Shown here: in pieces, positions 1 through 64,000 of the stretch
Layout of the letters: each line of letters starts with the position of its first letter
Position numbering within the stretch: position 1 is the stretch's first letter
From: Glycomyces harbinensis
GTDB lineage: Bacteria > Actinomycetota > Actinomycetes > Mycobacteriales > Micromonosporaceae
Direction: 5' to 3'
DNA length: 64,000 nucleotides
NCBI RefSeq assembly: GCF_900101745.1
Contig: NZ_FNAD01000006.1
Span: forward strand, 62,001 to 126,000
Translations under genes and position numbers: made by a program
Notes under the pieces: model-generated
Told to the model about the DNA's origin: nothing
The model's database searches: none
The model's input: only the letters and a program-made list of their open reading frames with translations

Positions 1-1
1 C

Positions 2-247
2 ATGCTCATCGACCTCCAGAACAGCGCGATGAACCTCCCGCTGGGGCTCTTCCCGGCCGGCGTGCGGATCGTGACCATGTTCGTCGTCCCGGTCGCCTTC
101 GTCAACTTCGTGCCCGTCGCCGTCCTCACCGGGCACCTGTCGGCCTGGTGGCTCATCGGCACCCCGCTCGCCGCCGTCGCGTCCGTCCTCGCGGCGGTCG
201 GCATATACCGGCTCGGCCTGCGCTCCTACGACTCCTCGGGACACTGA
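2..247 (+). CDS. ABC-2 type transporter permease, C-terminal fragment cut by window start
   Basis: Only the last 81 residues are present and the reading frame is open at the left edge, so the true start lies outside the window. The fragment is hydrophobic, with at least two membrane segments, and ends in a short Tyr-Asp-Ser tail. It aligns almost position by position with the C-terminus of the permease at 1028-1834: shared features are LQN-AM, FVP, LTG, a WWLIG motif and a final YDS-G. The two are therefore paralogues of the same ABC-2 family (probably the actinobacterial DUF990/ABC2_membrane_6 type). The next permease starts 2 bp after the stop, so the genes form one operon. The substrate cannot be told from sequence. 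An ATPase partner is expected upstream, outside the window. Confidence 0.8.
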   Translation: MLIDLQNSAMNLPLGLFPAGVRIVTMFVVPVAFVNFVPVAVLTGHLSAWWLIGTPLAAVASVLAAVGIYRLGLRSYDSSGH

Positions 248-249
248 CC

Positions 250-1038
250 TTGGCAAGCATCGACGTCGCGCTCGCGACCATCTCGTTCAAGCGCAAGATC
301 GCCTACAAGACGACCTGGCTCTTCTCGGTCCTGTTCGGCGGCTGGTCGCTCCTGGCCGGCCTCGCCGTCTGGAGCAACCTCATCGGCGACGGCGAGCTGG
401 GCGGCTACGACTGGCAGTCCATGAAGGCCTACCTCATCATCGGCTTCCTGACCTCGACCCTCGCCTGGGCCGGCGCGGACTGGGAGATGGCCAACCGCAT
501 CCTCGACGGGCTCGTCGCGGTCGACCTGACCAAGCCGATCGACTTCCAGCGCGCCCGCGCCGCCGAGTACATCGGCGGCATGGCCGCCTCGGTGCCCGCC
601 GCGGTCCTCGGCACGGTCGCGGCGGTCCTGATCTTCCGGCCCGCGCCGCCCGCCTCGCCGCTCGCCGCGGCCCTGACCGTCCTCAGCCTGCTGTTCATCT
701 TCCCGCTGGCGTTCGGCATCAACTACCTGTCGGTCCTCGCCTGCTTCGTGACGCAGCGCTACCTGGGCATCCAGTGGGCCAGGGACTGCTTCCTGGCGTT
801 CTTCTCCGGGATGATGGTCCCGATCGCCCTCATGCCCGTGTGGCTCCAGGGCGTCGCGTGGAGCCTCCCGTTCGTCCACTTCACCACCACGCCCGCGTCG
901 ATCTACCTCGGCCGCGTCGACGCCCTCGGCGGGCTCGGCCTCATCGCCGCCGAAGCGGTCTGGGCCCTCGGCCTGTGGCTCGGCGGCCGCCTCATCTGGA
1001 ACCAGCTCGTGAAGAAGGTGACCGTCCATGGCGGCTGA
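250..1038 (+). CDS. ABC-2 family transporter permease
   Basis: A predicted 262-residue inner-membrane protein with about six hydrophobic segments, typical of the two-permease plus ATPase exporters of actinomycetes. The start is taken as the TTG at 250, because the preceding permease ends at 247 and homology-like sequence (ASIDVALATISFKRK) begins there; an upstream start in the same frame would run through the previous gene. The amphipathic N-terminal stretch ending near SFKRKIAYK and the central DLTKPIDFQ loop match the equivalent DYRLTRPAP loop of the next permease. The gene overlaps the next one by 11 bp, so the two are probably translationally coupled and form a heterodimeric membrane part. 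The substrate is unknown; family members export drugs, lipids or peptides. Confidence 0.8.
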   Translation: MASIDVALATISFKRKIAYKTTWLFSVLFGGWSLLAGLAVWSNLIGDGELGGYDWQSMKAYLIIGFLTSTLAWAGADWEMANRILDGLVAVDLTKPIDFQRARAAEYIGGMAASVPAAVLGTVAAVLIFRPAPPASPLAAALTVLSLLFIFPLAFGINYLSVLACFVTQRYLGIQWARDCFLAFFSGMMVPIALMPVWLQGVAWSLPFVHFTTTPASIYLGRVDALGGLGLIAAEAVWALGLWLGGRLIWNQLVKKVTVHGG

Positions 1039-1834
1039 CACCGCGCGGATGCGCCACGCCGGCGCCGTCTACCGCCGCTCGATCGGCGCCTACCTGCGCT
1101 CGATGGCCGAGTACCCGGCCGACTTCTGGATCATGTCGATCGCCGGGACGCTCTGGCAGGTCGTCCTGTTCGCGTTCCTGAGCATCCTGTTCGCCAACGT
1201 CAACGCCATCGACGGCTGGGGCTACCACGAGATGCTCGTCCTCGCGGGCTTCCTCGCGACCTCCTGGTCCTCCACGGCCCTGTTCTGGGACGGCATCTGG
1301 GACACCGGCAAGATGATCGTCGAAGGCGACATGGACTACCGGCTCACCAGGCCCGCGCCCGTCCTCGTCCAGGTCGCGTCGAAGCACCTCGGCATGCAGG
1401 TCTTCGGCGAGATGACCCTCGGCCTGGTGATGATCGCGATCGGCTGGACCGGCGCGGGCCTGGGCCTCGCCGCGATCCCGGTCGGCCTCTTCCTGCTCGT
1501 GTGCGCCTCGATCATCCAGGCGGCGCTGCTGACCATCGCGAACGCCGCGAACTTCTGGATGAAGGGCCGCACCCCCGTCATCGCGTTCATGCTGACCGAA
1601 CTCCAGAACGAGGCCATGCGCTTCCCGCTGACGATCTTCCCGATCGGGGTCCGCCTGGTCCTCACCTTCGGCCTGCCGCTGGCGTTCGCGAGCTTCGTCC
1701 CCGCCCAGATCCTCACCGGCCGGCTCGACGCGTGGTGGCTCATCGGCCCGCCGCTGGCCGCCGCCGCGTGCGCACTGGCCGCCGTGTGGGTCTTCCGGGC
1801 GGGCGTGCGCGCCTACGATTCCGCCGGCAACTGA
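1028..1834 (+). CDS. ABC-2 family transporter permease
   Basis: A 268-residue membrane protein of the same family as its two upstream neighbours, with six likely transmembrane helices and the C-terminal signature WWLIG...AYDSAG. The ATG at 1028 lies inside the end of the preceding permease, implying translational coupling. Its C-terminal 82 residues are close to those of the fragment at the window start, so this transporter locus carries two near-copies (A-type) around one B-type permease. A different half-transporter pairing or a recent tandem duplication would explain this. No substrate-binding protein is seen. The family assignment is solid; the substrate is not assignable. Confidence 0.85.
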   Translation: MAADTARMRHAGAVYRRSIGAYLRSMAEYPADFWIMSIAGTLWQVVLFAFLSILFANVNAIDGWGYHEMLVLAGFLATSWSSTALFWDGIWDTGKMIVEGDMDYRLTRPAPVLVQVASKHLGMQVFGEMTLGLVMIAIGWTGAGLGLAAIPVGLFLLVCASIIQAALLTIANAANFWMKGRTPVIAFMLTELQNEAMRFPLTIFPIGVRLVLTFGLPLAFASFVPAQILTGRLDAWWLIGPPLAAAACALAAVWVFRAGVRAYDSAGN

Positions 1835-1862
1835 AGTGGCGTGGAACACCGCGAAAAAAGAC

Positions 1863-1892
1863 TTGCGCCCCCCGGGGAGGCTTCGCTAAAGT
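1863..1892 (+). promoter_or_regulatory. Probable vegetative promoter upstream of the RIO kinase region
   Basis: A TTGCGC -35 (1863-1868) and a TAAAGT -10 (1887-1892) are separated by 18 bp in the gap after the permease operon. The predicted transcript would start near 1899 and carry the short ORF at 1949 and then the kinase gene. Confidence 0.5.
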
Positions 1893-1948
1893 CATCGCTG
1901 TTGCCCGGAGCATTCCACCCGGGACGCTTGCGAATGGAGGTGTTACTG

Positions 1949-2011
1949 ATGGCTGTCACTGTTCTCGACCTTGCCTCGAAACTCAGTTCACCTTCCGCAG
2001 GCGCGATCTGA
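1949..2011 (+). CDS. Possible 20-residue small ORF or leader peptide
   Basis: An ATG at 1949 is preceded by a strong ribosome-binding site (GGAGG, 1936-1940) at good spacing and is followed by an open frame of 20 codons ending in TGA at 2009. The peptide would read MAVTVLDLASKLSSPSAGAI. It lies in the 5' leader of the RIO kinase transcript, 57 bp before that gene's start. It may be a regulatory leader peptide or a free small protein; the good ribosome-binding site is the main evidence. It contains no Cys and is too short for a lanthipeptide precursor. Function unknown. Confidence 0.35.
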   Translation: MAVTVLDLASKLSSPSAGAI

Positions 2012-2068
2012 CACTGGTGCCGTAAACCCAGTAGCGTGCCGCGGTGTACTCCACAGGAGCCCGTTACC

Positions 2069-3001
2069 TTGCCACGCAAGCCCCAGACCACTGAGTCATT
2101 CCAGTCCACCAAGCGCCGCCGCCGCGATTTCGACGACGACGAAGTCTTCTCGGCCGAGGACCAAGCCCGGTTCGAGGAGATGCGCACCGAGTTCGACGAG
2201 ATGCCCAACGACGACCGGCCTCCGGCCGGGGACCGCTGGACCATCTGGCACGACTCCGAGCCGCTCCAGCGCGGCCCGGAACCGCTGCCCGCCTGGGTCA
2301 TCACCGACCACGGCGCCGTCGACTACGAACTCGGCGTCCTCAAGACCGGCAAGGAAGCCGACGTCTTCCTCATCGAACGGGCCGTCCCCGACACCGAGGT
2401 CGCCGTCATCCTCGCCTCCAAGCGCTACCGCAGCGCCGAGCACACCCAGTTCAACCGCGCCGGCGACTACACGGCCGGACGCGGCGCCAAGCGCTCGCGC
2501 GACGCCCGCGCCATGGCCAAGCGCACCACCTTCGGCCTCGAGCAGGCCGCGGGACGCTGGGCCGCCAGCGAGTTCGACGCGCTCAAGCGCCTCTACACCG
2601 CGGGCGTCCCCGTGCCCTACCCCGTGCAGATCCTCGGTACCGAGGTCGTCATGGAGTTCATCGGGCACGGCCGCACCGCCGCACCGCGCCTGGCCGAGAC
2701 CAGACCCGACGAGGTCGAACTGGAGAGCCTGTGGGAGCAGGCCTCCGAGGCGCTGCGGCGCATGACCGAGCTGGGATTCGCCCACGGCGACCTCTCGCCG
2801 TACAACACGGTCGTCCACGACGGCCGCCTGGTCGTCCTCGACCTCCCGCAGATCGTCGACATCTACGCGAACCCGCTGGGCCTCGACTTCCTGACCAGGG
2901 ACGTCGAGAACCTCGGGTCGTGGTTCTGCGCGCGCGGCATCCCGCGCCAGGACGTCGACGACCTCCAGCTCGAGTTGCGGGCCATCGCGGCCAAGCCGTG
3001 A
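2069..3001 (+). CDS. RIO-type serine protein kinase
   Basis: A 310-residue atypical protein kinase of the RIO1-like group. Visible motifs are the RIO phosphate-binding loop GKEADVFL (about residue 95), the catalytic loop FAHGDLSPYN with the catalytic Asp, and the metal-binding loop as DLPQ, a common RIO replacement for DFG. The first 40 residues are charged (KRRRRDFDDDEVF). Archaeal and eukaryotic relatives act in ribosome maturation; bacterial ones are poorly characterised. The TTG at 2069 is chosen because AGGAG at 2055-2059 is correctly spaced; an in-frame GTG at 2036 would add 11 residues but has no evident site. It is probably transcribed alone from the promoter at 1863. uvrC follows with its own promoter. 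Confidence 0.85.
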   Translation: MPRKPQTTESFQSTKRRRRDFDDDEVFSAEDQARFEEMRTEFDEMPNDDRPPAGDRWTIWHDSEPLQRGPEPLPAWVITDHGAVDYELGVLKTGKEADVFLIERAVPDTEVAVILASKRYRSAEHTQFNRAGDYTAGRGAKRSRDARAMAKRTTFGLEQAAGRWAASEFDALKRLYTAGVPVPYPVQILGTEVVMEFIGHGRTAAPRLAETRPDEVELESLWEQASEALRRMTELGFAHGDLSPYNTVVHDGRLVVLDLPQIVDIYANPLGLDFLTRDVENLGSWFCARGIPRQDVDDLQLELRAIAAKP

Positions 3002-3009
3002 TACCGGAG

Positions 3010-3031
3010 TGTCGGGGGCGGGATATAGCCT
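3010..3031 (+). promoter_or_regulatory. DNA-damage type (RecA-NDp/PafBC-like) promoter of uvrC
   Basis: TGTCGGGG (3010-3017), eight bases, then TAGCCT (3026-3031) fits the mycobacterial pattern TTGTCRGTG-N8-TAnnnT in core and spacing. The GTG start of uvrC lies 6 bp after the -10, so the message would be leaderless. Induction of a nucleotide-excision-repair gene from such a promoter is biologically sensible. The same architecture precedes the four DUF4132 genes near 25-35 kb. Confidence 0.65.
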
Positions 3032-3037
3032 TGCCGT

Positions 3038-4921
3038 GTGGCAGTTGACTACCGTCCCGCTCCCGGCACCATTCCGACCGAACCGGGCGTCTACCGATTC
3101 CGGGACCGCGACCGGCGGGTGATCTACGTCGGCAAGGCGAAGAACCTCCGCAACCGCCTCAATTCCTACTTCGCGGACGAGACGCGCCTGCACGAGCGCA
3201 CCCGCCGCATGGTCAACACCGCCCGCAGCGTCGAGTGGACCGTCGTCGCCACCGAGGTCGAGGCCCTCCAACTGGAGTGGACCTGGATCAAGGAGTACGA
3301 CCCGCGCTTCAACGTCATGTTCAAGGACGACAAGTCCTACCCCTGGCTCGCGGTCACCGTGGGGGAGGAGTTCCCCCGCGCCCAGGTCATGCGCGGCAAC
3401 CGCCGCAAAGGCGTGCGCTACTTCGGGCCCTTCGGCTCGCCCTGGGCCATCCGCCAGACCCTCGACCTCCTCACCCGCGTCTTCCCGATCCGCACCTGCT
3501 CCGACTCCGAATACAAGCGCTGCAACCGGATCGGGCGCCCGAACCTGCTCGCCGACATCGGCAAGTGCTCGGCCCCGTGCGTCGGGCGCATCACCGCCGA
3601 GGAGTACCGCAAACTCGTCAACGGCTTCTGCAGCTTCATGGCCGGCGACACCGCCCCCGTCCGCCGGCGCCTCATCAACGAGATGCAGGAGGCCTCCGCG
3701 GCCCTCGAATTCGAGCGGGCCGCCCGCCTCCGCGACGACCTCGGCGCCCTCGACAAGGTCCTCGAACAGCAGGTCGTCGTCCTCGCCGAAGACGTCGACT
3801 GCGACGTCATGGCCGTGGCCGACGACGAGCTCGAAGCCGCCGTGCAGGTCTTCCACGTCCGCGGCGGCCGCATCCGCGGCCAGCGCGGCTGGGTCATCGA
3901 CAAGGCCGAACCGGTCGACCTCGCCGGGATCGTGGAGCGCTTCTGCCTCCAGTTCTACGGCGAGCAGAACGAGGTCGTGCCCCGCGAAGTCCTCGTCCCG
4001 GCCCTGCCCGACGACGCCGAAGCCCTCGCCGAGCTGCTCTCCGAGCGCCGCGGCGCCAAGGTCGACCTGCGCGTCCCCCGCCGCGGCGACAAGCGCGCGC
4101 TGGCCGAGACCGTCGAGAAGAACGCCCTGCAGAACCTCCAGCGGCACAAGCTCAAGCGGGCCGGCGACCTCACCGCCCGGTCCAAGGCCCTCGAGGAGCT
4201 CGCCGACGCCCTCGACCTGCCCGAGGCGCCGCTGCGGATCGAATGCTACGACGTCTCCCAGTCCCAGGGGGAGGCCGTGGTCGCGTCCATGGTCGTCTTC
4301 GAGGACGGCCTGCCCCGCAAGAGCGAGTACCGCCGCTTCGTCATCAAGGGCGAACGCAAGGACGACCTCGCCTCGCTCCAGGAGACGTTGCGCCGCAGGC
4401 TCTCCAAGCTCGGCGACCAGCCCGTCGGCTCCCCCATGGAGGAGGGCGAGGAACCCAGGCGCGGCTTCCACTACCCGCCGCAGCTCCTGGTGGTCGACGG
4501 CGGCCAGCCCCAGGTCGCCGCCGCCGACGCGGTCTTCGCCGAACTCGGCATCGACTCCATCAACCTCGCCGGCCTCGCCAAGCGCCTGGAGGAGATCTGG
4601 CTCCCCGGCGAGGAGTACCCGGTCATCCTCTCGCGCACCTCCGAGGCCCTGTACCTCATGCAGCGCGTCCGCGACGAGGCCCACCGATTCGCGATCTCCC
4701 TGCACCGCACCCGGCGCCGCAAGTCGATGTCGGCCTCGGCCCTCGACGACGTGCCCGGTCTCGGCGAGTCCAAGCGCAAGGCGCTCATCAAGCAGTTCGG
4801 CTCGGTCAAGCGCATCCGCGAAGCCGAACTGTCCGAATTGGAAGCCGTGCCCGGTATCGGACCGAAACTGGCCGAGGCCTTGCAGACACATCTGCGTAAT
4901 CCCGATGACAACGCCGCTTGA
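3038..4921 (+). CDS. uvrC: Excinuclease ABC subunit C (UvrC)
   Basis: A 627-residue subunit of the nucleotide-excision-repair nuclease that makes both incisions around a lesion. Domains in order: an N-terminal GIY-YIG nuclease (GVYRF ... [14 protein letters not shown], residues about 17-42), the UVR motif that contacts UvrB (about 208-240), the RNase-H-like C-terminal nuclease with Asp in CYDVSQSQG (about 402) and VVDGGQPQ (about 485), and tandem helix-hairpin-helix motifs at the end (DVPGLGESK and AVPGIGPKL, about 570-620). Length is normal. The GTG at 3038 is chosen because it follows the -10 at leaderless distance. The neighbours rapZ, yvcK and whiA follow in the conserved actinobacterial order. 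Confidence 0.97.
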
Positions 4922-4968
4922 GACGCGGCTGGTACCTATACGCTTGTCAGCTCGGCGGGTACGCCGAT

Positions 4969-5008
4969 GCCGTGTCACCACGGCAGCAGGATCGATTTCG
5001 GGGATACT
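4969..5008 (+). promoter_or_regulatory. Hairpin and -10 element upstream of rapZ
   Basis: A 6-bp perfect stem GCCGTG/CACGGC with a 4-base loop (4969-4984) lies between uvrC and rapZ. A GATACT -10-like hexamer at 5003-5008 ends 6 bp before the rapZ ATG, which suggests leaderless transcription. No good -35 was seen. Confidence 0.35.
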
Positions 5009-5014
5009 GGACTT

Positions 5015-5914
5015 ATGGGTGTGGCAGCTGTGCATGCGGGTTCGAGCGACCGCAGCGAATTGGACCTCGTGATCGTCACCGGCATCTCCGGAGGCGGGCG
5101 CTCTACGGTGGCCCGCGCTCTGGAGAACGTCGGCTACTACGTGATCGACAATCTTCCCGAATCCCTGGTCAGCCAGGCCGCCGAACTGGCCGCGGCCGGC
5201 GGCGAGGAAGTACGGCGCACCGCGATGGTCCTCGACGTGCGCTCGCGCGCGTTCATGACCGACCTCGTGGGCGTCCTGGAAGACCTCCGCAAGGGCGGCT
5301 TCAAACCGCACCTGGTGTTCGTCGACGCGGACGACGACGTCATCATCCGCCGCTTCGAGAAGGTCCGCCGCGCCCATCCCCTCCAAGGGGACGGGATGCT
5401 CGCGGACGGCATCGCCGCCGAGCGGATCCTCCTGGAGCCCGCGCGCGGCTCGGCCGACACCCTCTTCGACACCACGCACCTGAACGAGAACCAGCTGCGG
5501 GCCCGCGTCGAGGACGCCTTCCTCGCGCCGTCCTCGCCGGGACTCCAGTTCACCTGCCTGTCATTCGGGTTCAAGTACGGCATCCCGCGCGACGCCGATT
5601 ACGTCGCTGACGTACGATTCCTTCCCAACCCGTACTGGGTTCCCGCCTTGCGCGAGCACACCGGAACCGACCGGGACGTCTCCGACTACGTCCTCGGCCA
5701 GGACGGCGCCGAGGACTTCGTCGACGCCTACGCCACCCTGCTGCTCGGCACCACTCAAGGGTTCGAACGGGAAGGCAAGCGATACATGACGATCGCCATC
5801 GGCTGCACCGGCGGCAAGCACCGCTCCGTCGCCATCGCCGAGGAGCTGGCCAAGCGGCTCAACGCCGCCGGGTTCCCGGCCAACACCCACCACCGCGACC
5901 GGGGGAACGAGTGA
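5015..5914 (+). CDS. rapZ: RNase adapter / nucleotide-binding protein RapZ (YvcJ family)
   Basis: A 299-residue P-loop protein. The N-terminal nucleotide-binding motif is GISGGGRST, with Arg where enterobacterial proteins have Lys, as is usual in actinobacteria. YYVIDNLPESLV follows, and the C-terminal RapZ domain carries GCTGGKHRSVAIAEELA. In E. coli RapZ senses an amino-sugar precursor and delivers small RNAs to RNase E; in Gram-positives the role is less clear and the protein hydrolyses nucleotides. The ATG at 5015 is preferred over one at 4967 because it sits at leaderless distance from a -10 and the extra 16 residues look non-coding. The stop overlaps a GTG by 4 bp (see 5911). Confidence 0.93.
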   Translation: MGVAAVHAGSSDRSELDLVIVTGISGGGRSTVARALENVGYYVIDNLPESLVSQAAELAAAGGEEVRRTAMVLDVRSRAFMTDLVGVLEDLRKGGFKPHLVFVDADDDVIIRRFEKVRRAHPLQGDGMLADGIAAERILLEPARGSADTLFDTTHLNENQLRARVEDAFLAPSSPGLQFTCLSFGFKYGIPRDADYVADVRFLPNPYWVPALREHTGTDRDVSDYVLGQDGAEDFVDAYATLLLGTTQGFEREGKRYMTIAIGCTGGKHRSVAIAEELAKRLNAAGFPANTHHRDRGNE

Positions 5915-6093
5915 CCGCCCCCGCGCCGCGCCGCCTCGGCGGACCGCCCCGGCCCCGCAGGGCCGGACCGGGACCCGCGGGCAGCGCAGGGAAGGGACCG
6001 GCCTGGCCGGAGGCACCCGGGGAGGGCCCCGACCTCCTCGAACGACGCGCGATCATCGAGCCCGGCCGCCGCCCCGAACCCCCAGCACCCTGA
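5911..6093 (+). CDS. Doubtful 60-residue Pro/Arg/Gly-rich ORF coupled to rapZ
   Basis: A GTG at 5911 overlaps the rapZ stop as GTGA, the usual sign of translational coupling, and opens a frame of 60 codons that nearly fills the 196-bp gap before yvcK. The peptide is low-complexity (Pro, Arg, Gly, Ala) with no recognisable domain, so it may be a chance frame in GC-rich spacer, or a coupling device that carries ribosomes towards yvcK. It is in a different frame from yvcK and cannot be its N-terminus. Confidence 0.25.
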   Translation: MTAPAPRRLGGPPRPRRAGPGPAGSAGKGPAWPEAPGEGPDLLERRAIIEPGRRPEPPAP

Positions 6094-6110
6094 TTCCGAG
6101 GTAACCGCTG

Positions 6111-7028
6111 ATGCTCAAAGTCGTCGCGTTCGGCGGGGGGCGGGGACTCTCCGCCTCGCTGCGCGCCCTCTCCCGGCTCGACATCGACCTGACGGCCGTG
6201 GTCACCGTCGCCGACGACGGCGGCTCCTCGGGGGACATCCGCGCCACCCGCCCGGTCCTGCCGCCCGGCGACCTCCGCAAAGCCCTCGTCGCCACCGCCG
6301 ACCCCGCGAAGATCGAAGCGGCCCAACTGTTCTCGCACCGCTTCGGCGGCGAGGACTTCCTCACCGGCCACCCCGTCGGCAACGTCGTCCTCACCGCGCT
6401 CCTGGAGCGCCACGCCAACCCCGTCGAAGCCCTCGACGTCGCCGGGCGCCTCCTCGACTCCCGCGCCCGCATCCTCCCCATGTCCCGCACCCCGCTCGAC
6501 ATCGAGGCCGACCTCGCCGAAGGCTCGGGCATCCGCACCATCGTCGGGCAGCACGACGTCGCCGTCGCCGACGGCAGCGTCCGCGACGTCAGACTGCTCC
6601 CGGCCGACGCCATCGCCTGCCCCGAGACCCTCGACGCCGTCGCCGAGGCCGACTGGCACGTCTTCGGCCCCGGCTCCTGGTACACCAGCGTCATCCCGCA
6701 CCTGCTCCTGCCGGACCTGCGCGAGGCCATCGGCGCCGCCAAGGCCCGCCGCATCGTCGTCCTCAACCTCTCCGAGGAGAAGGAGACCGACGGCCTCACC
6801 CTCGCCGGACACGTCGACACGCTGCGCCGTTACGCCGAAGGTGTCCGGTTTCACTACGTCGTCTCGGGCGACGCCCGAACCCTCGACGATCCCGAATCGT
6901 TGAACAGTGCGGCACAATCGTTGGAGGCCGAGTTGATCGCGGCCGACCTCGCCGCCGACGGCGTCACGCACGACGTCGCCGCGCTGGCGGCCGTATTGGG
7001 AAACCTGCTGGTCGAAGATGGTGGTTAA
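6111..7028 (+). CDS. yvcK: YvcK/CofD-like gluconeogenesis factor
   Basis: A 305-residue protein of the UPF0052/YvcK family. The glycine-rich N-terminus VAFGGGRGLSASLRAL, followed by TVADDGGSSGDIR and PPGDLRKAL, is characteristic of the CofD-like Rossmann fold that binds UDP-sugars. In Bacillus and mycobacteria YvcK/CuvA is needed for growth on gluconeogenic carbon sources and for cell shape and peptidoglycan placement. The ATG at 6111 has GAGG at 6098-6101. whiA begins 3 bp after its stop, so yvcK and whiA are one transcriptional unit, probably with rapZ. Confidence 0.93.
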   Translation: MLKVVAFGGGRGLSASLRALSRLDIDLTAVVTVADDGGSSGDIRATRPVLPPGDLRKALVATADPAKIEAAQLFSHRFGGEDFLTGHPVGNVVLTALLERHANPVEALDVAGRLLDSRARILPMSRTPLDIEADLAEGSGIRTIVGQHDVAVADGSVRDVRLLPADAIACPETLDAVAEADWHVFGPGSWYTSVIPHLLLPDLREAIGAAKARRIVVLNLSEEKETDGLTLAGHVDTLRRYAEGVRFHYVVSGDARTLDDPESLNSAAQSLEAELIAADLAADGVTHDVAALAAVLGNLLVEDGG

Positions 7029-7031
7029 CGA

Positions 7032-8018
7032 ATGGCGATGACCTCGGAGGTCAAGGACGAGCTCAGTCGTATCGAGGTGACCAAGTCCTGCTGTCAGCGC
7101 GCCGAGCTCGGTGCGCTCTTCCGCTTCGCGGGAGGCCTCCACCTCGTCGGCCAGGGGAACGTCGTCGTCGAGGCCGAGGTCGACGCGGGGAACGTCGCCC
7201 GCCGCGCCAAGCGCATGATCGTCGACCTCTACAACTACGAGTCCGAGGTCCACGTCCTCGTGGCCGCGGGCCTGCGCCGCAACAACCACTACCTGCTGCG
7301 CGTCATGGCCGACGGCCAGGCGTTCTCCAAGCAGATCGGCCTCACCGACCAGCGCGGCTACCCCGTCCGGGGCCTGCCCAACCACGTCGTCGGCGCCTAC
7401 CCGTGCTGCGCCGAGGCCGCCTGGCGCGGGGCCTTCCTCGCCCGCGGCTCGCTCACCGAGCCCGGCCGCTCCTCGTCCCTCGAGGTCACCTGCCCGGGCC
7501 CGGAGTCCGCGCTCGCCCTCGTCGGCGCGGCCCGCCGCCTCGGCATCAGCGCCAAGTCCCGCGACGTGCGCGGCGTCGACCGCGTCGTCATCCGCGACGG
7601 CGACGCCATCGGCGAGCTCCTCACCCGCCTCGGCGCCCACTCCTCGGTCCTCACCTGGGAAGAGCGCCGCGTGCGCCGCGAAGTCCGCGCCACCGCCAAC
7701 CGCCTCGCGAACTTCGACGACGCCAACCTGCGCCGCTCCGCGCGCGCGGCCGTGGCCGCCGCCGCGAAGGTCACCCGCGCCCTCGAAGTCCTCGCCGACG
7801 ACGTCCCCGAGCACCTCGCCTCCGCCGGGCGCCTGCGCCTCGACCACCGCCAGGCCTCCCTCGAGGAACTCGGCGCGCTCGCCGACCCGCCGCTCACCAA
7901 GGACGCGATCGCCGGGCGCATAAGGCGCCTCATAAACATGGCCACCAAGCGCGCCCACGAGAACGGCGTGCCCGGTCCCGACGACGTCGTCGCCGAAGAA
8001 GAGGCACTCGTCGGATAA
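7032..8018 (+). CDS. whiA: Sporulation/cell-division regulator WhiA
   Basis: A 328-residue DNA-binding protein with the WhiA layout: an N-terminal domain related to LAGLIDADG homing endonucleases (starting [14 protein letters not shown]) and a C-terminal helix-turn-helix in the last 90 residues ([15 protein letters not shown] ... [11 protein letters not shown]). In Streptomyces it acts with WhiB to switch on division and chromosome segregation genes in aerial hyphae; in other actinobacteria it is tied to growth and division. The length is standard. The catalytic residues of homing enzymes are not expected to be retained, as in other WhiA proteins. Co-transcribed with yvcK. Confidence 0.96.
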
Positions 8019-8091
8019 AGGCCCCCACCAGGGCGGACCCCGGGCGCGGTGCGCGCGAAAGGCGAGCTCCCAAGGGTTAGGCTTAACCGCG

Positions 8092-9296
<1,205 letters not shown>

Positions 9297-9303
9297 GAGT
9301 CTG

Positions 9304-10500
9304 ATGAAGACGCTCGACGAACTCCTGCAGGAGGGCGTCAACGGTCGGCGCGTACTCGTACGCGCCGACCTCAACGTGCCTCTGGACGGTAGGAACATCA
9401 CCGACGACGGCCGCATCCGCGCCGTCGCGCCCACGGTGAAGGCGCTGGCCGAGGCCGGCGCCCGAGTCGTGGTGTGCTCCCACCTGGGCCGCCCCAAGGG
9501 CGAGCCCGACCCCGCCTTCTCGCTGGCCCCCGTGGCCCTGCGGCTCGGCGAGATCCTCGACCGCGAGGTCGCCTTCGCCACCGACACCGTCGGTTCCGAC
9601 GCCGAGAACAAGGCCGTCGCCCAGACCGACGGTGACGTGCTGCTGCTGGAGAACCTGCGGTTCAACAAGGGCGAGACCAGCAAGGACGAGAACGAGCGGG
9701 CCGAGTTCGCGGGCCAGCTCGCGGCGTTCGGCGACGTGTACGTGGACGACGCCTTCGGCGCGGTCCACCGCAAGCACGCCTCCGTCTACGACGTCGCGAA
9801 GGTCCTGCCGCACTACGCGGGCTGGCTCATCGCCAAAGAGGTCGAGGTCCTCTCGAAGCTGACCGGCAAGCCCGAGCAGCCGTACGTGGTCATCCTCGGC
9901 GGCGCGAAGGTCTCCGACAAGCTCGCCGTCATCGACAACCTGCTCGACAAGGTCGACACGCTCATGGTCGGCGGCGGCATGATGTTCACCTTCCTCGCGG
10001 CCAAGGGCTACGAGGTCGGTTCATCGCTGCTGGAGAAGGACCAGATCGAGGTCTGCAAGTCCTACCTCGAGCGCGCCGAGAAGCTCGGCGTCGAACTGCT
10101 GCTGCCGGTCGACACGACCACCGCCGCCGAGTTCGCCGCCGACGCCGAACCGCTGACGGTGGCCGTGGACGCCATCCCGGCCGAGCGCATGGGCCTGGAC
10201 ATCGGACCCGAGTCCGCGAAGCAGTTCGCGGAGCGGATCGCCGGGGCCAAGACCGTGTTCTGGAACGGCCCGATGGGCGTGTTCGAGTTCCCCGACTACG
10301 CCGCAGGGACGAAGACCGTCGCTCAGGCGCTGGTGGACTCCGACGCGTTCAGCGTGGTCGGCGGCGGCGACTCCGCCGCCGCGGTCCGGACCCTCGGCCT
10401 GCCCGAGGCCGGCTTCGGCCACATCTCGACCGGCGGGGGGGCGAGCCTCGAATACCTCGAAGGAAAGACGCTGCCCGGCCTGGACGCACTGGAGAAGTAG
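9304..10500 (+). CDS. pgk: Phosphoglycerate kinase
   Basis: A 398-residue monomeric kinase that makes ATP from 1,3-bisphosphoglycerate. Visible signatures are the substrate-binding [13 protein letters not shown] near the N-terminus, SHLGRPKG, the hinge and nucleotide region [12 protein letters not shown] (about 198-209), and the C-terminal [11 protein letters not shown] with [13 protein letters not shown]. It starts 7 bp after the gap stop and is co-transcribed with it. Confidence 0.97.
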
Positions 10501-10582
10501 AAGGTGACTGTGGCCCGCACCCGTCACCCCGCCCGCCGGACGCCGCTTCGCGACGTCCTCTCCCCAAAACGGAGTGAACGCT

Positions 10583-11365
10583 GTGACTAAGAGAGTGCCG
10601 CTCATCGCCGGCAACTGGAAGATGAACCTCAACCACCTCGAAGCGATCGCACTGGTGCAGAAGCTGGCCTTCAGCCTCACCCGCGAGCAGCTCGAAGCGG
10701 TGGAGACCGTCGTCCTCCCGCCGTTCGTCGACATCCGCAGCGTGCAGACGCTGGTCGACGGCGACAAGCTGACCATCGGCTTCGGCGCCCAGGACCTGTC
10801 CGCGCACCCGTCGGGCGCCTACACCGGCGAGATCGCCGGCTCGATGCTCGCCAAGCTCGGCTGCTCTTATGTGGCCGTGGGCCACTCGGAGCGCCGGCAG
10901 TACCACGAAGAGGGCGACGAACTGGTGGCCGCGAAGGTCCGCCAGGCGCTCAACAACGGCATCGCCCCGATCCTGTGCGTCGGCGAGGCGCTGGACGTCC
11001 GCGAGGCGGGCGACCACGTGCCGCACACGGTCAGCCAGCTGATCGCCGCCGTCGACGGCCTCACCGAGGAAGAGCTCGAGAAGGTCGTCGTGGCGTACGA
11101 GCCGGTCTGGGCCATCGGGACGGGCCGCACGGCCACGCCCGAGGACGCCCAGGAGGTCATCGGGGCCCTGCGCGCGGCGCTCGCCGAGAAGTTCGGCGCG
11201 GTGGCCGAGCGGGTCCGCATCCTCTACGGCGGTTCGGTGAAGTCCTCGAACGTCTCGCAGATCATGGGCAAGCCGGACATCGACGGCGCCCTGGTCGGCG
11301 GCGCGAGCCTGGACGCCGAGGAGTTCGCCAAGATCGTGCGCTTCCCCGAGCACCACGGGGCGTAG
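10583..11365 (+). CDS. tpiA: Triosephosphate isomerase
   Basis: A 260-residue TIM-barrel enzyme interconverting dihydroxyacetone phosphate and glyceraldehyde-3-phosphate. Catalytic residues are visible: Lys13 in NWKMN, the electrophilic His in VAVGHSERR (about residue 100), and Glu in [11 protein letters not shown] (about 172). The phosphate-binding [10 protein letters not shown] and GALVGGASL follow. The GTG at 10583 is chosen because GGAG at 10571-10574 has normal spacing; a GTG at 10574 overlaps that site. It is the last gene of the glycolytic operon and is followed by a hairpin terminator at 11429. Confidence 0.97.
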
Positions 11366-11428
11366 CAAGCAGCAAGTGGCAAGTTTCGCCCGCAGCGCAC
11401 GAGCTGAGCGCTGCGGGCCGCAGACAGG

Positions 11429-11454
11429 GCCGCCGTACAACGACGTACGGCGGC
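11429..11454 (+). terminator. Terminator of the gap-pgk-tpiA operon
   Basis: A 10-bp perfect stem, GCCGCCGTAC paired with GTACGGCGGC, with a 6-base loop lies 63 bp after tpiA. There is no T-run, as usual in high-GC actinobacteria. Confidence 0.7.
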
Positions 11455-11490
11455 TCCTTGCATTCCAATGAGCAGGCCTGACGGTCGATT

Positions 11491-11538
11491 CTGACTGAAG
11501 GCAGTCAGATTAAGTCAGAGATAAGGCTGCGATAGACT
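11491..11538 (+). promoter_or_regulatory. secG promoter with adjoining inverted repeat
   Basis: TTAAGT (11510-11515) and TAGACT (11533-11538), 17 bp apart, form a plausible promoter about 60 bp before secG. A 7-bp inverted repeat CTGACTG/CAGTCAG (11491-11508, loop AAGG) abuts the -35, and GTCAG recurs 10 bp further on (11514-11518), one helical turn away, so a regulator may bind here. Confidence 0.45.
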
Positions 11539-11594
11539 CATCCCGGCCCGCGCCCCATAACGGGCAGATTTGTCGAGAGGACACCCGATCACCG

Positions 11595-11843
11595 ATGATG
11601 ACGGTTCTGAGTTACGCCCTTCTGATCATCCTGCTGCTCGCCAGCGCGATCCTGATCCTCATGGTGCTGCTGCACAAGGGCAAGGGCGGCGGTCTGTCGA
11701 GCATGTTCGGCGGCGGCATGTCCTCCGTCGCGTCGGGGTCGTCCGTCGCGGAGAAGAACCTCACGCGGATCACGATCGCCGTGGGCGTCGTCTGGTTCGC
11801 CGCCATCGTGGCCTTCGGGCTCCTGCTGCGGGCCATGGTCTAA
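11595..11843 (+). CDS. secG: Preprotein translocase subunit SecG
   Basis: An 82-residue membrane protein with two transmembrane helices (about residues 5-25 and 58-78) joined by a Gly/Ser-rich cytosolic loop that contains GKGGGLSSMFGGG, the hallmark of SecG. It assists SecYE and SecA in protein export. The ATG at 11595 is followed at once by a second ATG; a GAGAGGA site lies about 15 bp upstream. Its place after tpiA is conserved in actinobacteria. A strong hairpin terminates it. Confidence 0.95.
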   Translation: MMTVLSYALLIILLLASAILILMVLLHKGKGGGLSSMFGGGMSSVASGSSVAEKNLTRITIAVGVVWFAAIVAFGLLLRAMV

Positions 11844-11860
11844 GCACCACAAGACTTCCG

Positions 11861-11895
11861 GCGGGGCCCGGCGAGCAATGCTCGCCGGGCCCCGC
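11861..11895 (+). terminator. Strong hairpin terminator after secG
   Basis: A 16-bp perfect stem beginning GCGGGGCCCG with a 3-base loop (AAT) lies 18 bp after the secG stop. Confidence 0.85.
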
Positions 11896-12069
11896 TTCGC
11901 GTTCGGCGCTCTTTCGGGTGACACGGCGGCCGCGGGCGCCCGTTCTTGTCGTACCCGCGCGAAACGATGGGCGCTACTGTCCCCGGGTGGGTGGGGGGTA
12001 GGGATGGTAATACAGTCACCCGTGGGAATATCGTCACCGTAAGCACCGATTCGTGATGAGATCGGGCTT

Positions 12070-12993
12070 ATGAAGGCAGTGGTTTTGCCCCACTACGGCG
12101 GGGCCGACGATCTCCAGCTCCGCGAGATTCCCCCGCCGCCCGTCGGCGCCGGCGAAGTGCTCGTCAAGCTCAAGGCGACCTCAGTCAACCCGGTGGACTG
12201 GAAGCTCGGGGCCGGGTACCTCGACGCGATGATCCCGGGGGAGTTCCCGCTCATCCCCGGTTGGGACGCCGCCGGAATCGTGACCGACGTCGGCGCCGCC
12301 GTCACCGGTGTCGCGCGCGGCGACGAAGTCTTCGGCTACGTGCGGCGCCCGATCGCCAAGTGGGGCACCTACGCCGAGTACACCGTCGCCGAACCGCACA
12401 TGGTCACCCGCAAGCCCCCCTCGCTCGACTGGGCCTCCGCGGGCGGGCTCTCGCTCACCGGACTGGCCGCGCTCCAAGCACTCGACGCCGTGGGCGTCAC
12501 CGAGGGCGACACCGTCCTCGTCCACGCCGCCGCGGGCGGCGTCGGGGTCCTCGCCGTGCAGATCGCCAAGGCCCGCGGCGCCCGTGTCATCGGCACCGCC
12601 AGCGTCCGCAACCACGACTTCCTCAGAGCCTTCGGGGCCGAACCCGTCGAATACGGGCCCGGGCTCGCCGAACGGGTGAAGCTGCTCGTCCCGGACGGGC
12701 CCGACGCGGCCCTGGACGCGATCGGCGGAGAGGCCGCGGACGTCTCCCTCAAGTCCGGCACCGCGCCCGAGCGGATCGTCTCGGTCGTCGACCCCGACAT
12801 CCGCGAGAAGGGCGGCCAGTACGTCTTCATCAGCGTCACCGCCGAGGACCTGGAAGCCCTCGCCGCGCTCACCGAGGCCCGGCAGCTCATCGTCCCCATC
12901 TCCGAGACCTATCCGCTCGAACGCACCGCCGACGCCTGGCGGGCGAGCATGTCCGGTCGCACCCGCGGCAAGATCGTTCTGCGGATCGCATAG
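12070..12993 (+). CDS. NADP-dependent quinone oxidoreductase-like protein (zinc-free MDR family)
   Basis: A 307-residue medium-chain reductase of the quinone oxidoreductase type. The N-terminal catalytic part shows PPPVGAGEVLVKLKATSVNPVDWKL and PGWDAAGIVTDVG. The coenzyme domain has the NADP-binding VHAAAGGVGVLAVQIAKARGARV (about residues 151-173). The Cys and His zinc ligands of alcohol dehydrogenases are absent, so it should reduce quinones or alpha,beta-unsaturated carbonyls with NADPH. It stands alone: the terminator of secG lies upstream and rbpA with its own promoter downstream. The physiological substrate is not predictable. Confidence 0.85.
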   Translation: MKAVVLPHYGGADDLQLREIPPPPVGAGEVLVKLKATSVNPVDWKLGAGYLDAMIPGEFPLIPGWDAAGIVTDVGAAVTGVARGDEVFGYVRRPIAKWGTYAEYTVAEPHMVTRKPPSLDWASAGGLSLTGLAALQALDAVGVTEGDTVLVHAAAGGVGVLAVQIAKARGARVIGTASVRNHDFLRAFGAEPVEYGPGLAERVKLLVPDGPDAALDAIGGEAADVSLKSGTAPERIVSVVDPDIREKGGQYVFISVTAEDLEALAALTEARQLIVPISETYPLERTADAWRASMSGRTRGKIVLRIA

Positions 12994-13071
12994 GGCCGCA
13001 TCACTTCTGATCGAAGCCGGGAACTCGGGGCCCGGCATTGCTTCCATACATCGAAGTACTTCATGACAGTC

Positions 13072-13100
13072 TTTACAGTGTGTGCGTTACGTCATAGAAT
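13072..13100 (+). promoter_or_regulatory. Near-consensus promoter of rbpA
   Basis: TTTACA (13072-13077) and TAGAAT (13095-13100) are exactly 17 bp apart, each one base from the vegetative consensus. Transcription from about 13107 would give a leader of about 140 nt that contains CCGCGG repeats and a CACAGA/TCTGTG stem (13212-13233) just before the ribosome-binding site (AGGAG, 13234-13238). Confidence 0.65.
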
Positions 13101-13249
13101 TGCGGCGGGCGGTACCCCGTCTGCCCTGGCCGGTGCCTCCACGGCGAAACTCGGGGAGCCGCGGTCTTCCTCCCGCGGACTCCTCGTCCAGTGGCGCGCC
13201 CGGCCGACATCCACAGAAGATCCCCCATCTGTGAGGAGCGATCACACAT

Positions 13250-13603
13250 ATGTCCAACGGACAAGCCATCCGCGGCACTCGAATCGGCGCCGCATCTGGC
13301 CGTCACCCGGAACGCGGCGAACCGGTTCCCCGGCAGCACGTGAAGTACTGGTGCGCCAACGGACACGAGACCGTCAGGTCATTCGCGCTCTATGTCGAGG
13401 TCCCTCAGGAATGGGACTGCACCTGCTGCGGCTGGCCCGCCAGCCCCGATCAAGACAATCCTCCCCAACGCCAGTCGGCGAAGCCGTACAAGACCCATCT
13501 GAACTACGTCCGCGAGCGCCGCAGCGAAGAGGAGGCCGAAGACCTCCTCGCCGAAGCGCTCGCCGCCCGCGCCGCCGCCCGCGGCGAGCGTTCCTTCTTC
13601 TAG
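13250..13603 (+). CDS. rbpA: RNA polymerase-binding protein RbpA
   Basis: A 117-residue actinobacteria-specific transcription factor that binds principal sigma factors and the beta subunit, stabilises the open promoter complex and modulates rifampicin response. Visible features: a charged N-terminal tail (RGTRIG), the RbpA core with zinc-type Cys/His residues WCANGHETVRSF ... WDCTCCGWPA, and the C-terminal helix that contacts sigma, KTHLNYVRERRSEEEAEDLLAEAL. The ATG at 13250 has AGGAG upstream. It is monocistronic, with its own strong promoter and a bidirectional terminator after it. Confidence 0.97.
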   Translation: MSNGQAIRGTRIGAASGRHPERGEPVPRQHVKYWCANGHETVRSFALYVEVPQEWDCTCCGWPASPDQDNPPQRQSAKPYKTHLNYVRERRSEEEAEDLLAEALAARAAARGERSFF

Positions 13604-13672
13604 CACCGCATCACCTCTCACCCGGCGGCCGGGAGACGCAAGGTTGGGCGATCCGCCGCTTTCGAATACGGC

Positions 13673-13702
13673 GAGGGCCCGGAGCGAATGCTCCGGGCCC
13701 TC
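13673..13702. terminator. Bidirectional terminator between rbpA and pgl
   Basis: A 13-bp perfect stem GAGGGCCCGGAGC and its complement with a GAAT loop separates the convergent rbpA (plus) and pgl (minus) genes. Confidence 0.85.
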
Positions 13703-13712
13703 ATCCGTGCCG

Positions 13713-14456
13713 TCAGAACTCCAGGTGCTTCAACCCCGACGCGGCGGCCTTGTCGACCAGCCACCTCGTGTGGCCCTGCGCCGCGACCAGTCCGGCCGGG
13801 AGCTCGCGCTTCGCCAGAGCCTCGTCGACAGCGTCGGCCTTGCCCTCGCCCGAGGCGATGATCCACGCCGCCGGGGCGGTGTTGATCGCCCCCATCGTCA
13901 GCGAGACGCGCTCGGGAGGCGGCTTGGGGGAGTTGCGCACCCCCACCGCCGAACCCTCGGCCTCCAGCGCCGGGTTGCCCGGGAACAGCGACGCGACGTG
14001 CCCGTCCTCGCCGATGCCCAGCAGCAGCAGGTCGAACGCCGGAACGCCCTCGCCGCCCGCAGCCTTCGCCAACTCCGCCGCGTACAGCGCCGCGGCCTCC
14101 TCAGGAGTCCCCACCGCGTCGGACGCGGCCATCGGGTGCACCCGAGCCGGATCCACCGGCAGGTGGTCCAGGAACGCCTCGCGGGCCTGGGTCTCGTTCC
14201 GATCCGGGTCGCCCGCGGGCAGGAAACGCTCGTCGCCCCACCAGAAGTCGACCTGCGACCAGTCCACGACGCTGCTGATCTTCGACCCGAGGATGTTCGC
14301 GTACACCTTCGCCGCGATGCGGCCGCCGGTCAGCACGATCGACGCCGAACCGCGGTGCGCTTGCGCGTCCGCGAGCCGGTTCACCAGCCGCGACGCTACC
14401 GCCTCGGCCAGCACCTCGGCGTCCTCGTGGACGATCACCGCACCGGAACGGCTCAT
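13713..14456 (-). CDS. pgl: 6-phosphogluconolactonase
   Basis: A 247-residue enzyme of the DevB/Pgl family that hydrolyses 6-phosphogluconolactone, the second step of the oxidative pentose phosphate pathway. Motifs: IVLTGGRIAAKVY near the N-terminus, DFWWGDERFLP with substrate-binding Asp and Arg, and LLLLGIGEDGHVASLFPG. The start ATG at 14456 overlaps the opcA stop as ATGA, so translation is coupled. It is the last gene of tal-pgi-zwf-opcA-pgl and is followed by the terminator at 13673-13702. Confidence 0.95.
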   Translation of the reverse strand: MSRSGAVIVHEDAEVLAEAVASRLVNRLADAQAHRGSASIVLTGGRIAAKVYANILGSKISSVVDWSQVDFWWGDERFLPAGDPDRNETQAREAFLDHLPVDPARVHPMAASDAVGTPEEAAALYAAELAKAAGGEGVPAFDLLLLGIGEDGHVASLFPGNPALEAEGSAVGVRNSPKPPPERVSLTMGAINTAPAAWIIASGEGKADAVDEALAKRELPAGLVAAQGHTRWLVDKAAASGLKHLEF

Positions 14457-15397
14457 GCGCCGGCCCGCTCGGCCTGGTACTGCTCCTGGAAGGTGTCGAG
14501 CACCCGCCGGTAGGCGGTGTCCGGGTCGATGTGCCGCAGCTCCTCGGCCAGCAGCTGGCCCAGGGTCCGCCCCTGCAGCGTCTGGCGGCGCTTGGGCAGC
14601 CCCGCCTGGCGCAGCACGGTGGTGCCGTCGGCCTTCCGCTCGACCTCCATGGTCTCGCCCCCGGCCATCGTGAACGCCACGGAGGCGATCGCGGGCAGGT
14701 GCTCGGAGTTGCGCTCGACCTCGGTGTCGACGACATCGGGGAGCACGCCCAGCCGCGTGTGGAGCCACGCGGCCATGAGCTGCGCCGACGGGTCGTCGTC
14801 GTCCGCCTTGATGGTGATCTTCTCGACCGCCTGGGTCACGCCGTCGAAGGCGCTGGCGATGAGCGAGCGCCACAGGCTGATCCGGGTCCAGCAGATGTCG
14901 GTGTCGCCCGCCGCGTACGTCTCGGCGCGCCGGTACAGCGACTGGACCGGGTCCGCCGCGCGGGCGGAGTAGGTGATGCGGCGGTCGGCGAAGGACCGCA
15001 GCTCCGACTCCAGTCCGTACCGGACCGGGTCGAGCAGCCACCAGGTGACCACGGGCACGTCCGACGCGAGCATCGGCAGCACGATCGAGGTCAGGTGCGC
15101 GGCGGCCGGGCCGTCGAGGCGCAGGATGATCGCCTCGGCCGAGCCGAGCCGTTCGCCCACGGTCACTTCGGCGTCGATGCGCGGCTCCTCGGCGTCGAGG
15201 TCGCGCGGGATCGCCAGGATCAAACGGTACGGGTGCTCCTGCGCGGCGAACGAGGCGGCCTTCTCGACCTCCTCGCGCTCGTCCTCGGTGGTCAGCGCGA
15301 CCAGGTTGAGCGCGAGGCTGGAGCCGCCGCCGACCTCGTGGAGGAGGCCGTCGAGGGCCTTCATGATGTCGCCGGTGGTGGTGTCCTTCAGGTGCAC
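14453..15397 (-). CDS. opcA: Glucose-6-phosphate dehydrogenase assembly protein OpcA
   Basis: A 314-residue actinobacterial and cyanobacterial partner of Zwf, needed for its assembly or redox control. The family signatures VPVVTWWLLDP and SLWRSLIASAFD are present. The GTG at 15397 is preceded by AGGGGAG at good spacing; the gene begins 15 bp after zwf and overlaps pgl by 4 bp. The assignment rests on both sequence and the invariant zwf-opcA-pgl order. Confidence 0.93.
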   Translation of the reverse strand: MHLKDTTTGDIMKALDGLLHEVGGGSSLALNLVALTTEDEREEVEKAASFAAQEHPYRLILAIPRDLDAEEPRIDAEVTVGERLGSAEAIILRLDGPAAAHLTSIVLPMLASDVPVVTWWLLDPVRYGLESELRSFADRRITYSARAADPVQSLYRRAETYAAGDTDICWTRISLWRSLIASAFDGVTQAVEKITIKADDDDPSAQLMAAWLHTRLGVLPDVVDTEVERNSEHLPAIASVAFTMAGGETMEVERKADGTTVLRQAGLPKRRQTLQGRTLGQLLAEELRHIDPDTAYRRVLDTFQEQYQAERAGA

Positions 15398-15412
15398 GTC
15401 CAGACTCCCCTT

Positions 15413-16948
15413 CTAGGCCCGGCGCCAGCGGCGGCCGGACGATTGCAGCATGAGATCGGCCCCGGTCGGGCCCCAGGTCCCGGACTCGTACGGCTCGGGC
15501 TTGGTCGTCGCCCAGTAGTCCTCCAGCGGGTCGACCACGGCCCAGGACGCGTCCACTTCCTGCGCGTCAGGGAACAGGGTCTTGTCGCCCAGGAGCACGT
15601 CGAGGATCAACCGCTCGTAGGCCTCGGGGCTGGACTCGGTGAAGGTCTCGCCGTAGCCGAAGCCCATCGAGATGTCCCGCAGCTCCATGCCGGTGCCGGG
15701 GACCTTCGAGCCGAACTTGACGGTGATGCCCTCGTCCGGCTGGACGCGGATGACCAGCTGGTTGTTGCCGAGCGTCTTGGTGTCGTAGTCGGCGAAGGGC
15801 ATGTGCGGGGCCTCCTTGAAGACCACCGCGATCTCGGTGACCCGCTTGGGGAGCCGCTTGCCGGTGCGCAGGTAGAACGGGACGCCGTTCCAGCGCCGGT
15901 TCTGGATGCCGATCTGGACCGCCGCGTAGGTCTCCGTGGTGGAGTTCGGCGGGATGTTGTCCTCGGCCAGGTAGCCCTGGACCGGGCGGCCCTGCACCCA
16001 CCCGTCGGCGTACTGGCCGCGGATGGCCGTGGCCTCCAGGTCGTCGTGCAGCTTGATGGCCCGCAGGACCTTCAGCTTCTCGGTGCGGATCTCCTCGGCC
16101 TCGAACCCGTTGGGCTGCTCCATGGCCGCGATGGCCAGGAGCTGGAGGACGTGGTTCTGGAGGACGTCGCGGGCGGCGCCGTTGTCGTCGTAGAACCCGG
16201 CCCGCGAGCCGATGCCGACGTCCTCGGCCATGGTGATCTGGACGTGGTCGACGTAGTTGGAGTTCCAGATCGGCTCGAACATCGCGTTGGCGAAGCGCAG
16301 CGCGAAGATGTTCTGCACCGTCTCCTTGCCGAGGTAGTGGTCGATGCGGAACACGTCGTTCGCGGTGAAGACGCGGTCGACCAGGCCGTTCAGCTCGTGC
16401 GCGGACTCGCGGTCCTCGCCGAAGGGCTTCTCGACCACGACCCGGCGCCAGCCGCCGCGGTCCTGGCGGTTGTCGGACATGCCGGTGCGCTGGAGCTGCT
16501 TGAGCACGGTCGGGAACGCCATCGGCGGGATCGAGAAGTAGAACGCCGCGTTGCCGATGATGCCGTGGGTCTCGCGCAGCTCGTCGACCGTCGCGTCGAG
16601 GCGGTCGAAGGCCTCGTCGTCGTCGAACGTGCCGGGCACGAACTTGAAGTTGCCGGCGAGCCGCGCCCAGACCTCGTCGCGCCACGGGGTGCGCGCGTGC
16701 GCCTTGGCCGCCTGGAGCGACATCTCCTCGAACGTCTCGTCGCCCCAGTCGCGGCGGGCGAAGCCGACGATCACGAACGACGCCGGGAGGAGGCCCCGGT
16801 TGGCCAGGTCGTAGATCGCCGGGATCAGCTTCTTCTTGGCGAGGTCGCCGGTGACGCCGAAGATCACCAGGGCGCACGGCTCGGGGATGCGCGGCAGCCG
16901 GCGGTCGGCCGGGTCGCGCAGCGGGTTGGCTTGGATGTCGGAACCCAT
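15413..16948 (-). CDS. zwf: Glucose-6-phosphate 1-dehydrogenase
   Basis: A 511-residue NADP-dependent enzyme at the entry of the pentose phosphate pathway. The nucleotide motif is IFGVTGDLAKKKLIPAIYDL near residue 30, and the substrate and active-site motif RIDHYLGKETVQN contains the catalytic His. The length fits the family. Its start codon abuts the pgi stop with no gap, so the two are translated in tandem. Together with OpcA and Pgl it supplies NADPH and pentoses. Confidence 0.97.
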   Translation of the reverse strand: MGSDIQANPLRDPADRRLPRIPEPCALVIFGVTGDLAKKKLIPAIYDLANRGLLPASFVIVGFARRDWGDETFEEMSLQAAKAHARTPWRDEVWARLAGNFKFVPGTFDDDEAFDRLDATVDELRETHGIIGNAAFYFSIPPMAFPTVLKQLQRTGMSDNRQDRGGWRRVVVEKPFGEDRESAHELNGLVDRVFTANDVFRIDHYLGKETVQNIFALRFANAMFEPIWNSNYVDHVQITMAEDVGIGSRAGFYDDNGAARDVLQNHVLQLLAIAAMEQPNGFEAEEIRTEKLKVLRAIKLHDDLEATAIRGQYADGWVQGRPVQGYLAEDNIPPNSTTETYAAVQIGIQNRRWNGVPFYLRTGKRLPKRVTEIAVVFKEAPHMPFADYDTKTLGNNQLVIRVQPDEGITVKFGSKVPGTGMELRDISMGFGYGETFTESSPEAYERLILDVLLGDKTLFPDAQEVDASWAVVDPLEDYWATTKPEPYESGTWGPTGADLMLQSSGRRWRRA

Positions 16949-18565
16949 CTAGCTCAGCTCCCTCACCGCATGGAGCAGCTGGTTGATCCCGTGCTTGCGG
17001 TTGGTGAGATGGAAGCGCACGAGCGGGCGCTCGCGCGATTCGAGGGCCTGGCGGTCGCCGGCGGCCTGCGCGGCCTGGAGCCCGGCGAACGTGTAGTCGC
17101 GGCCCGGGATGACGAGGTCTTCGCCGACCTCGCCGGTGATCTGGACGAACACGCCGGTCTGGCGCCCGCCCTTGTGGAACTGGCCCGTCGAGTGCAGGAA
17201 GCGCGGACCCCAGCCCCAGGTGACGGGGGCGCCGGTGCGATCGGCCAGTTCGGCGCGGAGCGCCGCCACCGAGGCGTCGTCGATCCGGTCCAGGTAGGCC
17301 AGGACCGCGATGTAGGCGTCCTCGCGGTCGGCGTTCGTCAGCACCTCGCCGAGCGCTCCGGCGACCGTGTCGGCGTGCGAGCCGTAGATCTCCACGGCGC
17401 CGTCCACGGCGTGCGGGCGCTCCTCGGGGAGCCCGTCGGCCAGGATGCGGTTGGTGTTCTCCTTGGACTCGGTCACGTTCGGCTGGTTGAACGGGTCGAT
17501 CCCGATCAGGTAGCCGGCGTAGGCGGTCGCGAGCTCCCACGCGAGGAACTGCGCGCCCAGCGGGCCGTTCACGACCACGTCGGGCATCGCCAGCTGCGAG
17601 CCCGAGGCGGGCAGGCCCGTCGAGGAGCCGCCGACGGTGGCGTAGACGCGGTCGGAGCCGCGGGCGCCCGCGGCGGCGGGCTCTTCGAGGACGACCGGGA
17701 GCGTGCCCTTGCCGTCCTTGCCGAGGGACTCGGCGATGAGCTGCTCGGCCCAGTCGCCCAGGCCCACGACGCCGGTGCCGTCGTCGGCGATGGTGATCGT
17801 CGGCTTGGCCGCGATGACCGCGCCCAGGACCACGGCCGGGTTGTCGCCGTCGTTCTCGATCGTGGCCGCGAAGGCCTCGGCCTGCTCGATCAGCTCGGCC
17901 ACGTCGGCGCCCGCGAGCGCGGTCGGGACGAGCCCGAACGCGGTCAGCGCCGAGTAGCGGCCGCCCACGTTCGCGTCCGCGAGGAACAGGTGCGAGCCCT
18001 GCTCCTTTGCCAGCGCCTCCAGCGCGGAGCCGGGGTCGGTGACGAACACGAACCGCTTGGTCGAGTCCTCGATGCCGACGCCCTTGAACGCGGCCTCGAA
18101 GGCGCGCCGCTGGGAGTCGGTCTCCACGGTGGACCCGGACTTGGAGGACACCACGACGGCGGTGCGCCGCAGCGAGGCCTCGCCGAGCTCGGCGACGATC
18201 TGGCCGGGGTCGGTGGTGTCGAGGATGCTGATGCCCAGGTCCAGGGTCCGGGAGATGACCTCGGGCGCGAGCGAGGAGCCGCCCATGCCCGCGAGGGCGA
18301 TGTGGTCGATGCCCTGCTCGTTGAGTTCGGCGCGCAGCTTCGCGAGCGGCGCGAGGAGTTCCTTCGACGTCACGAAGGTGTCGACCCAGCCGAGGCGGAT
18401 CGCGGCCTCCTCGGCGGCGTCGGGACCCCAGAGGGTCGCGTCCTTGGCGGCCAGTCTGGCCGGGACGCCTTCGGCCCTGAGCCGGTCGACGTCGGCGTTC
18501 ACGTCGACGCCCGTGGTGACCGCGAGGCCCCCGGCGGCTTCCATCTTCCCCATCGGCTCGCTCAC
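16949..18565 (-). CDS. pgi: Glucose-6-phosphate isomerase
   Basis: A 538-residue isomerase linking glycolysis and the pentose pathway. The sugar-isomerase domain shows the phosphate-binding loops [12 protein letters not shown] (about residue 92) and [12 protein letters not shown] (about 138). The start is a GTG at 18565 overlapping the tal stop as GTGA. In streptomycetes pgi is also found in this operon between tal and zwf. This is the divergent actinobacterial type rather than the E. coli type, since the classic C-terminal signature is not obvious. Confidence 0.92.
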
Positions 18566-19698
18566 TTCTGTTCTCCGCCTTCTTCGGACGTGTTCTCACT
18601 GAGCTTCGACCGGATCTGGTCCAGCAGCTGGTTCCAGCTGACGATGAACTTCTCCACGCCCTCGTCCTCCAGGACCTTCACGACGTCCGCGTAGTCGACG
18701 CCGACCCGCTCCAGACGGAGCATGACGGTGGCGGCGTCGGCGTAGAACGGCCGGACGGTGTCGGCCTCGACCTCGCCGTGGTCGGCGAAGTCGTGGATGG
18801 TGCCCTCGGGCATCGTGTTGACGGTGCCGGGGGCGATGAGGTCCTCGACGTACATGACGTCGCGGTAGTCGGGGTTCTTGACCGAGGTGGAGGCCCACAG
18901 CGGACGCTGCGGCACGGCTCCGGCCGCGGACAGCGCCTCCCAGCGCGCGGACCCGAAGGCGTTCTCGAACTCCTGGTAGGCCAGGCGCGCGTTCGCGATG
19001 GCGGCCTTGCCCTTGAGGGCGAGCGCCTCGTCGGTGCCGATGCCGTCGAGCCGCTTGTCGATCTCGGAGTCCACGCGGGACACGAAGAACGAGGCGACCG
19101 AGCGGATCGTGGACAGGTCGATCCCGGCGGCCTTGGCCGACTCGAGTCCGGCCATGTAGGCGTCCATGACGCCGCGGTAGCGCTCCAGGGAGAAGATCAG
19201 GGTCACGTTGACGCTGATGCCCGCCGCGATCGCGGCCGTGATGGCGGGGAGTCCGGCCTCCGTGGCGGGGATCTTGATCATCGTGTTGGGCCGGTCCACG
19301 GCCCACCACAGGGCCTTGGCCTCGGCGATGGTCGCCTGCGTCTGGTGCGCCAGACGCGGGTCGACCTCGATGGACACGCGGCCGTCCTGGCCGCCGGTGG
19401 TCTCGAAGACCGGCGCCAGGACGTCCGCGGCCCAGCGGATGTCGAAGGTGGTGATGGCGCGAGCGGCTTCGTCGACGCTCACCTTCCGGACCGCCAGGTC
19501 GGCGATCTGCTCGTCGTAACCGCTGCCCTTGGCGAGGGCGGCGGCGAAGATGGACGGGTTCGACGTGACGCCCGCGACGGACGACCCACTGACGAGATCC
19601 TTGAGGTTTCCCGTCTCCAGTCGCCCGCGTGAGATGTCGTCGAGCCAGACGGACACCCCCGCGGCCGACAGTCCGGCGAGGTTCTCGTTCGCGCTCAT
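18562..19698 (-). CDS. tal: Transaldolase
   Basis: A 378-residue TIM-barrel enzyme of the long actinobacterial transaldolase type, moving three-carbon units between sugar phosphates. The Schiff-base Lys lies in TMIKIPAT, and the family signature [12 protein letters not shown] is near residue 45. The ATG at 19698 has GGAGGAA upstream. It is the first gene of the tal-pgi-zwf-opcA-pgl unit, separated from tkt by a strong hairpin at 19746-19784. Confidence 0.96.
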
Positions 19699-19745
19699 CG
19701 GTTCCTCCAGCTTTCCAGCTAGTAACTCGTTATCCGCTTCATTCG

Positions 19746-19784
19746 GCGACGCTCGCGGGCCGGTGGCCGGCCCGCGAGCGTCGC
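19746..19784 (-). terminator. Long hairpin between tkt and tal
   Basis: An 18-bp perfect stem with a 3-base loop (TGG) begins at the last base of the tkt stop codon. It should end most tkt transcripts, or attenuate read-through into tal, which starts 48 bp further on. Confidence 0.8.
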
Positions 19785-21862
19785 TACTGCTGTGCCTTCT
19801 TGATGGAGGAGCGGGCCGCGTCCGCCACGGCGGCGGCGGTGATCCCGAACTCCTCGTACAACTTCTCGAACGGCGCGGAGGCACCGAAGTGTTCCAGGGA
19901 GACGCTGACTCCCGCGTCACCCACGAGGTCCCTCCAGGACAGGGCGATGCCGGCCTCGACCGACACGCGGGCCTTGACGGCCTTGGGCAGCACCGACTCC
20001 CGGTACTCCTCGTCCTGGTCGGCGAACCACTCGATGGACGGGACCGACACGACGCGGGCCTTGACGCCCTCGCCGGCGAGGGTCTCCGCGGCGTCGACCG
20101 CGAGCTGGACCTCGGAGCCCGAGCCGAGCAGGATCACATCGGGGGTGCCCTCGGTGTCCAGCAGCGTGTAGGCGCCCTTGGCGGCGCCCTCGGCGGAGGC
20201 GAACTTCGAGCGGTCGTACACCGGGATGTTCTGGCGGGTCAGCGCCAGCGCGGTGGGGCGGTCGGCCCTCTCCAGGAGGGTCCTCCACACCACGGCGGTC
20301 TCGTTGGCGTCGCCGGGGCGGACCACGTCCAGGCCCGGGATCGCGCGCAGGGCCGCGAGGTGCTCGACCGGCTGGTGGGTCGGGCCGTCCTCGCCGAGGC
20401 CGATCGAGTCGTGCGTCCACACGTAGACGACCGGGGTCTTCATCAGGGCCGCGAGGCGCACCGCGCCGCGCATGTAGTCCGAGAAGACCAGGAAGGTGCC
20501 GCCGTAGGGGCGGGTGGGGCCGTGGAGCTTGATGCCGTTGAGGATCGCGCCCATGGCGAACTCGCGGATGCCGAAGTGGAGGGTCCGGCCGTAGGGGTTG
20601 CCCGGGTAGGCCTTCGTCTGGCGCGACAGCGGCAGGAACGACGGCTCGCCGTCCATCGTGGTGTTGTTCGAGCCGGCCAGGTCGGCCGAGCCGCCCCACA
20701 GCTCCGGCAGGACCGGGGCGAGCGCGGAGAGCACCTTGCCGGAGGCCGCGCGGGTGGCGACGCCCTTGGCGGAGGGCTCGAACTCGGGGAACGCGGCCGC
20801 GAAGCCCTCGGGGAACTCGCCGGCCCACAGGCGGTCGTGCAGCTGCTTCTTCTCGGGGTTCTCGGCGGCCCAGTTGTTGTACCGGGTGTGCCATTCGGAG
20901 CGCCCGGCGCGGCCGCGCTCGCCGACGCCCCGTGTGTAGGCGAGGACCTCGTCGGCGACGGCGAAGGACTGCTCGGGGTCGAAGCCGAGGATCTCCTTGG
21001 TCGCGGCGATCTCGTCCTTGCCCAGGGCGGAACCGTGTGCGGCGTAAGAGTTCTGCTTCTTGGGGGCGGGCCAGCCGATGATGGTCTTGAGGCGGATCAG
21101 CGAGGGCTTGTCGGTGACGGCCTTGGCCTTCTCGATCGCCTCGAACAGGGCCTCGGGGTCTTCCCGGTACTCGTCGCCGTCGCGCCAGTCCACGTCCTGG
21201 ACGTGCCAGCCGTAGGCCTCGTAGCGCTTGGCGACGTCCTCGCCCAGGGCGATCCGGGTGTCGTCCTCGATGGAGATCTCGTTGTCGTCGTAGATCAGGA
21301 CCAGGTTGCCCAGCTCCTGCACGCCGGCGATGGAGGAGGCCTCGTGGGTCACGCCCTCCTCGATGTCGCCGTCGGAGGCCAGGACGTACACGAAGTGGTC
21401 GAACAGGCTCTCGCCGACGGCCGGCTCGGGGTCGAACAGGCCGCGCTCGCGGCGGGCGGCCATCGCCATCCCGACCGCGGTGGCCAGGCCCTGGCCGAGC
21501 GGGCCGGTGGTGGTCTCGACGCCGGCGGTGTGCCCGACCTCGGGGTGGCCCGGCGTCAGGGAGTTCCACTGCCGCAGGCTCTTGAGGTCTTCCAGCTCCA
21601 GGCCGTAGCCGGCGAGGTACAGCTGCACGTACAAGGTCAGGCTGGAGTGTCCGCAGGAGAGCACGAAGCGGTCGCGCCCTTCCCACTGCGGGTCGCTCGG
21701 GTCGTGCCGCATGACCTTCTGGAACAAGGTGTGGGCGACCGGCGCCAGGCTCATGGCGGTGCCCGGGTGGCCGTTGCCGGCCTTCTCGACCGCGTCGGCG
21801 GCGAGCAGCCGCGCCGTGTCAACCGCCTGTTGGTCGAGCTCGGTCCACTCGAACTGTGCCAC
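19784..21862 (-). CDS. tkt: Transketolase
   Basis: A 692-residue thiamine-diphosphate enzyme of the non-oxidative pentose phosphate pathway. Motifs: [14 protein letters not shown] (catalytic His) near residue 30, the TPP and Mg motif [11 protein letters not shown] ... DDNEISIE around 155-190, and the pyrimidine domain with [16 protein letters not shown] (about 470). The length is standard. It is transcribed from the divergent region shared with ctaB (21863-22072). Confidence 0.97.
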
Positions 21863-22061
21863 TGCGTTACTCCTAGATACTCGTCGTATTTGGGCCTTTG
21901 ACGTGTGCCTTTCGACCCTACCTACACAGGCTGAACTTTATGCGTGGTCTCTCGGAGGACGGAATTCGACGCGTTGTGAACCCGCCCACGAGCAAGTCTC
22001 GCATTTGAAAACCGCTGGTGGGGGGCGTCGACCCAGGCCTCGGTCACACCCGCACAGACCG

Positions 22062-22067
22062 TATGGT
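22062..22067 (+). promoter_or_regulatory. Candidate -10 of ctaB
   Basis: TATGGT ends 5 bp before the GTG and 8 bp before the ATG of ctaB, the spacing of a leaderless transcript. The 210-bp gap to tkt must hold both divergent promoters; no clear -35 was found. Confidence 0.35.
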
Positions 22068-22072
22068 GAGCG

Positions 22073-23074
22073 GTGATGAACGAGGATCCGACCCGCCCCG
22101 ACTTGACCGGCGCCGTAGCCGACCGCCCCCGGCCCGCCCGCAAGCGAATCGAACTGCCCGAACCGGGCGCCGCCCCCCAGGCGCGCCCGGATCTTCGGAC
22201 ACTGGTCGGCGCCTATGTGTCGCTGACGAAACCGCGCATCATCGAGCTGCTGCTCATCACGACCATCCCCGCGATGCTCGTGGCCGCGCGAATGGAGTCG
22301 GACAGCCTCCCGTCGCTGACCGCCGTGATCGCGACCCTCCTCGGCGGCACGCTCGCCGCCGGCTCGGCCAACGCGATCAACTGCTACATCGACCGCGACA
22401 TCGACAAGCTCATGCGCCGCACCGCGCGGCGCCCGCTCGCGAAGCACCAGATCCCGCCGCGCAACGCCCTGATCTTCGGGCTCGTGATCGGCACGATCGC
22501 GGTCCTGGGCATGGGCCTGTCCGTCAACTGGCTCGCCGCCCTCCTCACCTTCGGCGCCATCGTCTACTACGACGTGGTGTACACGATCTGGCTCAAGCGG
22601 ACCACCCCGTACAACACGGTGTGGGGCGGCGCCTGCGGCGCGGCCCCCGTGCTCATCGGCTGGGCCGCCGTCACCGGGCACATGTCCTGGATGGCCTGGG
22701 TCCTGTTCGCCGTGGTCTTCCTGTGGCAGCCCCCGCACTTCTACGCGCTGGCGATGAAGTTCAAGGACGACTACGCCGCCGCCGGCATCCCGATGCTCCC
22801 CGCGGTCGCCCCCGCCAAGCGCGTGGCGATCGAGTCGGTCGTCTACGGCTGGGCGATGCTCCTGGTCTCCCTGGTCGCCGTCCCGCTCGGCTCGACCTGG
22901 CTCTACGGCGTCGTCGCGGTGGTGACCGGCGGGATGTTCGTCCTGGAGTGCCACAAGCTCCTCGGCCGCGTCAACCGCGGCGAGGACCCCAAGCCGATGC
23001 GGCTGTTCCACTGGTCGGTCAGCTACCTGACGCTGCTGTTCCTGGCGCTGGCGATCGACAGCTTCTTCATGTGA
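22073..23074 (+). CDS. ctaB: Protoheme IX farnesyltransferase (heme O synthase)
   Basis: A 333-residue UbiA-family membrane enzyme that attaches a farnesyl group to heme B to give heme O for cytochrome oxidase. The prenyl-diphosphate and Mg-binding motif is [15 protein letters not shown] (about residue 103), with the second motif [12 protein letters not shown] (about 164). Seven to nine hydrophobic helices fill the rest. A GTG (22073) or ATG (22076) start is possible. Its partner ctaA lies 25 kb away at 47733-48710. Confidence 0.95.
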
Positions 23075-23088
23075 GGCACTGAAACGTC

Positions 23089-23124
23089 GCGAAGGCCCGG
23101 CCGAGGAATCGGCCGGGCCTTCGC
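23089..23124. terminator. Bidirectional terminator after ctaB
   Basis: A 16-bp perfect stem (GCGAAGGCCC...) with a GGAA loop lies between the convergent ctaB and the methyltransferase-fold gene. Confidence 0.85.
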
Positions 23125-23133
23125 CGTACGCCG

Positions 23134-23850
23134 TCAGGCCTTGGTGGCCAGGTACACCGAGTTCGAGGACTCGCCGCCGGTGTAGGGGTTGTCGAACCAG
23201 ATCTGCTCGTTGTCGACGTCGGTGAAGACCTCGCCGAGCGCGGCCATGAACTCGTCCTCCGCCGGGTCGTCCGACCACATCGCGAAGCAGCCGCCGGGGC
23301 GCAGGTGCGCGGACAGCGCGCGCAGCCCCTCGACGGTGTAGAACGCGGTGTGCGGGGCGTGCAGCACGTGCCGCGGTGTGTGGTCGATGTCCAGCAGCAC
23401 GGCGTCGTAGGTGCGCCCGGGCCGCTCGGGGTCGAAGCCGGTCTCGCTCATCGCGGCGCCGAAGAAGTCCGCCCGGTCCAGCAGGACGCGGGAGTCGGCG
23501 GCCAGACCGGCGGTGTCGGGGATCAGGTCGCGCTCGTGCCAGTCGATGACCGCGTCCGAGTACTCCACGACCCTGAGCGTGGCGATCCGCCGGTCCTCAA
23601 GGGCCGCTTGGGCCGTGTAGCCCAGGCCCAGTCCGCCGACGATCACGTCGAGGCCGGTGCCGGCCGTGCGCGCCAGTCCGAGCCGGGCCAGTTCGATCTC
23701 GGCGACCGGGAACAGGCTCGACATGAGGAACTCGTCGTCGAGCTTGACCTCGTAGACGTCGGTCTCCACGACTTCGTCGTAGCGGCGACGCAGGCTGATC
23801 TCGCCCATCGGGCTCGATCGCCAGCTGAGTTCCTCGATCCGTGGATGCAT
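23134..23850 (-). CDS. Spermidine-synthase-like Rossmann-fold protein
   Basis: A 238-residue protein with the class I methyltransferase/spermidine synthase fold. A glycine motif DVIVGGLGLGYTAQAAL lies near residue 70, an acidic VVEYSDAVIDWH follows (ribose-binding position), and YDAVLLDIDHTP is the motif after strand 4. It lacks the N-terminal domain of true spermidine synthases and the usual GGGDG signature is altered, so it may transfer methyl or aminopropyl groups to an unknown acceptor. It is monocistronic, between two hairpins. Confidence 0.65.
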   Translation of the reverse strand: MHPRIEELSWRSSPMGEISLRRRYDEVVETDVYEVKLDDEFLMSSLFPVAEIELARLGLARTAGTGLDVIVGGLGLGYTAQAALEDRRIATLRVVEYSDAVIDWHERDLIPDTAGLAADSRVLLDRADFFGAAMSETGFDPERPGRTYDAVLLDIDHTPRHVLHAPHTAFYTVEGLRALSAHLRPGGCFAMWSDDPAEDEFMAALGEVFTDVDNEQIWFDNPYTGGESSNSVYLATKA

Positions 23851-23868
23851 CGGTCAATCGAACCATCA

Positions 23869-23893
23869 AGGGGGCCCGGACGGCGGGCCCCCT
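23869..23893 (-). terminator. Terminator after the SMR operon
   Basis: A 10-bp perfect stem AGGGGGCCCG/CGGGCCCCCT with a 5-base loop lies 35 bp downstream of the second SMR gene. Confidence 0.75.
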
Positions 23894-23927
23894 CGCAGGG
23901 AGTGCTCCGGATGTCACCTGGAGGAGG

Positions 23928-24248
23928 TCAGTGGGCGGCGCCGAGCTCGACCAGGAGGACGCCCGCCGCCACCATGGCGATGCCCAGGGCCATCACCTTG
24001 GTGAACGGCTCGCCGAACAGGTACCTGCTCGCGATCGCGGTGATGGAGACGCCCGCCGCGGCCCAGACGCCGTACGCGACGCCGATGCCCATGCCCATGT
24101 CGAGGACCAGGGTCAGCGAGGTGAACGCCACCGCGTACCCGGCGACCACCAGCGCGTACCAGGCCTTGCGGCCGTCGGTGGCCGCCTTCAGCGCCAGCGT
24201 CGCCGCCACTTCGAACAGAATCGCCACTGCGAGGAACACCCAGGTCAT
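23928..24248 (-). CDS. Small multidrug resistance (SMR) transporter subunit
   Basis: A 106-residue protein with four transmembrane helices and the SMR signature: the essential membrane Glu at position 13 (ILFEVAATLALKAA), and GIGVAYGVWAAAGV in helix 2-3. It probably pairs with the product of the adjoining SMR gene as a heterodimer, as in EbrAB and YkkCD, exporting cationic compounds or guanidinium-like ions by proton exchange. The ATG overlaps the stop of its partner by 4 bp. Confidence 0.9.
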   Translation of the reverse strand: MTWVFLAVAILFEVAATLALKAATDGRKAWYALVVAGYAVAFTSLTLVLDMGMGIGVAYGVWAAAGVSITAIASRYLFGEPFTKVMALGIAMVAAGVLLVELGAAH

Positions 24249-24604
24249 GATGCCGCGGCCTCCTGCCGGCGCTCGGCCGCGCGCTGCGACCCGAACTCGA
24301 TGGTGAAGACCCCGCCCATGATCAGCGCGATGCCCGCCGCCATGACGCCGGTGAGCGGTTCGCCGAAGAGGACCGCCCCGAACACCGCCGTGAGCGCGAC
24401 GCCCATCGCGCCCCAGACGCCGTAGGCGACGCCCAAGGGCATGCCGGCCTTCAGGACGCCGACGAGGAACGCGAACGCAGAGAGGAAGCCCGCCGCGAAC
24501 AGCGCGTACCAGCCCGGCTGTTCGGTCGCGGCCTTGAGCGAGAGCGAGCCGGTGACCTCGCTGCCGATCGCTCCGGCCAGCAGCAGCCACGGCTTCCAGT
24601 TCAT
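24245..24604 (-). CDS. Small multidrug resistance (SMR) transporter subunit
   Basis: A 119-residue SMR protein with four helices, the essential Glu at position 16 (GAIGSEVTGSLSLKAA) and PLGVAYGVWGAMGV. A hydrophilic, positively charged C-terminal tail (RAAERRQEAAAS) distinguishes it from its partner, as is typical of heterodimeric SMR pairs. It overlaps the TetR gene upstream and the second SMR gene downstream by 4 bp each, so all three are translationally coupled. Confidence 0.9.
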   Translation of the reverse strand: MNWKPWLLLAGAIGSEVTGSLSLKAATEQPGWYALFAAGFLSAFAFLVGVLKAGMPLGVAYGVWGAMGVALTAVFGAVLFGEPLTGVMAAGIALIMGGVFTIEFGSQRAAERRQEAAAS

Positions 24605-25131
24605 TCGGACCCCTCCAGGATTCGGTCGGCGAGGTCGGCGAGCCGTTCGCGCGCCTCGCCTTCGGGCGGCAGCGCGCAGAGCGCGTCGGCGAACCAGGTG
24701 CCCTCGGCGATCAGGCGCACCGCGGTGAGCCGGGCCTGCTCGGTCGCGGGCAGATCGGCGGGGACCTCGAGCCAGGGGCGCATGCGCTGGACCCACCGGG
24801 CGATGAGCCGGTCGCGCAGCCGCGGGTCGGCGAACATCACCAGGTCGCTCTGGTCGACCTCGCATTCGAGGGCCCAGCCCAGGTAGGCGCGGAGGCGCGC
24901 GGCGGGCGCGGCCTCCTCGACGGGTCCGGGCAGGCGCGCGGCGAGGTCGCGTTCCCAGCCGTCGACCACCCGGTCCAGGAGCGCGATCATCAGGGCCTCC
25001 TTCGTGCCGAAGTGGTACATGACCCCCGGTTTGGTGAGGCCGGACCGCTTCGCGGCCGACTCCAAGGAGACGGTCGAACCGGCCTTGAGCAGGGCCAGCG
25101 CGCCGTCGAGGATGTGGTCTCTCGAACTCAT
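24601..25131 (-). CDS. TetR-family transcriptional regulator
   Basis: A 176-residue regulator. The N-terminal helix-turn-helix is VSLESAAKRSGLTKPGVMYHFGTKEALMIALL (residues about 21-52), and a C-terminal TetR_C-type ligand domain follows. The ATG at 25131 is chosen: a TAAAGT -10 ends 7 bp upstream, so the message is probably leaderless, and an imperfect palindrome overlaps that -10. It is likely a repressor of its own operon with the two SMR exporter genes, released by an exported toxic compound. Confidence 0.9.
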   Translation of the reverse strand: MSSRDHILDGALALLKAGSTVSLESAAKRSGLTKPGVMYHFGTKEALMIALLDRVVDGWERDLAARLPGPVEEAAPAARLRAYLGWALECEVDQSDLVMFADPRLRDRLIARWVQRMRPWLEVPADLPATEQARLTAVRLIAEGTWFADALCALPPEGEARERLADLADRILEGSE

Positions 25132-25138
25132 GCGCCCT

Positions 25139-25162
25139 ACTTTACCAACCGGAAGGTCGGTT
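25139..25162 (-). promoter_or_regulatory. TetR operator and leaderless promoter
   Basis: On the minus strand TAAAGT (25144-25139) is the -10. ACCAACC (25144-25150) and GGTCGGT (25155-25161) form an imperfect palindrome with a 4-base centre, the shape of many TetR operators. The overlap predicts steric repression of the TetR-SMR-SMR operon. Confidence 0.6.
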
Positions 25163-25251
25163 CGGCGCGCCATCGTGGCCCGCCCGACAGGCTCACCATG
25201 AGCGACGGCTTGATTCCTTCTGTGGTGCAATGACTTCGCGGAATCCAGCGC

Positions 25252-25273
25252 TGTCGCACCCGGCCTTTAGGGT
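25252..25273 (+). promoter_or_regulatory. Promoter of DUF4132 gene 1 (TGTCGCACCC-N6-TAGGGT)
   Basis: TGTCGCACCC (25252-25261) and TAGGGT (25268-25273) are 6 bp apart, and the ATG at 25281 is 7 bp after the -10, so transcription is probably leaderless. The same module recurs with identical spacing before the other three DUF4132 genes. Confidence 0.65.
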
Positions 25274-25280
25274 GGCCCGC

Positions 25281-28200
25281 ATGACCAACCCCACCGATGC
25301 CACGGATCTGCCCGACGAAGACCTGCTCGACTTCCCGAAATCCTGGGAACGGCTGGTCAAACCCACGCGGACCACCGGGAAGCCCCACAAGGTCAGGCTC
25401 GACGCCGCGAACGGGCGGCGCCGCCTCACCGCCGAGACCGCATGGCTCGACCAGGCCCTGGACCCGTCCCGGCACGAGCAGTTCCTCCCCTCCCTGCGGG
25501 CGCTGCTCGCCGGGGAGCCCGACCCGCTCGGCGCCGCCGCCGCCATGGCGATGCTCAACGGCAAGATCGGCTACGACGCCGACCCGGCCCGACCGCTCCT
25601 GCATCTCTGGATCGCCGAGCACGGCCTCACCTTCGCCGCACGGGCCCTGGCCGAGTACCTCACCCTGTACGCGGGGTGGGTCTCGCAGCGTCCCATCGAA
25701 CTCCAGCGCATGGAACTCAGCTGGGGCACCTGGCACCGTTCGGTCAGCAGCGGCTCCATGCTCGGCGACATGCGGGCGCTGCTCGCGGCCGCGGCGGACG
25801 ACGCGTACGCCGCCGTCGTCGCGGCCCTGGCCGGCCACCGCGCCACCGCCGCCCAGCGGTTCGCGGTGACCCTCCTCGTCCCCGACGAGCGCGACTGGGC
25901 CGACGAAGTGTGCGCCGAGCACCTTCAGGAGAACGCCGACTACTGGGCCACCGCGGCCCTGGTGAGCGAGGCGGTCACCACCACCGGACAGCTTGCCGCA
26001 CTGGGGCTCTCCGTCCTGTCGGACGACTACCACACCTCCGCCATCGTCGCCGGTCTGGTCCGCCGACTCGGCACCGACGCCGTTCCGGTGCTCGCCGCCA
26101 GCGTCGGCTGGGCCTACCAAGCGGGCGACGTCAAGACCTGCCACCAGGCCCTCTCCGTGCTGCCCTCCGACGAGGCCATGGCGTACTTCGCCGACCACCT
26201 CGGCGAGCCCGGGATCTTCGCCTTCGCGATGGAGGCCGCGAAGCGATTCCCGCTGCGCACGCTGCACACCGTCGCCGCCCGCCTGCCCGGGGCCGACGCC
26301 GAAGGCCGCAAGCGCCTCGCCGCCCTCGTCCACGCCGACCCGGTCCTCCGGGCCGCGCTGGCGCACCTGGACGCCGATACCCGCGACCGCGTCGCGCCGC
26401 TGTTCGAAGCCAGCGCGCGCCATCCCGAAGCCGACCCCGCCGACCTGCCCGAACTGCTCGTCGCGCCGCCGTGGACCGTCAAGGCCCCCAAGGTGAAGGC
26501 CGTGGTCGTCGAAGGCCTCGTCCCGCCCGCGATCAACCGCGTCGTGTGGGCCGACGGCGAGCCCGAGGCGTGGTCGGAGGTCGGCTACGACGTCGCGGAG
26601 AAGCGGACGGAGGAACGCTGGCGCGTGATCGCCGAGCGGTTCGCCGACGGCGAGCTCGGCCCGAACCAGGGCCTGCGCTTCCTGGTCGACGCGCCCCGGG
26701 ACATCGCCGCGCCGCTCGCCGGCAGATGGAATGCCGAGGGCCTGGACGACTGGATCGCCATGTCCTACCTCAAGAAGCTCCTCTCACGCTTCGGCGAGGC
26801 CGTGTCCGAACAGGTCGCCGTCGGCGCCGCGACCCACGCGAGCCTGCGCGAAGTCCTGGTCCCCGTCGCGAACCTCGAGGCCGCCCGGCTCATGGCCGAC
26901 GGCTTCGCGCGCCTCAAAACCGTGCGCGAGACGGCGGTCGCCTGGTTCGACCGCCACGGCCCCGACGCCGCCGCGCTCCTCATCCCCGACGCCCTCGGCA
27001 AGGCCAAGCGGCGACGCGCCTCCGCAGAGGAGGCGCTGTACCACCTCGCGGACGAGCACGGGCCCGACGTCGTGCAAGGGGCCGCGGCGCAGTACGGCGA
27101 GGATGCCGCGGCCGCGGTCCGCGCCCTGATCGGCACCGAGCGGTCCGCCCCGCTCCGCGTGAAGATCCCCAAGCCCGCGGCCTGGGCCGCGCCGGCGCTG
27201 CTGCCGCAGGTGCTCCTCAAGGACGGCGATCGGGCGCTGCCGCAGGACGCGGTCCGCCACCTCGTCACCGTGCTCGCCCTCGGCGGCCCCGACCACCCGT
27301 ACGCGGGCGTCGACGTCGTCGCCGAGGCCTGCGACCGCGACTCGCTCAACCGCTTCTCGCTGGCCCTGTTCGACCTGTGGACCGCCGCGGGCTCGCCCGG
27401 CGAGGACCGCTGGGCCGTCACCCAGCTCGTGCACTTCGCCGACGACCACACCGTCCGCACCCTCGCGCCGCTCGTGGCGAAATGGCCGGGGGAGAACCAG
27501 CACCACCGGGCCGTCCTGGGCCTGAAGGTGCTGGGCGCCATCGGCACCGAGCCGGCGATGCGGGCCGTCCAGAACATCGCGGCGAAGGCGAAGTTCGACG
27601 CGATCCGCTGGGCGGCCCACGGGCAGGTCAAGGCCATCGCCGCGGACCTGGGCCTGACCGCCGACCAGCTCGCCGACCGCCTCGTGCCCGACTTCGGGCT
27701 CGGCGCCGAAGGCTCCCTGCGGTTCGACTACGGCCCCCGGACCTTCACCGTGGCCTTCGACGAGCAGCTGAAGCCGTACGTCACCGACGACGCGGGCAAG
27801 CCCCGCAAGACCCTCCCCAAGCCCGGCGCGAAGGACGACCCCGACCTCGCCGAGGACGCCTACCGGCGCTTCACCGCTCTGAAGAAGGAACTGCGCGCCG
27901 TCGCCGCCGACCTCGTGAAGCGGCTCGAATCCGCGATGATCCACGGCCGCACCTGGACCGCCGCGGAGTTCCGGCGGCTGTTCGCCGAGCACGCGCTCGC
28001 GGGCCACCTCGCGCGCCGCCTCGTGTGGCTCGCCGAGCACGGCGGCGAGCGGACCGCCTACCGCATCGCCGAGGACGGCTCCCTCGGCGACGCCGACGAC
28101 GAGGCGTTCGCGCTCCACGACGAGGCCGTCGTCCGCCTCGCGCATCCGATCCACTTGGGACCGTCCGTCGACGCGTGGGCCGAGCTGTTCGCCGACTACG

Positions 28201-28604
28201 AGATCCTCCAGCCGTTCGACCAGCTCGCGCGGCCCGTCATGGCCTTCACCGACGAGGAGCTGAAGACCGGCGTCCTCACCCGCTTCCAGGGCGCCACCGT
28301 CGACATCGGCCACATCCTCGGCATGACGAGCCGCGGCTGGCACCGCGCCGCACCGGAGGACGCCGGAATGGAGCCCGGCATCGCCTACACGTTCCCCGGC
28401 GGCGGCTGCGTCAGCGTCCGCCTCGATCCGGGCGTCTACACCGGATCGGTCCGCGAGTACGACCGCCAGACCCTCGAGACCGTGCGCCTCGCGGCGGTCG
28501 AGGAGTACTACCACGCGCCCTCCGGCGCCGTCCCCGAGAGCATCGACCCGGTGGCCGCCTCCGAGGCCCTCAGCGGCCTCGCCCGCCTCACCGGCACCGC
28601 ATAG
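25281..28604 (+). CDS. DUF4132 (YehI/MolR-like) large protein 1
   Basis: A 1107-residue soluble protein. The long N-terminal and central part is alpha-helical and alanine-rich, resembling HEAT-like repeats, with a conserved AWFDRHG segment near residue 555. The C-terminal DUF4132 region starts after LPKPGAKDD (about 850) and carries LARRLVWLAE, LAHPIH and DYEILQPFDQLARP (about 972). No catalytic motif is recognised. The ATG at 25281 is chosen over one 51 bp upstream because it lies at leaderless distance from the promoter. It is most similar by eye to gene 2. E. coli YehI and MolR belong to the same family; their function is not established. It is probably a scaffold or sensor of the MoxR-VWA system at 38659-45268. 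Confidence 0.85.
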   Translation: MTNPTDATDLPDEDLLDFPKSWERLVKPTRTTGKPHKVRLDAANGRRRLTAETAWLDQALDPSRHEQFLPSLRALLAGEPDPLGAAAAMAMLNGKIGYDADPARPLLHLWIAEHGLTFAARALAEYLTLYAGWVSQRPIELQRMELSWGTWHRSVSSGSMLGDMRALLAAAADDAYAAVVAALAGHRATAAQRFAVTLLVPDERDWADEVCAEHLQENADYWATAALVSEAVTTTGQLAALGLSVLSDDYHTSAIVAGLVRRLGTDAVPVLAASVGWAYQAGDVKTCHQALSVLPSDEAMAYFADHLGEPGIFAFAMEAAKRFPLRTLHTVAARLPGADAEGRKRLAALVHADPVLRAALAHLDADTRDRVAPLFEASARHPEADPADLPELLVAPPWTVKAPKVKAVVVEGLVPPAINRVVWADGEPEAWSEVGYDVAEKRTEERWRVIAERFADGELGPNQGLRFLVDAPRDIAAPLAGRWNAEGLDDWIAMSYLKKLLSRFGEAVSEQVAVGAATHASLREVLVPVANLEAARLMADGFARLKTVRETAVAWFDRHGPDAAALLIPDALGKAKRRRASAEEALYHLADEHGPDVVQGAAAQYGEDAAAAVRALIGTERSAPLRVKIPKPAAWAAPALLPQVLLKDGDRALPQDAVRHLVTVLALGGPDHPYAGVDVVAEACDRDSLNRFSLALFDLWTAAGSPGEDRWAVTQLVHFADDHTVRTLAPLVAKWPGENQHHRAVLGLKVLGAIGTEPAMRAVQNIAAKAKFDAIRWAAHGQVKAIAADLGLTADQLADRLVPDFGLGAEGSLRFDYGPRTFTVAFDEQLKPYVTDDAGKPRKTLPKPGAKDDPDLAEDAYRRFTALKKELRAVAADLVKRLESAMIHGRTWTAAEFRRLFAEHALAGHLARRLVWLAEHGGERTAYRIAEDGSLGDADDEAFALHDEAVVRLAHPIHLGPSVDAWAELFADYEILQPFDQLARPVMAFTDEELKTGVLTRFQGATVDIGHILGMTSRGWHRAAPEDAGMEPGIAYTFPGGGCVSVRLDPGVYTGSVREYDRQTLETVRLAAVEEYYHAPSGAVPESIDPVAASEALSGLARLTGTA

Positions 28605-28610
28605 GAACGC

Positions 28611-28654
28611 GGGGGATGTCGTACCCGGGCCCTATCCTCGGAGCGACATCCCCC
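28611..28654 (+). promoter_or_regulatory. Promoter of DUF4132 gene 2 with flanking 11-bp dyad
   Basis: TGTCGTACCC (28617-28626), 6 bp, TATCCT (28633-28638). An 11-bp perfect inverted repeat GGGGGATGTCG (28611-28621)/CGACATCCCCC (28644-28654) encloses the -10, with its left arm overlapping the upstream element and its right arm near the expected transcription start. Confidence 0.65.
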
Positions 28655-28674
28655 CGGCGGCATGAAGGACGCGC

Positions 28675-31600
28675 ATGACTGACACCGTTGCACCCCGAGA
28701 AGACCGGCTGGTCGTCCCCGAAGCATGGCTGGACGGACTCCTCCCGTTCCGCGGCCGCCGCACCGGCCCCCCGGTCGAACTCGACCCCGACGCCCCCGAG
28801 CGGCTCCGCGGCCTCGCCAAAGCGCACGACGCCGACCTGCGCGCCGCACTGGCCCAGCCCGACAACCAGGACTTCGCCGCCGCGGGCCTGCGCCACCTCG
28901 ACGGCGGGCTCGACGCCTACGGCGCCGGCGTCGTCGCCGTCCTGCTGCGCGGCTCCGACCGGCACAAGTCCCCTTCGATGCTGCGACCCGAGCTGGACGC
29001 CTGGGTCCTCGAACACGGCCTGGCGTTCGCCCTCACCGCCTCGCTCGCGGCCCTGCAGGTGAACCCGTGGAACCTCTACCAGCGCGGCAAGGCGATCGAC
29101 ATCGCGCAGCGCAAACTCGCGGTCGTGCGCCTCGGCCACGTCGGCGCCCTCTTCCACGAAGTCCAGCAAGGCGTCAAAGCCCTGCGCGGCCTCATCGCGG
29201 CAGCCGACGAGGCCGAGTACGCGGCGGTGGTCGCCGCGGCCGCCGCGTTCCGGACCGGCCCCACCGAGCGCTTCCTCGTCGGCCTCCTGCTCCCCGAGCA
29301 GCGGGAGTGGGTCGACGAGGTCTGCCGCGAATACAAGGACCTGGACGGCTACTACACCGACAAGATCCTGTGGGAGTTCGTCTCCACCTCCGAGCAGCTG
29401 ACCGCGGCGGGGCTGTCGAAGCTCGAGCGGTGGGAGGCCGGCACCCACCTGACGGGCACGCTCCTGCACAACCTCGGCGCCGCGAGCCTGCCCGTCTTCA
29501 CCGCGACCCTGCGCCAGCAGGTCGACGGAGACGGCCGCGCCAACCTGCTCGAAGCCGTCGGCCTCATCCCCGGAGACGAGCCGATGTCCTACCTCGTCGG
29601 CAACCTCGCCGAACCCGGCGTGTACCGGGCCGCCGCGAGCGCCGCCGCGCGCTTCCCCCGCCGCGCCCTGCGCGCCATCGCCGCGGCCGACGCCGCCCTC
29701 GCCCCCGAGCTGCGGCCGCGCCTGGCCTCGCTCGCCGCGCTCGTCCCCGAAGCGGTCCGCGCCGCGCACCCCGACCGCGCCGCGATCGAAGCACTCCTCG
29801 CCTGCTCATCGGTTCCCGAAGCGGCCGTTGACGACCTGCCGACACTACTGACCTCCCCGCCCTGGACCAAGAAGCGGCCCAAGACCAAGCCGGTCGTCCT
29901 CGACGGCCTCGCGGCGCCAGACGGCATCGCCGTCACCTGGGCCGAGGGCGAGCGGGAACGCTGGTCCGTCCCCGAGGCGAACTACTTCCGCAACCACACC
30001 GAAGACGACTGGCACCATTCCATCCGACGAGCCGGCAAGCACCACGACGGCCGCATGTACGCGATCGCCCTGGCCTACGCGCCGTTGGCGATCGCCGCCG
30101 AGGCCCTGGAGAAGTGGGACGGCGCGTTCGCCCCGTACACCTCCAGCGACATCAACGTGGTCCTCTCGCGCTTCGAAGCCGACGTCGCGCAGCGCATCCT
30201 GGTGCACCTGCGCAAGAACGCCGCCGACCACCGCGCGCTCGTGCCGATCCTCAGCCTCGACGCGGCCCGCCTCGCCGCCGACTGGTTCGACCGCCTCAAG
30301 TCCGCGCGCGCCAGCGCCGTCGCCTGGTTCGACCGCCACGGCACCGAGGGCGCCCGCATGCTCGTCCCCGACGCCCTCGGCGCCGACAAGCGGGCCCGCC
30401 GGGTCGCCGAAGGCGCGCTGGCGTTCATCGCCGCTCGCCAGGGCGACGCGGTGGTCGAGGCCGCCGCCGCGTCCTACGGAGACGACGCCGCGGCGGCGAT
30501 CCGGGACCTGCTCGACGGCGACCCGCTCGAACCGCGCGGCGTGAAGCTCCCCAAGCCCGGCGCGTGGGCCGACCCGGCGATGCTGCCGCAGGTCCTGGCC
30601 GGCGACCGCGCGCTCCCGGCCGAGTCGGTGCGCCACCTCATCACCGTGCTCGCCCTGACGACCCCCGAATACCCGTACGCGGGACTCGACGTCGTCGCCG
30701 AGGCCTGCGACCGCGCGTCGCTCGCCCGGTTCAGCCGGGCCCTGTTCCAGGTGTGGCTCGCGGAGGGCGGGCCGTCGAAGGACGGCTGGGCGCTCACCCA
30801 GCTCGCCCATTTCGCCGACGACGACACCGTGCGCCTGCTCGCCCCGAAGATCCGCGAATGGCCGGGCCTGAGCCAGCACAAGCGGGCCGTCAACGGCCTG
30901 GGCGTCCTCGGCGCGATCGGCACCGAGGAGGCCCTGCGGGCCATCCAGGGCATCGCCGAGAAGGTGAAGTTCAAGGCGCTCAAGCAGGAGGCGGGCGTCC
31001 AGATCGAGACGATCGCCGCAGAACTCGGCCTGAGCCGCGACCAGCTCGCCGACCGCCTCGTCCCCGGCTTCGGGCTCGGCGACGAGGCCCTGGTCCTCGA
31101 CTACGGTCCGCGCAAGTTCACCGTGGTCTTCGACGAGCAGCTCAAGCCGTACGTCACCGACGAGGACGGCAAGCCCCGCAAGAGCCTCCCCAAGCCCGGC
31201 GCCAAGGACGACGCCGCGGTCGCCGATGCCGCCTACCAGCGCTTCTCACTGCTGAAGAAGGAGCTGCGGACCGCCGCCTCGGACCAGGTCTCGCGGCTCG
31301 AGGCGGCGATGGTCAACGCCCGCACCTGGAATGCCGACGAGTTCCGCCGCTTCTTCGCCGAGCACCCCCTCGTCAAGCACCTGGCCCGCCGCCTCGTGTG
31401 GCTCGCCGAGGCCGACGGCGCCCGCACCGGCTTCCGCATCGCCGAGGACGGCAGCTACAGCGACGCCGCCGACGACGCGTTCACCCTGCCCGAGAACGCC
31501 GTCGTACGCCTCGCCCATCCGATCCACATGGAGCCCAAGGAAGTCGACGCGTGGGCGGAAGTCCTCGCCGACTACGAGATCCTCCAGCCCTTCGACCAGC

Positions 31601-31989
31601 TTGCGCGGCCGGTCATGGCGTTCACCGAGGACGAGCTCGCCACCGGGCACCTGACCCGCTTCGAGGACAAGCAGGTCGAGGTCGGCCGCCTCCTGGGCCT
31701 CACCAAGCGCGGCTGGCGCCGCGCCGCGCCCGAGGACGGCGGCGTCGAACCGGGCATCCACTACCCGCTCCCCAGCGGCGGGTACGTCACCATCGCGCTC
31801 AGCCCGGGCATCTGGGTCGGCATGATCGCCGAGAACCCGGTCCAGAAACTCGAGAGCGTCCACATCGGGCACAGCGAGGTCTACTGGTACGACCGATCGC
31901 GCGAGACCCAGCGGATGCCCGAGGGCATCGACCCGCTGACCGCCTCCGAGATCCTGGTCGCGCTGGAGCGCCTCACCGCCGGCTCCTGA
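28675..31989 (+). CDS. DUF4132 (YehI/MolR-like) large protein 2
   Basis: A 1104-residue paralogue of gene 1 with the same layout: helical repeats, AWFDRHG near residue 550, LPKPGAKDD near 840, and the C-terminal DUF4132 block with LARRLVWLAE, LAHPIH and DYEILQPFDQLARP (about 966). Long stretches are near-identical to gene 1 (for example FDEQLKPYVTD), so these two are the most recent duplicates. The N-terminal 100 residues differ much more. The ATG at 28675 follows an AAGGA site. No membrane segment or signal peptide is seen. Role unknown; the partner genes suggest a chaperone-like or conflict system driven by the MoxR ATPase. Confidence 0.85.
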   Translation: MTDTVAPREDRLVVPEAWLDGLLPFRGRRTGPPVELDPDAPERLRGLAKAHDADLRAALAQPDNQDFAAAGLRHLDGGLDAYGAGVVAVLLRGSDRHKSPSMLRPELDAWVLEHGLAFALTASLAALQVNPWNLYQRGKAIDIAQRKLAVVRLGHVGALFHEVQQGVKALRGLIAAADEAEYAAVVAAAAAFRTGPTERFLVGLLLPEQREWVDEVCREYKDLDGYYTDKILWEFVSTSEQLTAAGLSKLERWEAGTHLTGTLLHNLGAASLPVFTATLRQQVDGDGRANLLEAVGLIPGDEPMSYLVGNLAEPGVYRAAASAAARFPRRALRAIAAADAALAPELRPRLASLAALVPEAVRAAHPDRAAIEALLACSSVPEAAVDDLPTLLTSPPWTKKRPKTKPVVLDGLAAPDGIAVTWAEGERERWSVPEANYFRNHTEDDWHHSIRRAGKHHDGRMYAIALAYAPLAIAAEALEKWDGAFAPYTSSDINVVLSRFEADVAQRILVHLRKNAADHRALVPILSLDAARLAADWFDRLKSARASAVAWFDRHGTEGARMLVPDALGADKRARRVAEGALAFIAARQGDAVVEAAAASYGDDAAAAIRDLLDGDPLEPRGVKLPKPGAWADPAMLPQVLAGDRALPAESVRHLITVLALTTPEYPYAGLDVVAEACDRASLARFSRALFQVWLAEGGPSKDGWALTQLAHFADDDTVRLLAPKIREWPGLSQHKRAVNGLGVLGAIGTEEALRAIQGIAEKVKFKALKQEAGVQIETIAAELGLSRDQLADRLVPGFGLGDEALVLDYGPRKFTVVFDEQLKPYVTDEDGKPRKSLPKPGAKDDAAVADAAYQRFSLLKKELRTAASDQVSRLEAAMVNARTWNADEFRRFFAEHPLVKHLARRLVWLAEADGARTGFRIAEDGSYSDAADDAFTLPENAVVRLAHPIHMEPKEVDAWAEVLADYEILQPFDQLARPVMAFTEDELATGHLTRFEDKQVEVGRLLGLTKRGWRRAAPEDGGVEPGIHYPLPSGGYVTIALSPGIWVGMIAENPVQKLESVHIGHSEVYWYDRSRETQRMPEGIDPLTASEILVALERLTAGS

Positions 31990-31997
31990 GTCCCGCC

Positions 31998-32039
31998 GGG
32001 GATGTCGCACCCAGCGCTTATGCTCGATGCGACATCCCC
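31998..32039 (+). promoter_or_regulatory. Promoter of DUF4132 gene 3 with flanking 11-bp dyad
   Basis: TGTCGCACCC (32003-32012), 6 bp, TATGCT (32019-32024). A perfect 11-bp inverted repeat GGGGATGTCGC (31998-32008)/GCGACATCCCC (32029-32039) encloses the -10, as at gene 2. Confidence 0.65.
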
Positions 32040-32058
32040 TTACGCGCGAAGGAAGACG

Positions 32059-35000
32059 ATGACCGAAGCCGTTGCCGCCCAGCAGGACCAGTCGCGAGTC
32101 CCGGACTTCGAGGCCGATGAGGACGTCTTCGAGCGGTGGACGCTGTACGCGGACCAGGACGGGTCGGACGCCCCGCACCTGCGACCGCCGACCGGCCGCG
32201 GCCGCCCTTCCGCGACCCCGGTCGACCCGCCGCGCGACTACATGGTGGACCTCTGGCACCGGATCGGCCTCGACGAGCGCCGCGAGAGCTTCCGCACCGC
32301 GATCGAGTCCCCGACCACCGACCCGGCCATCGGTGCCGCGATGCGGTCCTACCTCGACGGCGAACCCGACCCGCTCGGCGCCGCCGCGGTCTTCGAGATC
32401 GCCTTCGCCGTGGGCGCCAAGCTGTGGGGCGAGCGGCGCTACGTCCAGTACGACGCCTGGCACGGCGAGCACGGCCCCGAGTTCGCCGCCTGCGCGGTGC
32501 TCCAGCAGAGCGCGGTCCGCGTCATCGGCGCCCGGTTCCGCCAGCCGCTCCACCACTACAACAACGGCTCCGACGAGCCCGCCGTGGAGTTCGCCCCGAC
32601 CATTCCGGCGGGCGGGGCCTGGGGCCGCGGCATGGAGACCCAGCGGGTCCGCGAGATGCTCGCCGGCGTGCCCGAACCCGAGTACCGGCGCTACCGCGAG
32701 CTGTTCGAGCCGCTGGGCCGCAACCACCGCCAGCGCCACGCCCGCGCGTTCGTCATGCCCACCGAGCAGGACTGGGTGGACCAGGCGTGCAACGAGTTCC
32801 CCGAATGGGAGAGCCGGGCATGGGGCGTGGAGGAGCAGCTCATCGCCAGCGTGACCTCGATCGACCAGCTCACCGCCGCCGGCATCACCATCCTGGACGA
32901 GTACAACCGCTATGAGCGTCCGATCAGGTCCCTGCTCGAGTCCTGCGGCCCCGACGCCGTCCCCCTCCTGGTCGAGACCCTGAACCGCGGCACCGAACCC
33001 CGAGGCAGGGGCACCCTGAAGACGATGCTGGCGACCCTGCCCCACGACGCGGCGGTCGAATACCTCCTCACCGGCTGGGTCGGCGAGGAGACCGCCCACC
33101 TCGCCCGGCTCGCCGCGGAGCGGTTCCCCCGCCGCACCGTCCGCGCCGTCGTCCGGCTCGCCGACGGCGCCGCCGCGGCGCAGCGCTCGCGGTACGCGCA
33201 CCTGACCACCGCGGTCCCGGCCCTCGCCGAAGCCGTCGCCGCCGCCGAACCCGAAGTGCGGCAGGCGATCGACCGCCTCGTGCACCTGGACGACGCCCCG
33301 CCCGAGACCCCGGACGTCCCCGCGTTCCTCGCGAACCCGCCCTGGACCCTCAAGCGCCCCAAGGTCAAGCGCACCGTCATCGAGGTCGCGCCGGTCGACG
33401 CGGCCGTCCTGCGCTGGCGCGACGGCGAGCGCGAGACCTGGGCCGAAGGCGGCAAGATCGTCGACGAGACCCGCCGCCGCCTCGCCGAAGGGGAAGCCGA
33501 GGCCGTGCCGGAAGTGCTCGCGGCCCTCGCCAAGGCGCCCCGCCACCACCGGGCGCTCCCGCCGATCGGCGGCGTCGAGGCGGCCCGCATCGCGGCCGAC
33601 TGGCTCGTGCGCCTGCGTTCGACCCGCGCCAGCGTCACCGCCTGGCTCGCCCGCCACGGCACCGACGCCGCCGCCTGGCTGACCCCGGACGCGATCGGCC
33701 CGGCCGGCAAGACCCAGCGCGCCGCCGAAGCGGTCCTGCGCCACCTCGCCCGCGCCCACGGCGACGCCGCCGTCCTGGCCGCCGCGGCCGGGTACGGCGC
33801 CGAGGCCGCCGTCACCGCGATCCTCACCGCCGACCCGCTCGACCTCCACGGCCGCAAGGCGCCCCGCGTGCCCGAATGGGTCGAGCCGGTCCTCGGCATG
33901 CCCGTGCTCCTCGCCGGGCGCGGGCACCGCCTGCCCCGGGCCGCCGTCGGCCACCTCGTCGGCGCGATGGCGCTCGATTCGCTCGCGATCCCCTATGCGG
34001 GCCTCGACGCGGCCAAGGAGCACTGCGACGCCGCGAGCCTGAGCGAGTTCTCCTGGGCGGTCTTCGAGTCCTGGCTCATCGCCGACGCCCCCGGCAAGGA
34101 CTCGTGGGCGTTCACGCAGCTCGCCCGGTTCGCCGACGCCGGCACCGTCGAACGGCTCGAAGCGCTGATCGGGCCCTGGACCGGCGCGGGCCTGGTCAAG
34201 CGGGCCCAGACCGCGCTGGAGGTGCTGGGCGCCGTCGACGCCGAAGAGGCACTGCTCGCCGTCCACCGGCTGCGGCGGACCGTCGACTCCAAGGCGCTCA
34301 AGGAGTCCGCGGCCGACCAGATCGACCTCATCGCCGCCGGCATGGGCCTGGACGTCGAGCAGCTGGCCGACAGTCTCGTCCCCGACTTCGAACTGGGCGA
34401 GGACGCGACCCTCGAGCTCGGCTACGGTTCGCGCCGCTTCAAGGTCGGCTTCGACGAGCGCCTGCGGCCCTTCGTGATCGACGAGCGCGGCAAGGTCCGC
34501 AGGAGCCTGCCGAAACCGGACGCGGACGACGACCCGGAAGCGGCGGCCGAGGCCGCCAAGCGGTTCGAACGCCTCACGCGAGGACTGAAGTCCGTCGCGA
34601 CCGAGCAGGTCCCGCGCCTGGAGCGGGCCATGGTCGACGGCCGCACCTGGACGCTCCCGGAGTTCCGCCGCCACCTGGTCGACCACGCCCTGATGTGGCA
34701 CTTGGCGAAGCGGCTGGTCTGGCGGGCCGAGTCGGCCGCGGGCGCGGTCGTGTTCCGGCTCGCCGAGGACCGCACCTGCACCGGCGCCGACGAGGACGCG
34801 CTCGCCCTCCCCGAGGACGCCCGCATCCGGCTCGCGCACCCGGTCCTGCTCGGCGACGCGCTCCCGGTCTGGGCGGAGATCCTGGCCGACTACGAGATCC
34901 TCCAGCCCTTCGACCAGCTCGCGCGGCCCGTGCACGCCCCCACCGGGGCGGAGGCCTCGGCCGGGAGGCTGACGCGGTTCGAAGGCGGGAAGGGCGGCAC

Positions 35001-35259
35001 CGGCGCCCTCTTCAACCTGACCCGCAAGGGCTGGCGCCCGGTCCGCAAGGAGGGCTCGGGCTGGACGTCCGGCCTGTCGCGGCGCCTGGCCGGCGGGGGA
35101 GCGGTCGAGGTCGACCTGTCCCCGGGCTTCGGCGGCGGCTACCTCTTCGACGCCGAGGAAGTCCAAGTCCTGCAATCGGTCCGCTTCCCGACCGGAGCCG
35201 ACCCGGTGGCGCTCTCCGAGGTCATCGCGACGCTGGCGCGGGTCGCGAAGAGCGAGTGA
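32059..35259 (+). CDS. DUF4132 (YehI/MolR-like) large protein 3
   Basis: A 1066-residue, more diverged paralogue. The central segment reads AWLARHG instead of AWFDRHG, and the pre-domain linker is LPKPDADDD. The C-terminal signature DYEILQPFDQLARP is intact (about residue 944), with LAHPVLLG before it. The N-terminus is unlike genes 1 and 2 and starts with an acidic stretch (DFEADEDVFERW). The ATG at 32059 follows GAAGGAAG; an in-frame ATG at 32002 lies inside the promoter and is rejected. It is ended by a hairpin at 35268-35290, so it is probably transcribed alone. Confidence 0.83.
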   Translation: MTEAVAAQQDQSRVPDFEADEDVFERWTLYADQDGSDAPHLRPPTGRGRPSATPVDPPRDYMVDLWHRIGLDERRESFRTAIESPTTDPAIGAAMRSYLDGEPDPLGAAAVFEIAFAVGAKLWGERRYVQYDAWHGEHGPEFAACAVLQQSAVRVIGARFRQPLHHYNNGSDEPAVEFAPTIPAGGAWGRGMETQRVREMLAGVPEPEYRRYRELFEPLGRNHRQRHARAFVMPTEQDWVDQACNEFPEWESRAWGVEEQLIASVTSIDQLTAAGITILDEYNRYERPIRSLLESCGPDAVPLLVETLNRGTEPRGRGTLKTMLATLPHDAAVEYLLTGWVGEETAHLARLAAERFPRRTVRAVVRLADGAAAAQRSRYAHLTTAVPALAEAVAAAEPEVRQAIDRLVHLDDAPPETPDVPAFLANPPWTLKRPKVKRTVIEVAPVDAAVLRWRDGERETWAEGGKIVDETRRRLAEGEAEAVPEVLAALAKAPRHHRALPPIGGVEAARIAADWLVRLRSTRASVTAWLARHGTDAAAWLTPDAIGPAGKTQRAAEAVLRHLARAHGDAAVLAAAAGYGAEAAVTAILTADPLDLHGRKAPRVPEWVEPVLGMPVLLAGRGHRLPRAAVGHLVGAMALDSLAIPYAGLDAAKEHCDAASLSEFSWAVFESWLIADAPGKDSWAFTQLARFADAGTVERLEALIGPWTGAGLVKRAQTALEVLGAVDAEEALLAVHRLRRTVDSKALKESAADQIDLIAAGMGLDVEQLADSLVPDFELGEDATLELGYGSRRFKVGFDERLRPFVIDERGKVRRSLPKPDADDDPEAAAEAAKRFERLTRGLKSVATEQVPRLERAMVDGRTWTLPEFRRHLVDHALMWHLAKRLVWRAESAAGAVVFRLAEDRTCTGADEDALALPEDARIRLAHPVLLGDALPVWAEILADYEILQPFDQLARPVHAPTGAEASAGRLTRFEGGKGGTGALFNLTRKGWRPVRKEGSGWTSGLSRRLAGGGAVEVDLSPGFGGGYLFDAEEVQVLQSVRFPTGADPVALSEVIATLARVAKSE

Positions 35260-35267
35260 GACCGGCG

Positions 35268-35290
35268 CGCCCCGGCCGACGGCCGGGGCG
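35268..35290 (+). terminator. Terminator after DUF4132 gene 3
   Basis: A 10-bp perfect stem CGCCCCGGCC/GGCCGGGGCG with a GAC loop, followed by TCTTCG, lies 9 bp after the stop. Confidence 0.75.
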
Positions 35291-35326
35291 TCTTCGTACA
35301 TGCGCGCCCCACGGGTCTGCATGCGA

Positions 35327-35348
35327 TGTCGCACCCGGACTCTATGCT
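35327..35348 (+). promoter_or_regulatory. Promoter of DUF4132 gene 4 and the MoxR operon
   Basis: TGTCGCACCC (35327-35336), 6 bp, TATGCT (35343-35348), identical in spacing to the three upstream copies. The right-hand dyad arm seen at genes 2 and 3 is degenerate here. Confidence 0.65.
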
Positions 35349-35382
35349 CGTGTGGACGCGACCGCCTCATGAAAAGAAGTAC

Positions 35383-38300
35383 ATGACCGAACACGTTGTG
35401 CCCCAAGAGGATCGATTCGATCCACCGCCCGAGTGGCGGCAGCTGGCGCTTCCCCGCCGCGGCGACGGCTTCCGCCACGCCTACCGCATCGGCGTGTTCG
35501 AGGACCTCGCGACCCTCACCGAGCGGCACCAGGACGTGGTCGACGAGGTGCTGTCGCACGAACTCACCGACCCCGCGCTCGCCGAGCGCGCCCGCGAACA
35601 CCTCGGCGGCCGACCCGATCCGGCCGGAGCCGCGGTCGCCGCCATCATCCTGCGCGGCGCCGAACACGGCATATCGGACTCGCCGGCCGGCATCGGCAAG
35701 GACCGCCTCGTCCTCTCCCACGCCGCGATCCGCGAGAGCCTCGACTCCTGGGTCGCCGAGCACGGCCCGGCCTTCGCCGTCGCCGCCGCGATCGAGGACC
35801 TCGCCGCGACCAGCACGACCCACCGCCAGAAGGGCCATTTCCTCCGCCCCGTCGTACCCATGTACTTCCGCAACAAGATCAACGTCTGGGCCCCCGGCGA
35901 CGGCCCGCTCGCCGCGGTGCGCGCCCTGGTCGCCGCCGCCGACGACGCCGAGCACGCCCGCATCTGCGCCCGGGCCGCCGAGCACCGCGACACGCCCCTC
36001 AAGCGCCTCGCCGCCTCGCTCCTGGTGCCCGACCGCGCCGACTGGGCCGCCGAAGTCCTCACCGAAGGCGTCCTGCCGCGCGAGAGCACGCTGGTCGAAC
36101 GCCTCACCTGGTCGCTCGTCAGCACACCAGCCCACCTGAAACTCATCGGCCGCAAGGCCTTCGAGCCCTACTACGTCTCGCGCGAAGCCGTCGCCGAAGC
36201 CATCGCGGGACTCGGCCGCGCGGCCCTGCCCGTCATCGAGAAGTCCCTCCAGTACAAGCTCATCGCCGGCCCCGCCCGCGGCGAGCTGTACAACGGCCTC
36301 GCCGTGTTCCCCGCCGACGAGGCGATGTCGCTCCTGCTCGACCGCGGCGCCGAACCCCGCGCCGCCGCCGCGGCGGCGGAGGCCGCCTCCCGGTTCCCCG
36401 CCCGCGCCGCCCGCCTCACCGCCGCGCGCCTCCCCACCGCCACACCGCTGGAGCGCGCGCGCCTGGCCGCCCTCGTCGCCGCGTCGCCCGCCTGCCTGAC
36501 CGCCCCCGGGCTCACCGGCGCCGAACGCGACGCCCTCGCCGCGCTCACCGCCGACACCGGCCTGCCCGAGGCCGAACCCGAGCGGCTCCCCGCCATCCTC
36601 GTCTCCCCGTCGTGGAACGAGCGCCGCAAGACCAAGGCCCCCGGAGCGATCGAAGGGCTCACCGCTCCCGACCCGGTGATCGTCGGCCGACCGGGGGAGC
36701 ACGAGCGCGCCCTGGCACTGGAACCCAACGTCATCGAATGGGACGACGAATTCTGGGGCGACGACGACCACTTCGCCGGCTACCGCGACGGACTCAACCT
36801 CGGCGACAGCGGCCTCGCCCAGCTCGCCCGCAAAGGCCCCGCCATCGCCGACGACGTGGCCGAAGCCGTGCGCCGCGCCCCCTGGCACGGCCGCGCCCTC
36901 ACGCCGATCCGCAGCGCCGCCGCCGCGGAGATCGCCGCCCACTGGCTCGTGCGCATCAAGAACGGCCGCAGCGCCGCACTCGACTGGTTCGACCGCCACG
37001 GGCCGCACGCCGCGACCCTCCTCGTCCCGCACGCCTTCGGCCCCAAGGCCTACCAGCGCACCACCGCCCGCGCGGGCCTGCGCCTGGTCGCCTGGCGCCA
37101 CGGCACCGGCGCCGTGCTCCGCGCCGTCGAACCCCACGGGCCCGAAGCGGTCGCGGCCGTCGACGCGGTCCTCGACCCCGACCTCACCCAGCCCCTGCTG
37201 AGCGCGCCCAACGCGCGGCCGTGGGCCGACCCCGACCACCTGCCGCCGGTCCTGCTGAAGGACCGCTCGGCGGTCCTCGGCCGCAGGGCCGTCATCAACC
37301 TGTTCGACGTCCTCTCCCAGTGGGCGCCCCGCGTCCCCTACCCCGGGGTCGCGCTCGCCGCCGCCGGCCTCGACCGCGAATCGCTCGCCCGGTTCTCACT
37401 CGCCCTGGCCGAGATGTGGATCAGCGCCGGCACACCCGACGGCGACCTCTGGGCCGTCGAGCAGCTGGCGCTCTTCGGCGGCGCCGACGCGGCCCGCCTC
37501 ATCGAGGAGCACGCCCCCCGCTGGCACGCCCGCCATCCCGAGTGGACGGACATCGCACTCGAGACGCTCACCGCCCTGCCCGCCGAAGACGCCTTCGACC
37601 CGCTCCACCGCCTGTCGCGCACCGCGAAGCAGCCGAAAGTGCGCGAGGCCGCCGCCCGCCGCTGCGCGATCGTCGCCGAACGGCTCGGCGACGCCCCCGA
37701 AGCGCTGGCCGACCGCCGCGCCCCGCGCCTGGGCCTCGACGAGGCGCTGACGCTCGACTTCGGGCCGCGCTCCTTCCGCGTCGACGTGGACGACCGGCTC
37801 AACCTCAGCGTCACCGACGCCTCCGGCAAGACCCGCGCCAAGCCGCCGAAACCCGGCGTCCGCGACGATCCCGCCCTCGCCGCCGCGTCCCAGGCCCGCT
37901 TCCGCGGCCTCGCCAAGGACCTCGCCGCCGAGATCACCGTCCAGAGCGGCCGCCTCGAAGACGCCATGCACACCGGCCGCGTCTGGGAGCCCGCCGAGTT
38001 CGCCGGCCTCGCCGCCCATCCGGTGATCGGCTCGCTCGCCCGCCGCCTCCTGTGGCTCGGCGAGACCGACACCGACCCGCGGTGCTTCCGCCTCGCCGAG
38101 GACGGCAGCCTCGCCGACGCCGACGACAAGCCGTTCGAACTGGGCCCCGACGCCCGCGTCCGCCTCGCCCACCCCGCGCTGCTCGGCCCCGACCTGGCCC
38201 GGTGGACCGAGGTCTTCGCCGACTACGAAGTCCTCCAGCCGTTCGACCAGCTCGCCCGCCCCGCGATGGTCCTCACCCCCGAAGAGGCCGAGAGCGGCGT

Positions 38301-38649
38301 CCTCCACCGCTTCACCGGCCGCACCGCCGTCTTCGGCGCCATGCGCGAGGTCATGACCTGGAAGTTCCTCTACTGGGGCGGGAAGCAGCAGTCCGTCACC
38401 CACCGCCGCGGCACCCACCTGTTCGACCGCGAACTGCCCGGCGGCGCCCGCCTCATGGCCGAAATCGACCCCAGCCCCGACCTCGCCGAACCCGATCCGC
38501 AAGGGCGCCACCGCGTCCTGGCGATCTGGTTCTCGACCACCAAGAACCGCCGAAGCGACGTCCCGACCCTGCGCGGCGACGCCGTCGACCCCGTCACCGT
38601 CTCCGAGATCCTGGCCGGGCTGTCCCGCGCCACCGGACTCCTCACCTAG
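35383..38649 (+). CDS. DUF4132 (YehI/MolR-like) large protein 4
   Basis: A 1088-residue paralogue with the common layout: helical repeats, DWFDRHGPH near residue 535, the linker KPPKPGVRDD, and the C-terminal DUF4132 block with LARRLLWLGE, LAHPALLG and DYEVLQPFDQLARP (about 947). It is clearly diverged from genes 1 and 2. The ATG at 35383 follows GAAAAGAAG; an in-frame ATG at 35326 lies inside the promoter. The MoxR-type ATPase starts 9 bp after its stop, so this copy heads the operon with the ATPase, DUF5682 and VWA genes and may be the core partner, the other three being variants. Confidence 0.84.
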   Translation: MTEHVVPQEDRFDPPPEWRQLALPRRGDGFRHAYRIGVFEDLATLTERHQDVVDEVLSHELTDPALAERAREHLGGRPDPAGAAVAAIILRGAEHGISDSPAGIGKDRLVLSHAAIRESLDSWVAEHGPAFAVAAAIEDLAATSTTHRQKGHFLRPVVPMYFRNKINVWAPGDGPLAAVRALVAAADDAEHARICARAAEHRDTPLKRLAASLLVPDRADWAAEVLTEGVLPRESTLVERLTWSLVSTPAHLKLIGRKAFEPYYVSREAVAEAIAGLGRAALPVIEKSLQYKLIAGPARGELYNGLAVFPADEAMSLLLDRGAEPRAAAAAAEAASRFPARAARLTAARLPTATPLERARLAALVAASPACLTAPGLTGAERDALAALTADTGLPEAEPERLPAILVSPSWNERRKTKAPGAIEGLTAPDPVIVGRPGEHERALALEPNVIEWDDEFWGDDDHFAGYRDGLNLGDSGLAQLARKGPAIADDVAEAVRRAPWHGRALTPIRSAAAAEIAAHWLVRIKNGRSAALDWFDRHGPHAATLLVPHAFGPKAYQRTTARAGLRLVAWRHGTGAVLRAVEPHGPEAVAAVDAVLDPDLTQPLLSAPNARPWADPDHLPPVLLKDRSAVLGRRAVINLFDVLSQWAPRVPYPGVALAAAGLDRESLARFSLALAEMWISAGTPDGDLWAVEQLALFGGADAARLIEEHAPRWHARHPEWTDIALETLTALPAEDAFDPLHRLSRTAKQPKVREAAARRCAIVAERLGDAPEALADRRAPRLGLDEALTLDFGPRSFRVDVDDRLNLSVTDASGKTRAKPPKPGVRDDPALAAASQARFRGLAKDLAAEITVQSGRLEDAMHTGRVWEPAEFAGLAAHPVIGSLARRLLWLGETDTDPRCFRLAEDGSLADADDKPFELGPDARVRLAHPALLGPDLARWTEVFADYEVLQPFDQLARPAMVLTPEEAESGVLHRFTGRTAVFGAMREVMTWKFLYWGGKQQSVTHRRGTHLFDRELPGGARLMAEIDPSPDLAEPDPQGRHRVLAIWFSTTKNRRSDVPTLRGDAVDPVTVSEILAGLSRATGLLT

Positions 38650-38658
38650 AAGGCCGCC

Positions 38659-39750
38659 ATGACCGACACCGCCGCCACACCCGAACCGCGCCTCCAGCGA
38701 CCGCCCGCCGAGCGCCGCTACGCCTCAGAGCTCGCCAAGCTCGCCGCCGAGGACGACGCGCCCCGTCCGCCCGGCTGGGCCCTCAGCCTCCAGGCCGCCC
38801 GCACCTTCGTCGTCGGCGACGAGTCGCGCGGCATCGCGAAGAAGTTCGTCGGCGACCCCTCGCTCATCGACCGCGCGCTCGTGACCCTCGCGACCAACCG
38901 CGGCCTCATGCTCGTCGGCGAGCCCGGCACCGCCAAGTCGCTCCTGTCCGAGCTCATCGCCGCCGCCGTCTCCGGCGACTCCACCCTCACCATCCAGGGC
39001 GGCGCCTCCACCACCGAGGACCAGATCGCCTACTCCTGGAACTACTCCCTGCTCGTCTCCGAGGGCCCCACGCAGCGCGCACTCGTGCCCGCGCCGCTCC
39101 TGCGGGGCATGGCCGAGGGCCGCGTCGTCCGCTTCGAGGAGATCACCCGCTGCCCCCTCGAAGTCCAGGACTCCCTGCTGTCGCCCCTGTCGGACCGGGT
39201 GCTCGCCATCCCCGAACTCGAAGCCGACCCGATGGTCTTCGCCCGCGAAGGCTTCAACATCATCGCCACGGCCAACACCCGCGACCGCGGCGTCAACGAG
39301 ATGAGCGCGGCCCTCAAGCGCCGCTTCAACTTCGAGACCGTCTTCCCCATCGCCGACTTCAAGACCGAACTCGACCTGGTCGAGAACGAGGCCGCCGCCG
39401 CGCTCGCGCGCTCCGGCGTGCCCGCGCCCCCGGACCGGGACGTCCTCGAAGTGCTCGTGCGGGTCTTCCGCGACCTCCGCTCCGGCGACCAGGGCAGCGG
39501 GCGCCCGCAGGCGGTCATGTCCACCGCCGAGGCCGTGTCCGTGGCCCACGCCGTGGGCATCAAGGCCTGGTACCTGCGCGGCGGCGAGGCCGACGCGGGC
39601 GACATCGTCGACTGCATGGCCGGCGCCGCCGCCAAGGACAACGCCGACGACCTCGCGCGCCTGCGCCGCTACCTGGAGCAGAAGGCCCCCAAGCGCAAAG
39701 GCCCGCACTGGCAGTCGCTCTACCAGGCCCGGAACCTGCTGCCCGGATGA
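38659..39750 (+). CDS. MoxR-type AAA+ ATPase (YehL-like)
   Basis: A 363-residue AAA+ protein of the MoxR/RavA group. Walker A is VGEPGTAKSLL (about residues 86-96), Walker B is VVRFEEITRCPLEVQDSLL (Glu-Glu, about 156-174), sensor 1 is IIATANTRDRG (about 202), and the arginine finger region is ALKRRFNFE. MoxR ATPases remodel or activate protein complexes together with von Willebrand A partners. One is encoded two genes downstream, which supports a working ATPase-VWA pair. It overlaps the DUF5682 gene by 4 bp (ATGA). The E. coli counterpart in the same gene set is YehL, role unknown. Confidence 0.9.
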   Translation: MTDTAATPEPRLQRPPAERRYASELAKLAAEDDAPRPPGWALSLQAARTFVVGDESRGIAKKFVGDPSLIDRALVTLATNRGLMLVGEPGTAKSLLSELIAAAVSGDSTLTIQGGASTTEDQIAYSWNYSLLVSEGPTQRALVPAPLLRGMAEGRVVRFEEITRCPLEVQDSLLSPLSDRVLAIPELEADPMVFAREGFNIIATANTRDRGVNEMSAALKRRFNFETVFPIADFKTELDLVENEAAAALARSGVPAPPDRDVLEVLVRVFRDLRSGDQGSGRPQAVMSTAEAVSVAHAVGIKAWYLRGGEADAGDIVDCMAGAAAKDNADDLARLRRYLEQKAPKRKGPHWQSLYQARNLLPG

Positions 39751-42029
39751 TCGAGCGACTCCACGTCCAGGGCGTGCGGCACCACTCGCCCGCCTGCGCC
39801 CGCCTGGTCGCCGAGCGGATCGAGCGGCTGCGGCCCGCCGCGGTGCTCATCGAGGGCCCCGCGGACTTCAACGACCGGCTCGGCGAGCTGGCGCTCGAAC
39901 ACGAGCTGCCCGTCGCCATCTACTCCTACGCCAGCGCCGACCTCGCCGTCCGCCGCTCGTGGACCCCGCTGTGCGACTACTCGCCCGAGTGGATCGCGCT
40001 GAGCGAGGGCCGCCGTGTAGGCGCCGACGTCCGGTTCATCGACTTCCCGGCCTGGCACCAGTCCTTCGAGGGCGTCGAGAACCGCTACTCGGACGCCGAG
40101 CGCCGCTACGCCGAAGCGGCCGAACGGCTCTGCCGCGCCTTCTCCGTCGACAACACCGACGCGCTGTGGGACCACCTCGTCGAGATCGCCGAACCCGACG
40201 GCCTCGCCGAACGCCTGGACGAGTACTTCGACCTCGTGCGCGGCGAATCCGACGCGAGCGAGTCCGACACCGCCCGCGAGGCCTATATGGCCCAGTGGAT
40301 CCGGGCCGCGCTCGCCGAGACCGACGGCCCGGTCCTGGTGGTGTGCGGCGGCTTCCACGCCCCCGCGCTGCGCCGCCTCGCCGAGTCCGGGCCGGCCGAG
40401 GCCCCCGAGGTCCCGCTCCCCGCCGAAGGCACGGAGACCGGCGGCTTCCTGGTGCCCTACTCGTTCCGGCGCCTCGACTCGTTCGCCGGCTACCAGTCCG
40501 GGATGCCCTCGCCGGAGTACTACCAGCGGCTCTGGGAGGACGGGCCCGACGCCGCGGCCGGCGGCCTCGTCGAGCGCATCACCGCGCGCCTGCGCCGCAA
40601 GGGACTCCACGTCTCCACTTCGGACCTCATCGGCGCGCGCAGCCTCACCGACGGGCTCGCCCGCCTCCGGGGCCACTCCCGGCCCGGTCGCACCGACCTC
40701 CTCGACGGCCTCGCCAGCGCCCTCATCAGCGACGACCTCGAACAGCCGCTGCCGTGGACGAGGCGCGGAACCCTCACGGCCGGAACGCATCCGGTCGTGG
40801 TCGAGATGACCGCCGCCCTCACCGGCGAGCGCGTCGGGCGCCTCCACCCCGAGACGCCCGCCCCGCCGCTCGTGGCCGACGCCGAGGCCGAGATCGAACG
40901 CCTCGGCCTCGACCGGGACGGCACCCTCACGCTCGACCTCACCAAGCCGAAGGACCTCGCGCGCAGCCGCGTCCTGCACTGCCTGCGGCTGCTGAAGATC
41001 CCCGGAGTGCGCCGCGGCGCGGGCCCGAACGCCGGCGCCGACGTCACCGCCGAGGAGCAGTGGTCCCTGCAGCCGCACGAGGACCGCCTGCCGTCGCTCA
41101 TCGAGGCGGGCGCGCTCGGCGCGACCCTCGGCGACGCCGCCCAGACCGTGCTCGAACAGCGCGCCGACAGCGACGGCGCCCTGGACGTGCTGGCCGCCAT
41201 CCTCTTCGACGCGGCCCTGTGCGGCCGGGCCCGCCTGACCGACCGGCTCGGCCAGGCCGTCGAGTCGGCCGTCGCCGACAGCGGCGACGTCGCCGCCGTC
41301 GGCCGGGCCCTCGCGGTGGCCCTGGCGCTGTGGCGCCACGACCACCTGTTCGGCACCGCCGGGAGCGACCTGTACACCGCGGTCGTCTCGTCGGGGTGCG
41401 ACCGCATCCTGTGGCTCGTCGAGGGCTTCCACGCGCCGCCGGGACCGGCCGACCTCGGCCGGCTCGCGGCCCTGTGCGCGCTGCGGGACGCGGTGCGCCA
41501 CGCGCCCGGACTGGCGCCGCCGCCCCAGTCGGTGACCCGCGCGGCCGACCGGATCGCACTCGACCCGCAGGCCCCGCCGGACCTGCGCGGCGGCGCCCTC
41601 GGCCTCGCCTGGGCCCTCGGCGCGCCCGCCGACGCGGCGGCCGCGGCCGACGGCGCCTCGGGACCCGACCAGCTCGGCGACTGGCTCGCCGGACTGTTCT
41701 CCCTCGCCCGCGAAGAGGTCATCGCCGAGGAGGAAGGCGTCATCGGCGCCGTCGACGACCTGGTCGCCGACCTCACCGACGCCGAGTTCTTCATCGCCCT
41801 GCCCGCGATGCGCCAGGCCTTCGCGATGTTCCCCCCGCGCGAGCGGGGCCTCATCGCCCAGCGCGTGGTGGAGCTGCGCGGCGGCGGCGACGCCCGCGAC
41901 CTGACCGCGCGCCTCCACGTCGACCCGCTCACCGTCGCGGCCTCCATGGCCCTCGAATCGCGCGTCGAGGACGTCCTCGCGCGTGAGAACCTCCTCTTCC
42001 CCGTCCCCACGAGCAGAGCGGAGTCCTGA
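39747..42029 (+). CDS. DUF5682 family protein (YehM-like)
   Basis: A 760-residue protein, very near the length recalled for E. coli YehM. The N-terminal 250 residues carry GVRHHSPACARLV, LIEGPADFNDR and VVCGGFHAPALRRL. The two Gly-x-x-His motifs and the Glu recall TraB/EreA/ChaN-type metal-dependent enzymes, so a hydrolase activity is possible but unproven. The rest is helical and rich in Ala, Leu and Asp. The ATG at 39747 overlaps the ATPase stop (ATGA); its own stop overlaps the VWA start (TGATG). This tight coupling implies a fixed stoichiometric complex of ATPase, DUF5682 and VWA proteins. Confidence 0.85.
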   Translation: MIERLHVQGVRHHSPACARLVAERIERLRPAAVLIEGPADFNDRLGELALEHELPVAIYSYASADLAVRRSWTPLCDYSPEWIALSEGRRVGADVRFIDFPAWHQSFEGVENRYSDAERRYAEAAERLCRAFSVDNTDALWDHLVEIAEPDGLAERLDEYFDLVRGESDASESDTAREAYMAQWIRAALAETDGPVLVVCGGFHAPALRRLAESGPAEAPEVPLPAEGTETGGFLVPYSFRRLDSFAGYQSGMPSPEYYQRLWEDGPDAAAGGLVERITARLRRKGLHVSTSDLIGARSLTDGLARLRGHSRPGRTDLLDGLASALISDDLEQPLPWTRRGTLTAGTHPVVVEMTAALTGERVGRLHPETPAPPLVADAEAEIERLGLDRDGTLTLDLTKPKDLARSRVLHCLRLLKIPGVRRGAGPNAGADVTAEEQWSLQPHEDRLPSLIEAGALGATLGDAAQTVLEQRADSDGALDVLAAILFDAALCGRARLTDRLGQAVESAVADSGDVAAVGRALAVALALWRHDHLFGTAGSDLYTAVVSSGCDRILWLVEGFHAPPGPADLGRLAALCALRDAVRHAPGLAPPPQSVTRAADRIALDPQAPPDLRGGALGLAWALGAPADAAAAADGASGPDQLGDWLAGLFSLAREEVIAEEEGVIGAVDDLVADLTDAEFFIALPAMRQAFAMFPPRERGLIAQRVVELRGGGDARDLTARLHVDPLTVAASMALESRVEDVLARENLLFPVPTSRAES

Positions 42030-43165
42030 TGGGCGCCGACCTTGAACGCTGGCGCCTCATCCTCGGGCCCGCCGCCGAAGGCGCCACCGGCGGCCTCGGC
42101 GAGGAGAACGCCGGGCGCGACGCCGCCCTCGACTGGCTCTACGGCCGCGACGACGACCTCGGCAAGCGCGGCGTCCGCCGCGGCGGCGCGCGCTCGGGCG
42201 AACGCGGCGCCGGCGACGAGCCCTCGATCCTCACCACCGTCGACTGGCTCGACGGCATCCACCGGCTCTTCCCCAAGGAGACCATCGAGCGGCTCGAGCG
42301 CGACGCCGTGGAGCGCTACGAGATCCACGACGTGCTCACCGACCCCGAAGTGCTCGCGCGCATCGAACCGAACCCGGCCCTGCTCAAAGCGGTCCTGCGC
42401 ACCAAGCACCTGATGAACCCGCAGGTCCTCGAAGCGGCCCGCCGCATCATCGAGGAGGTGGTGCGCCAGCTGGTCGAGAAGCTCTCGGTGCAGGTCCGCA
42501 CCGTCTTCACCGGCAGCCGCAACCGCCGCCCCAGCCAGCACCGCCGCGCCCGCGACTTCGACCTCAAGCGGACCCTGCGCGCCAACCTCAAGCACTACCG
42601 GCCCGAGGACCAGCGCGTCGCGATCGAGCGGCCCCACTTCCACTCGCGCACGTCCAAACGCCTGGAGCAGTGGCAGATGGTGCTCGTGGTCGACCAGTCC
42701 GGGTCGATGGCCGGCTCGGTGATCCACTCGGCCGTCACCGCCGCCTGCCTGTACGCCCTCCCCGGCCTGAAGACCCACCTGGTCGCCTTCGACACCGCCG
42801 TGGTCGACCTGACCTCCGAAGTGGACGACCCGGTCGAACTGCTCATGAAGGTCCAGCTCGGCGGCGGCACCGACATCTCCAGCGCCGTCGAATACGCCGC
42901 CGGGCTCATCGAGAACCCCCGCCGCTCGATCGTCGCCCTCATCACCGACTTCTACGAGGGCGGCAACCCGTCCCGGCTCGTCCACACCACGAAGCAGCTG
43001 TGCCAGCAGGGAACCCAGTTCCTCGGCCTCGCCGCCCTCGACGAGGACGCCAACCCCAACTACGACCGCGAACTCGCCGGGCGCATGGCCGACGTCGGCG
43101 CCCACATCGGCGCCATGACCCCCTCCAACCTGGTCGAATTCGTAGCGGAAAGGCTCGGCACATGA
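42029..43165 (+). CDS. von Willebrand factor A domain protein (YehP-like)
   Basis: A 378-residue cytosolic protein. The N-terminal half is charged and helical; the C-terminal half is a VWA domain with an intact MIDAS metal site: DQSGSMAGS (about residue 222), the threonine in GGGTDIS (about 280) and ITDFYEGG (about 305). VWA proteins of this kind act as adaptors or targets of MoxR ATPases, and the gene is coupled to the ATPase operon through a TGATG overlap with the DUF5682 stop. No membrane anchor or signal peptide is visible, unlike BatA/BatB VWA proteins. Confidence 0.9.
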   Translation: MGADLERWRLILGPAAEGATGGLGEENAGRDAALDWLYGRDDDLGKRGVRRGGARSGERGAGDEPSILTTVDWLDGIHRLFPKETIERLERDAVERYEIHDVLTDPEVLARIEPNPALLKAVLRTKHLMNPQVLEAARRIIEEVVRQLVEKLSVQVRTVFTGSRNRRPSQHRRARDFDLKRTLRANLKHYRPEDQRVAIERPHFHSRTSKRLEQWQMVLVVDQSGSMAGSVIHSAVTAACLYALPGLKTHLVAFDTAVVDLTSEVDDPVELLMKVQLGGGTDISSAVEYAAGLIENPRRSIVALITDFYEGGNPSRLVHTTKQLCQQGTQFLGLAALDEDANPNYDRELAGRMADVGAHIGAMTPSNLVEFVAERLGT

Positions 43166-43178
43166 GGCCCGCGCCCCT

Positions 43179-43243
43179 AGGGGGTGTCTGGTGATGTCGA
43201 ACGGCCCGCATCCAGCCTCGCCCGACATCACCAGACACCCCCT
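43179..43243. repeat. 21-bp perfect inverted repeat element
   Basis: The 21-base arm at 43179-43199 (beginning AGGGGGTGTCTGG) is repeated exactly as its complement at 43223-43243 around a 23-base centre. It lies between the VWA and SWIM genes. It may be a strong transcription terminator or attenuator, or a MITE-like palindromic repeat; no T-run and no flanking target duplication were seen. Confidence 0.8.
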
Positions 43244-43279
43244 GGCCCCGCCCGCCTTCCCCGAACCGGAGTGAACACC

Positions 43280-45268
43280 GTGTCCAGAAGCGACCTCCTC
43301 GCCCTCACCGCCGACGCCCTCGCGGCGCTCGCCAACCGCGGCCTGGTCAAGCGCGCCGCCAAAGACCTCGACGCCGGCGCCGTCCCGGTCCTCGACCTCG
43401 CCGCCGACGGCGCCCTCACCGCCGCCTTCCCCGACGGCGCCACCGCGGTCCTGCCCGCCACCGGCGGCCTCGACACCGCCACCTGCACCTGCGGCGCCCC
43501 CGGCAAGTGCCGCCACCGCGTCGGCGCCGTCCTCGCCTACCAGCGCGGCGCCGCGGCCCCCGCCGACGCCGAAGCGGCCCAGGCCGACAGCGCACCGACC
43601 GACACCGCCCCGCCCGAACCGCAGGCGCTCGCCACCCCGGCCTCGATCACCGACGAGCAGCTGCGCGAAGCGCTCGGCCCGCACGCGATCAAAGCCGCCG
43701 AGCAGACCCGCCGCGCCGGCTACACCGCCCGCCTCGTCTGGCCCGACCCCGACCGGCACGCCACCGCCGAACTCCCCGCCGCCACCGTCAAGTTCCTCGT
43801 CCCCGGCGACGTCGGCTACGCCCACACCGACGCCACCGGCCCCGCCCGCGCCGCCGCCGTCGTCCTCGCCGTCTGGGCCTTCCGCGAGGGCGAAGCCGAC
43901 CGCTCCACCACCGTCAGCGTCGGCGGCACCGACCCCGAAGGCAGCCTCGCCGAAGCCCTCCACCTCACCGAGCAGGTCCTCCTGGACGGCGCCGACGGCG
44001 CCGACGCGGTCCTGCGCGCCGCCCTCCAGCGCGAGTCCAAGGCCCTCACCCGCCGCCGCGCCCACTGGCCCGCCGGCGCCGTGAACGACCTCATCGACCA
44101 GCTCCAGCGCTACGAGGACCGCTCCGCCGCCTACGACCCGCAGCGACTCGCCGCCCTCCTCACCGAGATCCCCGCCCGCGCCAACGCCGCCGGGCACCCC
44201 GGCGGCACCCCCGCCGCCCAGGTCCTCGGCAGCGAAGAGGCCGACGCGACCCCGCTGACCCTCGTCCGCCTCACCGGCCTGGGCGCCCGCATCGGCACCG
44301 ACGGCGACCGCCGCACCCTGGAGCTCTACTTCGCCCAGCCCGAGACCGGCATGGTCCTCGCCATCCAGCGCGACTGGCCCGTCCCCGCCGACCCGAAGAA
44401 CGCGGCCGAAGCCCTCACCGGCGCCGAACTCGCCGGCCGCCGCCTCGCCGGATGCAAGATCGGCGCTCTGGCGGGCGGGAACACCGTCACCGAGGCCGCC
44501 ACCCGCACCGCCGCCCGCGCGCTCAAGCTCGGCACCGGCCGCCTCGCCAAGACCCAGGTGCTCCCGCTCGGCCTCGCCTGGAACGACCTCCCGGCCTCGC
44601 TGCGCGCCACCGACCTCGACGCCCTCGCCGCCGAACTCGCCGACCGGCCGCCCTCGCTCATCAGGCCCCGCGTCGCCGCCGAGTCCCTGCGCGTCATCGC
44701 CGTCGCCTCCTGCGAACTCCTCGGCTACGACCCCGCCTCGCAGCGCCTCGAAGCGATCGTCACCGCCCCCGGCGGCGGCACCGCGCGCCTGCGCATCGAG
44801 CACCGCTCCGCCACCCCCGGCGCCCTCGAGGCCGCCGAGCGCGCCCTGACCGGCGAGCCCCTCGCCGTCGCCGGGCACGTGCGGCGCCACCGCGGCGAGC
44901 TCATCGTCGAGCCCACCGCGATCCTCACCGCCGACGGCCCCGTCGTCCCCGACCTCGCCCCCGGCGACGACAGCGCCGAGCTCGCCGCCGGCGGCGACCG
45001 GCCCGTGGGCGACCCCGTCTCGGCCGCGATCGAAGGCGCGATCACCGCCTGCGCGGACCTCGCGCATCAGGGCCTGCGCCGCTCCCGCGAGCCCTCGCGC
45101 GTCCGCGTCGAAGCCGTCGCGGCCTCGCTGCAACGCGTCGGCCTCCAAAGGGCCGCAACCGATTTCGTCCAACTGTCCAAAGCGTTGGGGGAGGACGACC
45201 AGGCCGCGAAATGCGCGGCCTGGACCGCCGCCGCCGTCCGGATCGCGGTCACCGCTGAGCTACACTGA
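43280..45268 (+). CDS. SWIM zinc-finger protein (YehQ-like)
   Basis: A 662-residue protein with an N-terminal SWIM zinc finger, CTCGAPGKCRH (C-x-C-x5-C-x-H, about residues 69-79), predicted to bind DNA or protein. The remaining 550 residues are alanine-rich and without a known domain. The GTG at 43280 is chosen because GGAG at 43268-43271 fits; the frame upstream runs through the inverted repeat. E. coli YehQ is the equivalent SWIM protein in the yeh set. The 114-bp gap with a hairpin before it suggests lower or separately controlled expression compared with the VWA gene. Confidence 0.85.
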   Translation: MSRSDLLALTADALAALANRGLVKRAAKDLDAGAVPVLDLAADGALTAAFPDGATAVLPATGGLDTATCTCGAPGKCRHRVGAVLAYQRGAAAPADAEAAQADSAPTDTAPPEPQALATPASITDEQLREALGPHAIKAAEQTRRAGYTARLVWPDPDRHATAELPAATVKFLVPGDVGYAHTDATGPARAAAVVLAVWAFREGEADRSTTVSVGGTDPEGSLAEALHLTEQVLLDGADGADAVLRAALQRESKALTRRRAHWPAGAVNDLIDQLQRYEDRSAAYDPQRLAALLTEIPARANAAGHPGGTPAAQVLGSEEADATPLTLVRLTGLGARIGTDGDRRTLELYFAQPETGMVLAIQRDWPVPADPKNAAEALTGAELAGRRLAGCKIGALAGGNTVTEAATRTAARALKLGTGRLAKTQVLPLGLAWNDLPASLRATDLDALAAELADRPPSLIRPRVAAESLRVIAVASCELLGYDPASQRLEAIVTAPGGGTARLRIEHRSATPGALEAAERALTGEPLAVAGHVRRHRGELIVEPTAILTADGPVVPDLAPGDDSAELAAGGDRPVGDPVSAAIEGAITACADLAHQGLRRSREPSRVRVEAVAASLQRVGLQRAATDFVQLSKALGEDDQAAKCAAWTAAAVRIAVTAELH

Positions 45269-45272
45269 CCGC

Positions 45273-45317
45273 CTGGGTGATCCCAGTCTCGGTGCCATCC
45301 GCGGGCCACAAGCCCGC
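45273..45317 (+). promoter_or_regulatory. Hairpins in the leader of the malic enzyme gene
   Basis: CTGGG/CCCAG (45273-45286) and GCGGGC/GCCCGC (45301-45317) are two short perfect stems in the 155-bp gap before maeB. A TACACT at 45261-45266 could be the -10. They may end the SWIM transcript or structure the leader. Confidence 0.3.
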
Positions 45318-45423
45318 GAGCCGAAACGTCGGCGCCGTCTTCTCCTGCCACTCGAATCCCGGCGGAACCATCCGTTCCGCGCCCGCTGAGTCGGCGATCA
45401 TCATCGAAGCAATGAGGCTTTCC

Positions 45424-46575
<1,152 letters not shown>

Positions 46576-46587
46576 CGAACGGACCTG

Positions 46588-46621
46588 AACGGCCCGACCG
46601 GCATCGACCGGTCGGGCCGTT
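46588..46621. terminator. Bidirectional terminator after malic enzyme
   Basis: A 14-bp perfect stem AACGGCCCGACCGG with a CATCGA loop and terminal TT lies between two convergent genes. Confidence 0.85.
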
Positions 46622-46627
46622 CTCGTG

Positions 46628-47617
46628 TCAGCTCATCGACTGCGGCGCGACCGCATCGGTCTCATCGACCGGGCCGAGCAGGTCCGCGAGGGCGACGATG
46701 ACCTCCCGCCCCTCGACCTGCCGGGCCCACTCGGGCGGCAGGGCGCCGTGCCCGTACGCGGCCCCGTAGAGGTTCCCGAGGATCGCGCCGGTCGAGTCGG
46801 AGTCGCCGCTGTGGTTGACCGAGGCGATGAGCCCGGCCCGCACGTCGTCGGTGCCGAGCAGGCAGTAGACCGCGATGGCCAGCGCCTCCTCGGCGACCCA
46901 GCCCTGGCCGAGCGGCGCGCACGTGTTCGGCGCGGGAGGGACGTTCCCGGCCAGCTCGTAGGCCTGCTGGAGCGCGTCGACGGTCTCGGAGCGGTCGAGG
47001 TCCTTGCGCAGGTGGAGCATGGTCGCCGAGACCGCCCGCTGCGGCGTTTCACCGTTCGCCAGGTGCGCCACCATCATCGCGAACGCCCCCGCGGAGGACC
47101 CGGCGGTCGGGTGTCCGTGCGTGAGCGCCGAGCACCGCTCGGCCAGCTCGAACGCCCGCTCGGGGCCGTAGCGCAGCCCGAACGGGGCCGAGCGCATGAC
47201 GGTGCCGCAGCCCTTCGAGTTGGGGTTGACGCCGGGCCTCGCGCCGTGGGCGAGCCCGGAGATGCAGGCGTTGCCCGGCGCGCGGCGAGCGTACAGCCAC
47301 GGCTGGGCCGCGAGGCCCTGGGAGGCCATGGGCGGCATGGGTTCGCGCTGGGTCTGGAGCCAGCGCAGGTACGCCTCCCGGACGGCCTCGACCTCGGCGC
47401 CGGGCTGGGCCAGCAGCAGGCCCTCGACGGTGAAGAGGGTCATCTGGGTGTCGTCGGAGATCCGGTTGTACCGCAGCTCGGTGATGCCGCCGGGTCCGTA
47501 CTCGTCTTGGATGCGGGCCCAGGATTCGAACTCGACCTGGTAGCCGAGGGCGTCCCCGACGGCGCCGCCGACCAGGCTCCCGAGAACGCGGTCTGCTCGC
47601 GTGATCGCTTCAGTCAC
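46628..47617 (-). CDS. ADP-ribosylglycohydrolase family protein
   Basis: A 329-residue DraG-type hydrolase that should remove ADP-ribose from proteins or small molecules. Motifs: SLVGGAVGDALGYQVEF (about 14-30), the metal-binding ISDDTQMTLFT (about 53-63), and the C-terminal NHSGDSDSTGAILGNLYGA (about 271-289), which together give the two-metal site. A TAGAAT -10 ends 6 bp before the GTG start, so it is leaderless. No cognate ADP-ribosyltransferase is seen nearby, so the target is unknown. Confidence 0.9.
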   Translation of the reverse strand: MTEAITRADRVLGSLVGGAVGDALGYQVEFESWARIQDEYGPGGITELRYNRISDDTQMTLFTVEGLLLAQPGAEVEAVREAYLRWLQTQREPMPPMASQGLAAQPWLYARRAPGNACISGLAHGARPGVNPNSKGCGTVMRSAPFGLRYGPERAFELAERCSALTHGHPTAGSSAGAFAMMVAHLANGETPQRAVSATMLHLRKDLDRSETVDALQQAYELAGNVPPAPNTCAPLGQGWVAEEALAIAVYCLLGTDDVRAGLIASVNHSGDSDSTGAILGNLYGAAYGHGALPPEWARQVEGREVIVALADLLGPVDETDAVAPQSMS

Positions 47618-47623
47618 GCCCGG

Positions 47624-47629
47624 ATTCTA
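47624..47629 (-). promoter_or_regulatory. -10 of the ADP-ribosylglycohydrolase gene
   Basis: TAGAAT on the minus strand with 6 bp to the GTG start, giving a leaderless message. Confidence 0.5.
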
Positions 47630-47732
47630 TGGGGGCGTTGCCCGCAGCGCCTCCTCCGTTCGACGCGGCGCACCGGCCCCTCGGCGGAGGACGATGACGT
47701 CGGGACGAGGAGGCCCTGTCATGACCCCTCGG

Positions 47733-48710
47733 TCAGGCGGCGGGTTCCTTCTCCACGATGCGGTCGCCCTCGCGTTCGCCGTGGATCTCGTAGTGCAGCA
47801 CCTGCGCGCCCTCCACCAGCGGCTCGCGCCGCCGCAGGCTGAACGGGACCGCCATCGCCGCGACCCACAGCACCCCGGCGCCCAGCATGTGCATCCCCAC
47901 CAGCAGCACCGGCAGGTCCAGGTAGTACTGCGTGTAGCCGATGACCCCCTGCAGGAGCTCCACGACCAGCAGCACGTACGCCGTCCGCTTCGCCGCCTCC
48001 GGCGCCTTCACCGCGTGCAGCGCCGCGATGAGCGCCACCGTCAGCCCCAGCAGCAGCCACACCAGGTCCGCGTGCAGCTGCGACATCAGCGCCGGGTCCA
48101 TGCCGTTGCGCGGCGTGTCGGCGTCGCCCGCGTGCGGGCCCGAACCGGTCACGACCACCCCGAGCACGATCACCGCGAACGCGACCCCCACCAGGCCCCT
48201 GCTCAGCAGCACCACCGCCCGCGGCACCAGCGGCACGACCGCGCCGTCCGGCTCGCCCGAGCGCGCGTACAGCGCCACCGACAGCGCCACCAGCGGGATC
48301 GAGGCCAGGAAGTGCAGGCCCACCACCCACGGGTTCAGGTTCGTCCAGACGGTGATCCCGCCGATGACCGCCTGCACCGGCACGTACAGCATCCCCAGCA
48401 GCGCCAGCTTCACGAGCGACCTCCGCCGCGGGATGCGCAGCCACGCCGCCACCAGGGCGCCCAGCGCGATCGCCACCAGCGCGAACGTCAGCACGCGGTT
48501 CCCGAACTCGATCACCCCGTAGATCCCCATCTCAGGGGTCGTGACCAGGGAATCGGCGGTGCACTTGGGCCATTCGGGGCAGCCCAGGCCCGACTCGGTC
48601 AGGCGCACCGCGCCGCCGGTCACGATGATGCCGACGTTCGCGACCACGCTGGCGAGCGCCCACCGCCGAATCGCCTTGGGCTGACCGAACCACCGCTGCA
48701 AGAGCTTCAC
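47733..48710 (-). CDS. ctaA: Heme A synthase (COX15/CtaA family)
   Basis: A 325-residue membrane enzyme that oxidises heme O to heme A for aa3 cytochrome oxidase. About eight transmembrane helices form two four-helix bundles. The extracytoplasmic Cys pair SGLGCPEWPKC (about residues 40-50) marks the Bacillus/actinobacterial type, with heme-ligand histidines in VGLHF and LHADL. The GTG at 48710 follows a TAGATT -10 at leaderless distance. It is divergent from sufR, with an iron box between them. Its functional partner ctaB is at 22073. Confidence 0.93.
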   Translation of the reverse strand: MKLLQRWFGQPKAIRRWALASVVANVGIIVTGGAVRLTESGLGCPEWPKCTADSLVTTPEMGIYGVIEFGNRVLTFALVAIALGALVAAWLRIPRRRSLVKLALLGMLYVPVQAVIGGITVWTNLNPWVVGLHFLASIPLVALSVALYARSGEPDGAVVPLVPRAVVLLSRGLVGVAFAVIVLGVVVTGSGPHAGDADTPRNGMDPALMSQLHADLVWLLLGLTVALIAALHAVKAPEAAKRTAYVLLVVELLQGVIGYTQYYLDLPVLLVGMHMLGAGVLWVAAMAVPFSLRRREPLVEGAQVLHYEIHGEREGDRIVEKEPAA

Positions 48711-48716
48711 GCCGCG

Positions 48717-48722
48717 AATCTA
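48717..48722 (-). promoter_or_regulatory. -10 of ctaA
   Basis: TAGATT on the minus strand, 6 bp before the GTG start; leaderless layout. Confidence 0.5.
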
Positions 48723-48786
48723 TCCTCAAGCCCGTCAGGGTTCTTGCCGCGGTCCGCCGGGTGTGGGCCGCGCCTTGCGTGACAGG

Positions 48787-48805
48787 TGAGGTTAGGCAAG
48801 CCTGA
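48787..48805. promoter_or_regulatory. IdeR/DtxR-type iron box between ctaA and sufR
   Basis: The 19 bases TGAGGTTAGGCAAGCCTGA match the IdeR/DmdR consensus TTAGGTTAGGCTAACCTAA at 15 of 19 positions. It is about 60 bp upstream of the sufR -10 and 65 bp from that of ctaA, so iron-loaded regulator could act on either gene. A link between iron level and Fe-S or heme A production is plausible. Confidence 0.6.
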
Positions 48806-48853
48806 GTGCCACGTCTCACCTCGGGTCGTCTCGACGCGCCGCCGCGAATTAAG

Positions 48854-48859
48854 TAACAT
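48854..48859 (+). promoter_or_regulatory. -10 of sufR and the suf operon
   Basis: TAACAT lies 7 bp before the GTG start of sufR; leaderless layout. Confidence 0.5.
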
Positions 48860-48866
48860 TTACCTT

Positions 48867-49604
48867 GTGGAAATGGTGACGAGGGCGACCAGCCACTCGA
48901 CGGACGGGGACACCCGCCGCCGAGTGACCAGGCTGCTGCTCGAACACGGCCCCGCCACGGCCGTCGACCTCGCGCAGGCTCTCGGCATCACCGCCACCGC
49001 CACCCGCCGCCATCTCGACGCGATGGAGGCCGAAGGCCAGGTCGAGACCCGCGTGGTCAGGACCGCCGGCCGCGGAAGGCCCGCCAAGAGCTACCAGCTC
49101 ACGGCCGCCGCCCGCACGAACATCGGCCACACCTACGATGACCTCGCGATGGAGGCCCTGCGCTGGATCCGCCGCTTCGAAGGCGAGGACGCCGTCGGCG
49201 GCTTCGCCGCCGAGCAGGTCGCGCGCCTGGAGGCCCGCTGCCGGGCCGCCCTCGACGCGGTCGACCCGGACGATCCGATGGCGCGCGCCCAGGCGCTGGC
49301 CACCGCCATGTCGGGCGAGGGCTACGCCGCAACGGCGTCGGTCATCGCCTCGGGCGGGCAGATCTGCCAGCACCACTGCCCGGTGGCGGGCGTGGCCGCG
49401 GAGTTCCCGCAGCTGTGCGAGGCGGAGACTCGGGTGATCAGCCGCCTGCTGGGCGTCCACGTCCAGCGGCTGGCCACGATCGCCAACGGGGACGGGGTGT
49501 GCACCACCCACGTGCCCGGCAAGACCCACGGCCGCAAGGCCACAGGCGCCGACGGGGGAAGCGGACCGGTTCCGCTGCCCGACCCCGGACGCGCGGACCG
49601 ATAA
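48867..49604 (+). CDS. sufR: Fe-S cluster-sensing repressor SufR
   Basis: A 245-residue regulator. A winged helix-turn-helix (VTRLLLEHGPATAVDLAQ ... TATRRHLDAMEAEG) fills the first 75 residues. The C-terminal part holds the Cys residues that carry a [4Fe-4S] cluster: ICQHHCP, LCEAE and VCTTH. In mycobacteria and cyanobacteria holo-SufR represses the suf operon and releases it when clusters are lost. The GTG at 48867 (or ATG at 48873) is chosen from the adjacent -10. It heads the suf operon; sufB begins 27 bp after its stop. Confidence 0.93.
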   Translation: MEMVTRATSHSTDGDTRRRVTRLLLEHGPATAVDLAQALGITATATRRHLDAMEAEGQVETRVVRTAGRGRPAKSYQLTAAARTNIGHTYDDLAMEALRWIRRFEGEDAVGGFAAEQVARLEARCRAALDAVDPDDPMARAQALATAMSGEGYAATASVIASGGQICQHHCPVAGVAAEFPQLCEAETRVISRLLGVHVQRLATIANGDGVCTTHVPGKTHGRKATGADGGSGPVPLPDPGRADR

Positions 49605-49631
49605 CCCGACAGGTCAAAGGTGAGACTTGAG

Positions 49632-51065
49632 ATGACCGACACGCAGAAGCCCGAGCCGCTCAGCCAGGAAGAGGCGCTCGCCTCCCTGGAGCGGTACGAG
49701 TACGGCTGGGCCGACTCCGACGCCGCCGGCGAGAACGCGCGCCGCGGGCTGACCGAAGAGGTCGTCCGCGACATCTCCGCGCGCAAGGCCGAACCCGAGT
49801 GGATGCTCGACCTGCGCCTGAAGGGCCTCAAGCTCTTCGGCCGCAAGCCCATGCCCAACTGGGGCGCCGACCTGTCCGGCATCGACTTCGACAACATCAA
49901 GTACTACGTCGAGGCCTCCGAGAGGCAGGCCGAGTCCTGGGAGGACCTGCCCGAGGACATCAAGAAGACCTACGACAAGCTGGGCATCCCCGAGGCCGAG
50001 CGCCAGCAGCTCGTCTCCGGCGTCGCCGCCCAGTACGAGTCGACCGTCCTCTACCACTCCATCCGCGAGGACCTGGAGCAGCAGGGCGTCGTCTTCATGG
50101 ACACCGACACCGCGCTCAAGGAGCACCCCGAGCTCTTCAAGGAGTACTTCGGCACGGTGATCCCGGTGGGCGACAACAAGTTCGCCGCGCTGAACACCGC
50201 GACCTGGTCCGGCGGCTCGTTCATCTACGTGCCCAAGGGCGTCCACGTCGACATCCCGCTCCAGGCCTACTTCCGGATCAACACCGAGAACATGGGCCAG
50301 TTCGAGCGCACGCTCATCATCGCCGACGAGGGCTCGTTCGTGCACTACATCGAGGGCTGCACCGCCCCGGTGTACTCCTCGGACTCGCTGCACTCCGCGG
50401 TCGTGGAGATCATCGTCAAGAAGGACGCCCGCGTCCGGTACACGACCATCCAGAACTGGTCGTCCAACGTCTACAACCTGGTCACCAAGCGCGCCATCGC
50501 CGAGCAGGGCGCGACCATGGAATGGGTCGACGGCAACCTCGGCTCCAAGGTCACCATGAAGTACCCGGCCGTGGTCATGGTCGGCGAGCACGCCAAGGGC
50601 GAGGTCCTGTCGGTCGCCATGGCCGGCGCGGGCCAGCACCAGGACACCGGCGCGAAGATGACGCACGCCGCGCCGCACACCTCCTCGACGATCGTCTCCA
50701 AGTCGATCTCCCGGGGCGGCGGCCGCACCTCCTACCGCGGCCTGGTCAAGGTCGACGAGGGCTCGCACCACTCGAAGTCCACGGTCAAGTGCGACGCGCT
50801 GCTGGTCGACACCATCTCGCGCTCCGACACGTACCCGTACGTCGACATCCGCGAGGACGACGTCGACATGGGCCACGAGGCCACGGTCTCCAAGATCGGC
50901 GAAGACCAGATGTTCTACCTCATGAGCCGGGGCCTCACCGAGGACGAGGCGGCGGCCATGATCGTGCGCGGCTTCATCGAGCCCATCGCCAAGGAGCTGC
51001 CGATGGAGTACGCCCTCGAGCTGAACCGCCTGATCGAACTCCAGATGGAAGGCGCGGTCGGTTAA
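49632..51065 (+). CDS. sufB: Fe-S cluster assembly scaffold SufB
   Basis: A 477-residue core scaffold of the SufBC2D complex on which clusters form. The beta-helix core contains [10 protein letters not shown] with the Cys equivalent to the sulfur acceptor of E. coli SufB (about residue 387), and the C-terminus has [20 protein letters not shown]. No intein interrupts it, unlike in some mycobacteria. The ATG at 49632 is preferred to an in-frame GTG at 49620, which coincides with the ribosome-binding region. Confidence 0.96.
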
Positions 51066-51098
51066 GCGACCGGTCGAGGACTAGGAACCAGAGATTTC

Positions 51099-52307
51099 AT
51101 GAGCATCGAATTGGCAGTCGCCAAGCCGCACACCCACGGCGCCGGAGAAGTGCCCCCGAAGACCAAGTCCCAGCTGCTGCGCTCGTTCGAGCCCGCCGAC
51201 TTCCCGGCCCTCACCGGCCGCGAAGAGGACTGGCGCTTCACGCCCGTCAAGCGCCTCGCCGGGCTCGAGTCGACCGAGACCGCGCCCGCGGCCAAGGCCG
51301 CCGAGTACGCGATCCGCAGCCTGCCCGAAGGGGTCACCGCCGCGGCCGTCGGCAAGGACGACGAGCGCCTCGGCTCCATCCTCACGCCCTTCGACCGGCC
51401 CAGCGCCGTCGCCTGGGCCAAGAGCGAGAAGGCCCTCCTCGTCGCCGTCGCGCCCGAGACCCGGGTGTCCGAACCCGTCTGGATCGACGTCACCGGCGGC
51501 GGCCTCGACGGCGCCACCTGGGCCCACACGTTCATCGAGGTCGGCCACCACGCCGACGCCACCCTGATCGTGCGCCACACCGGCCTGGCCCGCCTCGGCG
51601 ACAACGTCGAGATCTCCGTCGGCGACGGCGCGCACCTGCGCCTGGTCGTCGTCGCCGAATGGGACCGCGAGTCCACGCACGTCGAGCACCAGAAGGCCCG
51701 CCTGGGCCGCGACGCCAAACTCGACCACATCGCCGTCACGCTCGGCGGCGACCTGGTCCGCCAGTACCTGTCGGTCGACTACGCCGCCCAAGGCGGCTCC
51801 GTGGACGCCTACGGCCTCTACTTCGCCGACGCCGGCCAGCACCTGGAGCAGCGCCAGCTCGTGGACCACTCGGTCCCCGACTGCCGCTCCAACGTCAACT
51901 ACCGCGGCGCCCTCCAGGGCCGGGACGCGCACACCGTGTGGATCGGCGACGTCCTCATCCAGGACAAGGCCACCGGCACCGACACCTACGAGATCAACCG
52001 CAACCTCGTGCTCTCCGACGGCGCCCGCGCCGACTCGGTCCCCAACCTGGAGATCGAGACCGGCGAGATCACCGGGGCCGGACACGCCTCGACGACCGGC
52101 CGCTTCGACGAGGAGCACCTGTTCTACCTCCAGTCCAGGGGCATCCCCGAGCCGGAGGCCCGCCGCCTGGTCGTCAAGGGCTTCTTCAACGAAGTCCTCC
52201 AGAAGATCCCCGACGAGGGCCTGCGCGAGGAGCTCACCGAGCTCGTCGTCGCCCGCCTCGACTCGGGTGCCTTCGTCGCGCCGGGAGACATCGAGGCAGG
52301 TGCCTAG
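51099..52307 (+). CDS. sufD: Fe-S cluster assembly protein SufD
   Basis: A 402-residue paralogue of SufB and its partner in the SufBC2D scaffold. Visible: EEDWRFTPVKRL near residue 42, the beta-helix core with LVDHSVPDCRSNVNYRGAL (the His needed at the SufB-SufD interface), and the SufC-binding C-terminus SRGIPEPEARRLVVKGFF. The stop is followed at once by the ATG of the Rieske gene. Confidence 0.95.
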   Translation: MSIELAVAKPHTHGAGEVPPKTKSQLLRSFEPADFPALTGREEDWRFTPVKRLAGLESTETAPAAKAAEYAIRSLPEGVTAAAVGKDDERLGSILTPFDRPSAVAWAKSEKALLVAVAPETRVSEPVWIDVTGGGLDGATWAHTFIEVGHHADATLIVRHTGLARLGDNVEISVGDGAHLRLVVVAEWDRESTHVEHQKARLGRDAKLDHIAVTLGGDLVRQYLSVDYAAQGGSVDAYGLYFADAGQHLEQRQLVDHSVPDCRSNVNYRGALQGRDAHTVWIGDVLIQDKATGTDTYEINRNLVLSDGARADSVPNLEIETGEITGAGHASTTGRFDEEHLFYLQSRGIPEPEARRLVVKGFFNEVLQKIPDEGLREELTELVVARLDSGAFVAPGDIEAGA

Positions 52308-52649
52308 ATGACCGACGCCGACTTCCTGCGCGTGTGCGCGCTCGACGACCTGCCGGAGGCCGAGCCCGTCGCGGCCGACATCCACGGCACGTCGATCGTG
52401 CTCGTCCGCCGGGCCGACGAGGTGTTCGCCCTCCACGACGAGTGCTCCCACGCCGCCGTGGCGCTCTCCGAAGGCGACATCGAGGACTGCTCGATCGAAT
52501 GCTGGCTCCACGGGTCGAGCTTCGACCTGCGGACCGGCAAGCCGTCCGGGCCGCCCGCCACCGTCGCCGTCCCGACCTACCCGGTCGAGCTGCGCGAGGG
52601 CGACGTGTACCTCAGCCTGAAACCCAAGACCACCGAAACCGCGAACTGA
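52308..52649 (+). CDS. Rieske [2Fe-2S] ferredoxin of the suf operon
   Basis: A 113-residue soluble Rieske protein. The cluster ligands are Cys46-x-His48 and Cys65-x2-His68 (ECSHA ... ECWLHGSSFD). Such a gene sits between sufD and sufC in many actinomycetes and probably donates electrons during cluster assembly. Its start codon abuts the sufD stop, so translation is coupled. Confidence 0.92.
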   Translation: MTDADFLRVCALDDLPEAEPVAADIHGTSIVLVRRADEVFALHDECSHAAVALSEGDIEDCSIECWLHGSSFDLRTGKPSGPPATVAVPTYPVELREGDVYLSLKPKTTETAN

Positions 52650-52670
52650 CGCCGAGAAGGAACACCAGTC

Positions 52671-53432
52671 ATGAGCAAGCTTGAGATCCGCGACCTGCAC
52701 GTCTCGGTCAACACCGAAGAGGGCGCCAAGCCGATCCTGCACGGCGTCGACCTGACCATCAACTCGGGCGAGACCCACGCCATCATGGGCCCCAACGGCT
52801 CCGGCAAGTCCACGCTCGCCTACTCGCTGGCCGGGCACCCGAAGTACGAGATCACCGGCGGCGAGGTCCTCCTCGACGGCGAAGACGTCCTGGCGATGAC
52901 CGTCGACGAGCGCGCCCGCGCCGGCCTGTTCCTCGCCATGCAGTACCCGGTCGAGGTCCCCGGCGTCAGCGTCTCCAACTTCCTGCGCACCGCCAAGACC
53001 GCCGTCGACGGCGAGGCCCCCAAGATCCGCACCTGGATGAAGGACCTCAAGGGCGCCATGGCCGACCTCAAGATGGACGAGGCCTTCGTCAACCGCAACG
53101 TCAACGAGGGCTTCTCCGGCGGCGAGAAGAAGCGCCACGAGATCCTCCAGATGGAGCTGCTCAAGCCCAAGATCGCCATCCTCGACGAGACCGACTCCGG
53201 CCTCGACGTGGACGCGCTGCGCACCGTCTCCGAGGGCATCAACCACGCCAAGGCCACCAGCAACCCCGGCGTCCTGCTCATCACGCACTACACGCGCATC
53301 CTGCGGTACGTGAAGCCCGACTTCGTCCACGTCTTCGTCGACGGCCGGATCGCCGAAGAGGGCGGGCCCGAACTCGCGGACAAGCTCGAAGCCGAGGGCT
53401 ACGAGTCCTACGTCGGCACGAAGGCCGCCTAG
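52671..53432 (+). CDS. sufC: Fe-S cluster assembly ATPase SufC
   Basis: A 253-residue ABC-type ATPase of the SufBC2D complex. Walker A is GPNGSGKST (about residues 39-47), the signature is FSGGEKKRHEILQ, and Walker B is IAILDETDSGLDVDAL, where the SufC-specific Ser-Gly-Leu-Asp is intact. ATP-driven dimerisation reshapes SufB-SufD to allow cluster building. A good GAGAAGGA site precedes the ATG. Confidence 0.96.
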   Translation: MSKLEIRDLHVSVNTEEGAKPILHGVDLTINSGETHAIMGPNGSGKSTLAYSLAGHPKYEITGGEVLLDGEDVLAMTVDERARAGLFLAMQYPVEVPGVSVSNFLRTAKTAVDGEAPKIRTWMKDLKGAMADLKMDEAFVNRNVNEGFSGGEKKRHEILQMELLKPKIAILDETDSGLDVDALRTVSEGINHAKATSNPGVLLITHYTRILRYVKPDFVHVFVDGRIAEEGGPELADKLEAEGYESYVGTKAA

Positions 53433-53453
53433 CCAACCGGAAAGAAGGAGCCC

Positions 53454-54722
53454 GTGGACGCCGCAACCAAGCTCGACGTCGAGGCCATCCGCGCCGACTT
53501 CCCGATCCTTCGGCGAATGATCGGCGACAAACCGCTGGCCTACCTCGACTCGGCCGCGACCTCGCAGAAGCCCGTCCAGGTCGTCGAGGCGATGCGCCGC
53601 TTCACCGAGCACTCGAACGCGAACATCTCGCGCTCGGTCCACACGCTCGGTTCCGAGGCCACCGAGGCCTACGAGGGCGCCCGCGCGAAGGTCGCCGCGT
53701 TCATCGGCGCCCCGAGCGCCGACGAGGTGGTGTTCACCAAGAACTCCACCGAGGCGATCAACCTGATGGCCTACGCGTTCCAGAACGCGGCGCTGGACCC
53801 GGCCGCCGACCCGCGCTTCAAGATCGGCCCCGGCGACGAGATCGTCGTGACCGAGATGGAGCACCACGCCAACCTCATCCCGTGGCAGCAGCTCGCGCTG
53901 CGCACGGGAGCGACGCTGAAGTGGATCGGCATCACCGACCACGGCCGCCTCGACCTCGAGAGCGTCCCCGAAGTGATCACCGAGCGGTGCAAGATCGTCT
54001 CGTTCACCGCCGTCGCCAACCTGCTCGGCACCGTGAACCCGACCTCCCAGATCACCGCCCGCGCCCGCGAGGTCGGCGCCCTGGTGGGCCTCGACGCCTC
54101 CCAGTCCGTGCCGCACATTCCGGTGGACGTCGCCGAACTCGGCGTCGACTTCATCGCCTTCACCGGACACAAGATGCTCGGGCCCACCGGCATCGGCGTC
54201 CTGTGGGCGAAAGCGGACCTCCTGGACGCGATGCCCCCGTTCCTCACGGGCGGCTCGATGATCAAGACCGTCACCATGGAGCGCACCACGTTCGCCCCGG
54301 CACCGGCGAAGTTCGAGGCCGGCACGCCGCCGATCGCCGAGGCCGTGGGCCTCGCGGCCGCCGTCGACTACCTCGACAAGCTCGGCATGGAGAACGTGCG
54401 CGCCCACGAGAAGGAGCTGGCCGGGTACATGCTCGAGCGGCTCGAGACCGTCGACGGCCTCACGGTCATCGGCCCGCGCGTCCCGATCGGGCGCAGCGCC
54501 ACGGTCTCCTTCACCTTCGCGGACGTCCACCCGCACGACGTCGGCCAGATCCTCGACGCCGAGGGCATCGCCGTCCGCGTCGGGCACCACTGCGCCAAGC
54601 CCACGTGCGACCGCTTCGGCGTCAACGCCACCACGCGCGCCTCCGGGTACGTCTACAACACCCACGAGGAAATAGACCGGCTCGTGGAGGCGTTGGCCCA
54701 GGTGCGAAAGGTGTTCGGCTGA
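53454..54722 (+). CDS. sufS: Cysteine desulfurase SufS
   Basis: A 422-residue PLP enzyme that takes sulfur from cysteine. The PLP Lys lies in FTGHKMLGPTG, and the persulfide Cys in RVGHHCAKPTC near residue 380, the class II arrangement. The GTG at 53454 follows AAGAAGGAG. The stop overlaps the sufU start (TGATG), matching the SufS-to-SufU sulfur relay. Confidence 0.96.
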   Translation: MDAATKLDVEAIRADFPILRRMIGDKPLAYLDSAATSQKPVQVVEAMRRFTEHSNANISRSVHTLGSEATEAYEGARAKVAAFIGAPSADEVVFTKNSTEAINLMAYAFQNAALDPAADPRFKIGPGDEIVVTEMEHHANLIPWQQLALRTGATLKWIGITDHGRLDLESVPEVITERCKIVSFTAVANLLGTVNPTSQITARAREVGALVGLDASQSVPHIPVDVAELGVDFIAFTGHKMLGPTGIGVLWAKADLLDAMPPFLTGGSMIKTVTMERTTFAPAPAKFEAGTPPIAEAVGLAAAVDYLDKLGMENVRAHEKELAGYMLERLETVDGLTVIGPRVPIGRSATVSFTFADVHPHDVGQILDAEGIAVRVGHHCAKPTCDRFGVNATTRASGYVYNTHEEIDRLVEALAQVRKVFG

Positions 54723-55183
54723 TGAATCTCGACGAGCTCTACCAGGAAGTCATCCTGGACCACTACAAGCGCCCCCGCGGCGTCGGCCTGCGTGAACCCT
54801 TCGAGGGCGAGTCCCACCAGGTCAACCCGACCTGCGGCGACGAGATCACCCTCCGGGTCCACGTGGAGGGCGGCAAGGTCGCCGACGTCTCCTACGAGAA
54901 CGTCGGCTGCTCGATCTCCAAGGCCTCCGCGTCGGTACTGTACGAACTCGTCAACGGTTCGACCGTGGACGACGCGCTGGCCCGCCTGGCCGAGTTCACC
55001 GAACTGATGAACTCCAAGGGCCAGGACGAAGGCGACGAGGAGACCCTGGAGGACGCGGTCGCGTTCGCCGGCGTCTCGAAATACCCGATGCGCGTCAAAT
55101 GCGCGCTGCTGGGCTGGATGGCGTTCAAGGACGCCCTGGTCCGCGCAGAAGCCTCGATCCCGGGAAGGACCGACGCAGCATGA
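54722..55183 (+). CDS. sufU: Sulfur-relay protein SufU
   Basis: A 153-residue zinc-containing IscU-like protein that accepts sulfur from SufS. The ligands Cys38, Asp40, Cys63 and Cys127 are visible in NPTCGDE, GCSISKAS and RVKCALLGW. The 20-residue insertion typical of SufU between Cys63 and Cys127 is present. It overlaps sufS by one base and sufT by four (ATGA). Confidence 0.95.
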   Translation: MNLDELYQEVILDHYKRPRGVGLREPFEGESHQVNPTCGDEITLRVHVEGGKVADVSYENVGCSISKASASVLYELVNGSTVDDALARLAEFTELMNSKGQDEGDEETLEDAVAFAGVSKYPMRVKCALLGWMAFKDALVRAEASIPGRTDAA

Positions 55184-55518
55184 GTGAAGATGTGAAGACC
55201 AAAGAGGACGACATCCTCGAGGCCATGAAAGACGTCGTCGACCCCGAGCTGGGCATCAACGTCGTCGACCTGGGCCTCATCTACGGCGTCCACGTGGACG
55301 AGCAGAACGTGGTCACCCTCGACATGACGCTCACCTCGGCGGCCTGCCCGCTGACGGACGTCATCGAGGACCAGTCCCGCTCGGCTCTGACCAGCGGCCC
55401 GGAAGGCGGCCTCGCCGCCGACCTGAAGATCAACTGGGTGTGGATCCCGCCGTGGGGCCCCGACAAGATCACCGACGACGGCCGCGACCAGCTCCGCGCC
55501 CTCGGATTCAACGTCTAG
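55180..55518 (+). CDS. sufT: DUF59/MIP18 family Fe-S maturation protein (SufT-like)
   Basis: A 112-residue protein with the MIP18 signature VVDPELGINVVDLGLIY and LTSAACPLTDVIEDQ, whose Cys is conserved in Fe-S carrier relatives. Relatives help to deliver clusters to target enzymes. The ATG at 55180 overlaps the sufU stop as ATGA; an upstream in-frame start would run through sufU. Confidence 0.9.
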   Translation: MSEDVKTKEDDILEAMKDVVDPELGINVVDLGLIYGVHVDEQNVVTLDMTLTSAACPLTDVIEDQSRSALTSGPEGGLAADLKINWVWIPPWGPDKITDDGRDQLRALGFNV

Positions 55519-55521
55519 TCG

Positions 55522-56211
55522 ATGGTGAAGATCCGCCCCGCCTCCGGCGGCGGCAGGATCGTCGAGGTCGAGCCCGAACGGCTCCCCAAGTGGGTCGCGA
55601 ACTTCGCCGCCCGCAACGGCGGCATCGCGGGCCACCACGCCGAAGGCGACGCCTGGACGATCGAATCGAACGAAGGCCCGTCGGCCGGTCTCGGCGAACT
55701 TGCGAGCCGTAAATCGGCACAAGTCACCTGGGCACTGGCCGGCGGCCTGCCCTCCTCGTGGCTACTCGACGCCGACCCGGTGACGGCCGCCGAGCATCTG
55801 CGGGACTACGCCCTCGAGCCGCGCCGCATCGCCGTCCTCCTCGCCCGCAAGGGCGCTTACTCGGTCGGCATCGTGGAGGACGGGCGGGTGAAGGTCTCCA
55901 AGACCGACACCGCCTACGTCCAGGGAACGACCAAGGCCGGCGGCCAGTCCCAGCAGCGTTTCGCGAGAAGGCGTGAAGGCCAGGCGAAGGCCGCCGAGAA
56001 GCGCGCCCGGGAGGCCGTGTTCGCCGTCCTCGGCAACGCCGCGTTCGACGCGCTGGTCACCGGCGGACCGGTCGAGGGCATCCTCGAGGACCCGAGGCTC
56101 GCCGAGCTCAGACCAGCCGTCCACTTCGGCGACATCGCCGAACCCAAGGCGGTGCTGCTGACCGAGACGGCCTACCGTGCCATCGGCTTCCGGGTCCGGC
56201 TGCCGCAGTAG
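55522..56211 (+). CDS. acVLRF1-type peptidyl-tRNA hydrolase/release factor
   Basis: A 229-residue protein matching the actinobacterial Vms1-like release factor 1 group. The eRF1-like catalytic loop is TTKAGGQSQQRFARRREGQ (about residues 135-153), where a Gln-containing GxxQ motif acts in peptidyl-tRNA hydrolysis. Family members are thought to free stalled nascent chains during ribosome rescue. It starts 3 bp after sufT, so it is co-transcribed with the suf operon. That placement suggests translation rescue is raised under Fe-S or oxidative stress; this link is inference. Confidence 0.75.
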   Translation: MVKIRPASGGGRIVEVEPERLPKWVANFAARNGGIAGHHAEGDAWTIESNEGPSAGLGELASRKSAQVTWALAGGLPSSWLLDADPVTAAEHLRDYALEPRRIAVLLARKGAYSVGIVEDGRVKVSKTDTAYVQGTTKAGGQSQQRFARRREGQAKAAEKRAREAVFAVLGNAAFDALVTGGPVEGILEDPRLAELRPAVHFGDIAEPKAVLLTETAYRAIGFRVRLPQ

Positions 56212-56232
56212 CGACGCGGCGGCTCGGGACGC

Positions 56233-56922
56233 TCACGCCAAGGCGAGGGTGACCAGGCGCTCGGCGTGCAGCCGCGTCGAGTCGAAGACCGGGACCGGAC
56301 CGTCGCCCTCGTCCACGAGCAGCGTGATCTCGGTGCAGCCGAAGATGATCCCCTCGCAGCCGCGTTCGGCGAGGTCGGCCATGAACCGCCGGTACGCCCT
56401 GCGGGAGTCCTCGTTGACGACGCCCAGGGTCAGCTCGTTGTAGATGATCTCGTGGACCACGTCGCGGTCCTCGGCGGGCGGCACCACGACCTCGATGCCG
56501 TGCCCGGCCATCCGCTCGGTGTAGAACGGCATCTCCATGGTGAACCGCGTCGCCAGGAGCCCGACGCGCCCGACCCCGGCCGCCCGGATGCTGTCGGCGG
56601 TCGCGTCGACCAGGTGCACGAACGGCACCGACACAGCCGCCTCGATCTGGTCGGCCACCAGGTGCATCGTGTTGGTGCACAGGCCGATCAGGTCGGCCCC
56701 GCCGCGTTCGAGCGACGCGGCCGCCTCGGCGAGGACCTTGCCCGCGCCGTCCCAGTCGCCGGCGCGCTGCATCGCCTCGATCTCCGCGAAGTCCACGGTG
56801 ACCATGAGGCTGCGGGCGTTGTGCTGCCCGCCGAGCCGCTCGCGGACGTCCTGGTTGACGAGCCGGTAGTACTCGGCGGACGACTCCCAGGACATCCCGC
56901 CGATCAATCCGATGGTGCGCAT
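56233..56922 (-). CDS. Aspartate/glutamate racemase family protein
   Basis: A 229-residue racemase with the two catalytic cysteines at 82 (LCTNTMH) and 196 (GCTEIT) and the N-terminal GLIGGMSWESSAEYY typical of the YgeA/aspartate racemase group. It may supply D-amino acids or act on amino-acid-like substrates. It is convergent with the suf operon and starts 25 bp after the toroid-protein gene, so it may be co-transcribed with it. Confidence 0.88.
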   Translation of the reverse strand: MRTIGLIGGMSWESSAEYYRLVNQDVRERLGGQHNARSLMVTVDFAEIEAMQRAGDWDGAGKVLAEAAASLERGGADLIGLCTNTMHLVADQIEAAVSVPFVHLVDATADSIRAAGVGRVGLLATRFTMEMPFYTERMAGHGIEVVVPPAEDRDVVHEIIYNELTLGVVNEDSRRAYRRFMADLAERGCEGIIFGCTEITLLVDEGDGPVPVFDSTRLHAERLVTLALA

Positions 56923-56947
56923 CGCCCCATTGTGCCCGACCGCGAGT

Positions 56948-58132
56948 TCAAGTGAAGAGGCTGATGACGGCGCCGACGATGATGCCCACCAGCCCCACCA
57001 GCGCGCTCAACTTGGTCCAGCGGAGCATCTGCCCCTCGTCGTCGCCGGCCGGCGACGCTGCGACGGCGCGAGCCTGCGACCGCCGTTCGGGTCCGCGGCG
57101 CAGCCGGGCGCCGAAGGCACGGAACCGGAACCGGCGGCTCGAAGCGCCCTCCTGCTCCATGCCCAGTCGGTGCAGCGCGGTCATGTCCTTCGCGAACTCC
57201 TCGATGGAGTCCTGGTTGGGGATCCGTCGGCCCGGGACCAGCATCACGTGGTGCTTCTCCAGCAGGACTTCGGTCAGCGCGGCCATCGCGTTCCGGCGCA
57301 GCCGGTCCGGGAGGACGCCCTCCGCCTCGATGAGGGCATCGGCAGACCAGGCGTAGCGGTTGAGCCGGAGCAACTGGTAGGCGTCGGTGTCGGGTTTGGC
57401 GCACTTGTCGTCGAAGAACTGGCTGTGCGTCCGTTCGATGACGCCGTTCGCGATGGCCTCGGCCGCTTTGCGCAGGTCCACGCTGGTGCTCTCGGCCCGG
57501 CGTACCGCGATGAACGCGACGGCGCTCACCGCGAGCTCGAAGCCGCGCCGCTCGGCGTGCCGCCACAGGCCCGTGTTGACGTCCCACTGCCGCTCCAGGA
57601 AGTCGACGATGTCGCCGATCTTGTCCCGGTGCTCCTGCGGCGCCCATTGCGACAGCGCGATCGCGATGACGGCGGCCGGGTAGACCCGCTCGCCTCCGCC
57701 GCAGCGGGACTGGAGCGTCTCGATGGTGCCGTCGGGTCGGACGCTCGCGGCCACGAACGCGATCATCCGCTTGATCGCAGGGGGAGGCTCGCCCTGGTCG
57801 AAGCAGGGGCGCAGTCCGATCAGGAGCTTGGCGGCGACCTCCGGACCGGTGTAGTCGGCGACGCGGCAGCGGACGGCGCCGTTGGGCCCGACCTTCCTGA
57901 GCAGCGCCCGGTAGTCGTCGGGGGTGACCGCCGCCCGCGCGACGCCGGCCCTGCTGAGGACCCGGTTGAGCTCCATCACGGCGACGGTCGCGCAGAAGGA
58001 GACCTGAACGCCGCCTTCGAACACGGCGCGCCACAGGTTGCCCTCACGGAACCGGTTGCTGCGGATGAGGTTGTGGCCGTATCCGACGGTCTTGGCGATA
58101 TCTCGGGAGGGACGCTTTCTGCGTCTGGACAA
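56948..58132 (-). CDS. Terpene-cyclase-like alpha-toroid protein with C-terminal membrane anchor
   Basis: A 394-residue protein without a clear named family. The body has repeated helical pairs such as DIVDFLERQWDVNTGLWRHA and AVSAVAFIAVR, resembling the (alpha/alpha)6 toroid of terpene cyclases and prenyltransferases, but no DxDD or QW motif is convincing. The last 22 residues form a single hydrophobic helix (LSALVGLVGIIVGAVISLF) preceded by basic residues, a tail anchor placing the body in the cytosol. The TTG at 58132 has GGAG upstream; an ATG at 58159 lacks a site. It is paired in orientation with a second toroid gene at 58720. Function unknown. Confidence 0.55.
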   Translation of the reverse strand: MSRRRKRPSRDIAKTVGYGHNLIRSNRFREGNLWRAVFEGGVQVSFCATVAVMELNRVLSRAGVARAAVTPDDYRALLRKVGPNGAVRCRVADYTGPEVAAKLLIGLRPCFDQGEPPPAIKRMIAFVAASVRPDGTIETLQSRCGGGERVYPAAVIAIALSQWAPQEHRDKIGDIVDFLERQWDVNTGLWRHAERRGFELAVSAVAFIAVRRAESTSVDLRKAAEAIANGVIERTHSQFFDDKCAKPDTDAYQLLRLNRYAWSADALIEAEGVLPDRLRRNAMAALTEVLLEKHHVMLVPGRRIPNQDSIEEFAKDMTALHRLGMEQEGASSRRFRFRAFGARLRRGPERRSQARAVAASPAGDDEGQMLRWTKLSALVGLVGIIVGAVISLFT

Positions 58133-58159
58133 GGGAGCTCCGATGGGACGGGGCCGCAT

Positions 58160-58630
58160 CGCTTGGTACGCGGACCGGGAGGCTGACAGGACTTCGAACT
58201 CGGAAGCTGATTGACCGCTACGGGGTCGCCCTCGGCGACCGGAGGATTCGGAGATTGCCTGAATCCGCGCGACGCCTTGCCGGTCGGCGACGTGCGGCTG
58301 CGATTGCCATGGCGGAATCGTACCCGAGGGCTATTCGGATCCTTGGTGAAGTAAATCGCCGATCGCGATGAGAAAGCGCATTCCTGTCTGATATCCGACG
58401 CTCATCGGCCGGTATTGAGCGTCCTTACGGGTTGTCGATTCCCTAGGCGTGTGCAATTGCAAAAAGGTTGCACGGTCGAATTCCCGAATGCGGTTTGGAT
58501 GGCACGCCGAACGAACGTTGATTCGTGGTCGATTCGGCGAGGTCGATCGGCGTCCGGATGCGGAATCGACTGCACCGCAAAGATTGACGAGATGTGCGGA
58601 GTTGAGCGTTCCGCGAATTGACAGGTTTCC
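58160..58630. other. Less GC-rich intergenic region, no gene recognised
   Basis: About 470 bp that are visibly poorer in G+C than the surroundings. It contains a 10-bp palindrome TGCAATTGCA (58452-58461) and an overlapping GTGCAA/TTGCAC stem (58451-58473). Short open frames on both strands have no ribosome-binding site or coding character. It probably holds the promoter of the toroid gene at 58132, and may be acquired DNA. Confidence 0.5.
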
Positions 58631-58723
58631 TCAATGAATGGGTTCGCCATTGTTTGCATAGGCAGTTGAATGTGCCAACTTGTGCTCGGCCGTATCGAGG
58701 AATGTTTCTATGTTCTGCGTCAC
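58631..58723 (-). CDS. 30-residue ORF coupled to the second toroid gene
   Basis: A GTG at 58723 overlaps the stop of the preceding toroid gene as GTGA and opens 30 codons that start MTQNIETFLDTAEHKL and end in NNGEPIH. Composition is balanced, unlike the random frames here. The tight overlap suggests a true small protein translated together with the toroid protein, perhaps a subunit, a peptide substrate or a leader. No known family. Confidence 0.45.
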   Translation of the reverse strand: MTQNIETFLDTAEHKLAHSTAYANNGEPIH

Positions 58724-59661
58724 CGCGGTATCGACGGAGCCTGCAGGTCGCGACGGCGCACCGGAGGGCTGACCAGGTTCTGGTCTTCCAGGCCGGTGCT
58801 GAAGTCCGGGTCGGGCCCGTTCGCGATCAGGGCCTCTTTCGCCCGGGAGGGGTCGCGCATCAGTTCGAAGGCGGTGCGGCACCACGTCGTGGCCGGGATG
58901 GAGATGCTGCCGTAGAGCTCCTGGTCGTGCGCGGACACGACCCACACGTCCTCCTCGCGCAACCAGCGGTCGGGCTGGAGGCGGGTCGAGCGGAGATACC
59001 TGAAGGACCGGCGGAACGGCGCGGCGTCGCGGGTGGCGGCGATGAGCGCGGTGAGCACGGCGCCGGTGAACCCCGGCGAGGGCGGCGCCTGCCGGATCGG
59101 GCCCCACAGGCCCGACCTCGACTGCCGGAGCAGGAAGCCGGTGATGCGCTCGCGCTTGTCGGGGTGCGCGTCCCACAAGGAGAAGGCCAGGAGCGTGAGC
59201 GATGCGGGGTAGGTGCGTTTGAGCCCCTCCCCGGTGATCAGCGTGGCGGCGATCGTCCGGCCCGGCTCCGGCCCCCTCGGCCAGCCCACGTCTTCGCCTT
59301 CGCAGGTGGACCGGACCGATCCGTCCGCGCTACGAACCTGCTCGCTCAGGAAGTCCAGTCCGCGATCGATCCGCTCGTCGCGCCGGTGGCCGGCCTGGGC
59401 CAGCGTCACCAGGGCCAGCGCGGTGATCTCGGTAGGTGCGAATCGGAACTCGGCGCTCGGGAAGTAGCCCTTGTCGTGCTGTCGTGATAGGAGCTCGCCC
59501 GATGCCCGGCGTATGCGCTCCCGGGTTTCGGCGGGCTCGGCCGATGTGTTCCAGAGTGAAAGGAGTGAATTGAGGAACAGACAGTATTCCCAAGTGCTGA
59601 AATCGCGACTCGCGGCTGCCAATGCACGGCCGGCTTCAGATGATTCGATTCGATCGCGCAT
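58720..59661 (-). CDS. Prenyltransferase/terpene-cyclase-like alpha-toroid protein
   Basis: A 313-residue soluble protein built of repeated helical units, for example FLNSLLSLWN, ITALALVTLAQAGHRRD, GLDFLSEQVRSADGSV and ITGFLLRQSRSGLWGP. The repeats of the form R-x-x-x-FL-x-x-Q followed by a G-x-W turn are those of the prenyltransferase/squalene-cyclase toroid. No DxDD or zinc-binding motif is seen, so it may be a non-catalytic toroid. The ATG at 59661 has AAGG at good spacing; an ATG at 59769 would add 36 residues of low coding character. A 30-residue ORF is coupled at its end. Function unknown. Confidence 0.55.
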   Translation of the reverse strand: MRDRIESSEAGRALAAASRDFSTWEYCLFLNSLLSLWNTSAEPAETRERIRRASGELLSRQHDKGYFPSAEFRFAPTEITALALVTLAQAGHRRDERIDRGLDFLSEQVRSADGSVRSTCEGEDVGWPRGPEPGRTIAATLITGEGLKRTYPASLTLLAFSLWDAHPDKRERITGFLLRQSRSGLWGPIRQAPPSPGFTGAVLTALIAATRDAAPFRRSFRYLRSTRLQPDRWLREEDVWVVSAHDQELYGSISIPATTWCRTAFELMRDPSRAKEALIANGPDPDFSTGLEDQNLVSPPVRRRDLQAPSIPR

Positions 59662-59866
59662 GGGAACCTTCAGGGGGATAGTCTGCCAGTGCAGTCGATG
59701 CGGGGATGGACGCGGGAATATCGGAATGCGGACCTGCTGGGGGCGGGAAGCTAAGGCAAAGCTTAACAACGATGCTCCTGTCGGGTGGTGTCAGGTCGCC
59801 GATATCAAGGTGTTTTCGCAGGAGGGCCGCAACGCCTTTCGAATGCGATTTCCCCATTGGTCGAGC

Positions 59867-59896
59867 CCCGGACCGGCGGCGAACCGCCGGCCCGGG
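59867..59896 (-). terminator. Terminator after the F420/NADP-reductase-like gene
   Basis: A 13-bp stem with one mismatch, CCCGGACCGGCGG against CCGCCGGCCCGGG, with a 4-base loop, lies just downstream of the stop on the minus strand. Confidence 0.6.
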
Positions 59897-59904
59897 ACCG
59901 CCGT

Positions 59905-60519
59905 TCAGGGCGCGAAGGTGATCGCGGTGGACCAGCCGCCGTGGATCTGGTCCTGGACCTTCATGTGCAGCAGCTGGAACGCTTCGAGGGCCCTGGCGTG
60001 CGCGAGGCCGCCCACGTCGATCGGCCGCAGTTCCGCGTCGACGCACAGGCCCACCACGGTCTTCTTGGCGTCGGCGTCCTCGCCCGCGACGAACACGTCG
60101 AGCGTCCCGGTGTTCGCCAGGCGCGAGGCGAACGTGGTGTTGAAGGCCTTGACCACCAGCGCGTCCGGGGCCGCCTCGGCGATCTCCTCGGCGGCCGACT
60201 TTCCCGGCGGCGTGACGAGCCCGTCGAACGTGTCGAAGTCGACCGGGTTGCAGATGTCGATCACGGTCTTGCCCGCGAGCTGGTCCGACCAGAGCCGGGC
60301 GACCTCCTTGCCGCCCTCGTACGGCGTCGCGAGCACGATCACCGGGGCGCCGGCGGCGCTGTCGAGCGGTTCGCCCGCGGCGCTGTCGCCCAGTTCGGCG
60401 GCCAGGTCCGCGGCCTTGTCGGGTTCGCGGGCGGCGATGCGCACCCGGTGCCCGCCGCGCACCAGTCGCAGGCCGATGCCGCGGGCCATGTTGCCCGCGC
60501 CGACGATCAGGATCTCCAT
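59905..60519 (-). CDS. NADPH-dependent F420 reductase-like protein
   Basis: A 204-residue Rossmann protein. The N-terminal motif is EILIVGAGNMARGIGLRLVRGGHRV, with an Arg after strand 2 (IAAREPDK) favouring NADPH. Further motifs are VIVLATPYE, VIDICNPVDF and VVKAFNTTFA, all seen in Npd/Fno and related proteins. It either exchanges hydride between NADPH and coenzyme F420 or is a paralogue with another role. It lies 46 bp after the MFS gene, in the same direction. Confidence 0.75.
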   Translation of the reverse strand: MEILIVGAGNMARGIGLRLVRGGHRVRIAAREPDKAADLAAELGDSAAGEPLDSAAGAPVIVLATPYEGGKEVARLWSDQLAGKTVIDICNPVDFDTFDGLVTPPGKSAAEEIAEAAPDALVVKAFNTTFASRLANTGTLDVFVAGEDADAKKTVVGLCVDAELRPIDVGGLAHARALEAFQLLHMKVQDQIHGGWSTAITFAP

Positions 60520-60565
60520 GTGTCCTCCTCTTGCTGTCGTCCGTTGGAGACGTCCGGGCGGGGTG

Positions 60566-62164
60566 TCATGGGGAGGTCTCGGCGCGGACCTCGCAGCCTT
60601 TCGCGTCCGGGTCCTCGACGGCGGGCTTGGCGCCGCGCAGTGTCAGGTTCGGCATGAACAGCGTCAGCGCGATGGTGACGGCCGCGATCGAGGCGGCGAC
60701 GAGGAACACGAGGTCGAGGCCGTCGGTGAAGGCCTGCTGGACCACGACCCGGACCGGTTCGGGCAGGTGGGCGACGACCGTGGGGGACTGCATGACCGCC
60801 GTCAGGTCGGTCCGGCCGAAGCCCGCGGCCTGCTCGGGCGACAGCTGCGCCAGGGCGCCCGGCAGGTTCGCGGCGAGTTCGTCGTTGAGCTTGGCGGTCA
60901 TGACCGCGCCGAGCACGGCGGTGCCGATCGCGCCGCCGAGCGACCGGGCGAAGTTGTTGGTGCTGGTGCCCGCGCCGAGGTCCTCGACCTTCACGATGTT
61001 CTGCATGGCGAGCACGAGCGGCTGCATGAACATGCCCATCCCGACGCCGAGCACGAGCAGGTAGAGGCTGCTGAGCCACAGCGGCGTGTCGACGTGCAGC
61101 TGCGTGAACAGGGCCAGCCCCGCGGTGATGACGATCGACCCGGTGACGAGGAACCACTTGTAGCGCCCGAGCCTGGAGATGACGAAGCCCGAGGACACCG
61201 AGGTCAGCACCATGCCGGCCATCATGGGGATCATGAGCAGGCCGGACTCGGTGGGGGAGTAGCCGCGCACCATCTGGAAGAACAGGGGGATGTAGACGAT
61301 CCCCGAGAACATGCCGACGCCGAAGACGAGCGCGATGACGCTGGCGAGCGCGAAGGTGCCCTGCCGGAACATCCGCAGCGGCAGGATGGGCTCCTCGGCG
61401 CGCGTCTCCACGAGCAGGAACGCGGCGGTGAGGACCGCGGCGGCGGCGAACAGGCCGAGGACGACGCCGGAGGTCCACGCGTACTCGCTGCCGCCCCAGG
61501 TGACGGCCAGCAGCAGGCAGACGACGGCGGGGACGAGGCAGGCCGCGCCGAGGTAGTCGATCCTGCGTTGCCTGGTCGGGAAGTGGTGGCGGCGCAGGAT
61601 CTGGTTGACCGCGATCATGGCCGCGAAGCCCAGCGGCAGGTTGATGTAGAAGATCCACCGCCAGTCCACTTCGGAGAGCCAGCCGCCGAGGACGGGGCCG
61701 GCGACCGAGGAGACGCCGAAGACCGCGCCGAAGAACCCCTGGTACTTGCCCCGCTCCCGCGGCGACACGACGTCGGAGACGACGGTGAACGCGAGGGAGA
61801 TGAGGCCGCCGCCGCCCAGGCCCTGGAGGCCGCGGAAGAGGATGAGCTGGAGCATGTTCTGCGAGAGCCCGGCGAGCGCGGAGGCCACGAGGAAGATGAC
61901 GATGGCGGTGAGGATGACCGGGCGCCTGCCGTAGAGGTCGGAGAGCTTCCCGTACAGCGGGGTGGAGGCGGTCGTGGCGATGAGGTAGGCGGTGACGACC
62001 CACGTGTAGTTGTCCATGCCGTCGAGGTCGCCGACGATCGTGGGCAGGGCGGTGCCGACGATGGTCTGGTCGAGCGAGGCCAGGAGCATCGTGAGCATGA
62101 GGGCGCCGAAGAGGGTGTAGAGCTCCCGGCGGCTCATGCCCGCGGGGCCGGTTCGCTCACTCAT
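60566..62164 (-). CDS. DHA2-family MFS drug exporter
   Basis: A 532-residue inner-membrane protein with about 14 transmembrane helices, of the EmrB/QacA type. Motif A is GKLSDLYGRRPV (about residue 72), antiporter motif C is GVSSVAGPVLGGW (about 155), and helix 1 holds LLASLDQTIVGTALPTI. It should export toxic compounds by proton antiport. The start is 49 bp after the beta-galactosidase stop. Substrate unknown. Confidence 0.9.
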   Translation of the reverse strand: MSERTGPAGMSRRELYTLFGALMLTMLLASLDQTIVGTALPTIVGDLDGMDNYTWVVTAYLIATTASTPLYGKLSDLYGRRPVILTAIVIFLVASALAGLSQNMLQLILFRGLQGLGGGGLISLAFTVVSDVVSPRERGKYQGFFGAVFGVSSVAGPVLGGWLSEVDWRWIFYINLPLGFAAMIAVNQILRRHHFPTRQRRIDYLGAACLVPAVVCLLLAVTWGGSEYAWTSGVVLGLFAAAAVLTAAFLLVETRAEEPILPLRMFRQGTFALASVIALVFGVGMFSGIVYIPLFFQMVRGYSPTESGLLMIPMMAGMVLTSVSSGFVISRLGRYKWFLVTGSIVITAGLALFTQLHVDTPLWLSSLYLLVLGVGMGMFMQPLVLAMQNIVKVEDLGAGTSTNNFARSLGGAIGTAVLGAVMTAKLNDELAANLPGALAQLSPEQAAGFGRTDLTAVMQSPTVVAHLPEPVRVVVQQAFTDGLDLVFLVAASIAAVTIALTLFMPNLTLRGAKPAVEDPDAKGCEVRAETSP

Positions 62165-62213
62165 ACCGCCGAGCGTATGGCCCGCCTCGCCTGGGGCGGG
62201 CCGAAACGGGGCA

Positions 62214-64000
62214 TTAGGGCTTCCTGTCGACCGCCCACGATCCGGCGGGGACGATGACGTGCCCGACCTGGGCTTCCTTCTCGGTGTGGTTGATGATGAA
62301 GCGCCACTGGCCGCGGTCGACCACGTCGACGCCGGCCCAGCCCGGGCCGGTCAGTTCGAGCGCTTCGAACAGGCGGTCCCAGGCCTCGTCGACGAGCTTG
62401 CACGAGACGTACCAGGCCTCGCCCTCGCCGAAGGGGTTGACGGTGACGGCGGGCTGGTTCTCGATGACCTCGCCCGTGGCGTACTGCGTGACGCACTGGG
62501 CGCCGCGCAGTTCGACCAGTTCGCAGAAGCGCTCGGCGGCCCCGAAGTTCCACAGGGCGCGCAGTTCGCCCGAGGGCTGGGGCAGGTGCTCGGTGACGCG
62601 GATGCCGAACAGGTCGGTGAGGCCGCCGAGGTACCCGTCGAGCCAGACCTGGCAGTGCTCGTCGACGGCGCCGGTGAGGTAGGAGGCCACGAGGCGCCCG
62701 CCGCCGGCGGTGAACCAGCGCAGGTTCTCGGCGGCGGCCCGGCTGAGCACGTACGTGGTCGGGGCGATCACCGTGGAGTACTTCGACAGGTCGCCTTCGG
62801 GGGCGACGAAGTCGGCGACCACGCCGCGGTCGCGCAGGACCCGGTGGATCTGGGCGACGTTCTCGAAGTAGTCGACCGGCGCGGGCAGGTGCCCGCCCGC
62901 GGTGGCCCACCACGAGTCGGGGCTCCACAGGATCGCGACGCGGGCCTCGACGGGGGACTCGACGGTGCGGGCGAGGCCCGGCAGCGTGTTCCCGAACTCG
63001 GTGACCTCGCGGAACATGCGGGTGTTCTTGCCCGCGTGGGGGACCAGTGCCGAATGCCACTGCTCGGAGCCGCCGCGTCCGGCGCGCCACTGGAAGAACA
63101 TGGCGCCCTTGGAGCCGCGGCTGATGTGGATCATCGAGTGGCGCGCCATCCGGCCGGGCGCCTTGGCGATCGACCCGTCCTTGGAGTGGACCGTGGCCGC
63201 GGCCTGCTCCATGAGGATCCAGTCCCCGCCGCCGGCCCACGAGCGGGAGAGGTCGGCGTGGAGGGCGCTCTGCTGCTCGGCCCTTTCGTCGGGCGCCGAG
63301 GGGTAGGAGTCGAACGCGACGACGTCCACTTCGCCCGCCCACTTCCAGTGGTCGACCGGGACCCATTGGCCGAACACGAAGTTCGTGGTGACGGGGATCT
63401 CGGGGTTCGCCTCGCGCAGGATCTCGCGCTGCTCCTTGTAGTGCGAGAGCATCGCGTCCGAGGTGAAGCGCTTGAAGTCGAGCTCGTGCGCCGGATTGTG
63501 GAGGTACTGGGTCGCGCGCGGCGCGAGGACCTGGTCCCACTCGCCGTACCGCTGGCTCCAGAACGAGCCCCACCACGCCTCGTTGAGCGCGTCGATCGTC
63601 TCGTACTTCGCCTCGAGCCAGACCCGGAACGCCCGCTCGGCGTGCGCGGAGTACGAGGCCGACCCGTACTCGTTGTGGATGTGCCACATGGCGAGCGCGG
63701 GGTGCTCGGCGTACCGCTCGGCGAGTTTCGCCGCGATCCGCCGGGACGCCTCCTGATAGTCGGGCGCGCAGACGTCGTAGGTGTCGCGCGAGCCGTGCAC
63801 CTGCACCACGCCGTCGGGGCGGGTGTTGAGCGCGTCCGGGTAGGCGATGCCGAACCACGGCGGCGGCGAGGCGGTCGGGGTGGCGAGGTCGACGCGGATG
63901 CCCCCGGCGTGGAGCTTGTCCATGATCCGGTCGAGCCAGTCGAAGTCGTACTCGCCCTCGCGCGGCTCCAGGCGCGACCAGGAGAACACCCCGAGGGTCA
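62214..64000 (-). CDS. Beta-galactosidase, GH42 family (5' end outside window)
   Basis: 595 residues are present and the frame is open at the right window edge; the missing part is the N-terminal end of the TIM barrel. The acid/base Glu lies in MWHIHNEYGSASY, and the nucleophile Glu in WILMEQAAATV. The trimerisation (beta-galactosidase-like) and C-terminal beta domains follow. It hydrolyses beta-galactosides, usually plant-derived oligosaccharides, in the cytosol. No signal peptide can be judged. Confidence 0.93.
   Translation of the reverse strand, partial: TLGVFSWSRLEPREGEYDFDWLDRIMDKLHAGGIRVDLATPTASPPPWFGIAYPDALNTRPDGVVQVHGSRDTYDVCAPDYQEASRRIAAKLAERYAEHPALAMWHIHNEYGSASYSAHAERAFRVWLEAKYETIDALNEAWWGSFWSQRYGEWDQVLAPRATQYLHNPAHELDFKRFTSDAMLSHYKEQREILREANPEIPVTTNFVFGQWVPVDHWKWAGEVDVVAFDSYPSAPDERAEQQSALHADLSRSWAGGGDWILMEQAAATVHSKDGSIAKAPGRMARHSMIHISRGSKGAMFFQWRAGRGGSEQWHSALVPHAGKNTRMFREVTEFGNTLPGLARTVESPVEARVAILWSPDSWWATAGGHLPAPVDYFENVAQIHRVLRDRGVVADFVAPEGDLSKYSTVIAPTTYVLSRAAAENLRWFTAGGGRLVASYLTGAVDEHCQVWLDGYLGGLTDLFGIRVTEHLPQPSGELRALWNFGAAERFCELVELRGAQCVTQYATGEVIENQPAVTVNPFGEGEAWYVSCKLVDEAWDRLFEALELTGPGWAGVDVVDRGQWRFIINHTEKEAQVGHVIVPAGSWAVDRKP

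Follow-up and report, generated by a model that had tools for sequence, protein, structure and literature searches.

The operon at positions 25230-45268 of the window (the whole 64,000-nucleotide stretch of Glycomyces harbinensis DNA that we analysed) corresponds to the E. coli yehI-yehQ genes, an uncharacterised set for which we found no functional study in the literature searched, in an enlarged form from an actinobacterium. On a single strand it carries four tandem DUF4132 genes, followed by genes for a MoxR ATPase, a DUF5682 protein, a CoxE-type VWA protein and a SWIM protein. What is new here is the variability of DUF4132, seen in its copy number, in the evolutionary rate of its N-terminal half and in allelic classes in E. 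coli. This pattern, a constant remodelling module together with several fast-changing, recognition-like proteins, suggests a recognition or immune system and makes that idea testable.

All eight genes look real as judged by third-codon-position GC (GC3 0.94-0.96 in each of the eight reading frames) and Pfam matches, and the gene content proposed in the initial annotation was confirmed on these grounds. The DUF4132 paralogues D1 to D4, on the plus strand like the rest of the operon, occupy 25230..28604 (1124 aa; PF13569 4.8e-57 at residues 856-1037; GC3 0.95), 28675..31989 (1104 aa; PF13569 2.5e-60), 32002..35259 (1085 aa; PF13569 3.4e-49) and 35326..38649 (1107 aa; PF13569 9.5e-45). D1 more likely starts at 25281 (1107 aa) than at 25230, and D3 likely starts at 32059 (1066 aa). 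The sizes first given for these proteins, 1066-1107 aa, hold with these shorter starts but not with the longest frames (D1 1124, D3 1085), and position 25252, first named as the start of the locus, proved to be out of frame with gene 1. Downstream lie a YehL-subfamily MoxR AAA+ ATPase (38659..39750; AAA_5 7.3e-35; P-loop GEPGTAKS), the DUF5682 (YehM) protein (39747..42029; PF18934 1.2e-110; RHHSPxC, LIEGP and GGFH motifs in the N-terminal domain), the CoxE-type VWA protein (YehP; 42029..43165; PF05762 3.4e-56; DQSGS...GGGTD...ITDF) and the SWIM zinc-finger protein (YehQ; 43184..45268; CTCGAPGKCRH; SWIM 0.0038, below the Pfam cut-off). No tRNA adjoining the operon was found within the window. 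Away from the operon, the same genome holds three further DUF4132 genes (seven in total), orphans with no adjoining ATPase, and its DUF5682 gene is the only one.

The gene order equals that of E. coli yehI-yehL-yehM-yehP-yehQ, with the same five families on the same strand. BLASTP against K-12 gave identities of 63% over 356 aa for MoxR and YehL, 40% for DUF5682 and YehM, 56% for VWA and YehP, 32% over 580 aa for SWIM and YehQ, and 28-34% for the main segments of the window DUF4132 proteins and YehI, in agreement with the correspondence originally recognised. Two features set the E. coli locus apart: yehK intervenes, and the first DUF4132 copies bear an N-terminal WGR domain, whereas a Pfam scan found no WGR domain in the four window DUF4132 proteins. 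Glycomyces in turn differs by its 3-6 DUF4132 copies plus orphans. The families also travel together, as the initial annotation had expected a survey to find. A search with DUF5682 gave 80 named loci, the top-ranking ones among at least 566 relatives and exclusively actinobacterial; the complete set of five stood in this order in 75 of them, which, given that selection, is no unbiased rate. Among 296 genomes, 12 had both DUF4132 and DUF5682, 3 only DUF4132, 9 only DUF5682 and 272 neither (Fisher test, odds ratio 121, shared ancestry uncorrected), and among 22 Glycomyces genomes the 20 with DUF4132 were also the 20 with DUF5682. Five DUF5682-MoxR-VWA modules (L034, L037, L038, L110 and L111) had no DUF4132 gene in the stretch read.

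The locus is chromosomal, not mobile. Relatives of DUF5682 appeared in 31 of 72,556 plasmid records and 1 of 50,697 phage records, PPP-like and/or malic-enzyme-like neighbours, named by eye, flanked it in the four Glycomyces pairs, and yehM occurred in 5284 of 5426 E. coli genomes; on these grounds we rejected a mobile defence island for this locus. When the proteins were compared with PADLOC-DB 2.0.0 (up to E 0.1), seven had no system match and the sole match, that of MoxR (E 0.02), was to an unrelated model.

The module proteins keep their motifs. The GxxxTAKS P-loop was present in 79 of 79 MoxR relatives, DxSGS in 77 of 79 VWA relatives and CxCxnCxH in 74 of 75 SWIM-protein relatives; the patterns used for Walker B (0 of 79 MoxR proteins) and for the VWA Asp (29 of 79) were poor ones. 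The 378-aa window VWA protein matched only VWA-type Pfam families and has DQSGS, GGGTD and ITDF as MIDAS motifs, whereas E. coli YehP fits the DxSGS pattern only. Among 80 DUF5682 relatives, RHHSPxC was found in 80, EGP in 79 and GGFH in 79. HHSP was missing in four of eight loci of other subtypes (L030, L034, L037 and L038); the proteins of these four have RHHGP or RHHAP instead, along with a Glu motif and GA[FW]H. An AlphaFold2 model of the DUF5682 protein (pLDDT 86.7) has a large C-terminal helical-repeat part. Its N-terminal domain gave a weak EreC match; TraB was weakly matched in 6 of 51 DUF5682 members and ChaN in 3 of 51 (best 0.014), the window protein (P0006) scoring 11.9 bits against TraB (cut-off 26.8). 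Foldseek against the PDB returned no match to the model at E 0.001 or better, and sequence searches gave no convincing solved relative (best E 0.6). We read the N-terminal domain as a probable Tiki/EreA-like hydrolase.

The AlphaFold2 model of D2 (pLDDT 90.8, pTM 0.84) predicts an alpha-solenoid up to about residue 795 and a mixed alpha/beta C-terminal domain at about 800-1104. Its structure matches were of HEAT/ARM type; those to AP, importin, PP2A and Pex8 were taken as generic solenoid matches. Foldseek gave none at E 0.001 or better against either the PDB or viral models. No solved relative of DUF4132 was convincing by sequence (best E 0.081), and the variable part contained no known family in Pfam up to E 1. 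Rather than recognition arms, DUF4132 proteins might be polymorphic effectors or clients that the ATPase module restrains or activates; a variable and a constant part in one MoxR-VWA-linked protein is what passages of PMC7159879 propose for ternary conflict components. We regard this as very unlikely, since the variable part is predicted to be a solenoid, which serves as a scaffold for binding and not for catalysis, it matched no Pfam family up to E 1, and orphan DUF4132 copies exist with no module at their site.

In 18 Glycomyces arrays uncut by a contig end, 3-6 DUF4132 copies stood beside a single ATPase module (G302 and G312, whose contigs end inside their arrays, were excluded). Identity between close species was 66-91% for DUF4132 vs 95-99% for MoxR, and the N-terminal half of DUF4132 evolved faster than the C-terminal half (omega 0.37) in 37 of 40 pairs. 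All dN/dS values come from the Nei-Gojobori method, whose counts may be skewed by GC-rich codon usage, and comparisons were made within the same genomes. A copy from the D4 side of the tree closes the DUF4132 series ahead of MoxR in many arrays, though not in every one. This tree has 145 rows and at most 144 genes, as L191 and L196 overlap and one gene was entered twice; 11 rows had been dropped beforehand (6 repeats of overlapping stretches and 5 matching less than 600 aa), the orphan stretch G315:C12:32446-42991 lies outside the sequence set, and the short fragment matches G309:C2:316000 and G311:C1:137946 were not counted as genes. Site-level positive selection was detected at 0 of 1086 positions. 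Therefore, we do not claim positive selection at single sites, and the Glycomyces rate contrast alone could reflect weak constraint. Matches over less than 1000 aa in 12 of 76 array proteins indicate that some copies are shortened, and no listed Glycomyces match had a stop within the DUF4132 domain.

E. coli varies as well. We read 11 loci besides those of K-12 and 55989, from strains chosen non-randomly out of spread listings. Of the 11 non-K-12 loci that contain the block, five have three DUF4132 genes; ten have two or three, and the eleventh has two plus a deletion remnant. K-12, with an annotated break in its first DUF4132 gene, represents the locus poorly, and its yehF/yehH look like remnants of such a gene. 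The fourfold expansion first noted for the window holds relative to K-12. In one E. coli DUF4132, a near-constant start and C-terminus flank a middle part that falls into allelic classes 44-60% identical. Three classes of this N-segment occur in 4050, 735 and 403 of 5426 genomes; their total of 5188 stays below the 5280 genomes with the C-segment, each segment being counted separately. S21EC was excluded from the allele comparison, its protein accession being that of AVS0465 and TUM2830. Both these classes and the Glycomyces rates agree with the earlier proposal that the C-terminal block is kept and the N-terminal region diverged. E. coli DUF4132 genes showed moderate dN/dS (0.19-0.32), with only 0.18-0.28 in N halves, and the Db N halves of the classes, despite wide differences, gave only 0.18-0.21; one pair, F2_81 and K-12 yehI, had the higher value in the C half. 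Class differences were accompanied by raised dS (0.66-0.71), and therefore represent old or imported alleles. Module genes were widespread in the complete E. coli genomes (yehL in 5171, yehM in 5284 and yehQ in 5300 of 5426). We also met broken yehI (L220, L224 and L225), yehM (L220) and yehP (L222), a deletion in L217 and loss of the whole block in L215.

Such broken genes, the shortened Glycomyces copies and the lack of positively selected sites would fit an old family without a special role whose weakly constrained members duplicate and decay, the N-terminal divergence coming from relaxed selection and from foreign alleles acquired now and then. This seems extremely unlikely to us, as the Glycomyces domains listed are free of stops, the C half is constrained, the Db N halves differ at the low dN/dS that long-standing functional alleles should show, each of the three classes occurs in at least 403 genomes, and gene order is maintained across two phyla.

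We instead favour a single remodelling machine with exchangeable DUF4132 recognition arms, most likely serving an immune-like surveillance, and give this reading as a whole an even chance. Each DUF4132 protein would be a long HEAT/ARM-type solenoid whose variable N-terminal part probably binds a target. The conserved C-terminal part (last solenoid turns and alpha/beta domain) is probably read by the common machine, because it is constant and a split subtype exists. By the known principle of MoxR-VWA pairs, the metal site of the VWA protein may hold a bound or released peptide while the MoxR hexamer may remodel the complex. Remodelling could then switch or load the DUF5682 protein with its putative Tiki/TraB/EreA/ChaN-type hydrolase domain at the N-terminus, with the SWIM protein as a putative nucleic-acid- or protein-binding partner. 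Multiple DUF4132 copies per genome would broaden the target range, and the most likely role would be to watch for foreign or damaged macromolecules, as an immune-like system encoded at a constant place in the chromosome. Gene content, order, co-occurrence and the N/C contrast partly support the original idea of variable subunits served by one machine, while orphan DUF4132 genes, modules without DUF4132, the absence of selected sites and the low dN/dS of E. coli N halves weigh against it. Further points against our reading are the raised dS between the E. coli classes, the shortened Glycomyces copies, the non-mobile setting, the lack of a relevant PADLOC model and the weakness of the EreC, TraB and ChaN matches.

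An unlikely alternative is that MoxR-VWA-DUF5682 is a maturation chaperone loading or repairing cofactor-bearing enzymes, as CoxD-CoxE is for CO dehydrogenase, with DUF4132 proteins as client adaptors. The VWA protein is of CoxE type, and the old name MolR would fit, E. coli molR reportedly having been named for molybdate use in a 1990 study. MoxR-VWA pairs are described as assembling or activating metal enzymes in excerpts of PMC7159879 and PMC3893208. No molybdoenzyme gene, however, is annotated in 27 kb around the K-12 set, and N-terminal classes this divergent within one species are hard to square with fixed clients. According to the available part of PMC4245954, deletion of molR1 alone did not slow growth (22 vs 24 min), whereas its combination with a lepA deletion did (33 vs 26 min), a cost from which some cellular role follows.

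We consider it quite unlikely that the set is a DNA-damage or stress factor, a damage-induced chaperone acting on complexes in need of remodelling after damage, in which WGR (found in 3 of 4 E. coli DUF4132 proteins scanned) would contact nucleic acid. Sections of the respective papers place molR among LexA-regulated genes (PMC11039860), report a modest rise of yehF transcript in an SOS time course (PMC11002266) and show Deinococcus DUF4132 drA0166 and WGR gene dr2173 to be up on DdrO depletion (PMC8533742). Induction by damage would also suit a part in defence, however, and allelic classes are unexpected for a general repair factor. LexA boxes were no more frequent than chance in the E. coli locus (10 matches vs 7.7 expected) and the window (5 vs 4.4), and 18 Glycomyces upstream regions held only two-mismatch boxes in no constant place.

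Returning to the recognition-arm reading, a bolder form of it, possible but more doubtful, is that the yehI-Q set is an undescribed bacterial innate immune system with a fixed MoxR-VWA machine, a Tiki/EreA-like effector and DUF4132 solenoid receptors. The receptors would owe the diversity of their target-binding part to tandem duplication in Glycomyces and to discrete allelic classes in E. coli, and their constant C-terminal domain would be the docking piece. If so, roughly 97% of the complete E. coli genomes, judged by yehM (5284 of 5426), hold an immune system that has gone unrecognised, and a receptor repertoire sits at a fixed chromosomal address, varying in copy number in one phylum and allelically in another. 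Should the set instead serve enzyme maturation, its allele classes would still show which part selects the client. The variability of DUF4132 thus poses the question of which ligands the N-terminal classes bind and how the shared machine acts on them.

The MoxR-vWA ternary conflict systems of PMC7159879, as far as its available text describes them, likewise combine MoxR and vWA with a further conserved component and a fast-diverging part, and the GxxxTAKS P-loop is frequent in their FtsH and beta-propeller versions. They use VMAP, iSTAND, FtsH or beta-propeller proteins, whereas the operon here has DUF5682, DUF4132 and SWIM; SWIM, TraB and WGR are all absent from the available main text of that paper. 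Our Pfam scan up to E 1, which distant versions could escape, found no VMAP, iSTAND, FtsH or propeller family, and the propeller fused to vWA of subsystem 4 was not encountered (bpMoxR 22.3 bits, cut-off 27). CoxD-CoxE, RavA-ViaA and other MoxR-VWA pairs also join a MoxR AAA+ protein to a DxSGS VWA protein of the VWA_CoxE family, and dedicated clients are known or proposed for such chaperone pairs in parts of PMC7159879 and PMC3893208. The operon here differs from these pairs in also encoding variable solenoid proteins and DUF5682. The signature of the Tiki/TraB/EreA/ChaN superfamily consists of conserved motifs with His, Glu and again His; the DUF5682 N-terminal domain shares its His-His, Glu and His motifs, but the protein differs in bearing the large C-terminal helical-repeat part. 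Type I restriction specificity subunits are exchangeable recognition proteins to which, to our knowledge, DUF4132 has no sequence relation; like DUF4132, they set constant parts around variable recognition parts and are allelic at a fixed chromosomal address.

The window carries eight consecutive genes on the + strand, all of them backed by codon-position GC and Pfam: four tandem DUF4132 genes (D1, 25230-28604; D2, 28675-31989; D3, 32002-35259; D4, 35326-38649), followed by genes for a MoxR ATPase (38659-39750), a DUF5682 protein (39747-42029), a CoxE-type VWA protein (42029-43165), and a SWIM protein (43184-45268). Overlaps of 1-4 bases link the MoxR, DUF5682, and VWA genes, and spacers of 70, 12, and 66 bases separate the listed DUF4132 genes. 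D1-D4 share 32-49% protein identity with one another, and a short similar leader can be read ahead of D2 (MSYPGP..), D3 (MSHPAL..), and D4 (MSHPDS..), as expected from tandem duplication. The source genome (6.17 Mb in 35 contigs) holds a single DUF5682 gene and three further solitary DUF4132 genes, which lie away from the operon amid seemingly unrelated genes. On the 3' side of the operon (45277-54722), we read a malic-enzyme-like gene and, further on, an operon resembling those for SUF iron-sulphur cluster assembly.

The initial annotation had equated this gene content with E. coli yehI, yehL, yehM, yehP, and yehQ, and comparison with strain K-12 bears this out, with the same families in the same order at 28-63% identity. 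The K-12 order is yehF (WGR), yehH (an annotated pseudogene, DUF4132-like), yehI, yehK, yehL, yehM, yehP, yehQ. Identity to the window proteins is 63% for MoxR and YehL, 40% for DUF5682 and YehM, 56% for VWA and YehP, and 32% for SWIM and YehQ; the main DUF4132 segments are 28-34% identical to YehI.

A survey of whether DUF4132 travels with the ATPase operon, as the initial annotation had called for, came out in favor of the association. Scanning named genomes with an alignment of DUF5682 yielded at least 566 relatives, and among the best 80, 75 loci had the order DUF4132-MoxR-DUF5682-VWA-SWIM on one strand. A DUF4132 gene lay within the stretch in 76 of these 80 loci, more than 5 kb from MoxR in two (L087 and L105). 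The remaining four comprised two that start near a contig end (L136 and L152) and two Actinoplanes loci that lack DUF4132 (L110 and L111). Among 296 genomes drawn evenly from the phylum, 21 contained DUF5682, 15 contained DUF4132 (14 above the cut-off), and 12 contained both, an odds ratio of 121 uncorrected for kinship. Moreover, the two families occurred together in the same 20 of 22 genomes of the genus, and neither was found in the other two (G307 and G316).

Other arrangements were also encountered. In a split subtype, the DUF4132 domain forms its own ORF of 289 (L030, 5585-6454) or 360 (L031) amino acids beside MoxR, DUF5682, and VWA, which suggests that this domain is a self-contained module associated with the ATPase; L031 (9754-15587) encodes two further proteins, one of 1584 aa that has no Pfam match and one with a weak SWIM match. 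Three loci (L034, L037, and L038) represent DUF5682 subtypes with MoxR and VWA and no DUF4132 in the stretch. Two more (L032, 8514-13862; L033, 7805-15263) encode a divergent DUF5682-like protein (PF18934 at ~100 bits, CHHSPA motif), accompanied by MoxR and VWA genes in another arrangement. DUF4132-DUF7737 fusions form a further branch (L028, 4578-6914; L036, 8094-10664; L035, 5534-10594, the last also with DUF5724), and the 20-kb stretches of L035 and L036 contained no MoxR module. The sole phage-collection record with a DUF5682 relative (MT835988.1, 11286-12758; 27.7% identity) is a 14-kb faecal 'Bacteriophage sp.' entry that is possibly host DNA.

Within Glycomyces, we compared 18 arrays uncut by a contig end. 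Three, four, five, and six tandem DUF4132 copies were present in 4, 7, 6, and 1 arrays, respectively, and each array precedes a single MoxR-DUF5682-VWA-SWIM module (in G296, the stretch read ends inside DUF5682). Matches were shorter than 1000 aa in 12 of the 76 DUF4132 proteins. Gaps of ~1.1 kb were seen in two arrays: in G299 the gap separates DUF4132 genes 2 and 3, and in G314 it falls after the final DUF4132 gene, ahead of MoxR. The chromosomal site of the array is conserved: in four species pairs read by eye, a malic-enzyme-like gene flanked the array in all four and a pentose-phosphate-like cluster in three. A DUF4132 tree built from 145 rows, representing no more than 144 genes, resolved many old paralogue groups common to several species and patchily present, with the same group seen in one species' array and in another species at an orphan site, away from the operon. 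Off the operon contig of G297, a separate DUF4132 pair (C1:225518-229365) groups with two adjacent G296 array genes; here a block of genes may have moved from an array to an orphan site or the reverse.

The initial annotation had further described a C-terminal block that is kept and an N-terminal region that has diverged. In the same four species pairs, DUF4132 orthologues were 66-91% identical, with dN/dS of 0.30-0.77, whereas MoxR was 95-99% identical, with dN/dS of 0.02-0.18. Flanking ORFs showed 72-99% identity and dN/dS of 0.10-0.48, so the DUF4132 and flank ranges touch. Across 40 nearest-neighbor DUF4132 pairs, orphans included, median dN/dS was 0.64 for the N half (D2 residues 1-530) and 0.37 for the C half; the N half was higher in 37 pairs and lower in two, the C value being undefined in one. 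This contrast, with which the E. coli classes described below agree, upholds the description. In a site test with pairs pooled, none of 1086 DUF4132 sites was significantly above neutral, and significantly conserved sites numbered 192 of 517 in the N half and 401 of 569 in the C half. The N half is therefore either under loose constraint or diversifying, both of which are compatible with the site test.

The E. coli data answer the question of variability more sharply than the Glycomyces rates. In 11 E. coli loci read with the block present, three tandem DUF4132 genes lie ahead of yehK-yehL in five (F2_81, AVS0465, TUM2830, S21EC, and 23CRST011), and two in another five (LR9-2, VTB96815v, 8178, K56-43-un, and AR96.3A), three of which have a broken yehI; W10C18 has two together with a deletion reaching into yehM. 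Genes 1 and 2 of AVS0465 and gene 2 of W10C18 encode WGR+DUF4132 proteins. In the two-gene strains, the first gene starts like the additional first gene (Da) and continues like the variable gene that precedes yehI (Db), suggesting that these strains may have arisen by deletion through the shared WGR start. K-12 yehF and yehH resemble fragments of a single DUF4132 gene such as is found in other strains. Non-K-12 E. coli can have two DUF4132 genes upstream of yehI (L216, L217, L218, L222, L223, and L226). In strain 55989 (L215, 16001-16873), nearly the whole block is gone: an IS1 has taken the place of yehH to yehQ and is bordered by a truncated WGR gene on one side and what remains of yehR on the other; in ST131, a resistance transposon is reported in the yeh region (PMC9334617).

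Db, compared in 10 strains, is tripartite. Over the first 60 residues, the pairs listed share 85-98% identity; residues 96-700 form three classes that are 44-60% identical, and residues 770-1253 are 94-98% identical across classes. One class is shorter (1010 vs ~1260 aa), and inside one class two groups diverge chiefly at residues ~540-660 (36-40% in those windows). Da and yehI are less divergent between strains than Db; metG is >99% identical among F2_81, AVS0465, and W10C18, and yehL is 98-99% identical among F2_81, AVS0465, and K-12. A DNA search of 5426 complete E. coli genomes found the C-terminal segment of Db in 5280 and a Da segment in 1615. Of the N-terminal segments representing the three classes, one occurred in 4050 genomes, another in 735 (681 with a query coverage of 80% or more), and the third in 403. 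As an alternative to exchangeable recognition parts, the classes could be foreign alleles imported without selection, but every class was found in at least 403 genomes. Because the N half of Db has a dN/dS of 0.18-0.21 with raised whole-gene dS (0.66-0.71), the classes look like old alleles that purifying selection has maintained and that have been exchanged, not fresh hypermutation. Discrete classes between near-constant flanks are the pattern expected of exchangeable recognition parts.

Published data link these genes to DNA damage: molR is listed as LexA-regulated (PMC11039860), yehF rises modestly during an SOS time course (PMC11002266), and Deinococcus DUF4132 and WGR genes increase upon DdrO depletion (PMC8533742). 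This link fits a damage response and a damage-triggered defence alike. Scans of the E. coli locus and the window found no LexA boxes above chance. A standard defence system is disfavored, as the locus is not mobile and no system in the PADLOC-DB 2.0.0 anti-phage models matched.

Our literature search, with most subscription papers outside its reach, found no functional study of the yeh set, nor any mention of tandem DUF4132 arrays that differ in size, of the contrast in rate between N and C halves, or of the E. coli N-terminal allele classes. The gene cluster itself is already known as the neighborhood of YehL-type MoxR proteins, one among seven named MoxR subfamilies (PMC3893208). In known MoxR-VWA pairs, the vWA site captures a partner peptide and ATP drives a conformational change in the partner (PMC7159879). 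In the present system, the DUF4132 solenoid may contact a target via its variable part, and its constant C-terminal part would deliver the complex to VWA-MoxR, whose remodelling would activate DUF5682, a probable hydrolase, or move it to the target, with the SWIM protein presumably assisting.
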